NCBI GenBank assembly: GCA_946699065.1
Contig: CAMPDV010000195.1
Coordinates: 124,001-188,000, forward strand
Origin: Loxodes magnus
Lineage: Eukaryota > Ciliophora > Karyorelictea > Loxodida > Loxodidae
DNA: 64,000 bases
Direction: 5' to 3'
Shown here: positions 1 to 64,000 of the stretch, piece by piece
Layout: each line of letters starts with the position of its first letter
Numbering within the stretch: the first letter of the stretch is position 1
Notes under the pieces: generated by a model
What the model was told of the DNA's origin: nothing
The model's input: the letters and a program-made list of their open reading frames with translations, nothing else
The model's database searches: none
Translations under genes and position numbers: made by a program

Positions 1-842
1 TCCGATCATGCCCTATAGAAGACAAGACTTACAAAGGATGCTAACACTGTGGAAGACTTCAGAAAATAATTTTTTTGACTTAAAAAATCTTTATTAAAAA
101 GCTGCGCGCCATTGAGGTGCTACGTGCTCTCTAATCTAATTTATTTATTATTTATGACTATTTAAATTATTTAGTTATATATCATAATTATAGTTTTATA
201 TTAACTTTGCTATAATTATCATTATGATATCTTAATTTTTATCAACTAAGTTATTTTAATCAATTTTTAGATTAGAAGGATATATATTTCTTATTACTTA
301 ATTTCAATTATTAAATTCAACTTATTCCAATTATTTGTCTGTTTCAATCTTTAATTAGATAACATTAACTGGAATCTCAAAGCAGACTGGCTGTAGACAT
401 ATGAGGCAAAGAACAGAGCTAAGTAAGAGTGATAATGAATGGTAGTGTATCTTTTTAGTTATTTAGCTTGTGGAACAATAATTTTCTTTATAGTTGTTAA
501 TCTTAATATTTATTACTTATTTCAGTTTCTAGTTAATTTTTTAAAATAAATGGTTTGATTAGCTCTTATTATAGCTTATCTATCTTTATTTCAATTTATA
601 TAGAAATTAGTATTTCTAAGAATGTTTAGTATTCTAAAATTATTATTATTAATTCAGAAATTTCTTTATTTTAGATATTAATTTAATTACTTTATCTGCA
701 AGCAAAACATTAAAGGTAGGAATATAAATTTGAAAGATGTAGATATTTTATAAATTTTTCATAATGAAAATAAGGATGTAATTCATGAGTAAAATTATTA
801 TTTTATTATTATATATATATATTAAATAATACTTACCTTCAA
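1..842. other. AT-rich spacer with a possible short coding remnant at its left end
   Basis: The first ~130 bases are less AT-rich than the rest and stay open on the plus strand under UAR=Gln/UGA=Trp, reading SDHALQKTRLTKDANTV onwards. This could be the end of a gene or retroelement that starts outside the window, but I recognise no motif. From about 140 to 842 the DNA is AT-rich with no convincing coding signal. A short mixed-composition patch at 375-450 is also unexplained. Confidence 0.4.
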
Positions 843-1028
843 GAAGGCTTTTTATACCATCTCCTCAAAGTACCAGAGAAAAACTGAAGCACTTTCTTCT
901 ACCACATCTTCACTTTAATTAGTCCAACCTTCTTTATTTTTAATGGAAACTAGACTCATAACACAAACATTCAGACTACACAAAACCAAATTCACTGATC
1001 AAACGAACATGATATAATAATACACTCA

Positions 1029-1957
1029 ATGGGAAAAGGATATCAATATATCTATGATTGGACTGACTTCACTAAAAGGAGGAGCATAAAATAAGAAAGG
1101 AATGAAGTGGTAAAAAAAGTCACAACCTAAGCAATAATTTAACAAGAGAATTAACAAATTATTTCAGGAAACATCCCTGAAGACTAAATGGTAAGTCTAC
1201 TAAAATACCTAGACTAAGAAGTGATACAAGTGTTTAGGAATCAAATATGGAGCGAGTACGGACAAGCAGTGGCAAAATTCATTATTAATTAAAATGGAAT
1301 AGTATATTTGGACTTCAACAATGAAGAAAGATACTATCAATTCGCTTAATTCATGGAATGAACATTCAAAGGCGTTAGAATTTCTATCTAAGGAAGAAAC
1401 TTATTAGAATACTTTGACATTCATAATTACCCAGTTTACTTCATAATAAACGAATATTCAAACATGAAGGAAGAAATGGAGAAAATGAGACAATATGGAA
1501 AATCTAGAGGAGAGATATAGCATAAATACCCAAACACTACAATGCTAACAGGTAGCAGTGCAGTGTACTTAGATTTAAAGGATATAGACGAAGCAAAGAG
1601 GATACCAGAAGTAATAGACCTGAACGGAAACAAAATGAGAATACTTTACCCAGTAAATTTTATTTGCTGCCTATGAATTTGAAAGGACACACAGACCAAC
1701 AATGTAAAAGGGTGGAAGCAGCAAAAAGGAAAAAACTACATACAAGAGAATTAGATAAGTTTGAAGGAGAAGTTAAATTAACAATAAACAAACCAGAATT
1801 AAAAGCAAATCAAGCAAATAAGAGGATAATTGAAGAAGGAGAGTAAATGATTATATAGGAAGAAAGGGAAGAAAAGAAAGAAATAAAACGAGGAGAATAG
1901 AAAAATAATTAAAACTACTAAAGAATTAAATAATAAAAAGCTTTTTATGCTAAATGA
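1029..1957 (+). pseudogene. LINE A ORF1, nucleic-acid-binding protein with CCHC remnant
   Basis: The first frame opens at ATG 1029 (HSMGKGYQYIYDWTDF; it stays open back to about 843) and runs to about 1665. The reading then shifts one frame. The join falls in what should be a CCHC zinc knuckle: FICC in the first frame and KGHTDQQCKR in the second give the C..C....H....C pattern only if one base is lost or gained. A lysine/glutamate-rich tail follows to TGA 1955-1957. One internal TGA falls at a plausible Trp (FMEWTF, about 1350) and two more lie upstream of the ATG. ORF1 proteins bind the element RNA and act as chaperones in retrotransposition; that role is inferred from position and knuckle. 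The upstream start is uncertain. Confidence 0.65.
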
Positions 1958-3790
1958 ATAAATAAGAATTATTTTTCATCAAAATGGAATTGGACATATG
2001 TAAGACAGAGGGATAGAGAAATGTTCATAGAACTAAAAAAAATAAAAACAATCAACTATATAATAAGATATAATATAAAACAAATCAGAGAAAAGGATAA
2101 GATAAATGATGGTAAAAATGCTAAACTCTAACAGAAGAAATAAGAAACAAACAAAATAGCATAATGAAGTATGTAAGGAAAAGCATAAATAAAGAAAAGA
2201 AACAAAAAGAAATAGAACAAGCTCAAGAAAAAAAGAATGGGATGCAAGATAAAAGTGAGAAGTAAGAAGCAAACTGAAACAAAATTTAATTAGAATTTAC
2301 TATGCTAAGAAACCAAAAAACAAAAATGAACAATTACCAACAACAATTAATAGGAAAAGGCAAAAGAAGAAGAATAGAATAGATTAGAAGAAGGAAAAAA
2401 TAGATAATAAGAGAAAAAGATAAAAAAGGGAAATGAACTAATAATGAAAGAATATGGAAGCAGAGAATGAAAGATAATATGAAGGAAAGATGTAGAAGGT
2501 AGATGAATAAAAAGAAGAAAGTGGTGAGGAGGAAGCAGAGGAGATGGGTGAAAAAGAAGAATAAGAATAAATCATAAAAATAGAGACAGCAAATGTTAGG
2601 GGAGTTAGAAGTGCAAAAGAGGCACTAGCCAAATTCATGACTTAAAAAAGTATCCACATAATGGCAATAAGAGATTTAGATTGAAGGCTAAAAAGATATG
2701 TGTAATATAGCAGGATATAAAAATTTAATAAATGTGGGCTCAAAAAAAGGGAAATGAGTAGCATTATATATTAGAAACGACATATGTAAGGAGATTAGAA
2801 AAATATAGAATGAAGTCAACCAAATTACGCTTTTTGGAGGAGCGAGAGTGATGGCCATTGAAATAATGAGAAAACTGGCAGTAATAAATATATATGCACC
2901 TGTGGCAAACGACAACGAATAATATGAGCCATTCTATAATTTAGTGAATGAATTTAAACTATAAGCAATAGAAAAAGGACTTAATGTAATGATCATAGGA
3001 GATTGAAATGCACACTTAGAGAAATGATTACCTAAGAAAGCAAAATCAGCTGGACAAATAATGCTACAGTTCATGGAACAGAATAATTTAGTATGCCTAG
3101 ACCCAATTGAAATAGATACTTTTGTTCACTAAAACAATAAATATAAAATAGATTACTTTTTAATTGAAGAGATAATGAGAGAAAAGGCGATAAAAAGTGA
3201 TTTTTATTACTCATACGTAATAGGGATCATAGACCCGGTATTATATAACTTAAGATTTGTAAAGAAATTAGAAAACCATAAAAGATAACAAAAATAAATT
3301 ACCTACTATTAAAGTAAAAAGAGATCTAAGAAAAACTTGAAAGATTTATACAAGAAAATGTCTAAGAAGAAGAAATTGATAGCCTAAACGGTACGTAGAC
3401 TTATAAATGATGAAATAAAAAGATATAAGAAGGAGTTTAATGGTATTTGGAACAGTTAAAACATAAAACTTTAAGATATATAAATACTCAGAAACAACAA
3501 ATTAATGTAATAAAATATTCAGAAAATGCAGCAAACAATTAAAATAAAGCGTAAAGAACAACGAAGAAATAAATGAAAATCAATAAAATAAGAAATTTAG
3601 AGAATACTAAAGAGTAAGACAAGAATACATTTAATCAAGAAAAAAAGATAAAAGAAACTAACTTAACCTATTTATGGACAATGTAAATAAAGGAAACCTG
3701 ACAGAAAAGTGGAAGAAACTAAAAAACTGCTTAAAAAAAAATAACTAGTGAGTACCCTTATCAAAAGAAGATGTTAAGACTTTTGGGGAC
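1947..3790 (+). pseudogene. LINE A ORF2, endonuclease part, truncated before the RT
   Basis: Starts at ATG 1947, overlapping the end of ORF1 by 11 bases. The first ~200 codons are lysine/glutamate-rich. The endonuclease follows: IETANVRG near 2580, GYKNLINVGSKKGKW at 2715-2757, RKLAVINIYAPVANDN at about 2868-2917, and the catalytic GDWNAH at 2998-3015. A frame change near 2690 separates the first EN strand from the rest. TGA stands at the Trp positions of KGKW (2755), GDWNAH (3001) and EKWLPK. The linker continues to about 3700, shifts frame, and fades at the junction with the cysteine-rich pseudogene. The family cleaves target DNA to prime reverse transcription; this copy lacks the polymerase and cannot act. 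Confidence 0.75.
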
Positions 3791-5750
3791 GAACAAACTC
3801 TCGAGAAATCAAATAAGTAACTCTTAGAACAATGATCGACGCATTTATTATCTTATAAAAATTTTGAATTTGAACAACTAAAACAGTCAAGGCCGTTTTA
3901 AGAGCATGAATCGCAAAAATCAATACTTTCTTAGCAAGGTTTGCATTAGAAATAAAAATTGAGTCAATAGCCATCTTAACAGATGGAGCAAAGTTGCTTG
4001 TCTTAACTGCATTGATCACAATTTGATATAGCGAAATTGCAAGGAGAACAAAATCCGTTTTCATCAAAATCTTATTCAGATACAGAGCATTATAAACCAC
4101 ATCTGTTACTAAAATATCCAAGCTTAAAAGGATAAAAGCAAGAGAAACATAAGGAAGAATTACATAACTTACAGTTTTCTGAAATATTTGAACAAGAAAG
4201 ACAATCTATGTCATCTTATAAAAAAAATCCTTCGCTGCACTTTGAACACTTAAGGCCATCTTCCGTACACTAGACACAATTTTCCAAAGCAGAAGAACAA
4301 GCTTAGCATAGTCTAGTATTGTCTTTATCTTGTTCAGAATTTGGACAGTGGCTTGAGCATTTCTTTATTTAATACTATAATTTAAAAGGACTGAAGCATT
4401 CAAGACAAGGAACTCCTCCTACTTAACAACTTTTGCAGTTAGTATCAGTGCATTGATGACATTAGAAATCGTTTCCTATGTAGAATCCTTCGTTGCACTT
4501 TGAACACTTAAGACCATTATACTACATTCTATGCAGTTGTTAATAACTTATTCGCAAGGTTCGCAGATTTTTTAGCTATTTTTATCCTAATGTGTTAATG
4601 GACAGATATAAATGCAAGTATTGTTGTATAGATATTTCGCGTAACATTCTATGCATTTTATTTCATCGCATGTTTTACAGTCTGTAATACTATAACAGTT
4701 TAAGCAAGAATTTTCTATTAGAATTTTTCCATCCATACATTTATTGCATATTGTACCTTCCAGATTACAATTTTAACATCCTTGTATTGCTTTGTTACAT
4801 TTTTCACAAATAAAATCTCCGTTTTTATCTTATGAATTTTCTGAACAATTATCTTCGCATAGAAGATCAATTGTTAAGTATTTCGGATACTAGCATTAAG
4901 CACATTATTGCCGATAGCAGGATTTACAGAAAGGTATTATTTTTTCACATAATTCACATTCAAAAGGATTTGTACTTGATTCGACATAATTTTAGTCGCA
5001 TTTGCATTGGTTTATTATATCAAGATGTTAGTTTTATCTACATGTTAAGCAGTTTGTTGAATGAGATCCATTGCATGTAAGACATCTACTATCACATGCT
5101 TAACATTGTACTAAACTTGATATATCACATCAGCCACTAGAACAGCTATCTTCGCACGGATTTTACTTAGAAGAATCTTGAAATTAATTTATGGTGAATT
5201 ATTTATTATTAATTCAAAATCTAAAATCGTACATTCAACCTTATAGATAATATTAAATCCCAGCCCCTAACTTTATAATGGAATTTTATGTAAAAGAAAA
5301 ATAAGTTCCTACGTTCGCCGATTACCAGGTTGCCTACAGATGATTTTTATTTTTAGCATAGCCTCAGTCAAATTACGTTCCTTATTATTATATTACGAGA
5401 AAAATTCATGTGCTGCAAATTCCAAAATATGTAACTTTCTCGCCACTAAATGTATTACTTCTTATTCACATTCCTTCTTAAATATCTCTAAATCTTATAT
5501 CAAATTCATTTCAATCAGATCCTTCATTCAAACTAAAAATAGTATTTGCATTTCAGTCACAAAATTCAAATCTTATTCAGCAACTAATAGCTCATGCAGT
5601 TTATGAGTTTACAGAAGGGTCATAGTTAAGATTAGAAAATTAATAAGTAGAGAAGTTGGTTCCTGAAAAGTAAGTTGGAGTATTATCTAAAAGTTATAAA
5701 CTCTAGGGATACGATTTTTATATTAGTAAGAGAATAAATGTAAGTCACAT
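3784..5750 (-). pseudogene. Truncated cysteine-rich surface protein (paralog 1)
   Basis: Starts at ATG 5750 with MWLTFILLLI, a signal-peptide-like N-terminus whose second codon is TGA. A lectin/LamG-like domain follows, with TGA at many aromatic positions (TAWAISCWIRFEF, CSTWIFLVIQQQG, GWMYDFRFWINN). After it come about 400 residues of CxxC repeats with conserved SEQDKD and EDGLKCSKC segments. A one-base loss near 4514-4526 shifts the frame between ECS and GLKCSKC. Homology to the two intact paralogs ends around 3784 (CVDHCSKSYLFDFSRVC), so the last repeats, the membrane region and the tail are missing and LINE A sequence takes over. It is more divergent than the other two copies and its 5' leader differs from theirs. 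Confidence 0.85.
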
Positions 5751-8700
5751 TTTTTTCTTAAAGTTTAAATTAGAAAATAAATCTATTTTTCATAACTCAT
5801 TTTAAAAATAGTTTAGGACTTTCTTTCTATTTGCGCAATGTTTCTCTATTTTTATATATAACTTCTAAACTCCTAGCTTAAGGTTATTGAACTTATATGC
5901 TTCAAATATTAGTTTTTACTTAGATTTAATAATCTCTATATTAATGAAAAGAGATTTAAGTTATGTCTAATTTTTAATTAATATTCTTTTATTTATTTTA
6001 TTTGGATTAATAAATAAAGCTTTTATAATCTAGGATTTTTCCTTTATCTTATAAATGGTATAAAAGACACAACCTTCATTCATCCCTTCTTAGTCTTTTA
6101 GGAAAATTATTTTAACCTCCTTTAATATAAAAATAGTTCTGTATTTTTAGCTTGAATAGCAAAGATATTGATAGCTAGTTAATTAGAATTAAGGTTTTAT
6201 TATTTTATCAATCAAAGATTAATCTTTTAATAGGTTCATTAGTATTAGTTCTATCCAAAATCAAATTTATGAAATATACTCTTTATACCATGTTTATATC
6301 AATGCTACTAAAATCGATGAAGTATGATTGTATTAAAGTTATAATTGTGTAAAGTGATTGTTTAAATAGGCTAATATGCATAGATATTTCATAAACCTAT
6401 TATATTATTAATCTAGCTTCTTCTTTATTTGCTTCAGTGCTTGCTAAATTAAAAAAGTCTACTTTATTAATCCTAAAAGTACAAGTAAGCTAGTCTTTCT
6501 TTGATATACTTGATTTAAAAGTATTTAAGCAATCTGATAAATAGTAAATTTAAGATATGCTATTAGCTTTAATTCTAATATGCTTTAGTTCTCTTTAATT
6601 TATTTATTTAATAGTAGAGGAAAACTAAATATTTTATTTTCAATCAGATGGTAAAGTTAATTTAGGTGAAAGTTCTTAATAGAAAAATAAAAAAGATAGC
6701 ATTAAAGATAATTTAGTTATATTAAGCTATTAACTAAATAGCTACAATAAAAAAGCAATACATCTATGCTTTTATTTAAATAAGAATATAAAGTTAAAGA
6801 TTAAAGCAACTTAATTTTAACCTAGCAGCAATAAAAAATAGAAGCTTCTGCTTTTGTTTTTAAAGTAATTATGTTATAATTAAAATATATCATAACCATC
6901 TACCAAAACCTTTATTTTACTCTGGTTTTGAAAATTGGACAAAGGTATTTTTTATTAATTATATATACTTAAAGTTCAAGTTTTGATAGAGAGTGATTGA
7001 CTATATTACTAGGTTTTCTTTCTGTATTTTTATAGCTACCTAAAAATAGCTATACCATATTATTTCTTTAAATTTTAAAATTTAAATTTAAGCATTTTCT
7101 TGTAAAATTGCTTGCGTTTTTTAACTGTGAGTTATTTAAAATTATTTTGACTATTTTAAGTTGCTCTATTCTTTAATGGAATGCTTCTTAAAATATATTC
7201 AGATATTTAAAATTGTCTGTTTAATAGTTCTTGATATCCTTTTACTTTTATTCTAATAAGCTCTTGAAAAATAATAATAACTATTATATTCGTCTAACTA
7301 TATTTTAGTTATCAATCACAATTTCTAATTTCTTTTACCTTAGCAAGTTAATTTTTTAGTTATCAATACTTTATATTTACATAGCTAGGTGATTCTAGAT
7401 TTATTTAATTAAAAGAAATTTCTATTTGTATTGCTTGCTTTATTGCTACTAGCTTCATTTATTTTTAATTAGCCACTTTAATTTTCTCTATCTTTCAAAT
7501 AAAATCTATAAAAGTTAAGCAAAAATAGAATTTTATGATTTATAACTTAAGTTTTGAGTTTTCAGACTCATCAAGAGCAAATAAATAGATGCTTATCTTA
7601 ACTTTATTTACTAAAGTTTCTTTTAGCTCTATCTTTATGAAGTAACTTCGATACAAAGAATCCTTATTAATTTATACTATGAAATACACTTAAAATAGCT
7701 ATTTTGCATCTTTTTATCCAAAGACCAATTTAATTAAAATTGCTTAGAGTGTAATAGTTTTTCCTAATTTCTTAGAATTTAAAAGTTGCCTAACAAGTAT
7801 TAAAAGTTGCCAATTAGTTAACTAGCTTAAATGTTTTAGAATATTAAGTCTTTAAAGATAGTCTAATATAGGATTACATAAGAGACTTCAATACTTTAAG
7901 TTTATTAATTTAATATTATTGCTTGTCTAGAATTTAACCCTTTAGGTATATAACTTTTGTCTTTCATAAATTAAATTTTATTATATAGCAGCTTAAGATC
8001 TATGCTATGGGTCTAAATATAAAAGGCTTTAAATTAATTAAATCCATAAAGTTCCTTAATAACTAACAAATTTATTAATGATCCTATATAGCATAACTAG
8101 GGTTCTATAAAATTAATTTTAAACTATTTATAAAAGCAAAAAATTAATACTTGCTAAGTATAGTTAAAAGCTTCATTAATTAGCCTAATATTTTAATCTC
8201 CTAACTAATAGAAGCAACATTTATTAGTCACAATTTAAGTTTTTAATTAATTTTCATATTGTTAATTTTATATCTAAACTAAACTAAAAGGATGAGACAT
8301 AATTATCTAATGAGAGTTGATATGTAATATTAATATTTATTATCTATTGCATAATGAAAGAGTTTGTAGATAATAAGGGAACTTTTATATTTCTTCCATA
8401 TACCCTTGCTTGTATATAACTCATATATATTACTTTACTATTATTCTTTAAATAAACCAAAGCTTTTAGAAATTTAAAGTTAACTAGCATAATTAATTAT
8501 GTATAGTATTTTCAAAAATATAGCTAGAATTATATCATAGAGTAATTAACAAAACATGATAATACTAGATAAACTTATAGGATTGGATAATTATAAAACA
8601 CACCTAGCAAAACTAAGGCTTTACATTATATGTCTGGATTTCTTTTTTAAATATTATTTTAAGTTAGAAAAACTATAAAATTATCATAATCTAACTCTAT

Positions 8701-9541
8701 ATAATGTTATATATAAGAAAATTAAAGAATATGATAGATTGTATATCCAAATTCCTAAAATTAAGTTATGAGGTAAATTTATAGATAAATGACTAAGCAA
8801 TAATCATAAAATAAAGAGAAAGCTAATCTAGTTTCTATATAAATTAAATATTGCTACTATTATAAAGAAAGAGTAGACAAATAATGCTGAACTATAAAAA
8901 CAAGTCTATAGATTAAATCATTCTAAATATTAAGCTATAAAAGATATTCTCTTTTAAACCTGAAGAAGATTAAGTTTAATAATATAAGCTTTTGGAAATT
9001 ATTTTTCATTAGAAGAATTAGTTATCTAATCTAAATAATTATAAGATTAAGTTATTCATTAAGATAATTAATGCCTTTATATATAATAATTAATAATTAA
9101 ATCAAAATTGCTTTCTCATGCACCTTAGTGTATCTTCTACATTATATTTCTTTATAAAAATCAATATAATTAAGAGAGAACACTATCTTAGTTATAGATC
9201 TTAATTATCGATTATAATTTCTAAGTCTTTTCTATAGATAAATTTTATCCAAATTACTTTATACCAATCAATTATTTTTCGATTTCTGATTTTATAAGTA
9301 GATCTAATAAATCTACTGAAGTGAATATCTTTGACTAGGTACATATAACTAATCTATTTATTTTAAGCCATTTAAGTTAATTTAAAAATAGACTTCGTTT
9401 TTGCTTGAGTGTTTATTTGGAAGACAATGAATAATAAATTAAATGATTTAGAGACTTGATGATATAAGTAATTAATTAAAGCTATTTGTATAATTTAACT
9501 TTATTAATTAAAAACACATTATACACAAGGGAAAAGATTAA
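5751..9541. other. AT-rich spacer, no gene recognised
   Basis: About 3.8 kb of AT-rich DNA upstream of the paralog-1 pseudogene. I see no conserved motif, RNA gene or clear repeat boundary. A ~30-bp segment ending in AGCTACAATAAAAAAG at 6740-6755 recurs imperfectly at 14279-14294, a possible trace of an old dispersed repeat. Confidence 0.5.
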
Positions 9542-10390
9542 TCTCTTCGACTCTCAAAAAATTAACTTAGAAACCTAAAGAGAAAAGCGGCAAAAGAAAT
9601 TTAGAAAAAATAATAACAATAGGAGGAGTCAAGCTCTTCTTCAGAAGGTAAAGTTATGGTAGGATAAATAGAGATAAGTTAACCTAAAAACGAAACTAAT
9701 CAAAAACTTTAAATTTAATTAGACCAAATGTAAAAAGTAATCTCAAATTATGAAGAAACAACTTACAACTTAGGCGAAAAAATACGGGAACTTATGAGTA
9801 ACATAGAAGATTAGAACAACGAATTACTAATACTTAGAAGATAACTTATTTGTAGCAAATTAATAACGGAAGAATAACTCTGAACTTAATCATAATAAAA
9901 TTTTAAATACGACACAAAAATGGAAATAGAAAAAATACCAATAGAATTAAAAACAGAATTGAATCCAGAAAAAGAAATGATTGCTACAAGTTTCATTAAA
10001 AGATTAGAAAATATAGAAAATAAATTATCATAAAAAAGAACGAAATAAAGACAATAATACAAACTTTGTTGATGTTGCAAATCAAATCAACATATTTAAA
10101 AAAACTGTTGATAATGAAAGAAAATAAACGAATAAGAGCAGAAAAGAACATGGAGACAACTCAATAAACTATGAATAACTCCAACAGGGATCTACAAATA
10201 AAAGCTTTTTGCAAGACCACTTGAACGGTTACAGTGGTAACCTTCCACTTAATAAAAAGGTCGTGGATCACACCCACGTTAAAAAAACTGTCCGCAGGAA
10301 CTGGTTACAATTCCAGAGAATGCAAAACTCTACTAACTTTAAATATATTATTATTATTATTATTATTATAACTTTATTAATTAAAATGTA
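9542..10390 (+). CDS. Gag/ORF1-like retroelement protein with CCHC knuckle, orphan
   Basis: One frame stays open from about 9542 (first ATG 9656, MVGQIEIS) through a glutamine/serine-rich start and a coiled-coil-like stretch (LDQMQKVISNYEETTYNLGE). It then reaches a zinc knuckle at 10067-10108, CWCCKSNQHIQKNC, which fits C-x2-C-x4-H-x4-C; the residue between the first two cysteines is encoded by TGA. The frame continues through ARPLERLQWQ and CPQELVTIPENAKL to an (ATT)n run at about 10347-10367. No endonuclease, RT or protease follows. Such proteins package retroelement RNA. It may be the 5' remnant of a LINE or LTR element, or a non-autonomous element with ORF1 only. The true end is unclear because no in-frame TGA stop is evident before the microsatellite. 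Confidence 0.6.
10347..10370. repeat. (ATT)n microsatellite after the Gag-like ORF
   Basis: About seven ATT units directly follow the last protein-like codons of the orphan Gag-like ORF. Some LINE families end in short microsatellite tails rather than poly(A), so this may mark the 3' end of that element. It could also be a chance repeat in AT-rich DNA. Confidence 0.6.
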
Positions 10391-13300
10391 AATACCTTTA
10401 ATTATTGCTTATATTTTTAGCTATTTCATATATTTAACTATATATAAGTATACCAACTCTACTCTACTATGCAGGAACTATCAAATTTTATAACTCATTC
10501 ATTAAAGCATAATCCTACAGTTAGCTATGAAGCAGCTGAATCTATTTATATCTATTATATTTAATATCTTTATTAAACATAAAAACTCTAGGATATTTAA
10601 GGACTGTGAGAAATAGTTTAAGCTATTTAAGATAATAAGAATTTGATAAAGTTATTTGTATTATAATTTCAGAAATATATTAGAGGCTTTTTGAAATTAA
10701 TAGGAAATAATTTATATAGTCACCTTTTAAATATAATTTTATATATATATCTTTAGTTAACTACAAGATATTTAATAGGACATCTACTTGCCAATTATCT
10801 ATTATTGATTTATCTTCTTTCTTAAACTCTCTTTTTTGATATATTCAAAAATAAAACAATCAGTTAAGAACTTTACGTGGGAAAAATAATTAAAGCTGTA
10901 AGCGTATGAGAGGATGCTAAAATGATTAAGATCTTTGTTCAAATAAAAGTAAAATAAATAATAGTGTTGCTTCAATGGAAAGCTTCTATTTAGCATTTAA
11001 TAACTATATGATGTTTTTATACTAACTAGATATATATTTTAAGTTATATAATAAACAATTAGAAATATGCTTTTATTTGATAAATTAACCTCTAACCTAT
11101 ATATATTTTAGAGCTAGCCCTAAGAATATCTAATTGAATTGAAAAGCAATATAGTAAAGATGGTAATATCTAATTTATTTCTAAATATCTTAGTTTGTCC
11201 TTAATATTAGTCATTTATTATAATCCTAAGAGCAGGTTATATAAATTAAATTTAAATATAAATGTAAGCCTCTAAATGGGTTACAGTTAATTAGATTCTA
11301 GATTAATAGATTGTGGTTGGTTATATTAAACATAAAGAAATACTCTCTATGCTTTTAATTCTATATATAAACATTTCTAATATGAACTATTCAAATGTTT
11401 TAACTTAAGGAAATTTTTATAAAATTGGATTAAGATATCAAAGCGAGTAAAGCTATAATGAACAATAAGCAACAAGTTTGGGGAATATAAAATTATCAAA
11501 TTATTGAATAAAAGAAAATTTTACATTTAGTGAATTAAGCTAATATAAAGCACTTGGGACTCTTTATCATTTCAAAATATTAAGACAAAATGAATAAGCA
11601 AGCTTTAGTAAATTAAGACCTTAAAAATAATTAAAATAAAAGTCAACAAATTATTTATTTTATTTAAAAAATATCGAAACAAAAGAAAAATTTAATAAAG
11701 AGTTAAAAGATAAAATAATTATAAAGAATAGCCCTTTTTATTTTAAAATTTTATTGATCCAATTTAAATTCTGCAAGCAAGTATTAACTAGAATATCTCA
11801 CACTCCATATTATTATTATGAAAATAAATTTAGTTAAGGATTATGAAAAAATTAACTAATTATATCTTAGCATTAGATAAAATTAAATATTTGAAATAAA
11901 TTTTATTATAAATGTTTTCACCCTTATCTAAAACTACTAAAAGCAAAGATTATATTTTCTTTAAAAGAAGAATGAGAATATAGTTAAAAGAAGTTTATTT
12001 TAGTCATATTTAAGTGAGTTAAAGATTATAATTTTATCTATACAATTATTAAGTCAAGTATTTTAAATCATCTAATCTTATAATTTAGAAATTTATCTCA
12101 ATTCTATTTCTTTAGTCTTAGATCTTTTCATTTTAAAAATATTATTTATTTAAAAAGATTGAGAGTTAGAGATTTTCTTTTTCTTTCGTTTTTTCATTTT
12201 AACGAATGATAAAAATTTTTCTTATAACTATAACTTCAGATAAATAGACTAACACCTGCTCTTTTCTTCTTCTATTTTCAATTGATTAAAAATAATTTTT
12301 TATTTTTAAACTCTGCTACTTTGTTAATATTGATATCCTTCCAGTCAGAGCACCAATATATTTGATGTAATTACTTACTTATTTGGTATATTTATTTATA
12401 ATTTCTTAGATTAATATTAAAAGACGTACAACTTCTTAAAAATTAAAAAATATTCAAGCTGCCTCTTTATCATTCTCTGATGGCTTTATCGTATAAATTA
12501 GATTAAAGATATTATTAAATTACTGCTTCTTAAGTGGCTTCTAAGAAGAGAGTGTTTCTAAATTAAAAAAGATTATCTCTTATTAGTTTTATTTAATGTA
12601 TACTACCAAAATGGTATTTTCTTTTTTCTTCTTAAATATTTTTAACTCGCAGCTTAACAATAAAAATTTTAAATAATTTATTTAGGTTTTGAATACAGCT
12701 TATTTTTAATCTTTTATGAAACTTTATAATTCTTCTAAGTTCTTTCATAAATTGCTATATCACTTAGATTTTAAAGACTCATCTTAAATTATTTATAAAG
12801 TTTAAATATTTTCTTTTAGACTTTAAATATTTTTCTTCTTTTATTATAACCCTTTAAAAAAACGTTTGTATATTTAGTTATTTAGATAGTTATTTGAGTA
12901 AATACTCTCATTCTTTTACTTTAAAGTATCAAATATCAATTAATTTTCCTTTTAAATCTTAATTGATTTGCCAATTAAAAGGGTTTCTTTTTAGTATCTT
13001 CATTATAAATTTAAATATATCCCTGAAAAAGTTATTATGATTATCTTTTCTCTAATCAAAACTTTTTTAACTTTATTAAAATAACCATATAATAAGCAAA
13101 GGCAAGCATTCAGTATGCAAGGGGAAAAATTAGTTAGATAAAATTTAATTTAAGTGACCAGCTTTTTATTTATACACTCTAAAAGCTAACTATTTTCCAA
13201 GATCTATAACTCAGCAGTTTATACTATTAATTTTTTATTTAATAAAGCAGCAGTGAATTATTAATCCCTAAAGAATATATTTAAAAGAAATAAATAATTT

Positions 13301-15031
13301 CTATTAAAACTTAAAAGATAAGCTAGCAAACTAAACAACTAAAAATGATTAGAATGTAAACACTTCTAATACTTATAGAACTAAAAGTTATTCTTAAATT
13401 ATATACTTTCATAATAATTACTTAAATAGAATAGTTTTAATATTATTATCTATTTATAGAGATATTTCATTAGTACTAGGATTATATACTTATAGCTTTT
13501 ATAAAAGTTAGATTTATTTATTTTCTCTCTTTGCTTTAAGTTATATAAGCTTTTATTATTTAAAGCTGATATAATAGTAAATTACAAATTAAAAAAAAGG
13601 AAAAGAGATTAAGCATTATTTAATAGAAATTTTTAAGAATGCTTATACTTTCTGCAAAATATAGGAGAATCTAAAATAATTAAAGGAATCATAATTTTAA
13701 ATTACCTTAAAGCAAATAAAGGTTAATTGTTTGTTTGTTGCTATTAATTATGATATAAATTTTAATTTTAAAAATTAAAAAATAATAATTATTTTTGCTT
13801 AAATTGAAAGATCTTCAATTAAGCACTAAAATTGAAACTGATTAAAAACTCATGCTATCATAAAAGATTAATAGCTATATTCTCTTTAGCTAATTATATA
13901 CAATTTAAATTAAATTTATAAAATTAAGTTAAAGCCTTCTTTTATAATTCTCCTTTTAGTTATTATATCTTATTATTAATTAAAAAATTAACTAATTATT
14001 ATTTTTATTAAATCTTTATCCTTATTATTTTTTGCTAAATAATTCAAGAATCTCTACTTGTATTAAAACTAATAATGTTTAGGTTTTTAGAATAACAAGA
14101 ATTAATAAAGAGTTTTTCGGTTATTGAAGAAATAATAAAACTATTGAGAAAAAATAATTTTAATTTTACAAATTCTCTTAAATTTATTTTTAGGTTTCTA
14201 TTAAAGGGATTTGAAATAGTTTTTAATTTACAAGAATAATTTTAAGTTAGCCTTAAGATAGACGAGCTATTTAAATAAAGCTACAATAAAAAAGAAAAAT
14301 AGAATATTAAAAGCAGATATACTCCCAAAGCTTTTTACTTGATATAATACATAACTAAAGAATGCAAGAACTCTTATTAAAATAATTAAGGTTAATTAAA
14401 TAGCTATATAAGTAGTTTACTATTCTTTACTTTTTAGGATTTATATTCTTTTTGATTTAATACTTCTAAAGTCAACTTTATTTAGCTTCTTCCTTTATTT
14501 TATTAGATAAAACCTATTATTATTTAAATGTGCTTTATTTAATAATATAAAGTTCTTTAGCATTAGTAAATATAGGTTTATAAATTAATTTATTAGAGTA
14601 GACTTATTTAAGTTTAGTTAGTCGTAAATGATTTAATATATATTCTATTTTGCCTATGAACTTTACTCATTTAACCTTCATATTAAATTCTAAATTCTCA
14701 GAATAGTAGAGTTTTATTGGCAGAGAAAATTACTAAATAAATGCTAAATGAAACTTTGATAAATCCCTTTAAATACATTATACCATTTAAATCTTGCAAC
14801 AAACATTAGTCGTTAAAAATAAACGGGAGTGACTTTTAACTCCAGACTTAAAATAGAAGATTAAAGTAACTTGGAGAGATTAAAATTAGTTATCTAATCA
14901 CTCTCTCTATGCTTATTTCTAAATTAACTTCAATGAAATTGTTTGATGTGAAGATAGAAATTAATTTATATAAATTGATATATTTTAAGTCAAACAGTTG
15001 TTTTTAGAAAGATAAGCTTTTTTTCATAAAA
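10391..15031. other. AT-rich spacer, no gene recognised
   Basis: About 4.6 kb of AT-rich sequence between the Gag-like relic and the 3' end of the minus-strand cysteine-rich gene. No conserved protein motif, RNA gene or flanked mobile element was found on either strand when read with the reassigned code. Confidence 0.5.
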
Positions 15032-18000
15032 TCATACCAAACTTAAAAAAATAAGTGACGCAAGTAAACTAAATGAAAACAATTAAAAAGAATAAATTAT
15101 AATAATAAAGTTATAATCTGGAAAAATAATTGTAATAAGCAGTAATACAAACTAGCAATTCAAGAATAAAAATGCTAATTAAATATTCGACCTTTTTCTT
15201 CTAGCTCTAAGAAACCAATATTTTACTGAATAATATAGAACTGTCAGAATCAAGAGAAGAAAAAAGAAAAATTTGTACAAAATTCGGATGCTAGAACTTT
15301 ATATTAGAAAAATAAGAGATAGAGGAATATATAAATAAATTAATAGTTATATGACAATCTAATAATTTGACTTAAGATATTACTATTCTAAGAATATATT
15401 TTTAAAATATTAATTTGATTGAAAATAGTTAAGTTTTTATTCATAAATCCCTTCTCTTGAGCAAAGTTTATCGAAGTATTTTTCTAGATATTTAACTTTC
15501 TCTTTATCTTTCTAATCTCTGCTGGTTTTTTTTAGATGTTTACGAATAAAATCTTTAAATCTTGCTTCTGGAGACATCTTAATATCTTTTTTGTATCTCT
15601 ACAGATCTCTATTTTTTATGGACTTTTTTAAATTTTATAAATCGACCTTCTTGGATTTAGCTTCTTTCAACAGATTTTTCACGATATTTTTACAACATTT
15701 TGAAAATCTTTTCTCTTTAAAATTTTCATCAACTACCAATTGATCATCAACATCTACTTTCTACTATAATGACTCATCTATTATGAAATTTAATTGGTTA
15801 TAGTTTTAAATTTCTTCTATATTTTATATTTAAAGCTATTAATTTAAATCTTATACTGAAGTGTTTAAGTTTCTTCCAGTTGTAAGTCTCTAACTCTTTA
15901 CCTAATTATATTTTCCTAGTACTTCTAGTTATTAAACATTTAATTCAATATCAGTTTTATTCAATTATGGAGAGACTTATTACTATAACTACTTTTTGTT
16001 TCTATAATTTATGTATTTAAGATAGAAAATTTTAAAAGCTATAAACAAACCTACTGAAATATTAGTGAAAGTGAGTAAAGTTGTAATTAATTAAATTAAA
16101 TTTAACAAAAAAATTTGTGGTACCTTCAATTTTCAGAATATGTTCTTCCAATTGAAGGTATTATATTGTTTTTAAATGTTATTGTATATCAAGTTTATTG
16201 CTCTTCAGAACTAATTTTCTAGTTTAGGTTTTTTTTTTCTTCTAAGTATTTCCTTTCTTGTTCATTTTCAAGCTAACTTTCATTTTTTCTATTTTCTGTT
16301 GTCAATCTTCTTCTTCTTCATCTTCGCTATCGTTTTCCTCTTCGTTCCAATCTTCTTCTTCCTCATCATTTTACATCTAATTTTGTTGGACATCTTATTC
16401 TTTGTTTTCTTGTTTTTATTATTCTTCATTCTCTTCATTAAAATTTTCTATTCTTAGATTTGCTTCTTTTTATTATTTCTCGTATTGCTCTTCTTCTTTC
16501 TCTTGCTATAGAATTTCTCGCCTCCTTTTAATAAACATTTGAATGAATATTTTTATTTATTCATCCACCATTTCTATTTTTTTCTTAGGAAAAGAGTTTA
16601 TATATAGTTAATCGTAACTTATTAGTTTCAAAATATCACATTAACCAATTTTGGAGACCAATCATTCTCTTATATCAATGTAATATATACATTCCATTAC
16701 ATGTTGGAGAGTGTCATATTCTCCGCATATACAAAAAGGGTTTTCAATAATATAATTTCGATCTTTCAGAGTCTTTCGAAATGCGTAAGACTGGCTTCTA
16801 ATCTTATAGATACAAATTATTTCTTTCAAATATTTTTTGTTTAATTTCGTGTATGTTATTTTGGGGAATTATCTTAGGTTTTAAAATTGTTCTGTATATA
16901 TTTATGCAGTAGGCATTCTGCTGAATCTTGAAAGAGCTAATTCAAAATATGTCTTTTATATTTATGTCTACACATATTTACTGAATTAAATTAAGTTGTT
17001 ATTGTGCTCTTTATTATCAATTTCTATTTTATAAAATGAGGCCAGTTTCTAAACTTCATCATAATATTGATATCCCTCTTTATAATTATTCTCAAACAAT
17101 ATTCCAATAGATGATTAAGGTTGATTTTAGCTTTCATTTCTAATCTTAAAGAAAAACCTGAAATACTTAAGAGCCATCATGTGTTTGAATGGCATCCAGT
17201 TGAGGTCTACAAAGCATGATTCATTAAACGTATTTCCTGCTGATTAGAAGGCTTTTCTGGCTATTAATCTCATGCTCTTTTCAATTCTGTTCAAGATTCC
17301 ATTTATTCCATACTGCACAGTCCAAGGTATTAAGTCCCCACCGTATTCTGCTTTAGGAAGCGTGAACAGTCTACAAAGCATTTTGAAATTTCAAGGTGTT
17401 ACGTTTCTATATCTTGATAATGCAAATACTGCCTTTTTAATTGCTGAAAGATAGTTTGTAGCAACGTATTTGCAATGGTTAATTAGATTCTTCTTTTGGT
17501 GAAGGATCACCCCTAAATATGTGACTTGCTGTTTCTAAATTATTGCTTGGTCTCCTATTTTTAAGTCTAGTTTTGTTTCTTTGCTTTTCTTTTTTAAAAA
17601 CTATAATGTTTCGCATTTGGAGACATTTATTTTAAGAAATGTCTAATTGAAAATGGAGTTTGCTTCATTAATAAGTGACTACATATTTTTTTATGAGTTC
17701 GATAATAGTATTAAATCGTCAGCTCAACCTCTACAAGTGAACCTATTCTTAAAATTAGCACATCTGAATCCTAATATTTCTCCTTTGTTTTCTATATGTC
17801 TAATGACAATGTCATAGTATAATAATGCAAGCACAGGTCCATGCGAACTTCCTTACATCACTCCATTGCTAAATTTCAATTTCTTAGAATTTGTTCCGTC
17901 TATAATAAAGGAAGTAGTTAAGTTATTATAAAATGATTCTAAAGCCAAGATGAGACCTAGTGGTAATTTGACTCTTCTTAGTTATTTAAAAAGAATTCTT

Positions 18001-21000
18001 CTTTCAATAGAATCAAACATTTTCTCTACGTCAATTAAAGTTGCAATCAGTTTAGTTTTTCCTTTCGCTTGTTTTCGATAAAGATCTATGATTTATTGGA
18101 TCACTCATATTTATTAGGTGGTTTATTTGTTCTTCATAAACCCCATTTAGCTTGAGTGGATTAACTGTCTTTCATAAATTATTGAGTAGAGTCTCTTCGT
18201 AAGGGCCTTATCATATAATTTCAAAATAGTATTGATAAGGGAAATAGGGCGTCAGTTTTTTCAATCGTCTTTACTTCCTTTTTTGAAAATGGGGATTATG
18301 ATAGAAGTATTAAGCTCTTCAGGAATCCTTCCAATTCTAAGCATGTTATTTATAAAAGAATGAAGCATCAACGCTAGATAATATCCTGCATATTTTAGCA
18401 GTTCTCCTTTTATTCCATCTGGCCCTGCTGCTTTACCATTAGGAATTAGACTTATAAGTTAGGTAATCTCTTCTATTGTAAAAGGATCGAAATTTTATAA
18501 GTAAGAAAAGGGTTAATTTTGAATTTCTATGTTATTTTCATAAATTGCATCTATTTTCTAGTTACTTAGTTCAATCTATTGGTTAGTTAAATTCGAATGC
18601 TTGCTAAATACTTAATTTTCCCATGCTTCTACAAATTAGTCCTTCAATTCCTTATTAAAGTTCATCAAATTTCTTTGTCTAGGGTTAAGTATTTTCTTTG
18701 CTTAAGAAAACATATCTTTTGTGGTTTCATTGAGGAGTAGGAATCTGTTTTTGGCCTTTTGTTTTTTAAATTTTCATAAATGATGCTAAAAGCTTTTTCA
18801 TAATGTGTTCGCTCTTTAGTGAAGATCAATGATTTCTTAGTTATTCCTCCCTATATATGCTAAAGTTTCTTTGTACAATTAATTTGCTCTCTTTGCTTCG
18901 ATATATTTTTATGTGAGGTCCTTAGGAAGTCTATTATACTTCGGGTCTGGGATAAATGAGCCTAAAACTTAATCTGCATTGTTCTAAATGCAGTCTCTAA
19001 TATAAGTGTATTAATCTTCTAAGTTATCTCTATCAATTAGGAAGAATACTTCTACTTAATCTTTGAATGAATTCTAATAGATAAATCTATCAATAGGATC
19101 CTACAGTCTACTTATTTTGTACTTTCTCACTTTTATTTTTTCAGTTTGAAGATGAGTATGGTATACAAATTCAACTGTGAATGGAATATGATCTGAAAAT
19201 AAGCTATAATTATGAACCTGAAAATTTCTAAATTAATTCATATTCAAGTGATTACTGATGACAATATAATCGTTGCAATACATATTTTTATTCCCTTTAT
19301 GTAAACATGTGTTCATATTTGCATCGTTTATTATTTCTAAATCGTTTTAGAGAATGAATTCTTAGAATCTATTTGTATTGTCATAATTGTTAATAGGGTT
19401 ATCCCCAAAGTCTTATAGTAGAGCGTTAAAATCTCCTAATAATATATGTGAGTTGTCAGGAAAAGAATTAAGGAATACATTTATATATTCATATGCTTCG
19501 TCTTTTATATTTTCACTCTTGCTGTTATCTGGCATGTAACAAGATGTTATGAATATATTATCTAGTTTGATTGTAACGAACCTCTCTTGAGCTAATTGTT
19601 ATATGCTATTCTATTCCATGCTATTAAGTTAATCTCTAACAATTAAGCAAACTCCTCCTCCTTTTCCTGAGTTCTTGAAATAGGTCCTATATCCATTAAT
19701 AAGTATTGGAGGATAGTCTTATTTTTATCACGTTTCATTAATTGAGAAAATGTCTAAGTCATTATTTCGTATAAATTCTTCCACGTTTAATTGCTTGCTT
19801 CCAATTCCATTTATGTTAATATGTCCAAGCTTTATTATGCCTATCTCTCTTTGCTTATCGATAGGCATCTTTATTTCTTAATTCTCAAATTCTTGTTTGC
19901 ATTAATATGGTTATTCTACATTGTTCTCTACACCTCCTTTGAGTCTTAGTTATTTTTAAAGGACAATATAGTTAATTCTAAAATCAGTTTATAGCAGCGT
20001 TTTAACTATATAATTTCCGTTTTTTGTAAATCGATGAATTTCTTATGATGAAGTCAAAACTCCTCCTTTTATTCCTGGCTCATAAATACAGAGAATCTTC
20101 TCATTTTGATGAATTTATATGTTAAGTAATTTGGGGCAATTTTTGATATATTACCTGTAACTTATTATAATGAATAATGTCAATGAATCGTACTTTTCAC
20201 TCAATTTATTATCGATTTTTATATCTATTTCATTTCCATCACACGTAGCATGGTTTAGTTTGCAAGATAAAGTTATAAATCTATTGCCTACTAAAGTGAA
20301 AAGATTCTAATTTCATCATTTATTGGACCTTATAAATTGAATTAGTTAGGCGTCTTTAAATTCGTATTTATTTAAAATATCTTCAATATTTATTTCATTA
20401 AACCCAAATTTTGACTATTTTAAGTTTAAAGTGTCTTGGTTAAATTTGGCATCTCTTCAACTTCTCTTTCCAAATTTTGTTTGGCTATCCCAATTCATCA
20501 CATATGATGTCTAGATATTTGAATTTTCTAAAATTTCAATCTGCTAATCTTCTTAAATTTAATCACTTAAAAATGTTTATGTTGAAGCATTTCATTTTAT
20601 TTCTTTCAAGTAAGATTGAGTTTTAACATCTTATTATTTTCTCTATATTTCTGAAATTTATGCATAGACATTTAGCTTCAATTCTACTTGATGCTCATAA
20701 TCCTGCATGAGTTAAACATATAATCCGTTTAATTCATTATATTACTCTTACAGTTTTCCATTATTCTATTTTGTGATTTATAGTTCTTGTTAAGAAGCAA
20801 CTAGCTAATGATTGGTAACTACTGTTATTGTTCCTTCATCCTTAGCATTGATAGAATTTTAAGTCTAAATAACCTAATTCTTTAACTCCATGATTCTTGT
20901 CTAACTATAATTGCTTATTAATTTCCCTTTTTTTGTTCATGTTCAAGCATCTTTGCTATTAATTTTTAAACAGGTTTGTGTTTCCTTTTCTCAAAACTAT

Positions 21001-24000
21001 TTTTATTAACACGAGACAAGTCTTTAGTAGACACTCTATATATCTTAATTGATAAATTATTTGTTTAATTTATCATATAAATTCTACAACTTTGTATACT
21101 TCAATTCAACGAAGTCGCACTAGGTAGATTGATCTAAGAATAATAAGTCTGTACCAGTAGTTGAATCTAAAGTCGATATAGTTGCTTGAGAAATTTAGTT
21201 GCTGAATTGAATTTCAATTTATGTTTATTCATTCTATGTCTGAGGAGTGATTGTTTATGTAAAAATGCTTTTGACTGATTTGGCATATTTATTTTTTTGA
21301 AAGCTCAGTTCCTATGATATTTAATAATTCTCATTTTGTAATAATTAACACTAAGCCTGTTGTTACTAGCAATTGACTGTGAGTGAATGTACCTTTTAGT
21401 CGATCTGATCTATTTTGCTTAATAAATGAAAATTTTCACCTTTGAGATTTTAGTTAAGAGTTTCTACCTCCCTAAGATGTTATTATACTTCATTATGTCT
21501 CAAATTACATTTACTCAATTCAGCTTGAATGAATTAAATTTGAGTAACCAAGTTGTTTATAATATTTTGGGCTTCTTACTTGGAAGCAAGTATTGCCTCA
21601 TCTTGTAGTTTAAATGATAGTGTCATGTTCATTAGCTCCTCACTAAGCATAGCTTGTTTTACTATACTTTGCTATTAAGTCTAAGTGAGAAGTTAACTCT
21701 AAGTTTCCAATTCTTATATTTAAGTTAAAGAAAGATCAGTATTCGTTTATATTGATTATTATTTATTTGTAGCATTATTTACAAATTATTTGGACTAAAG
21801 CATTAACTATTTCTACTAATTATCAAACCTTAAGATTTAATTTTTATTCTAGATTTTCTTAATTTACTTTTGAGCTTTAAATAAATAATTTTGGTATTAT
21901 TCTAAGTGTATTTTATATTGTGATTTAATGTTTAAAGTTTCTTTATTGTGTTACTCATATATATGTATTAGCTTTTCTTACAGAGAATTATTTTTAGTTA
22001 TGAGTTTTTAAATTCGAAATTTAAGATTTTTGCTTTCAGTTAGCCTTTAATTTTCAAAAGTATTTGCCTCTTCTATCTTGCTTTAAATTTTATATTTTAA
22101 TTTTGCAATTTTTTCTTAAAGTTACGCATTTTAAATCTCAAGATCAGTCAAGTATGTAATATCAAACTTCTCTTAGTAATCAGTTTAAATGTCTATTGAA
22201 ATCTGCTATTGACTTTTTATGTTATTTTGTGTATTGAATTGTTGAATTTTTATAGTCTCTTATTAATTTTGTATTTAAATTTAATTTTAGGTTTTAATTA
22301 AAGAAATATCTTAAATATCCTAAGTATCTAAAGTATCTTACTGTATATTGGATATTTTAGATACCATCGTAGAGGTTGAAGTAACAAGCTAGTCTTTTTA
22401 CCTATAAGTATATTTCCTATATTTGAGATTAGTCTTCAATTAATGTCCACGTTTTAAAGAATTGCCAAGCTGTCTTAGTGGAATTCGAAGATATCTATTA
22501 ATTTGGCATTAACTGCAGCTCTTTAGCAAATTTCTTAGTAATTTCATGATATTATCAACGGATTTAAGTTGCAGCGATTCCATGTCTATTTCATAAAAGT
22601 AGTTGAGCATCTGCCTATGCTCATCGTTTTAGAAAGCAGCTTCTTTATTTTTAGATAAAGAAGAGTCGCTAAGAAAGAAATCTTGCGAATTTTTGTACAT
22701 GTCCATTTTTTTTTTTTTTTTTAAAGTTGTAATTAATAAGATGCACTTACCAGTTTCTTTATACTTCTCTTCGTTTATCAGTACTCTTTCTTACTTATCA
22801 TAAGCTATGAAGCAAAGGTCTAAAATAAATATCATCAAAATTGATATTTCATTAGCAAGGTTTAACTAAGAATCTAATGTAGATTTATAAGGATTTATTT
22901 ATAGTAAATAAGCTATTTGAACTATGTTTAAAATAATTAATGTAGCTACTTATAATTCTGGATACTCTTAGGCAAATACTATAACTAAACTTATTAAAAA
23001 TCTTCGCACTATAAAGAGAACATAAAAAAGACAAACTTGAAAATATTCTTGATATCTAAACTCTTCAAATAAACTTCCATATTATATAATCATCTAACTC
23101 TCCTTTTCTTTATTTCTGGAGGCTTTTATTTTGTCTAATTAGATAATTTTTAAGGATATTAAAATGACAAATAAAATCTATATAATCTATCTAAAAATCT
23201 TACCAATAAAATGAATGCAAAAACTGAATTCAAACAGGTATATCAATCGTAGCACTGCAAATTCTTAAATTGAAGAAAGATAGCTATTCAAAGTTAAAAA
23301 GTGTTGATTAATCCAAATCTGATAAAAGCGCAATATTTAAAGTGAGAAATTAAGTTCTTAAAGTATGAATTCCCTTTCCATAAATTTAAAATAACTAGAC
23401 AACATAGAAATATAAAGCATTAGATAGTTATTTCAAATAAAGCTCTGTAAATGTTTGAAAGTATAGTATACTCATTATAGTTATAGATGTTTAAATTTTC
23501 ACTGGATATTATATTTTTTTAATTACTCGTTAAAAATATACTTTAAATTCCGAAGTTGAAGCTCAGTATTCCTATTGACTTTAATTAATAGAAATATTTT
23601 AAGTTTTCAGGAAATTTGAGATTGAGCATACCATTTAGACTTAATAACTCATCTAAGAAAATTATTATTCAAAGCAAAGTGAATCCTGCTGTGCTTCCTT
23701 ACTAAAATATAATAATAATAACTGCAGAAGCAATCATAGAGTTTGCTAAACCTTAATTTATGCCATTCGTTGATTTTATGTAGCTTTTCTCTGTTTCTGA
23801 CAGATAATCTTAGTTTTATTCTTTGGATATATTTTCTTCTTCGGGTATGCTTTCTTCTTCGGGTATGCTTTCTTCTTTGGGTATATTTTCTTCTTTTTCC
23901 TCTTCATTTTATATCTTCTCACACGTAAAATTTTCTGTTCTATTAAATTAGTCAAAGCATATCAAGCATTTACTTCCATCCTCTGAACATTATGAACAAT

Positions 24001-26389
24001 TAGATATTTTCTATTCGCAAGGCAAGCAAATCTTATTAATTCAGTCATAGTATTCTGTCTAAGAGCATATTTCAATACAATTATTATTATATAATTTTTT
24101 ATTATTTATACATGCTGTACATTTATTTTGATCTAAGCACTTAACACAATCTTCATTTATTTCTTAACAAGAAATACATTTTTAATTCTATAAAAAAAAT
24201 CCTTCTTTACATTCTAAGCATTACACTAATTACTAATCGCATTTACTACAATTTTCTATTTCTAAATCACAGCCCTAACAAATATTATCTTAGTCATAAT
24301 CTTATTCACTTTCATCACATTATTATTAGCATTTATTTTAAGAAAGCTTCAAACTATTACACTTTAAACAAACATTTTACTATTTGCAGCCAATACAATT
24401 TACATCTATCTAAGAGCACGAAGGGCAGTTATTATTGAATGGAGTTTGATTTCCAAAACATTAATCACATACAAGTTAATTACTCTCTTCATGACATTTC
24501 TCACAATTTTCTATTTTATAACTACAAGCTTAGCATTCATTATCTTTATCTAAGTCTTATTCAGTATCTGGACAAAAATCTACACATTAATTTTAAGAAA
24601 TTATTTTACTACAGAACTAACAAATAAATGAAGAGTCATAAAAATAATGTTTAGAGCAGCTATCAACACATTAGTTATCTTATAACTTTTTAGGATTCTA
24701 ACAACTTAAGCAAGTCTTTCCATCTTATGAACAAGTAGAGCAAAGCTAAATACTTTCTTAACATTATTTACATTAAGAATTTTAATAAATCCAATAACTA
24801 GTTTCGCAAATATAGCAAGATTATACTTATTAATCGCACTCTTAACAGTGAGAAATTACTTAGGTACAAGGTTCACAAATTTAATCTTAGTTTAAATCTT
24901 ACTCACTTGCAGGGCACTGAATGTCACATTTCTTATCGATTCATCTTAATTTATAAGGATTAAAACAAGAGAAGCATTAAGAAGTATTGCAGATTTGACA
25001 ATTATTTGAAAATAATGAACAGGTCAGGCATTAATCTTTGTTACTATTTAAATAAAAACTAGAAAAGCATAGAGAACACTTTAACCCATCTTCTGTACAT
25101 TACTAGCAATTTTAAATAGCTTCATTACAACTTAAGCAAATTCTATAATTATCTTTGTCTTATTCAGTTTCTGGACAGTTAGCTGAGCATTTGTTTATAT
25201 CATATTCTAACTTATAAGGAGAAGTACACTCTATGCATGGATTTCCTCCAGTGGAACATGTTTTACAATTATTTATTGTGCAGGCATAACATTTTAAGTC
25301 AACTCCAATATAGAATCCATCACTACATTTTTTGCAAGTTAATCCATCAGAAGCGCATTCTAAACAGTTAGTTAAAGTTTGGTTGCATGGTTCACATTTT
25401 CTATCTCCATTTGAGTCTTAATGAGTAACAGGACAGAAGCCCAAGCAAGAATTCTAATAAAGATATTTATTAGCACATTAAGTACAAGTAATTGCATCAG
25501 TGCAAGCTGAACAGTCAGATATAACTGAACATGAAGAACATGTATTTCCTGAGATAAAATATCCAGTCTCACATAAAGAGCAAACAGTTCCAAGAATATT
25601 ACATTAAAGACAATTGGTAAGAACTAAATTACATAATTAACATTTAAAGTCATTATCTTTATCTTATGTTGTATTTAGGCAAGCATCTTAGCATGTTTTA
25701 TCCAAATTCAAAAACTAGTTATTTGGACAAACTTGACAAGTTGTGAGTGCTTAATTATAGCATTATCCATTTAAGCAGCCATTTGAACATAAATAGGAAT
25801 CAAAGAGAGTAAAAAATTCTTATTCGGTGAATTATTTATTATTAGTCCAAAATCTTAAGTCATAAATACTACAATTAAATATTGTATTTTGAGTTGAACC
25901 AATTGTAATTCAAGAGTTAGGAGTAAACGTAAATTATTTGTAGCTAATGCTATAAGTCGGAGTAAAAATTTTACTAATGGAAAATTTTTTAAAGCCGTAG
26001 GTTAGATTGTAATTAGCTTGTTAAACTAAAATTAATGCTCAACTATTATAAATTTAGTAAAAAGATGTCAAACTCAAATTGAAATCAGCTCTATAAAATT
26101 TTAAATTTTCATAGCTATTATAAATTAAAAATTAAATATCCGTGTAGGAGTTTTCGTTTTACAAAGCAAAGGCTGTTTAAAATTTTGTCCCACCTTAGAA
26201 TTAAAATTAAAATCACCCTGTTATAGCTCAGCCAGTTTGCGAGTTGATAGAAGGATTGTAATTGAACTAAGAAAATAATATTTTCTGTGTATTTTATCCT
26301 TAAACAACTAATGGAATGCTTGGATTTGCAAGTTATAAATATTGAGAAAAAACTTAATAAAACCGCAAAACCAGGAACGCTAGTCACAT
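15032..26389 (-). CDS. Cysteine-rich multi-pass surface protein (paralog 2), LINE in its last intron
   Basis: Three exons: 26389-23204, 23186-22751 and 16053 to about 15032. The start is ATG 26389 followed by TGA (MWLAFLVLRFY), a signal peptide. A lectin/LamG-like domain (TGWAITGWFQFQFQ, NSWALILVQQ, FTPNSWITIG, DLRFWTNNKQF) occupies about residues 35-200. Some 630 residues of CxxC repeats follow, then a short acidic IPEEES hinge (23822-23884) and a multi-pass membrane region (SMIASAVIIIIFQ, RALFEITIQCFIFLCC, LNSVFAFILL then IIQILFVILISL). The charged tail includes SPEARFKDFIRKHLKK. A 17-nt intron restores the frame at 23187-23203. The second intron carries LINE B. The first in-frame TGA after exon 3 is at 15032, but the last ~130 codons look low-complexity, so the true end may be near 15430. 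Probably a plasma-membrane protein; function unknown. Confidence 0.85.
16076..16091 (+). repeat. LINE B target-site duplication, 3' side
   Basis: TAAAGTTGTAATTAAT, identical to 22722-22737. It lies within the host intron just before the acceptor side. Sixteen bases is a typical TPRT duplication length. Confidence 0.9.
16121..16160 (-). other. Hairpin in the LINE B 3' UTR
   Basis: TACCTTCAATT and AATTGAAGGTA form a perfect 11-bp inverted repeat around an 18-nt loop, about 140 nt after the stop and 30 nt before the element end. The position is what would be expected for a 3' RNA structure recognised by the element RT; that role is inference from other LINEs. Confidence 0.7.
16302..22706 (-). 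CDS. LINE B polyprotein: ORF1-like region, endonuclease, reverse transcriptase
   Basis: ATG 22706 to TGA 16304-16302, 2134 aa, with no frameshift. Residues 1-900 are glutamine-rich and coiled-coil-like, then a compact domain (FGFNEINIEDILNKYEF). The endonuclease starts near Met947 (GIIKLGHININGIG), with INETW at about 993, GDFNA at 1091-1095 and SDHIPF at 1171. RT motifs are GKAAGPDGI, IIIPIFKKGS..NWRPIS, TLIDVEKMFDSI, NGVMQGSSHGP (1614 onward), GWADDLILLS (1660 onward) and TYLGVIL. The C-terminus has CICGEYDTLQHVMEC (from 1992) and a very acidic tail. TGA encodes the Trp of ETW, both Trp of DDWKNWRP, GWADD, TPWNF and REWLV; TGG is used at EAWEN, IPWTV, LNWMP and EEDWNEE. It nicks DNA and copies its own RNA by target-primed reverse transcription. 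The two halves may be expressed separately; Met947 is an alternative start. Confidence 0.9.
22722..22737 (+). repeat. LINE B target-site duplication, 5' side
   Basis: Second copy of the 16-bp direct repeat, adjoining the poly(A) run (T17 on the plus strand, 22706-22722) that precedes the LINE B start codon. The intron donor is 13 bases further upstream. Confidence 0.9.
23187..23203 (-). other. 17-nt intron of paralog 2
   Basis: The minus-strand sequence GTAAGATTTTTAGATAG starts with a strong donor and ends in AG. Removing it joins AFILL to IIQILFVILISL, giving one continuous hydrophobic membrane helix, and moves the reading into the frame needed downstream (YGSLFEEF, then VRRFLISLVIVFAQEYPELQ). 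Without removal the frame gives no recognisable sequence. Inferred from reading frame only. Confidence 0.75.
23822..23884 (-). repeat. Short 18-bp tandem repeat encoding IPEEES, 3 units plus a partial
   Basis: On the minus strand three 18-nt units (ATA CCC/ATA TCC followed by acidic codons and Ser/Asn) form the hinge between the CxxC repeats and the membrane region. The paralog at 36328 has twelve full units at the same place. Confidence 0.9.
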
Positions 26390-26415
26390 TTTTTATAAAT
26401 AAAAGTGAAATTAAA
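26390..26415 (-). promoter_or_regulatory. 5' leader of paralog 2, identical to that of paralog 3
   Basis: The 26 bases before the ATG match those before the ATG at 36328 exactly, and the sequences diverge upstream. They mark the end of the duplicated segment; whether they hold promoter or 5' UTR signals is unknown. Confidence 0.6.
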
Positions 26416-29400
26416 CTTAATTTAGTTTTAAACTTAAAAATTTCAATTTATCCAAAGTTTTGCTTATAATAATAGAAGGATTAATATTTGATAAAATTAT
26501 TATTTTAAGGAAATTTAGAAATTAGTTCTTAAATGAGGATTTAATTTTGTAAAGAAATAAACAAATTTTTTAAATTTTGCTAAAAGCTTAAATATAAGTC
26601 ATATAAAATGGAATTATTTTTATTTTTCACTTTCTTCTTTAGTAAAATTTTTAAATTTTAAAGACGTAATAATCTAGTTAAGCATTTTTTACTATTTCTG
26701 TAAAATTAGGAATAATCTTAGGGTTTGCATAATTATCAAAGTTCCTATTTTTCATGATAAAAATAATTTAATTAAGAAAATAAAATTTCTTTGAGGAGAT
26801 ACATAAAATAAAGATTTTATTAAAAGAATTTAACTTTTAAACATTAAAGCACTAGAGAAAATAAAAAAGAAAGAAGTGGAAGTTCTTATTTGCATCTATT
26901 TTAAAATAATAATAGTAATAGAAAAGTGAGATATTTTAGAATACTTCATTGATCTATTATTCAATTGCTAAAAGAGGATTTTTAACAATAGAATTTTCAT
27001 TATATTTATTTAATCTCTTCTATAATCTTCTTTGTAATTAAATTTAAATTATTTAAAAAAGTTGATAAATTTAAAAATCTAAGATAAAATATTTTAAGAA
27101 ACTAGTTATTGAAAAATTTAGTGTGCATTAATATAATTAAAGCAAGGAAAGATGAATAATAAAAAAATAAATAACAATTATAATAAATTTTCCTTCTTTC
27201 TAACAAAAAAGAATAAATAGATACATTTATTAATTTTAAAATTATAAAATACAAAAATAAAAAAAAAGCTAGAAAAATTTTGAGATAAAAAATCAAAGCA
27301 AATCATTCTAAATAACTATTCAGAATGAATTCAGATAAAATGCACGAACAATTTTATTTTATTTATAAATTTTAAAATTATATATAATGGATTTCAGAAC
27401 TAATAAACCAAAATCCAGAAATTAATTTGGGAATAAATTAATAAAATACACAATAAAAATTTCTAAAAATTATTTGTACTTCTTAAATAATTATTAGAAA
27501 CCTTAAGAATAATTGTTGAATTTATTTCACAAAACAAAATTCGTCTTTGAGTAAATTGAGTTTACATTTTAGGATTAAATGTAAGCATAAAATTAGAAAA
27601 TAATAGAAATCTGGAAGATTAAATCAGGATAGAAAGAAATATCTAGAATATTAAAAAAAAATTACGTAAATTAGAAAATATTTAAATAGTAAACTCTGAA
27701 TGATATTTAAAGAAAATTACCCGTTTTTTCTAAAAGAATTAGAAACATTTATTTAAAAGACAGGCCTCATTTTGTAAACTTTTAAGTTTATTTTCATTAT
27801 TTAGATTTACACTTGATATTAAATTTATTAATTTAGAGATTTATTATGAATAGCCTTTGATAAACAGCATGAATGGATTTTTACAATTTAAATAAAACAT
27901 AAAGTTTAGATTAAATAATAAAATCATACAATAAATTTGTTTTATTTATTTAAAATAAGAATATAAGGTATATAGTTTCTAACTAATTATTAATATAATA
28001 ACCATTTTAAAATTATTTCTGGATATATTAAGTATTCTAACTTTAGTTTTATTAATACTTTGAGTATGAATTTCAGAAGAAATAAGTTTTTTTCTTTATT
28101 ATGCTAATTATTTTTAAAGAACTTATAAAATAATTGTATATTAAAAATAGGAATAAAAAAATTTTAACTTTGATATTTGATCCTAGATTTAATTTAAGAT
28201 TGATATTAAAATAACTATCTTTAGAAATCCTAGTTAGTCATTGCTAAAAGGAAAATTTAATAGTAAAAATTTAAAATTAAATCTATATACATTTTTTATT
28301 TCACTCTCAAGGAATCAACTTACTTAATAAAAGATATTTAGATTTATTTGAATACGATTTAGGTAATATCAACGAATTGGATATATAGTATGATTTTCCA
28401 AATTGTTTATTTATTATTTTATTCTCATTCATTTTTAAACAATTTCAAAGTATTATCACAAAATATCCTCTTTCATTCTCTTTGAATTATTAAATATTAA
28501 TTCTTAATTTTTAAAAATTTTATCGAAAAAATCTTTTTTGTCTTTATTTTATAATTATTTAAATTTAAAATAATTTATACTATAATATTGTTCTAATATA
28601 AGTTTTAAAAGCATTAATTTAACTCAAATAAATTAAATTAAAACATCTTTATACTTTTAAGTTGTTTTTTCTCTAAATTCAACTATGAAAATTTATATTT
28701 GTATTTTCATTTGTTTGTGATTATAAACTTTTAGATTTTATTTATAATTTGAATATTAGGCTTAGAGTTGATTTATTTTCAATCTGGAACTATTAATTAA
28801 TAAGTTTACATTTATTTTTAATTGTATGAAAATAGATAAATTTCATTATAAGAGTTGCTTTTAATTTGAATATTCTATGACTTTCTTAATTGAAATTTTA
28901 GTAGCATGATCAAATAATTAATTTAAATTTCTATTAGTTTTGAATTTTATATACAAAATGTTGAGAAATTCTTTAATTATGTTTATAATAAATATAAATA
29001 AAATTATAGCAGCTTAATAATCTACAAGTAGTTACTACTAAAATAAATCTTCTTATTTGTCTATTATTCACAATGTTTATTATTAATTATAATTTTTTAG
29101 TTACATTTTTTTATAACTAAACTAAAATTTCTTAAAATCTCAATTTTAAAAATCCTTGTTCTTTTTATTTCTATAAATACCCTGAAAAAAAACTAAAAAT
29201 AAACAAAATTCTTCTTTCTTAAAATATTAAATCTAAATCTAGCTTCATGTATATCTTAAAAAGAAGTCTTTTTATTTCTAAGAAAGATTCAGACAAAAAA
29301 ATTTATTTCGTAAAAGAAAAGCTCAAAGTTCTAAATTGCTTCTATTTAAGGGATTTAGATTTATACATGCTATTTATTAAGACTAAAGAAATAAACTAAA

Positions 29401-32400
29401 TTTATAATTTAAGTTTATTTAACTATATAAATTTATTTAAAATTGAAAACAACCATTATAATGAAATCAAACTAATTTCTTTATTTTGTTCCTTAGAAAA
29501 ATTATTCTTCATGAGATATATCTCATATGAATTGTTAAACATATCTAAACTTATAAAGATATTTATGTATTGAAAGTATTATATTTTAAGATTTAAAAAT
29601 TAAATTTTATTTTAACTATTTTTATCATGCTAATAAAAACAATATTTTTCTTCTAAAATCATAAAAATTATTCAATTCTATGAACATGTCAAAGTTGAAC
29701 TTAATATTTTTCTATTATTTCAGCAAAGAAAAATTTTATTCTCATTTTGGAAAATAAAAATATAAAGTTTTATATACTAAAAGAAACTAAATTATTTTAT
29801 TTGCTAGTTATTTAAGTTTAAAAATTTAAAATGTTTGAAATTATTATTTAATATATTTCTATTTTATCTAATTTAATTAGTTAAAATTTAAAAATAGATA
29901 TATATAAGATAAGATTAAATTTAATAAAACTAATGATATTGATATTTTAATTTTTCCAAATATTAAGACATTTATTTAGATAGCTATCAAAGATAAAGCT
30001 ATATTAAATAGTTTATCCGTTGGGCTATATTTTTGTTCTCTAAAATTCTACTTTAATAAAATTAAATAAATTATAAAAAGCTATTTCGATGAAGCTTTAA
30101 AAGGCAACTTAAAAAGATAATAGTTACTATTTATAAAAAATAATAGATATAAATTTAACTAAGAAAGATAATAATTAATACTTATTTATCAGCCTATTTA
30201 TTGATTCTAGATTCTTTATTCATAATAATACATTTTAGTTAGTCTAAAATTTCTAGTAATTATTTCATATGATTAAATTAATAAAGGCTATTATTTTTTA
30301 TTTACTATTTTATTAGATAGAGAAATAATTAACTTTTATTTCCATAAATAGTGTTATCAAAAAATTAAAGAAGCTGTTTAATAAATAAAATCATCAAAAT
30401 TTTAGCAAGACTTAATATCCCTATGTATAAAAAAAGCCACTATCATAGTAAAAGCTATATAAGATGGTTAAAAACAAAATTAATTAAAAATTTAATTATA
30501 TACTTGATTATAAGTTTATTTATTAAATCAAGTAAGCAGAAGATAAAGCTTAAAATGAAGGAATAAACCAAATAAAAAATTAAAATAGTTATATTTAAGT
30601 TTACTTAAATCACCTGTATGCTTTTAAAATAAAAAGAAGTCTATTATATTGAATAAAGCTATACTCAAATATAAAATTAATAATTATATAATGATAGCTA
30701 CAAATGTATAGATATTACTATTTTTATCAATTATTTAAATTATGTGGATATTTCTTAACTAAATTAAGAAGAATTTAATAACTTTAAGCTTTAAATTTCT
30801 TTAGAATTTTATTAAGAAAAAAAATTGAACTTAAAACATTGTAAAAGCTTAACTTAGCTCTAACTTTTAAAGATTATTATTGATTTTTAGAGAAACTTTG
30901 CTGTAATTTTAACGATTTGCATCTGACAAGTAATTTAAACTTTTACTCTTTTAAATTCATTTTAGGTTAATATATTTTTAAAATAGATATATCTATTTAT
31001 CTAAGTAATTTTAGATATTTTAATTCTTTTTCAAGAGTCTAAAAATTAAATGTATAGGAGGATCATAATCTCTAATTTATTATTTAAATATCTCTTTCTA
31101 AGTATTTATTAAAACCTAGTTAAATCAAATATTTTATCAAAGAACTTAGCCTATTGATAGTAAAATTTACTCAACTATATAAACGCAATCCCATATACTC
31201 TCGTTAGGTTTTAAGAGTAAATTTAGTTATTCAAGATGACTCTATTAAGAACAAATTGCATAGAAATATACCTAATAACTATTAACTTAGACAAAATAAA
31301 AAAGTAGTTATACAATTAAATTAGATAGATAAGCAAATTAATTTTTACTTAAATGAATCATAATTAGACTAATACTAGCTTAGAAAATTATTTCCTAAAT
31401 TATTATTAAATCATTTACTCTTTATTAATCTTTCTATGATCCTACTTAATTAATTTAGATTCTAAAGTCAAAAAAATATTCCAAATAGCTTTAATAATTG
31501 AAATCATTTTAAAAAATTAGTATGTGCTTTATAATATAAGAATTAAGCTATAAATAGCACCTACTTTTGATTTATACTTATTTAAGATTTTTGTCTATTA
31601 TAATTTGTTTTTAAATTAGTTAAATATTAAGATTAAATTTTTCAGGAAGCTACTAAAATATAATTATTAAATCCACAAGACTTTAATTAATAAGATAAAT
31701 AAATAAATAAATAGCAAATATATCTAAATTTTAATTATTAGATGTAAGCTAAAACTAAAAAGATATGATATATGGTATTAAATGAGTAATCAATTAAAAA
31801 ATAAATAGCATTCCTGCTTGCTTTTAAATTTATTTAAAATTAGATATATTAATCTAAAATTAATTAAGTTATGTTAATAGAATTTTTTATAATTACCTTA
31901 AAATTATTTGTTTAATAGAAATCTTCCTTCTCTCATAGTTAATTATTAGTCTAATAAACTCAAACAAATAAAAATCATAGAAAACTTAGCATTTTTAAAA
32001 TTCTATGAATGCTTTAATTGTTTATTAAATCACAAACCATAATAAATTTAATTTTATTGCTGGAATAATGCATATATCTTTTAAGATAGACTGCTTATAA
32101 ATAAAAAATTTTAGTTAAATAAAAATGATAAAGTTAGAAGGTTAGATAGATAATTATATTCAAATTTCTAAAGAAATTTTACTTAAAGCTATTATTAATT
32201 TAGAAAGCTAAAAATGAAAATAAGCTTTTATATTTGTTTATTTATTAATCTATTTTTAAAGTTTAGAACTTTTAATTGATGTAGAGGGAACTTTCTTCAA
32301 TTTAAATAAAACTTGAATTTAATTCCTACATTTCGAACATGTATCAATAAGGAAAATTATAATTAATATTATCTAGAAATTCTATATATCTTTACCTTCA

Positions 32401-35400
32401 TATAATCCTATATGTAAAGCAAGTTTGAAATCCCTCCTCTAAGTAAAAAAGTATAAATTAAAATAGTAAAAAACATTAAAAAATATCTAGAATTTATTAA
32501 TGACGAAAATAAATAAAATTAAAAAAAGAAAGATCAATCAGTAAAATAATAGAATAGTTAGACAAAAAGAATTGTTAATGATTAAATAAATAATATAAGA
32601 AACATTTTAAATGTGTTGTTGATTTATATTTATTAAAAGAATTTATGAAAAAGAGAAAATTTTAAAATTTAATATATCTTAGAGAGTTTTTAATATTTAA
32701 ATTAGAGTTAATTAAAATTATCTAAAATTTAGCTTTAAATAGTGAATTTAATCTCATGCTAGTAGATATGATATAAGGAAAAAATTAATTTTAAATTTCT
32801 TAAAATAAATATTGTAAATAGATTTTCTTGCTTCTTTTTTAGATAAGATGAAGAACTTGTTTTTACTAAAATTTTATTATGTTTTATTAAGATAAGGCTA
32901 ATAAAAATTCAAATTTATTTATTTATTTTCACTTAGCTGGAAAAAATAGATTTAATAGATCAAAATAAATAATAGTAATTTTCTTTAATAATTAAGGTAA
33001 TTTTTTAAATAAATTCTATCTATTTTGATTAAATGTAATTCCATTTCTATTACAGAGATATTCTCTTACACTTTTAGATTAAAGTATTTTGTTTATCTTT
33101 ATATATATCTTGTCTAAAATGCTAAATCTATTACGACTTAAAATTTAAAAAATAATCTTTTGTTTTTACTATTTATAATAATTGTTTATTATATTTTTAA
33201 CTTTCAAATTAATACTAAGGAAATGTAGAAAATTAAGTGAGATTTGGTTCTATTCAATTTATGCAAATTTCGGATATTATAACTAATAAATAAATCTATT
33301 AATATCTTTCTTCTATTTTACTTTATTCTCTTTCTATTTCGAAGATTTAAATATCAAACATTTTTATTTTCCTTTATATCATTGAATAGCCTCTTGATTT
33401 ATTAATAATTGTTAAGAACATCAAATGAACTTTTGATAATAAAAAAATATTAAAATGTCAACACGATTTAGGGTTAAAAATATTTTATTTTTAACTTCTA
33501 GCAAAATAATACACTAACTTTTATAAATTTATCTTATATTACTATTTAGAAATTATATACAATTCATATGGATATATCTTATTAAAGTTGGTATTATCTA
33601 ACAAATTAAAAATAAGGTCTAGTTTATTTTTTAAATTGTAGCATTTGTTCGATTTAAGAAACAATTAAAAAATAAATAAAATAAAAAATAGTTATAAAGA
33701 GGTAAACTTATATCATAAATAAAAATAGCATAATTAATAATTAAAATTAAATAATTTTTGATTATATTAATAAATTAATAGTTTTAATTTAAAATATCTA
33801 AGTAGATTTGATTTTACTTAGTGATTATTATTATTATCACCCACTTTAAGATATTAATGTAGATGTCTATCTATTTAAATACTTGATTAAATTATTTATT
33901 TTATATACCTTTTAAAGTTAATTTATAGAAAAAAATTAAATAATCATTTTAAAGATTATAATCATAGAAAAAGGTTATCCTTTATGAAGTTGTCTTTCTT
34001 AATAATTTAGAGATAGAAAATTATAGAAAACATTAAGCTAGTTAATTATCAACCAAAATTTTAAGTATCTCCTAGTAGATTATATGGTATTAGTTTGATT
34101 TAGTACTCTTAAAATTATTTTAATTATGTTTTTGTTGATATAATTATTTTCTAAATAAGTTTAGAGTTTTTATCATATTTTTTAAATTTTAAATTTTAAA
34201 ATCTGATGTCCTATTTTAGAAAGGTTAAAAATATAAAATCAAACATAGGATTGCTGATTCATTTCATTTATCAAGAATTTTAAAATAAACAGAAACGAAA
34301 TAAATTAGTTAGATATGATTTGATATGCAAGCAATTACATTTTGAAGAATTATTAGATTAAAATCTAGCAAATAATTAGAAGTTTACATTTAAAAAATAA
34401 AATAAGTAGAAATAAAACCATATTTAGCAACCATAAATAGATAATAAAACTAAAAAAGAGCTGGAGTTTAAAACAATAATTTCTATCAAAACTAATTAAA
34501 TAAATTTTGCTTTAACTATCAGCGTAGAATGATATTGCTATAATAAAGTCATAATAATTAAAAATTAATAATAAAAGCTAATAAAATATAATAATTTAAT
34601 AAAAAGTTTAAATTTAGATAGAATATTTTTTAGTAATAATTAAAATTATATATGAAATATAAATTAAATTTTTAAAAATTAAAATCCTTTTAAAGTTTGA
34701 AATGATATATTCTATAAAAAATGAAACAAATTAAAAATTTAATTAATGAGATATGTTTATTTATTATGCTTTTTTGTGTTTTAAGGAGAAAACATTAATT
34801 GTATAAAGTTGCTTATTAAGGTTTCTTTATTGATAAATATTTTATTAATAATTGTGAAGTGAATTAAGAGATTTAAATTTGATTACAATAAAATTAAAAT
34901 AAATAAATTTATCAAGTTAAAAGTTTTTCCAAAATTTTGTTTTTTAATTTTTTGTCAATTTTTGTAGAATTTAATTTGTTTTTATTTTCTTAAGAAATTG
35001 TCTTATTTCTTAAAAGCTTATTCAACAAAAAAATTTTAAAACTATTTTTTATTTTGTTTTTCGACATTCTTCCAATCATTTTTGCAGATTATTTCAGCAA
35101 AATAGCTTTGTGATTATTTTTCTACTGGAAATTTTTATTTATTTGGCTTCATAGGTTTTAACTTTCCTTCGTATTTTATTAATTTAAATTAGTTAGCGCA
35201 CTTAAATTTAAGTATTTTTTATTTTACTAAATTAAGTTAATCTTATCTTATAATAGTACCTAAATATATATCTCTGAAGCCAATGCTAAATTTTCTATTG
35301 CTTGTAAAATTTGTCTATATTAAAAAATAAAATAAAGATAAATAATTTTAATTATAATTTAATTATCTAAGGATTTTATTTATTTAAAATGTTTTTTTTT

Positions 35401-36301
35401 TATTTTCAAGCAGATACTTTGCAAATAAGGTTTTTGGAATTTTAAAATTTCTAATATTTATCTGTCTTTTTAGAAAAATTATGAATATTTAAAAATAGTC
35501 TAAGTGGCTTTAGTTATGATTCATTTTCCTCGTTCTGTTATTATTATATTTATTTCTTAGTTAATTGTTTCTTAAAATATTTCTTTCTTCTTGAAGTTTT
35601 TTACCAATATAAATATCTAAAACTTACGTTAAAAAAAATATATAGAGAAAGACAACATAGATTAAGTAATAATCAATTAATAGAAAATCCTCTCGATTAT
35701 ATTTATTAAACAGCAGAATCAAGCGTCTTTTTTATGCAGCCACTGTTATTTAATATTAGATTAAAGAAAAAAATTTATATACTCTTTTAGAGATGATTTA
35801 GGTCATATATCTATATTTAAGCAAATCTAATAAACTTAAAAATTTTACTAAATACCTTCTTAATCAATTTAGATTACCTTAATTATTAATTCCTATCTAC
35901 ATAATTGAATAAATTCAGAAGCTAATTATACAAAATTAGCTATTACCTCAAAAAATATATAAGCAAGGATATTAATTAATTTTTAATTTAAGTTGAATAC
36001 TTGCTACAAAAGAATAAGATATTTAATTATAATCATTGTTTAAGTATAGGATAATACTTAAAATAGAAATAAGCTATTAGCAAGCCTTTTGGTTTACTAA
36101 ATTATATCTTAAGCTTTAAATTTAGTCATGCAAATACTTTAAATTTAGAATTTTAGCAGCGAAATATAAATTTTAAGTGTAAAGCTCTATATAAGTTTCT
36201 AATTAAAATATTTTAAAAAAGATAATCCATAAAGTTATTAACACAGTCAGAACATTTAATAAATAGAAATAATAATAACTTAAAATATAAATATAATAAA
36301 A
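26416..36301. other. AT-rich spacer between the divergent paralogs
   Basis: Nearly 10 kb separating the starts of paralogs 2 and 3. Composition is very AT-rich with long A and T runs. No conserved coding segment, RNA gene or mobile-element boundary was recognised on either strand. It must contain the promoters of both divergent genes, but nothing specific stands out. Confidence 0.5.
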
Positions 36302-36327
36302 TTTAATTTCACTTTTATTTATAAAAA
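36302..36327 (+). promoter_or_regulatory. 5' leader of paralog 3
   Basis: Identical 26-bp leader to that of the minus-strand paralog (26390-26415). It is the 5' edge of the inverted duplicate. Confidence 0.6.
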
Positions 36328-39300
36328 ATGTGATTAGCGTTCCTTGCTTTGCAGCTTTATTAAGTTTGTACTCAATTCTTATAACTTACAAGTCCAAACA
36401 CTCCAATAGCTGTATAAGGCTAAAATACACAGAAAATATTATTTTCTTAGCTTAATTACGATCCTTCTATCAACTCTAAAACTGGCTGAGCTGTAACAGG
36501 GTGATTTTAATTTTAATTCTAAGGTTGGACAACTTTTTAAACAGCATTTACTTTGTAAAATGAAAACTCCTACATGGATATTTAGTTTTTAATTTATAGT
36601 AACTAAGAAATTATAAAATTTTATAGTGCTTATTTCAATTTAAATTTGCTGTCTCTTTACAAAATTTATAATAGTTGAACATTTATTTTAGTTTAACAAG
36701 CGAATTACAATCTGACATACGGTTTTAAAAAATCTTCCTCTATAATAAATTTTATTCCGAATAATAGCACTGGCTACAAATAATTTACGTTTACTCCTAA
36801 CTCTTATATTACAATTGGTTCAACTCAAAATACAATATTTAATTGTAGTATTTATGATTTAAGATTTTGGACTAATAATAAATAATTCACTGAATAAGAT
36901 TTTGTAACTCTCTTTAATTCATAATCTTGTTCAAATGGATGCTTAAGTGGATAATGTTATAATTCAACACTCACGACTTGTCAAGTTTGTCCAAATAACA
37001 AGTTCTTGAGATTGGATAAAACATGCTAAGATAATTGTCTAAATACAACATAAGATAAAGATAATGACTTTGTTTGTCAATTATGTAATTTAGTCCTCAA
37101 CAATTGCCTTTAATGTAATTCTCTTGGAACAGTTTGCAATTTATGTGAGACCGGATATTTTATCTCAGGATAAATGTGTTCTTCATGTTCAATTATACCT
37201 GATTGCTCAGCTTGCACTGATGCAATTACTTGTACTTAATGTGCTAATAAATATCTTTATTAAAATTCTTGCTATGACACCTGTCCTGTTACTCATTGAG
37301 ATTCAAATAAAGATCGAAAATGTGAACCCTGTAACTAAACTTTAACTAACTGTTTAGAATGCACTTCTGATGGATTAACTTGCAAAAAATGTAGTGATGG
37401 ATTCTATATTGGAGTTGAATTAAAATGTTATGCCTGCACAATAAATAATTGTAAAACATGTTCCGTTGGAGGAAATCCATGCATAGAGTGTACTTCTCCT
37501 TATAAGTTAGAATATGATATAAACAAATGTTCAACTAACTGTCCAGTAACTGAGTAAGATAAAGATAATAATAAAAAATGCTTAAGATGCAATGATGCTA
37601 TTTGAAGTTGTTAGTAATGTACAGAAGATGGATTAAAGTGTTCTCTATGTTCTCCTGGTTTTTATTTAAATAGTGGCAAAGATTAATGCCTGGCCTGCTC
37701 AGCATTTTCAAATAATTGCCAAAATTGTAATACTTCTTAATGTCTCTCTTGTTTTGAACCTTATAAATTAAGATGAATAGATAAGAAATGTGATTTTAAG
37801 TGTCCTAACAGCGAATAAGATTTAAATTAAGATTAAATTTGTGAACCTTGTAATTAAGTGATTCTTCACTGTTAAGAGTGTGATTAATAAGTATAATCTT
37901 GCTATCTTTGCGAAACTGGTTATTGGGTTTATTAAAATTCTTAATGTAAACAATGTTAAGAAAGTATTTAGTATTGTTCTACTTGCTCGCAAGATGGAAA
38001 GACTTGCTCAAGTTGTTAGAATCATAAAAAGTTATAAGATAACTAATGTGTTGATAAATGCTCTAAACATTATTTTTATGACTCTTCTTTTATTTGTTAG
38101 TTCTGTAATAAACTAATTTCTTAAAATTAATGTGTAGATTTTTGTCCAGATACTGAATAAGACTTAGATAAAGATAATGAATGCTAAGCTTGTAGTTATG
38201 AAATAGAAAATTGTGAGAAATGTTATGTAGAAAATAATTAACTTGTATGTGATTAATGTTTTGGAAATCAAACTCCATTCAATAATAACTGTTCTTCGTG
38301 CTCTTAGATAGATGTAAATTGTATAAGTTGCAAATAGTAAAACATTTGCTTAAAGTGTAATAGTTTGAAGCTTTTTTAAAATAAATGTACATCTTAATGT
38401 GATGAAAATGAATAAGATTATGACTAAGATAATATTTGTTAGGGCTGTGATTTAGAAATAGAAAATTGTAATAAATGCGATTAGTAATAAGTGTAATGCT
38501 TAGAATGCAAAGAAGGATTCTTTTTATAGAATTAAGAATGCGTTTCTTGCTAAGAAATAAATGAAGATTGTTTTAAGTGTTTAGATCTAAATACCTGTAC
38601 AGCATGTAAAAATAATAACAAATTATATAATAATAATTGCATTGAAATATGCTCTTAGACAGAATATTATGACTGAATTAATAAGACTTGCTTACCTTGC
38701 AAATAGAAAATATCTAATTGTTCATAATGTTCAGAGGATGGAAGTAAATGCTTGGTATGCTTTGCTTAATTTAATATAACAGAAAATTTTATGTGTGAGA
38801 AGATTTAAAATTAAGAGGAAAAAGAAGAAAACATACCCGAAGAAGAAAGAATACCTGAAGAAGAAAATATACCCGAAGAAGAAAGCATACCTGAAGAAGA
38901 AAGCATACCTGAAGAAGAAAGCATACCTGAAGAAGAAAGCATACCTGAAGAAGAAAGCATACCTGAAGAAGAAAGCATACCTGAAGAAGAAAGCATACCT
39001 GAAGAAGAAAGCATACCTGAAGAAGAAAGCATACCTGAAGAAGAAAGCATACCAGAAGAAGAAGAAAATAAGTAGAAAGCATAAGATTAAGAATTGAATA
39101 TTGATAGTTATAGCATATCCAATCACATTAAATTATTTATCTAATCAACTTAACAAGCAGAATAATCGGCTATACTAGCAGGAATATGTTCAGCTGCTAC
39201 TACAAGTTTAGCTTTTTCTTAATAAAGATCAATTGGAAACTGGTTTACGTTTATGATTGCAACTGAGTATTTCTATTCAAACGCATATATTTAAGTAAAA

Positions 39301-40837
39301 AGACCTGATATTCTAAATGCTTACTACTATCAATAAAGTCAAAGCTTTATTAATAAAATATAAAACAAAATAAACTTTGAATCACAAATTAGTTAAGTCC
39401 ATAAATTTAATTTACGATAATTAGGATATGAAAGTTACATTTTCTCGGCTAACTCTTTCATTTTCAATATGTTGATATTATCAGTACTGTTTTTAGATAT
39501 TCTTCTTCTTATGATTTAAAAATTTAGCAATATAGCTTGGCTGTGAAAGTTAAGAAACAAATATTTCCATTATAGGCTGCCTTTAACACTTTATCTACTA
39601 TTTAGTCTGTAAATTGGATATTCCTCCATCCTTCAAATTACCAATTCCAACTTTTAAACCGCTTTCACCACCTTTAACGTCCTAGCCTCATGAATAGTTT
39701 TAGTAAGTTTTATAATTTTAGATTTTATAAGTTTTAGTTATTTTTCGTTTACTTTTCGTTTTAAAGAATTATTTCTAGTTAAAGAATTAAATTAATAATG
39801 AAGACATTCAATAAAAATAGAAGCTTGAAGATCTAACAACTAAATGATTTCCTCTGTTCGATGAACTCAAAAGCGAAAGGAAATCTTTAATTTTCTATCC
39901 TTTATTCCTATTAAGAAGAATTCTGCTATCTTTAATCTTAATAAGTTTATAGGAGCATGTAATGGCTTAGATAGTTCTTTGTTTGCTAATAAGTTTATTT
40001 TAACTTATTTACGTAGTTATATGCTAACCTTTCAAGTTCAAATTACTTAACATAGTTCATGCCTTTTAAGAATTTTGACTCTGTACTTTGTACTCTTTTA
40101 ATTTTTACTTCCATTAACTCAGTAAAGAAAAAGAAGAAAGAAATTAATTAAATTCAGACGAAGCATATCGTTTAGGAAGAGCTATAGTTTTAATTTCAAG
40201 CATTATAACAGCTATTGGAATAGTATTGTGCATAATAGCAATGATAAAGGATATTATCACATAAATCAAAGAAAACAAAAAACAAAAAGAACTAGAAAAA
40301 TTAAAGAAATAAGATTAGCTATAAAATTAAATTTAACTAAATAGTAACTAAGCTTAAGATAATAAAAATACAAGTAAATCAGATAGTAGGGATACTTTCA
40401 TTGCTGAATTACCTAATATAGATAACTCTATCATTTTATAAATGTCAAGTTCAAGGAAATTAGTTAACAATGTAATAAATTAAAATTAGGACGAAGAATT
40501 AGTATTTTAAAAAAGTGACTCTAATATTAATAGCTAAAATTAAGAAAAAAAAGACAATAAAAAGAGTAAAATATTGAAGGAGAAAAGCAAAACTAAAAAG
40601 AAAATTTAAAATACTCCAAAGAATAAAGTTCTAGACAATAATTGACTAAAATGATTAATATCTGCTACTGATTAATAATTTATATGGAGTGTAACCCATT
40701 AAACATAATAATCTGATATGATTCAAAAACCTTAAGCATAGTAGACTAAGAAAAAGCAAGCAAAAAAGAGTAGAATGCATAAGAAAAAGGAAAGTAAGAG
40801 AGATGCAGAAGAGGAGATAAAAGTTGAAGATGCTTGA
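36328..40837 (+). CDS. Cysteine-rich multi-pass surface protein (paralog 3)
   Basis: ATG 36328 is followed by TGA (MWLAFLALQLYQV), a signal peptide. The lectin/LamG-like domain (KTGWAVTGWFQFQFQGW from residue 52, NSWTFILVQQ, DLRFWTNNKQF) covers about residues 35-200. CxxC repeats run to about 830, with recurring TEQDKDN and EDGLKCSLC segments. Twelve IPEEES units (836-907) and an acidic hinge precede several membrane segments (SFIFNMLILSVLFLDILLL, VLASWIVLVSFIILDFISF, IVLISSIITAIGIVLCIIAM). The lysine/glutamine-rich tail ends ...IKVEDA at TGA 40835. One 40-nt intron (40083-40122) restores the frame. About 15 in-frame TGA sit at Trp-like positions against about 6 TGG. The total is 1489 aa. It is nearly identical to paralog 2 up to the hinge and different afterwards. 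Surface receptor or antigen role is inferred. Confidence 0.9.
38833..39063 (+). repeat. 18-bp tandem repeat encoding IPEEES, 12 units plus a partial
   Basis: Units begin at 38833. The first three vary (AGA, AAT, AGC as last codon, CCC/CCT for Pro), the next nine are nearly perfect ATACCTGAAGAAGAAAGC, and a partial IPEEEE unit follows from 39049. It encodes a rigid acidic linker between ectodomain and membrane. Near-perfect homogeneity indicates recent expansion. Confidence 0.97.
40083..40122 (+). other. 40-nt intron of paralog 3
   Basis: GTACTTTG at 40083 to the AACTCAG end at 40122. Removal joins ATT TTG ACT CT to T AAA GAA, reading RILTLKEKEERNQLNSDEAY and then a membrane helix. Without removal the frame gives a lysine-rich nonsense stretch. 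The donor GTACTT is weaker than those in paralog 2. Confidence 0.75.
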
Positions 40838-41044
40838 TAAATTAATTAGGATATATTAAATTTAAATTTTTATTTATTCATAATAATTATTATTTTTATG
40901 TGCAACACCCACATCAAATAAAATGAGCTAGTTCATAAGAGTGATGGAGAGACTTATAGAAAAAATTAGAAAAGCAATATAAAAATGAAAAATTCATAAA
41001 ATGAGCAAAGCTTATCATCTAGATAAAATAGATAAATTAATTGA
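40838..41044 (+). other. Possible read-through extension of paralog 3
   Basis: If TGA 40835 is read as Trp, the same frame continues through QINQDILNLNFYLFIIIIIF and MCNTHIKQNELVHKSDGE to a TGA at 41042-41044, adding 68 residues. The part from 40898 looks protein-like; the first 60 bases are pure A/T. Either stop could be the real one. Confidence 0.4.
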
Positions 41045-44000
41045 AGAGAAAATTAAATTTATTAAGAGAGCTTTAATAATCTCAATTATAAAATATTTCT
41101 CTGAATATTAGATTTTATTTTTCTAAAGTTTCTTAGGCATTAAAGTTTTAAATCTAAAGACAATTAAAAATGTAATCTTTGCTTGCATGAATTGAAGAAA
41201 ATTTATTTTAAAGATGTAAAGCAATAAGAAAATTTATTTTTATATAAAAATATACCAAAACCAAGTTTATCTAAAAATGTTTTTTTTAGCTATTAAAATC
41301 TAAAAATGATTGCTTTAGGAAGATATAATTATAAAAATTCGTAGAAAATATCTTCTTCTTTAATAATAAAATTATTATTTTATAAATCTAAATATCTTAA
41401 TAATTTTTTATATTTTTCTTATATCTAAATTCCTCCTTGATATATTCATTTTTTTCGCGAGTTTTTCAAGTTTAACTAATGATATCACTTCTATTTTACA
41501 AGTATTTCTGTTGAATTTTTCAATTTAAACTAGAATTTATTTATTTAATTATTTTTCCGTGAAATTTATCTTATAATTTATTAGTAACTTGAAACTGAAA
41601 TTTTAATTGACTTTTTATTTTATTAGCCTTTGTTTATAAGCAAAAATGCTTATTTATAAATATAAGCTTTTATTATGAATATATTTAGAATTTTTATAAA
41701 ATCTGCATCTATTTATTTTCTGGGTACTTTAATTTAGATTATAACTTTGTTTTATTTAGTGATTTTTTTTGAGTATATGAACTATTATTATATAGATAAA
41801 ATTAAAATATCCAATATGTATACTTCTAGTAATAAAGATGCATTCCTTTTTATATTAGTGACAAGATCTTAATTTATACAATATTAATTTAGAAAATATA
41901 AACATTTAGTAAAGTTAATTTTCTATTTTTCTATTATAATATATTTATTTAAATTATTAAATTAGTTTAGTATTTTAGTGTTAAGTTTTATTTTATTTTT
42001 TATTCATTCTCGCTTTTAAGAGTCATCTCGTATTTTTAAAGAGTATTATTATTATTATTTTTAGCTATCTCTAGGAAGATTTACCTTTTAATCTAAGATA
42101 ATTGAAAGTCTGTAAATTTTATTTTCCCCATATCAATTATTTTTAGAGTCTTTTCAGTTATAATTTCCTTTTTGTTTAAAGAATAAATGTAAACATAAGC
42201 TCTAATTATCTTAATAATGATGCCAATTAATTTTGGTTTATTTAGAGAATTATATTCTATTTAATTGTTTTAATTTTAAAAATTTCGACGTCAAATTTGT
42301 TCTTAAAAGCTATTAAATTAACTTTTTATCTTTCCTATTGTTTACAACGCTACTCAAATCTCAGAGATTAATAATTTAAATTATTAACTCATCTTTAGTT
42401 ATTTAATCTTGGTTTAGATTTATAGAATGAAGGCTATTTAAGGCTAAATATTTAACATAGATAGTTTTCATTTAACATCACTTAAAAACTAGATTTTTAT
42501 CTTCTATATTTGGACTTTATTTTTCAGATTATAGTTAACAAAGATCTTAATAATTCTTTCTTATATATTTAGTAATTTTTATTTAATAAACTAATATTGT
42601 AGATGGATATAACAATTTTAAAATTATAGTCTAAATTAAGCTTTGAATAAACTTAAAATTTAGGTTTAGAAATTATTTTTAATGTTGCTTTAGTTTCTTA
42701 ATCTTTTTTATAGGAGTAGGCAAAGGAATTATCTTCAATTTGCTGACTTTTACTCTTTTTCTTTGTAGATAAACTATGTCTAACAATATATCTAATAAAC
42801 TTATATAAATATATATCTTTTTACCTGCTAGTATAAGAAATAAAGAGTATCCTAAATATTTAGAGAGATATCTATTTATTAGATTTATCATTCATATATA
42901 TGAAATAGCTTTGTTTTATGGTTTATCTAATTTTATAGAAAGATGCTAAGCTTATTATAGAAATTACTGATATAAAGTATTTTAAGATTTGAAAGGGTTT
43001 ATCAATTATTCTCTCTTTCTCTTTATAGTTTATATTATAAAGATATAAACTAGTAAAACTTTAATAAATTATAAATAGCAAGCGTGATGTTTGATATAGC
43101 AAGCTATAGATGAAATATACAAAATAAAGGTTTTAATTATTTAGAATAAATAAACTTATTAATATCTAAACTTTTATATAAATTCAACAAGAAAAGGCAA
43201 TAACTATTTAGACCAAGTCTTAGAAGATTTATAGTTACTTGCTGGGATAAAAAATTAAAATCAAAGAAATTTATTTGTCAGACTTACCGCAAGTTGTGTA
43301 AACTACTTACTTATCACTTAATGAAAATAGTTTCATATAACTTACATTTTTTTAATATTAATAGCAGGAATCAAACGAGAAAAACGTTAATGTAATTAAA
43401 TTAATATCTAGTTTAATAAATTATTAGGGATATTAATTTATTTATATACCTATGCAAATTAGTTATAAATTATATATAGCATTATAAGTAACTAATAGAT
43501 AGCTTAATTTAGAAAAATATTCAAGTTTGAGACTAGATTTTCTTATTTCAAATATTTTGAAAACTAAAGCTTATTTAAGTACAATAAGCTAGATTAAGAT
43601 AACTATTTAATTTAAAATTTCTATAGGAGAAATTTTTATTTTCCTCTTGCTTTTCTTCTTTCTGTTAATTCTGGCTTAGATAATTTTAAGAGTTTTTATT
43701 ATAGCTTAATTATTATACTTTTATACTTATATGCATAAGCTATTTAACTATGCTTATTTTAGATAGAAATTTATCATACTATTTATGGAACTTTTATTAT
43801 TAAATTAATAATAAAACTTTAGAAAACTCTAAATTTATCTTATATTACTAGATAATATAAGCATAAGAAAGTAGACAGATATTAGTATATGATTATGTAT
43901 TTCTAAGTAATATTAAGAAGCTATTATATGTATATGGATAAATCTTAATAAAATAAATTTGTAAAGCGAGAAAAATCAATTAAGTAATCCTGCGTCTTGA

Positions 44001-44346
44001 TATTTTTGCTTCGATTTTATTTATTTTTAGGTATATTTGGAATTTATTTATCAAAAAGGGATAAAAAATTTTAAGGAATTAAAAAGGAAGGAAAATTTAA
44101 ATTAATAGAGATATAAAAAATTATTTAAAAGCACATCAAAATACTAAGAGCCTCGGTATCTTAGTGCTTTAAATGGATTATAATTATAGAGTGATTTTTA
44201 CATTCCTAAGATTAAGATTAGATAAACAGGTCTTTACCTCCATTAAGAAATTTGCAAACATTTAAATTAAGCAGTTTAGCTAATAGAAGATAGACTTTAG
44301 TTTAATTTAAATTATTTAAAATTTAATGATAATTAAAAACGTTAAA
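41045..44346. other. AT-rich spacer, no gene recognised
   Basis: About 3.3 kb of AT-rich sequence. A 70-codon standard-code ORF on the minus strand (42679-42891) has no motif and no flanking support. Nothing else was recognised. Confidence 0.5.
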
Positions 44347-45249
44347 ATGAATGATCGAACTCAGTCTATCTTCTTACTTTTTTTATTCAAGGGTGCTGAG
44401 TATATAGAAGACCGTTTTCTTATGGATAGATTAAGCCTCTTTAGAACAATCTAACCGCTGAAGTTTAATTAACTTAAATTTGTATAAAGAATTAGATAAA
44501 TGATGTTATAGGATAGTATTAAGCTAAGTAAAAGTGAACTTTCTGATAAATATGGAATTCCTCTAAGAGCTATTTCTGATATAATTAAGGATTAAGAAAT
44601 TTGCACCTTCTAGATGGAAAATTCAGATCTAAAACCTTAGATCATGTAAATCTAACAAATTTATGAAAAAGAAACCCAAAAAAATTAAAGCCTTTCTTTT
44701 TTAAGCGAATAGACAGCGATTAATGATTAAGATACTAAGCATTAAATAAATCTAGATAATTAATCCATGAAAGACTTATCTCATATTTAATTAAAGGCAG
44801 AATCTGATGAGGCTAGTCAAAGAACCAAAAAAAAGTTAAACGAATTTGTAAGAAATATTTTGACAATCAGTCAAAAGCTAGAAATTCCTTAAAATGAACA
44901 TTAAGAATAAGGCAAATTATTGTCATTTAATTGCATTAAATTCAATAATCAAAAGACTCCTTAAGACTAAAACTAAAATTCCCAAAAAAATAAAAAAATA
45001 AAGGTTCAAAGTCATAATAAAATAAATAGAATTTAGCAAAGCTTTGATACAAACCATAATGGAGATTATATATGCAAATAATGCTAAAAGATTACACTCA
45101 ATAGCATTTGTCAACTTTGAAGAATAAATAAATTTTGTATAATCATTTTTATAATAACCATACCAAGAAGATTGAATGTAATTAATGTAATTTGACTTTT
45201 AAGAAGCTTAAAATCCTCGATCAACATTTCATCAAAGCTCATTGTTAGT
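44347..45249 (+). CDS. HTH-like and C2H2 zinc-finger protein, one-base frameshift near the end
   Basis: ATG 44347 (MNDRTQSIFLLFLFKGAEYI) opens a frame that runs intact to about 45085. An N-terminal stretch, IKLSKSELSDKYGIPLRAIS, resembles a helix-turn-helix. The middle is glutamine/asparagine/lysine-rich. The C-terminus begins a zinc finger, SFDTNHNGDYICKQCQK. Here one base is missing relative to the homologous gene at 63782-64000; in the shifted frame the fingers continue (LYNHFYNNHTKK, CNQCNLTFKKLKILDQHF). The fingers would be C-x2-C...H-x4-H and C-x2-C-x12-H-x4-H. A DNA-binding regulator or a domesticated transposase-type protein are both possible. The deletion could be a real mutation or a sequencing error. 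A GTAAGT lies right after the last finger, so a further exon is possible. Confidence 0.65.
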
Positions 45250-48200
45250 AAGTAATAAAATATTTAATTAATTATAATTCATATTTTCATGGTATTTCCT
45301 CTTTATCTATTTTCATTTTTACTCTTCTCTTTTTTCCTTTCTGCTATATAGCAAGAAAATTAGTTTTACATCTTAAACTTAATTTAAATTAATTTGAAAA
45401 TCATTTTTGTCTTTAATTTTTAATTTAAGGATTCTTTTCTTTTTGATTAAGTATTATCCAATGCATATTTGAATATAATTTTATATTATTTGAAGGTATT
45501 AAAAGTATTAAGAATCTCATTTCTAAACCTAGTACTATATACAAGCTTTTGAGATGTTTTCTTTATTGAACACTTAATGTGATAATTGCACAAAGTAACT
45601 AGATAGAAAAGATTCTCATAAGATAAAGATAGCTAGTCCATTAGTTATCCTTTATTACAGTATAATAAGATTATTTCTTCTTAGTTTGAGATATCTATTA
45701 ATATTCTTGGAGAATGAAAGAGTAAATATAAAAAATAGACATTAATAAATAAATATTTATCCCATATTTCTCTAATTGTTTAAAGAATGAGAATACATAG
45801 CAAGCAATAGTTCATATATGTATAAATTTCAATAAATTATTTAAATTCATTTATAATTTTATTTTCTTAGTTTTTAGGCTTTAGTTACAAAAATTGTTAG
45901 ATTAAATCTTTTATTATTATTAGTTAATGAGCTAATAAAGCGACTCAGTCCAACTATATCAATCATTTTTTTAGATATAAATAAAATTTCTAAAGTTAGA
46001 AGTTTGCAATTATTTATCTAAGGAATCGTAAGTGATATAAATGAAAATTGTAAAGAATTATAGTAGATATTCAAGAAATTATAAATAGTTTATCTAGTAA
46101 TAGAAAATTATTTATACTCTAGTTAATAAACTTTTGAAAATAGAACTATTATATTTTAAATAAAAAAGATAGAAACTAAGCTTGTTCATGCTTTGAAAAA
46201 GAAAAAATAATTGAGATGTAATTAACTGTAGCATTCTGCTTCTTTAAAAATTAACTATGATAGAGCTTTTAATTAATTTAGACTCATCAAAATAAATCTA
46301 TTTATTTCTTTAAAAGCTATAAACAAATGTTAATTATAAAAAGTCTAACATGATCACATTAATAAAAACAATTTTTTTCTGATTTATTTCTTTCATTTAT
46401 AACGAAATATAAATAGGTTGCATGCTTATTTCTTAAATTAAATGTTTAAAAGTTATAAAACAGATCCTGAAAAATAAAATTAGACTGCTTAAACTTTAAA
46501 AATAGCACGCTCTTATTCCAATTTTTCTACTTTTTTGGCTAATTTCCTTTTACCTATTTTAGTATTTTTATTAATACATATAATAATTAATTGGGTAACG
46601 ATAGAACTATTAACTTAATCTGTTCATACAACTCAAAGCTATTATAACTTAATAAAAATTCTGGATTATGTTTGAAATTAAAGCAAATAACAAGCAAAAT
46701 AAAATATGAATCTACTTAAAATATAATAAGCAAGATTTTAATTAGATAGGTGTTAAGTTGATATTTGAAGCTCATTTATTTTGTAGAAATAATATAATAA
46801 TTAAAAATTAAATAATATAATTAACTAAAATATAGCTACTTCTATTTAATTTAAATAATAATACTTGTTATATTAATGCTAAATGAGTATATAACTTTTA
46901 AATTATACATTTTTCATATTAATTAATATGCTTATAGTTGGATAAGATATTTTCATAAAATATTAGACAAAATAAAAATAAAATAGAATCTATTATTTTT
47001 AAATACAGAAGTAACTTAAATAAAAATAATTATCTATTAATTTTTGCTTTTTATTTTATCTATCCAATGCTTTAAAATTATTTTATTTAGAATTAAAACT
47101 TGTAATTCCAATTATTTTCTGGTTATCTATGAAAGAAGACTTAAAATAATCAAAGAAGATGTATCATTTAAATAATGAGAAGATAATAATTTAATTTTTA
47201 TCTTAATAGCCTCAATTTATATTTAAGCTTATTTAATTAACTATAGAACCTTTATTTAATATCTATCTATTTGTTATAATTAATTTAGAAATAAATCTAT
47301 TATTTAAGAAGTTGGGTAGATTTTAACTATTAATTAAGTATAATATTAGAGTTTATATTAGATATCAACTTTAATCTCTTTCTTAAAATTGATGTATTAA
47401 GATAGTTTAAATTAAAATAGTTAAATTTATAAAACTAGAATGTATTGGATTATATACCAAACTATTAACCTTAAAATAAATTAATTTAGAGATAATTTAA
47501 GCAATTACCAATTAAATTCTTTATTAGCAAGTAAACTTTTATCTTTGCATGTACTAGTTCTTCCATGTCTATATTATATATAGTAATAAATAAACCTTGT
47601 TGAATATGAATCTTATTACTAGTTATTAAATTACCTCTTATTTTAAATAACAAGCTACTATATGGATTTAAAACCTAATGTTTCATAATAATGTATTTAC
47701 ATCTATATATTTGAATGAGTTTATATGATTTATTGCATGCTTATAGAAATTTATTTAGTTAAAGAATAATAATATATTTAGATATTATTTTTAACTTTTG
47801 TGCTCTATATATTTCTTATAGTTGGATACCTATAATTGTTTTATGTATATATTTCAGAAATTTAGTTTTAGAGATATAATGCTAGAATTTATTTGAGAAT
47901 GTTCCTTTATTTTATAAGCTTTATAAAATTATTATAATATATTGCCTTTAATAAAGCATCTGGCTTTTAAAGAAGCTTAATAATTAGATAAACTTAAATT
48001 AATTAACTTATGATATAAAAAATGTTTCTTTTATAATAAATAGCTAACTATATCATCAAGAGGAATATAAGCGAAAGGAAGATAATATTCAATTAATTTA
48101 AAATTAAATTAGATCTAAATCTCACTAATACTTATAACTTCTAAACCCTTTCATATTATAATAATTAAAGCATAATAAGCTTAATTAGCTAATTCTAACT

Positions 48201-51200
48201 ATTTATAATTATTAATTTCAATTATAAATAATTAGATATTTAATAGTCCTTCATTTATTTTCTTTCATTTATATTAAAAAGTTTTAATTAGCTTTATCTT
48301 TAATAATTATCTGGTAAAATACTTTTTTTACTATTCCAACAAATAACTAAATGAGATAAATTTAATTTTTACTAGATTTGGAACTGTTCAATTATGAACT
48401 AAAAGTTAAGGAAAGTAAATGAAATTTAGATAAAAGCTTCCTATTATTTATTTTCTAGGATGATAAAATTATTAATGTTTTAGCAAATAATCATCATAAT
48501 GCTAAAAGTCTGATATTTTAATTTTAGCACTGCAGTATAAAATTATCCAAATAATGCCATTAAATTTATAATTAACTAATTGTAATACAAATGGAATGAT
48601 TAAAGTAAAGCCTTAGATTTCATCATAAATAAAAGGAAAATATACTAAAGTAATAAAATTCTAAAGGAAAATTGTATTAAATTAAAATAATTCTAAATTA
48701 AAGCAAGTTAAGAACTATTTTAAAATTATATATATTAATACTTAAAAAATATTATAAAAAGAGTCTAAGAAACTCTTGTTATTGGATTATCTTTATTCAT
48801 ATACTATGCAACTAAGTAATTATTGTCTAATTTATTTTAAAAAAACTACTTTAAAATCATGGTATGATAAATTAGAATCTCGTTTTTAGTCATTGCAAAT
48901 TAAAATCCTTTTTTTTAAGCATCAATTTTAAAAAATTAATTAGTAAAAGATAAAATATTATTTTATTTGGAAGACTAAGCAAGTGTATAATATAAAGGAG
49001 AAAGATTTATATGATAGGAATATAGTTTCATTTTTTTCTCTTAAAGGATTTTGTCTTGCACTATTAGATATTACACTTTTATTAATATAATTTAATAATT
49101 TTTGAAATTATGTGCTTATTAAGATAAATTTTCTATATCAAGTTTTCTTTATTTCTCTACAATACTAAAATTTTTATTTATATCTCTTGATGTGTAAATT
49201 AAAAAAAATATATTTGGGATATTTGGTCTTAAAAAGGCTTATTTATTATAAAACTAAGTTACCTAAGATACTTGGCATTTGATAAATTAATTTCTATAAT
49301 ATTCATTTAATTCCAAACTTTGTTTCCAAAGATAAGGTCCATAAAAAATAAATTAATGATTTTAATTGTGTATGTTTTTCTTATATCACTAATACTTATA
49401 AGTTTATTTATTCTTGGGATATTATTAACTAAAATTTAAATAATTAATATTTTATCTTTCCCTCATACAAATAGAAAGAACTACAACTAATATTGTAATC
49501 ATTATTGCTTATAGCTATTTTTTATTTACATTGCAAACTTTTATAAATCTTAAGCATCATTAATGCTTAAATTTATCCAAAGATGTGATATTTTAATATT
49601 TATCAAAGGTTTAATTTTTAAGACTAAATCTCTAAATAAACATAATAGTTTAAGAATAAAATGCTTAAAGGTAATCTAAATAGAAAATGATTAAATTATA
49701 TTAATATTTATAGGAAATATTTAAATCACAGGCACTTTTAAATTAATTTTGCAATAATTCAAAGTATAAATAAAAATAATAAAGGTATCTTAATGTTCTA
49801 GGGTATTTAATAAATTAAAAATTCTAACTAAAGTTGACTTCAACCATATTTGACTTTATATAAAATAAATATAAATCTTTTTTATAGGATTTCATTTAGA
49901 GATTCCCCAAAAATTTTCTAAAAAAAAATTGTTCTTTTCAGTCATTTGTATGCTTTAATTTAAGTTTTCTCTCTTTCTCAAAAATAATTTTACATGAGCA
50001 ATAATTAAATTAAGCATTACCTTAAATGAATTAATAGTTTGTTATACGTTGCATGCTTTTTTCTATTAGAACATAAATAGAAGAATTTCAATTATGTTTA
50101 ATAGTTTGGTAAAAATAATACTTATAACTTTTCTCATTGCGTCTTGATATATTTTCCATATTTCTTATGAAAATTTCAAATAATTTTAGAACCTTTAGCA
50201 TACTTTATATATCTTAAGCTCCTTTATTTTTTAAATTTCGCAAATTATTAGCAAATTCTTTTTACGATTTCATTAGCAGACAAATGGCACTAAAAAATAA
50301 TTTTGCTGATATTTACTTTCTTATTTTTTCCTATTTTTGATTTATCTCTTGATGCTATTGCTTAATTATATTCCAAAATTAAATTTTTCTATCATATAAA
50401 TTAATAAACTTTAATGCCAATACAAATATCTTTAGCTTTTGCTAAATGAAATATAATCCAATTTTCCAATTCCTTTATCTATTTAATTTAGTTTTATATC
50501 ACTAGATAAATATAGCTAGAATAATTAAAAGGTATATTAAATTGATATAAGATAAAGCTTAGTTAAATATTTATATTCTACAAGCTATCAAAATGTTTCA
50601 TTTAACTTTATATTTTGCTTCTCATTAAACTAATTTTAATTTCTAAATTGCTTTGCTTATAAAATTATCGAAGTAGATAAATCAAAAGCTTCAAAGAGAA
50701 AAGCTAAATATTTGTTTTAGCAATGCTTAGGTATAATATATAATCAGCTTGAATAGAATAACTTTATAGTAAGATACTATTTATTTTATAATTAATAGCT
50801 AAGAAGGTATAAGAAAGAGATAATATAATAAGAGGTACAAATAAAATCAAGTTTTGGCTTATTTATACTATTTCAGTCAACTCAATTCACAATTCTATTT
50901 TTATTACTTGATGTATAGATGTAAAAGCCATATCTTTAGCTAATGCAAATAAACTAGTAGAATAATGTATATCTCTGTCAATTTATACTATTTTATATCT
51001 TAATCATTAGGAAAATATATTAAATTTGGTTTTATTTGAAAGATTTCTAGATATATGGAATTAGAGATCCAAGACTCTTTAATTTTTCTGACTTAAGAGA
51101 TATTTCCTTTTTATTTTAGAAAAAAATTAATTAAAATAATACCTTTTAATTTGTATAATTAACTAAAAATATATAGTCATTTATCCTTTTTCTCTTTTCT

Positions 51201-51753
51201 AAATTATTTAAAATAATTGTATAAAGTATTATTAACATTTGTTTATTAGCTTTATAGGTATTAAATAAACAACTTATTAGTCCATATCTTAATTTATTAT
51301 TAAGGAGAATAAAAGCTTAAAAAATATTAACAACTGGCAACTATAATTAAATAAGTAGCTTAACTTTAATTAGTTAGAGCATAGGCTATATTAATTTTTT
51401 TATGTCGAAGGAAATTAAAGATTTAGAAAATCATAGTAATAAACTTTAAAAGCTTAATCTGGTTTTTTGTTTATTAGAGTTTTAGATTTACCAAATATAC
51501 TAAAAATGGATTAAAGCCTCTAATTATAGGAATATTTCTTTATTCATCTTATAAAATTTCTTACATTATTTCAATTTATAAACTTAAATTAGATTATCTA
51601 AGTCAAGCATTTTAAACTTTAGTCTAATATTTTATAATATGAAAGGTGTATAAATGTAGTTAGATAATTATATACTAAAAGATTTATTAAGAGCCTAGAT
51701 AATTTTAATTAATGATTAAATGAAATTATATATTAAGTCAAGTAATAAGCATT
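45250..51753. other. AT-rich spacer, no gene recognised
   Basis: About 6.5 kb between the zinc-finger gene and the 3' end of the beta-helix gene. Read on both strands with the reassigned code, no conserved motif, RNA gene or bounded element was found. Confidence 0.5.
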
Positions 51754-54700
51754 TCACTCCTTGCTTTTATTTTTCATTTTCTCAATTTTTTCTCCTTTCT
51801 CTCTAAATGTAGTTAACAAATCGCTTTAGTCTCCGTCTTCATAAAATTAGAAACTTTGCACTGTATTTCCCTGATCATTATCACTTTTTTATCCTTCATA
51901 ATGATCATAAAACGCTCACTTTGCTTTAGGTCACTTTGATTAATAATTTAACCTGTTTATTTAGATTTCTTTTTTTATATTTTGAGGTTATTTTGTAATA
52001 ATTTATTTGCTCTCTAACTATAAGATACTTGGTTCTTTTTCTTCATTTTCTTGCTCTAAATTCCAATTTTTATTTAAATGAGATTCAATTAAATTTTCGT
52101 CTATTAATGTACTTTCTTGCTTTTAAGTATTTAAGTGTTTTTCCAGACTTTGGTTTAAACTTACTTCTTTTATTGACTCTCTATACTTTTTCATGATCAA
52201 ATCGCTTTCTCCGAATAAAATCGAAGCTTCTTTGAAATTTCATCAGTTAGATTAAATTGATGAAATCCTGTAACTTCAGTACTATTATTAAGAGAGAAAA
52301 CGATTATAAGCTACTTGTTTATACAGCTCCTTCAAGCATGTTCCATATAAGAGAGTCCATTCTAATTGTTTGATCATTTGAATAATATCTTGCTGCTAGA
52401 ATACTAACTTTAGCTTCTTACTATGTTTGTTTTCTTAATCCAAATCATAGAATTCCTAGTTTAAATCTTATTGTTTTTTCTTCTTATTATGAACTATCAT
52501 TTTGCTTATCTTTTTCCTAAGCTTGTCAAAAGTGCCTTAATCCTTCTTAGCTAATTACTCTTCTTTCTTTTCCCATTTAGTAACTATCTCATTCAACTTT
52601 ATGAATTTCTTAAAGTGACATAAGCGAAAATAAAATCTCATAGAATTGGTAAATGTCTAGTATCCATATTCTGTGAAGATATAATGAAACCATACTACTA
52701 AGAAATACCCATTTATCACTATCAGCAGCACAAACAAGGCTAAATCTAGTAATTTATAACTTTCTCCTGATTCAAAGTAAATTCCTATGAACAATATGGA
52801 AATCGAAATTCCTAGGTAATTCATTTCTAAACTATTAAGCTCTTTTTTAATATAAGGCTGATATCTCATCTATAGGTATATACAGGAAAGCATTACTATG
52901 ATTAGACACCAAAACTGGAATATGATAGTAGATTTTTATAGGAAGATAAATATTAAGGTGATTATAAACTTCTAGTACATCTTTATAAACTCTCAGAAAT
53001 AAAACTTATCTTTATACCCTATTGTTAGGAAACCAAACTAGGACTTTATTAGAGTTGAACTTATTAAGTTTCTTTTCTTATAAAGGTATAAAATAACTAT
53101 AAAAGGAACAAATATTCCATATAGTAATAAGCCTGGTAACGCAAGAAATAGAACGAATTTTCGATGACGATCTTTCCAGCATTCTATTTCAGTATAAGCG
53201 TTTAGCACTGCATAGTCTGGGGAAATTTAGTAGCAACTAAAGGAACTAAAGATAGCCATAATTAAGTTAGTGTATATTTAGAAGAAAGCAACACTCATGA
53301 TAGTAATAAAAATAGATTTGATGAATTTCTTTCTTCTAATGATTGAATATAGTAGAATAGAAGTAAATGCTATTATTAAAATAACTATTGGCAATCCCAT
53401 ATTGCTCATTACTTTGTTGTAATATTAGTTCTCATTTTACTAGTACATGCAATCCAGTTTGAAAATAGATGCTGTAGCTGCTTAGTATTATTGATTTATC
53501 TAAAATATTTCATTGAAGAAGTCGGGTCATTAAAACTTGAAACTCTATATTAGATTAGAGAATTACATGTAATTGGAGAATATTTTGAAATATACTCCAT
53601 AGTAAGATTCTTATTCGTATGCTGATTTTAAAGTTTATACTACTATATAAAATATAAAAGCACCAAATAATACTAACACTATCGAAGATACGATTATGGT
53701 CGTTTTTTTACTCATACATCTCTAGCATTCGTTCAGTCCATTTTTTTATCAGCCTTACTCACAAACATCACATAAAACTCCTTGATAACCTTTTTTGCAG
53801 TTTCCTTGTCAATTTACTGTCTACAACATATTTTCTCTTTACTAAGGGTTGGTTATTTTGAAGTATTAATTTTAAAAGCTGCTGTTTAAAAATGTACCCA
53901 AGCAAGCCTTATGCTTTGGACATTTGTGTATTGTCTCTGATTTAAAGTTTAGTCTTCAATAGCCTTCCTTAGGTGCTATTAAATCACCGCCATATCACAT
54001 TGCTCCTTACATGCATTCCTTACAAGATTTATCACTTTAATTTAAAGAATATTAGCCAAATATGCAGCTCTGACATTAAGTATCGTCTATCAATATTTGG
54101 CCTTAAAGGCACTTATCAATGTTTAATGATATTGTTAGTTTGTTTTCCATATTCTTGTCTAGTGCCAGATCTCCTTTTTCAAAAGAATTTGTTTCTAATT
54201 AAATATGAACTTGCTTTCCAGGGTTAGCTTTGACAATTATGTCTTTAATATTAAAAACTCCTAACTCTGAAAATACCCTTGTCTTGCCAGACAAATCAGC
54301 GTCTTCAGAAAAAATAGAAGCAATTGAAGTATTGTCAGTTTTAACTATCTATCCAAAAATATCTGTTATATATAAAGCATTCTCAGGAACAGGATAGCCA
54401 GGTAATTAAGATGCTAAGCTTCTATCAATAGAATTATTATTGCAATGATCAAACACATCACTGACTGAAATATTACTTAATTTAAATGTAAATGAGGCTA
54501 CATTATTTCCATAGTAAGCTGAGTTATTTTTAAACAGTTTGCATACTAAAAGGCTATCTAATCCAGGTATAAATGTAGGGATTGTTCCTTAGAATGAAAT
54601 AGCTCCGCCTTCGCTTATTACGCTCATTACTTTGTTGTTAAAGAAAGAATTATCTTAAAAGTAGTAGCTGCAAAGTAAACCCTTATCACATGTTACTTTT

Positions 54701-57700
54701 AATGCTCCTCCCTTAGAAATTTGACTGCCTTCTCCTTTTACCTGGTTATTTTAAAACAAGTTATTTCAGAAAGTTATGTTAGCATTTTGACAAAATCCTG
54801 CTCCTCCATGCTAAAATGCGATATTACCTTAGAAAATATTGTCTTTAATCAAGTAATTGTATTATAAATCATCGTTTATAATAGAGAAGCATGAACCTAT
54901 CTAAGCTTATTAATGCGAGCAAATACAATTAGAAATATTGATCTAAGAATTTAAAGAATAGATTGCAGAGCTGTAGGTTTAGCTACTGATACCGTTAGTA
55001 ATTTTTGTGTAGTTTAAGTTTATAAAACTTTCTTTGAAGGCTAATGCAGTACTGATGAAGTTGTCTATTTTGCAATTTTCCATGTAAATTTATGATTTTT
55101 CCATGTAGATAATCGAACCATAAATTTTAGAAATGCTTTTGAGAAAAGAAGTTCTATAAATCTTTAAATTGGATTAAATAGCGTAAATCGCACCTTATTA
55201 TGAGAACATTCCTTCGAATGAAACAGAATCTAAATATAGGTTAGTTTTAGTAAGATGCAAAGAACTTCCTTAATCTCCGCTGCCGTTTATAAATTGACTC
55301 CTATAAATTTTTAAAGTTGAATTGAGATCACTTAAAATGAATACTCCTTGGTATGCTTACTAATTTTAGAAGAGTGAATCCTCTATAGAAATTATAGAGC
55401 TCCAAACCATAATTCCAGAAGTCAATGAACTTACTTAGTTTTTATATATCTAAGTGCTTTTTAGAATTAGCTGGCTTTAATAAACGAATATAGTTGAAGT
55501 TTGTCCTGTATTTTCATAAATTTCGGTATTTTTAATTTCACTTGCCTTTTGAGTTTTAGCTGTCCATAAACTAAGGATACCCATGGAGGTAGCATGGTTG
55601 TTGAAAATAAGCGATTTTGAAACTACGAATTAAGAATTCTGCACATATAAAAAGGTTCCTTCTTCTGCTTTATTATTGGTAAAATTTGAATATTCAGTTC
55701 TAAATGTACTACTTAGCTACAAGAATCCTATTCCTCCGATTTCTTTTGCTACATTGTCTGAACATTCAATTCAGTTTATTTATATATTTGATTATGAAAG
55801 GTGAAAGATAACTCCTTCTCTTGCATAATTTTAGCTGAATTTAGAGTTAGAAACTGTTATATTAGATTGATCAGCTTTAATCACTGTTCCTATGTTAGCT
55901 ATATTTTCAGTTCCTTGTATATCATCAATTTCAGCTTTTACTTGCAAAAATAAGAAGATAGCTCCTTTAAAAGCGTAATTATGCTCGAAGATGCAATTTT
56001 AAATTTATATTTTATCTTAGCTAGCATCAATAGCACCTCCTTAACTTGATGCCCTATTATTACGAAATATGCTTTTCGATATTTAATAAATTGAAACTTA
56101 TGACTGTATAGAACCCCCATTAAGGGCTTCATTATTCTCAAAAGTAGTATTTTATATTATTCCTTATGCGTATTATAGCACTAAAATAGATCCTTTAGGA
56201 GCTGTATTGTTCACTACAAAGCAGTCTAGCAGACTAAAGTTTCTATTGGAAATTTTTATTAAAATTCCATCAGAAATGTTGTTTCTTAGCAGTTAAGTGT
56301 CTAACACTTCCAAATTAGTGTTTTTAGTATCTATAAGTCCTTATTTAGCTTAGTTCTCTATAAATTAGTTTTGCTTAATAGTCATCATCTTTATTTCTAG
56401 AGTTTGAATTACTTGGCTGGCTTAATTAAATAAGAAAGAACATCTTTATAAGCTTAATAAGTCTGATATTACTAGATAGAAAGTATTTCCATATACCGAA
56501 GTGTTATTTTAGAACGTAAGTGAATCCAAATAAGCATTTGTGTTCATTAAAACAAAAATGGATCCTGAAAATGCTTGGTTCTATATTAAGTAATTTTTAT
56601 ACAAGTATAATGAAACTTAGGATAAATACATTACGGCACCATCACTAGCTTAACTCTACCTAAACTAAGTATTTTAAATTATAACGTTCCCTTGTTATGA
56701 AATTATACTTCCACCGTCATTATCTGCTGAATTATCAATAATTCTGCTATCTAGAATAGTAATTTCAGTATCAGAAAGATACAGGCAAGCTCCATACTTC
56801 GCTTTGCTTTTCTGAGCATTCAAATTCTGAATTTAAATTCTGCTTTATTCTGAGTATATAAGCCCTCCACTTACTTATGCAATGTTATTGTTACTTTTGA
56901 TATTTGATAATGAAATCTCAGATTGAACACTGTAAATGAAAGTACCTTTAAAAGCAATATTATTTTCAACGTTTAAGTTAGAGATTTATGCTTTTAAAAA
57001 ATCGACGAATATTGTTCCATATCTGGTTGCAATATTTTGCTTTATTGTCAAGTTGTTGAGATTAAAACTTTAAACTTTAAAATAAAAAACACTTCCTGAA
57101 ACTGCTTTGCTTAGAGTGAACTAACTGTCTGCAATTCAAGATTATATTCCTAAATTCTGGGAAATTAAATAAAAAACTCCTCCATTTTAATTAGCTTCAT
57201 TTTCTAAGAACTCGCTATTCTGCAAAATGTTCAGATAAGATTATTATAAGCAAGCAAACCCACCATTCTCTCCAAGCGCTTTATTCTTATAAGCTGTAAT
57301 ATTGTTGATTTTTTCAATTATCGAATTCTATAAATACATTGCTCCGCCACTAAATGAAGTAGCAATATTCTCAATAAAGCTACAATCTTCAATTAATTTA
57401 ATTTCTGAGTTTAAAAGACTAATAGCGCCTCCATATTTTTATGCTTTATTTCTTATGAACAAATCCTTTGACATATAATTCACTTTTGAGTCTTCCAGAT
57501 ACTAAGCGGCGCCAAAATCCAATGCATAGTTTTAAACATAGGTATTATTTAAACTTATTTCGATATAAGAAAAATCATAGAAAGCTAAAACGCCTCCTAT
57601 TTTGGCAGTGTTGTTATAATAGTAATTATTCTGCATCAAGTTAATGGTTAAATTTGCCGCACAGAAAAAGCCTCCTTATTCTGTTAAAGCATAATTACCA

Positions 57701-59046
57701 GTAGCTTAATTATCCACTATCTAATTTATTCACGAGTTTGCCATAAATAATGCTCCTCCGTAGTATTGTGTAACGAAGTTTTATCTAAAGGTATTTTCTT
57801 AAATTGAGGTTATATTCGAATAAAATGCGAAAACTGCCCCTCCAAATCATTAAGCATGATTCTAGATAAACTAACTCCCTTTAATTTAATTAATCTGAGA
57901 ATAAAAAGAATATATACCGCCTCCTTATTCTTCTACGCTATTTTATATGAAAGTGCAGTTAGTAATATAGTAGCAGTAAGAGAAATCTAATAAAATAATT
58001 CCTAATTTATACGCAAAGTTTTAATCAAAGGTACATCCTTCAAAACTGCTTTTGGAGTTTTTTAAATTAAAAGATGATCAATAAGCTTAGTTTTCACGGA
58101 AGTAGGTATTTTTCATATAAGTTTCTGAGTTTTGTGAGTATATTGTAGCTCCATTTTATCCTTAATTCAGGTAAAATGTTCCATTTTACATCAGTAAGTA
58201 AGTATTAATTAAATAGAAGGGGGCCTGACTAGCTACATTCTCTAGAATGTATGTATCCTCCATGACTATATTACATTTTGTTGCATAAATTACTCCAGAG
58301 TTTTAATAAAATTTCGACTTTTTAACGCTAACTTAAGAATTTACTATTTTCAAAAAGAATCCATAATCAGAAGTCTTGCTATTTAAGACTGTTAAGTTAT
58401 AGGTTTAGAAAAGGCTTTAGTCAACACTGAGATAAAAGCCAAACTTCAAAATAAAATTTTTTATAGTTGTATCGTACATTTTTAGAACAGCACCGCTGGA
58501 TTTAATAAGTGAAAGAGCTTAGAATTATCCGCAATCTATTTAATTGCAAGTGGATCCACTTTACATCTACTCACCGCTAATTATGATATTTCTTATGACT
58601 AGAGTATCATTCTATTATAAATATATCTAAGTTTATGGTTTTTATATAAATAGAGTGGTTTAGTTTAATTTCTAAAGACACATAGACTTGTTTGTAGTTT
58701 CATCTATACATTCAAAATTCAAGATTGTTATATTTTTAGGTCCCTTTTTAGCCGCTCCTCCTCGCAGAATATCACAAACTATTTTGCAGGTAGGACATAT
58801 TAAGCAATCTACACTGTGATTATGAGGAGAAATAAAGACTTCATATTAATTTCCTTCAACCAAGCTATAAAGAGCGCTTTAAACGGAATTAAATGGTTCA
58901 CTTAAAGAACCATTAAACTTATTGATTTTAAGAGTGGCAATAACTGAAGGTGTTGTTACGTAAACCTAAATAGCCTAGAAACTAAATATGAAAAAAAGCT
59001 ATATAACTAAAAACTGTAATAGCAGCACAGAACTGACTTTTTTCAT
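51754..59046 (-). CDS. Giant beta-helix/cysteine-rich multi-pass membrane protein
   Basis: One uninterrupted frame of 2430 codons from ATG 59046 to TGA 51756-51754. A signal peptide (MKKVSSVLLLQFLVIQLFFI) is followed by about 1500 residues of irregular beta-helix-type repeats rich in NN.A..GGA and single N ladders (GGAISLLNSEIKLIEDCSF). A cysteine-rich segment follows at about 1640-1775 (CQSCIFGQYSLNQSDKSC, APKEGYWRLNF with the Trp by TGA at residue 1697, GVLCDVCEQGWQKNG). Then come seven or eight membrane helices (TTIIVSSIVLVLFGAFIFYI, LPIVILIIAFTSILLYSII, LALFVLLIVINGYFLVVWF) and a charged cytoplasmic tail of about 215 residues. Families of this build are common, mostly uncharacterised, ciliate membrane proteins; pectin-lyase-like folds bind carbohydrate or mediate adhesion. 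Sense TGA stops 54 codons before the terminator. Confidence 0.9.
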
Positions 59047-60416
59047 ATTTTAATTACTTTTAACTAAAATTATTCTCTTAAAAAATCATTTTAGATATAT
59101 AGAGTTATCATATACAGTTGCTATAAAATAAAAATAAAAAGGGTACTCATTTATAACTTCACTATTATCTCCCACTTATTTCTTTATATTCATAATTTTA
59201 TTTTCTACTATTTAATTCTAAATCTTAAATCTGGAAGCTATTTTTTCATTATTATTAATTTTCTACGAAGGTTTAATATAGTAAATAGAGTAGATCTTTT
59301 ATAATTACAACTAAAGATCATTAAAGCTTTAATTTATCTATGGTAATTTAATTTATAATTGCTATGAAAGTGATGCAGATGATTGAATATATGGTGTCTT
59401 AAAGTCTTAAAATAATCATATTTTTTCATATTTTTTATACCTTTTTCTTATCTTGAAATTTAAAGCTTAGACAAGCTTTAATCCTTCTCTGAAGCTTTTA
59501 CAGAGTTATTAGACTAATGCTTTTATATAAATTCTGATTTCTATTTTATAGGTTACTATGTCAAATCATTAGAGTTTATCTTTCATTAACTGCATATATT
59601 TGCTTAAAATTTTCTGATTTAAGCAAAAAGGGAGAAATGAAATGAAGATTTGCTAAAAGCAACTATACAGATCTAAACATAAAAATAGACTAAATTTATT
59701 TCTTTCTATTCAACTAAATTTAAATTCTCTTAATATCTTATAATATACGGAAAGAATACCAGAAAGTTCTTAATCTCTACAATTATTAATAACTTTAATT
59801 AATAAATTAGAAGGGAGAAAAGTGAAAGATTGCTATATAATGCAAGCTTAGAAATAAATGTTTCTAACTATCTTTTAAAGAAAAATTAGATAAGCTTTTT
59901 AATTATTAATACATAGTCAAAGGAACTAAATTTTAGGCTTTTAGAGTAGATCCAAAAATGTAGATAAGATTAAAGACATATATTCTATCTGGTAAATAGC
60001 CATAAATGATTGTAGTTATAAATAAACTAAAAATATTAATTTAAACTATAAAATACTCTTTAAACTTTTTGATTAAGCTTAGTTGATAAAGTATACCCCA
60101 TGAAAATCTAGTTTTATTAAGTCCCAATGTGAATTTTCTAGCTATCCTAACTAAAAAAAATATTCCAAACAAGAAAAAATTAAAGTTTAATTATCATTAG
60201 ATAAATTACATCTTAAACTAACAATCATATTCCTTTCATAGTTAATAACTATAAACCTAAAATTTTATGAAAGTAATATATCTCCTTTATTTAGTCTAAT
60301 TCGTGGAAAAACATTAAAATTAAAAGCATAATAAGAATTAATTTATTAAGTAAGTCTCAATTAAAAATATTTCAGAATTTAAACCAGAATTTTTCGCTAT
60401 AAGAAAACTGAAGTTA
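59047..60416. other. AT-rich spacer, no gene recognised
   Basis: Lies upstream of the beta-helix gene (minus) and of the second Gag-like relic (plus). It would hold the promoter of the membrane-protein gene. No distinct regulatory motif is evident. Confidence 0.5.
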
Positions 60417-61180
60417 ACAACATCTTAGGCTCGAAAAGGGCGTCTAAAAGGTAACCCACCTTTGAAGAGAAACCTAGAAAATCTGTAAAAATATAATGCA
60501 CCCGGAAGTCTCAAATTAAACCACAAAATAGTAAATAAACTATGATTAGCTTATAAAAGTGATCTTAATCTCCAGGAAGAGGTAAAAAAATTGAAGAAAG
60601 ATAATAAGATACTGATGGAAAAACTTGAAATTGCCGACGAAATAGAATCAAGACTCATTACTTAAGAGAGAAATATTTAACAAGACCAGAACAGCTAATC
60701 ATAAAACCAACAATAGAAGCAGAAAGAGCTAGATAACAAGATAGAAAAATAGAAGAGAATTAGCAAAAATTATAGTATTAAATGGAACTAAGAGAATAAA
60801 GTGATGATTCAAAGATAATTGAAGGAGAAAAACTCAAGATTTAAACCTAAAAGATGTTACTACTGCAAAACTCAAACGCATCTCTGGAAAAGATGCTAGA
60901 AAATTTAAAGTTTTAAATAAGAATACTGAAACTAGTAAAAGAAGTTGGAAACAAAAAGAAGTGACAACAACAACTAAAAATATCAAGAGAAAGATTATAT
61001 TATAATAAATTTGGAGATATTACTAAGAAAAAAGATATCCAGAATTATCTAGGCGAAAGAAGAATTCAAGAACCACATACATGGCAAGGAGAATAATTGT
61101 AGAGATTTGCTATTTTATATTTACCTCTAGGGTAGTCTAGAGGTTGGCGGTAAAAAGGTTAAAATACCTCCAAGAAAATA
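60417..61180 (+). pseudogene. Second Gag/ORF1-like relic with CCHC knuckle
   Basis: Open from about 60417 (TTSQARKGRLKGNPPLKRNL), through a coiled-coil-like segment (LQEEVKKLKKDNKILMEKLE) and a glutamine-rich part, to a zinc knuckle at 60855-60896, CYYCKTQTHLWKRC. A frame change right after the knuckle is needed to continue with LYYNKFGDITKKKDIQNYL and EPHTWQGEQLQRF. One TGA falls at a Trp-like position before the coiled coil (VNKLWLAYKSD). The architecture matches the orphan ORF at 9542, but the sequences are not close. No polymerase follows. A 7-bp perfect hairpin (CCTCTAG/CTAGAGG, 61124-61143) sits near its end. Confidence 0.6.
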
Positions 61181-63781
61181 AAACAATTAATTTATTATTT
61201 TTAATTATCAAGTAAAATTTTAACTGTTGGATTTTAGCATGCTGTATAGTTATGTTAAGGAATCAACTCAAGAATTAAAGAAAAAGAAAATTAGAAAAAA
61301 AAAGCCTTGAGTATTTTAACTAAAATGATATAAAACTGATAAAAATAGTTAAAATATTTAGGAAAATACAAATTGTAACAGATTAGAAAAATAAAAAGTG
61401 ATAAATAATGAATCAACTCTACATTTGGAAATTAAGTTATAGTGCAATTATCAAATACAAAGTGATTGATTAATTAGAATTTTACATAGAATATTTTTAG
61501 AAATTAAGTTGTTTTAAATAGAATTTATTTTTATATAGAAGAGAAATAAGATGATTATTTAGCTGAGAAGGAATAGAAGGGAAAATAATGTAAAATAAAT
61601 AATTAGAGACAAAAACATAATAAAATAAAGATGTAAACTTGATAGAATTTTATCTAATTAGCTGTTTTATTCATTCCTTAGAAATAATTAGATTAAAAAT
61701 TCTCCATATAAACTAAATTATAAAAAGAAGAATAGAAAGGTAGAAAAGAGTAAAATGCTTAGTAAAAATAATCAGAGAGAAAAGAAAACAAATAATATAA
61801 ATAAGAAGAAGCTTTATACAATTCTTGTAGTTCACAATAAACATTTTTTTCTAAAGTTATTAATTATTTTGCTCTAATTAAATAAATTATCGAAAATATT
61901 CTAAATTTTTAAGTTAAATTAATTAAAAAATAACCAAATAATCATTTTATTTCCCTTGAAGATTATGTCAAATCAAAACATTTGGTTATTTAATTGGCTA
62001 TTCAAATATAAAACTAAAAGCTTAATTAAAATTGTAAATTGATTCTTCGCTTCTTAGTTTTTATGCTTGTTAAAAATAATTAAGTTTTTAAGACAATCTA
62101 AACTTTTTTCTTTGATAATCTAATTAAAAAATTCATAAAAATTTTAAAAATAATTTCGTCAATTGAAAGATAGGAATTTTCTATAGATTCAACTTTAAAT
62201 TAGGAAAATTTATCTTCATTTTAATTTGGCTACTGAAATAAAAAATAGCTGACTTAATAAAATATCTACTTGTAATTCTCTTATATTTATTTAGCTTTCA
62301 GTTTATGAAGGTACATCATTCAAAAATTTAGTTCTATTTTCCTTTCCTAATTTTTTTCAAGTTATTTAGAATTTTTATTTTTGTTCTTATAAGATAAAAA
62401 CAGGATTAGAGTTTTTAATTTAACCATAAATAGATAGATAAATATTACATTATTAATTTACAATAATTAATTAAAATGAAATAAAAAGTCATATACTATT
62501 TCAAAGCTTTTGATAAAAACTAAAATATAAAGAATTTAAAAATCACTTAGAAACAAAATTAAAAGCTAAAATTAAGAGAAAATTATTTTAATTTTAGATA
62601 GTTATTGCGACTCTAAAAATAATAAAAATTAAATTAGCTTTTATCTTATCTAAGAATTTGTTTATTTTAAATAATAATTAAAATTCCTAAGAAACTATAA
62701 GTATATTAGTACATATGAAAAAATACTAAATTATATACCTTTGGCATTTAAAACATAAGTATTATTAATATAAATTATACTAAAATCGCTATGTATAAAG
62801 CTTTTTCTTCTATTTCAATTTTTTATTATTTTTAAGATTTATCTTAAGGTATAAACTTGGTTTCTTTTTTCATTATCCAAATTTTGCTTATGCTAGTTAC
62901 CCTAGACATTAGATTTTATTTTCTATAAATTTATTTTTTTATTATTATTTTTTTTACTGCAAAGAAACCAAATTTATTACCAACCTAGCATCACTAAAAG
63001 GAGTAATCCATTTGCTGTGTTCATTTATTTTATACTAAAGTTTAAGATTAAATTATTGAATTTAATAAGTTATAATTATTTTTATTTATATAAGCAGATT
63101 AAGTTAATAGTTCTACCCAATTAATTATTAAGAGATATAAAAAATGTTTAAAAACGTAAAAGGAAATTAGATATTTAAAGTAGGTAGTTATTGAAAGTGT
63201 GAGTTATGTATCCTAATTAATTTTTCTCAACTTTTAATTTCTTTATTTTTTAAAACAAACTACAATTATAAAAGGAGTCTAGATTAATTAAAGCTATATA
63301 AAGTTAATTTTTTAAGAGGCAGAATACTCTTGTTAATACCATCTAATTATTAATAATTATTTAACAGCGAGAATATTCAAAATATAAATCATTTATGTTT
63401 TATGGTTATTGCTTTAACTCCTAAAACTTTCTATTTAGAGTATAAAGAAATTTCCTATCATATGATAAACCTTATAACAAGCTTTTTATCTACTATAAAT
63501 CTTTACACTCCATTTTTAATTCCTTGGAAGATTTAATTAAACTTCTAGTTGTGCATAATTCTTAGTTTTAGATATGAATTGGATAAGACCCATATGAAAA
63601 AGAAAAGAATGCTTAAAATCAAAATTAAAGATAAAAATTAGAAAATAAACCAAAAATAAGTTGAAGTAATGAAAAATCAAATTTCTATCTAGGTAACTGA
63701 AGCAGAAAAGAGAAATACAAGAAGGAAATTAATAAAGATAAAAAAACTATCAAAATATATTACAATTAATTAAAATTTGGT
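61181..63781. other. AT-rich spacer, no gene recognised
   Basis: About 2.6 kb of AT-rich DNA. A lysine-rich plus-strand stretch at 63595-63780 stays open but has no motif and overlaps the 3' flank of the minus-strand zinc-finger gene. I do not call it. Confidence 0.45.
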
Positions 63782-64000
63782 TCATTCCTAAGGGTGAGCA
63801 TTGTTATAGTGTTTATTGAGAATTTTAAGCTTCTTAAAAGTCAAATTACACTGAACACATTTAAATTTCTAACTGTGCTTTTTGTAAATATGATTATACA
63901 TAACTTGCTTATTCTTTAGAGTTGACAGTCGCTATTAAGTGTATATCTTTTAGCATTATTTGCATATATAGTCGCCATTATGGTTTATATCGAAGCTCTG
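63782..64000 (-). CDS. C2H2 zinc-finger protein, C-terminal end (5' part outside window)
   Basis: The last 72 codons and the TGA stop (63784-63782). Reads SFDINHNGDYICKQCQKIY with a first finger closing at YNHIYKKH, then a second finger CVQCNLTFKKLKILNKHYNNAH, and ends HPQE. Both fingers keep their Cys and His. It is clearly homologous to the end of the gene at 44347, in inverted orientation and with the frame intact, so it shows what that gene lost. Function as a nucleic-acid-binding protein is inferred from the finger pattern. Confidence 0.85.

Follow-up and report, generated by a model that had tools for sequence, protein, structure and literature searches.

The closest described system to the DNA analyzed here is the code of Loxodes magnus. 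In the portion of the published account on which we draw (PMC11441545), this species uses NCBI table 27, with UAA and UAG (UAR) read as glutamine and UGA as tryptophan, and UGA, in a poly(A) context, is its sole stop; UGA and UAA are depleted for about 20 codons before the stop in Loxodes. A tRNA-Trp(CCA) with a 4-bp anticodon stem has also been reported for Loxodes. A single-cell transcriptome survey speaks against this code, assigning the genus UAR=Gln and keeping UGA for termination; the part of it used here does not list UGA=Trp for Loxodes (PMC6935857). Related codes are described, in part of a further report (PMC4967479), for Parduczia sp., where UAA/UAG are glutamine and UGA is both tryptophan and stop, and for Condylostoma magnum, where all three codons are sense inside genes and all three also stop. 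In a code without a dedicated stop codon, the ribosome must separate sense from stop by position.

We analyzed a window of 64 kb (the whole stretch of DNA under study), which is AT-rich, with a GC content of 16-30% by 2-kb blocks. Under the standard code, it holds only three open reading frames of at least 100 aa. When TAA and TAG are read as glutamine and TGA as tryptophan, long homologous proteins open, and TAA and TAG are dense in frame in the recognized genes:

942..3750 (limits approximate), forward strand: LINE A fragment, with an Exo_endo_phos_2 match at 2878-3180
3750..5750 (3' limit approximate), reverse strand: paralog 1, with an ATG-TGA start
16302..19850, reverse strand: LINE B, AP-endonuclease then reverse transcriptase, the L1-type order
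20991..26389, reverse strand: paralog 2, whose frame runs on into LINE B at its 3' end
36328..40837, forward strand: paralog 3, 1496 codons after splicing at a candidate intron, ending TGA TAA
51754..59046, reverse strand: 2430-aa protein, with a repeat-rich part, a Cys-rich GYW segment and a transmembrane part

Very probably, the window derives from the nuclear genome of a karyorelict, with Loxodes the most likely genus, and follows the ambiguous table 27: UAA and UAG would encode glutamine, and UGA would encode tryptophan within genes and terminate translation close to the mRNA end. The sense code is real in this window, but it is already known for karyorelicts including Loxodes, and our result is therefore a confirmation rather than a discovery. 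What it adds is quantity, with UGA freely used as tryptophan, even directly after the start codon; the position model is therefore easily testable in these genes. A codon-bias scan trained on a single reading frame found nothing general. A second scan flagged the genes listed above, but its training set included an out-of-frame stretch (20991-23049), and its usage figures were discarded. Searches for tRNA and Rfam matches within the 64-kb window returned none, and a degenerate pattern run against a genome contig collection, which may omit records of the source genome, gave 0 matches.

The sense readings were assessed by homology with all stops masked. TAA, TAG and TGA were replaced by X, profiles were built from homologs only, and each codon was scored against the columns in which it fell. 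The LINE B profile used the 120 listed of 162 homologs found and was also applied to LINE A; that of the 2430-aa protein used 6 homologs. Positions with a posterior below 5 were discarded, a cut that left 22 of the 26 aligned TGAs; the 4 lost include one in a tryptophan column (2434). Sense codons having at least 4 positions each served as the control, and 47 of these 57 were called correctly. The homologs had been gathered under the TGA=W reading, a possible mild lean to tryptophan, though the alignments themselves used X.

For TAA, glutamine was best in the pooled score (n=112); in single loci, threonine ranked above it in the 2430-aa protein and asparagine came first in LINE A. TAG scored 14.0 for asparagine and 12.4 for glutamine (n=31) and is thus undecided taken alone. 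In enrichment profile, TAA and TAG both match CAA/CAG, and these comparisons support UAA/UAG as glutamine codons. Codon counts were taken over 5278 codons, comprising LINE B, the homologous parts of paralogs 2 and 3, and the 2430-aa protein, and include 288 TAA and 78 TAG in frame (366 in total). This abundance, with its glutamine-like profile, leads us to give next to no credence to a Blepharisma-type code, which shares the reading of UGA as tryptophan but keeps UAA and UAG as stops.

For TGA, the pooled raw score (n=22) was 0.0 for tryptophan and -0.8 for tyrosine, a margin of 0.8 bits. By locus, tryptophan came first in the 2430-aa protein; tyrosine led in LINE B alone (4.8 against 2.3 for tryptophan), and tryptophan was outside the top four residues in LINE A alone (4 positions). 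The first-pass annotation had proposed such a tabulation of aligned residues as a check, and column permutation over the 22 TGAs showed tryptophan to be enriched (p ~5e-5 for mean log-odds). Columns with tryptophan at.08 or more, 2.5% of all columns, hold 5 of the 22 TGAs (p 1.5e-4 by permutation), and the other 17 lie in columns below.08. Tyrosine was weakly enriched (p 0.014), and the other 18 of 20 residues all fell short of 0.05. The reading of TGA as tryptophan inside genes is thus sound at the level of sequence comparison, with a narrow margin over tyrosine in the raw score.

Inspecting individual sites gives a more varied picture:

18252..18254, reverse strand: TGA at NWRP in the reverse transcriptase of LINE B; column Tyr.51, Trp.38
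52993..52995, reverse strand: TGA at the WEF motif; Trp in 5/5 aligned homologs, profile Trp.84
53527..53529, reverse strand: TGA at WP; Trp in 2/5 aligned homologs, the two closest ones
53956..53958, reverse strand: TGA at GYW; Trp in 3/5 aligned homologs, profile Trp.19, the top residue
53995..53997, reverse strand: TGA at a Cys column in the GYW segment, a counter-example; Cys in 5/5 aligned homologs

Among the tryptophan sites that the first-pass annotation had offered as examples, NWRP (TGA 18254, rated good), GYW (53958, where tryptophan tops its column) and those in the paralogs stand, and ETW (TGA 19730; His.22, Lys.15, Trp.11) is fair. Others did not hold up: the residue before ADD (TGA 17726; Tyr.49, Phe.38, Trp.03) is aromatic rather than tryptophan, the LINE A site at GDWNAH (TGA 3004; Phe.41, Trp.02) is not a tryptophan position, and the TGA at 10067 inside a zinc knuckle (C-TGA-CC) falls at a free site, the second copy at 60855 reading CYYC.

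Residues 1501-2300 of the 2430-aa protein were aligned with 5 of its 6 homologs. Both closest homologs have tryptophan at 8 columns, one of which is a gap in the window's protein; at the remaining 7, the window has TGA three times, TGG twice, and ATT and TAT once each. Conversely, the segment holds 9 TGAs, 3 of which face gaps. The 6 ungapped ones face tryptophan in both closest homologs (3), tyrosine in both (1), unrelated residues (1), and cysteine in all five homologs (1). That last TGA (53997), at an otherwise invariant cysteine, may reflect a real C-to-W change or damage; selenocysteine was considered, is unlikely, and was set aside, the site being a single one. Of the homologs, the closest two, P0121 and P0122, appear to be Stentor proteins. 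Codes with all three stops reassigned are described outside ciliates, for example in Amoebophrya, but with such homologs we consider a non-ciliate source exceedingly improbable.

The three paralogs offer a further view of TGA, beginning with the second codon:

36331..36333, forward strand: TGA as codon 2 of paralog 3, likewise in paralogs 1 and 2
23815-26437 and 36280-38902: inverted 2.6-kb duplicate (paralogs 2 and 3), ending inside an 18-bp repeat (EEESIP)

The ATG-TGA start is found in 3 of 3 paralogs; since paralogs 2 and 3 are near copies, it represents two lineages. These two form an inverted pair, 2623 nt long, 90% alike and gap-free. Under an assumed code 27, their dN/dS is 0.395 for 831 codons, with separate values of 0.65 for the N-terminal domain and 0.33 for the Cys-rich part. 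Between them, TGA faces TGA in 6 columns, TAA of paralog 2 faces TGA of paralog 3 in 2, and TGA of paralog 2 faces TAT in 1. In the N-terminal domain, paralogs 1 and 3 share 33% identity. Alignment to paralog 3 covers 11 TGAs of paralog 1, and the partner codon is TGA for 4, TGG for 2 (one of these at LRFW/FRFw), and TAC, TAC, AAA, AGT and TAA for the other 5. Paralog 1 has one frame break, near 4520, that no intron fits, and is therefore probably a pseudogene; LINE A adjoins it in opposite orientation (3700-5750).

Paralog 2 consists of the ATG-TGA start, a predicted beta-sandwich N-terminal domain, Cys-rich repeats, the EEESIP repeat, a transmembrane part (whose TRP-like match stays under the Pfam cut-off) and a coiled coil. 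The predicted beta-sandwich and the Cys-rich repeats recur in the other two paralogs. Searches with paralog 2 found no homolog and no PDB match by sequence, and Pfam named no lectin family for the N-terminal domain. A predicted model of this domain is of low confidence (pLDDT 60, from 3 sequences). Among the 50 listed of 1716 Foldseek matches, most belong to the ConA/LamG jelly-roll class, including pentraxin, neurexin, legume lectin and sialidase lectin domains, and several of the top ones are parts of clostridial neurotoxin complexes. With modest confidence, the model suggests a ConA/LamG-like beta-sandwich, an assignment of fold class only. Beyond the EEESIP repeat, paralogs 2 and 3 differ in their membrane parts. 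The family looks like one of mosaic surface proteins that exchange segments at the EEESIP repeat. Another inverted repeat pair (45037-45264 and 63772-64000), 76-91% alike, lies over a reading frame without a Pfam match.

Over the counted codons, TGA:TGG is 42:17 (a TGA share of 0.71; one of the 42 is the last codon of LINE B), and tryptophan in total reaches 11.2 per 1000 codons. The share does not differ detectably from that of six other purine-ending pairs (A:G 1127:336, 0.77; p 0.34). By gene, there are 14 sense TGA, 6 TGG, 102 TAA and 22 TAG in paralog 3; 10 in-frame TGA (last codon included), 4 TGG, 47 TAA and 15 TAG in LINE B; and 17 sense TGA, 8 TGG, 117 TAA and 37 TAG in the 2430-aa protein. 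Earlier TGA:TGG estimates of about 15:6 for paralog 3 and 9:4 for LINE B thus survive the recount, as 14:6 plus the terminal TGA and as 10:4. In-frame TGA occurs at 8.0 per 1000 codons (0.80%) in the four genes, compared with 18.8 per 1000 when these stretches are read in their five alternative frames (p 2e-9), and the frames are therefore under constraint. Off frame, TGA:TGG likewise comes to 0.70. The ratio by itself is thus no proof, which comes instead from the depletion and the homology.

These figures bear directly on whether the loci could be decaying germline or transposon copies with random TGAs under ciliate code 6 (UAR=Gln, UGA=stop). Such decay would suit the facts that two loci are LINEs, that the frame of paralog 1 is broken, and that many TGAs stand at columns without tryptophan, one of them at a cysteine. 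However, in-frame TGA occurs at less than half its off-frame frequency, its enrichment is specific to tryptophan columns, it directly follows the start codon in three paralogs (two being near copies), and paralogs 2 and 3 are gap-free with a dN/dS well below one. Code 6 expects no in-frame UGA in functional genes, whereas 42 were found in 5278 codons, one a last codon. We therefore regard code 6 with decay as very unlikely. Overall, masked-stop homology, the paralog comparison, the ATG-TGA starts and the codon shares agree in supporting UAR=Gln and UGA=Trp, as the first-pass annotation had read them.

The frequency of UGA sets the window apart from the two other codes described above with which it shares its sense readings. 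UGA makes up 0.120% of codons in Parduczia sp. and 0.042% in C. magnum, as given in part of PMC4967479; in the window, it stands at 0.80% and is the majority tryptophan codon. The literature searched gave no UGA frequency for Loxodes to set beside this value. UGA may even be the default tryptophan codon of this lineage rather than a rare tolerated exception, a suggestion toward which we lean somewhat less than against, and which is prompted by its 71% share of tryptophan codons, the shared A:G bias and the codon 2 held across the family. If it were true, the ambiguity would carry next to no cost except close to the mRNA end.

Because these genes use all three codons as sense, context must decide where translation ends. 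How it may do so, and in which lineage, is addressed by two candidate gene ends and two candidate introns:

51756-51754, reverse strand: candidate stop TGA of the 2430-aa protein, preceded by 2430 codons
40835-40837, forward strand: candidate stop TGA of paralog 3
23187..23203, reverse strand: candidate 17-nt intron of paralog 2, GTAAGATTTTTAGATAG
39703..39721, forward strand: candidate 19-nt intron of paralog 3, GTAAGTTTTATAATTTTAG

The count of codons bears out the length previously given for the 2430-aa protein. The two candidate stops are preceded by 23 and 33 codons free of TAA/TGA, but runs of at least 23 such codons also precede 9 of 59 other TGAs, and TAA lies close behind both, as the seventh codon after 51756-51754 and the next codon after 40835-40837. 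UGA as the stop is therefore only consistent with these two ends, and the first-pass claim that all reading frames end in TGA is reduced to two plausible cases. In L. magnus, UGA is the sole stop (PMC11441545, in part).

The same TAAs could serve UAA termination under a Condylostoma-type code of a heterotrich source, in which the sense readings are identical and all three codons are also stops. The candidate introns would argue otherwise. Six GT..AG candidates of 14-30 nt have the phase that paralog 2 needs, with GTAAGATTTTTAGATAG the only one of 17 nt; paralog 3 offers five of the right phase in 200 nt, with GTAAGTTTTATAATTTTAG alone having a GTAAG donor. Both read GTAAG...AG and, by eye, apparently occupy the same protein place. 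Paralog 2 shifts frame by 2 modulo 3, a change beyond the reach of any single intron of 15 or 16 nt. Introns of Loxodes have a mode of 17 bp, mostly measure at most 25 and are negligible below 16, and those of heterotrichs measure 15-16 nt (PMC11441545, in part); the candidates, longer than the latter, would fit Loxodes better, though the heterotrich lengths do not come from Condylostoma itself. With the far lower UGA frequency of C. magnum, this makes the Condylostoma-type code unlikely.

A karyorelict-like source, as first proposed, is likely by candidate introns, LINE content and base composition. Part of PMC11441545 gives L. magnus about 2,700 RVT_1 copies, which the LINE content of the window fits, and a 3'-UTR GC of 18.6%, to which the gene-poor blocks (16-21%) are alike. 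It also gives a CDS GC of 33.5%, above the 27-29% of coding sequence in the window, which counts against.

LINE B follows the order of LINE-1-type non-LTR retrotransposons, with endonuclease then reverse transcriptase in one frame (RVT_1 4.9e-32, Exo_endo_phos 4.5e-10; 6.7e-29 to LINE-1 ORF2 in PDB), and differs from them in carrying in-frame UAA, UAG and UGA throughout. A search of a viral contig collection, which may omit records of the source genome, gave 0 relatives of LINE B. In LINE A, the endonuclease match (Exo_endo_phos_2, 5.2e-8) has no reverse-transcriptase match behind it. Two CX2CX4HX4C zinc knuckles are probably gag-like ORF1 remnants of LINEs:

10067-10108: zinc knuckle, CWCCKSNQHIQKNC
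60855-60896: zinc knuckle, CYYCKTQTHLWKRC

The coiled-coil tail after paralog 2 shares one reading frame with the endonuclease and reverse transcriptase of LINE B (16302-23186), and this coiled coil may be either a LINE ORF1 or the tail of paralog 2.
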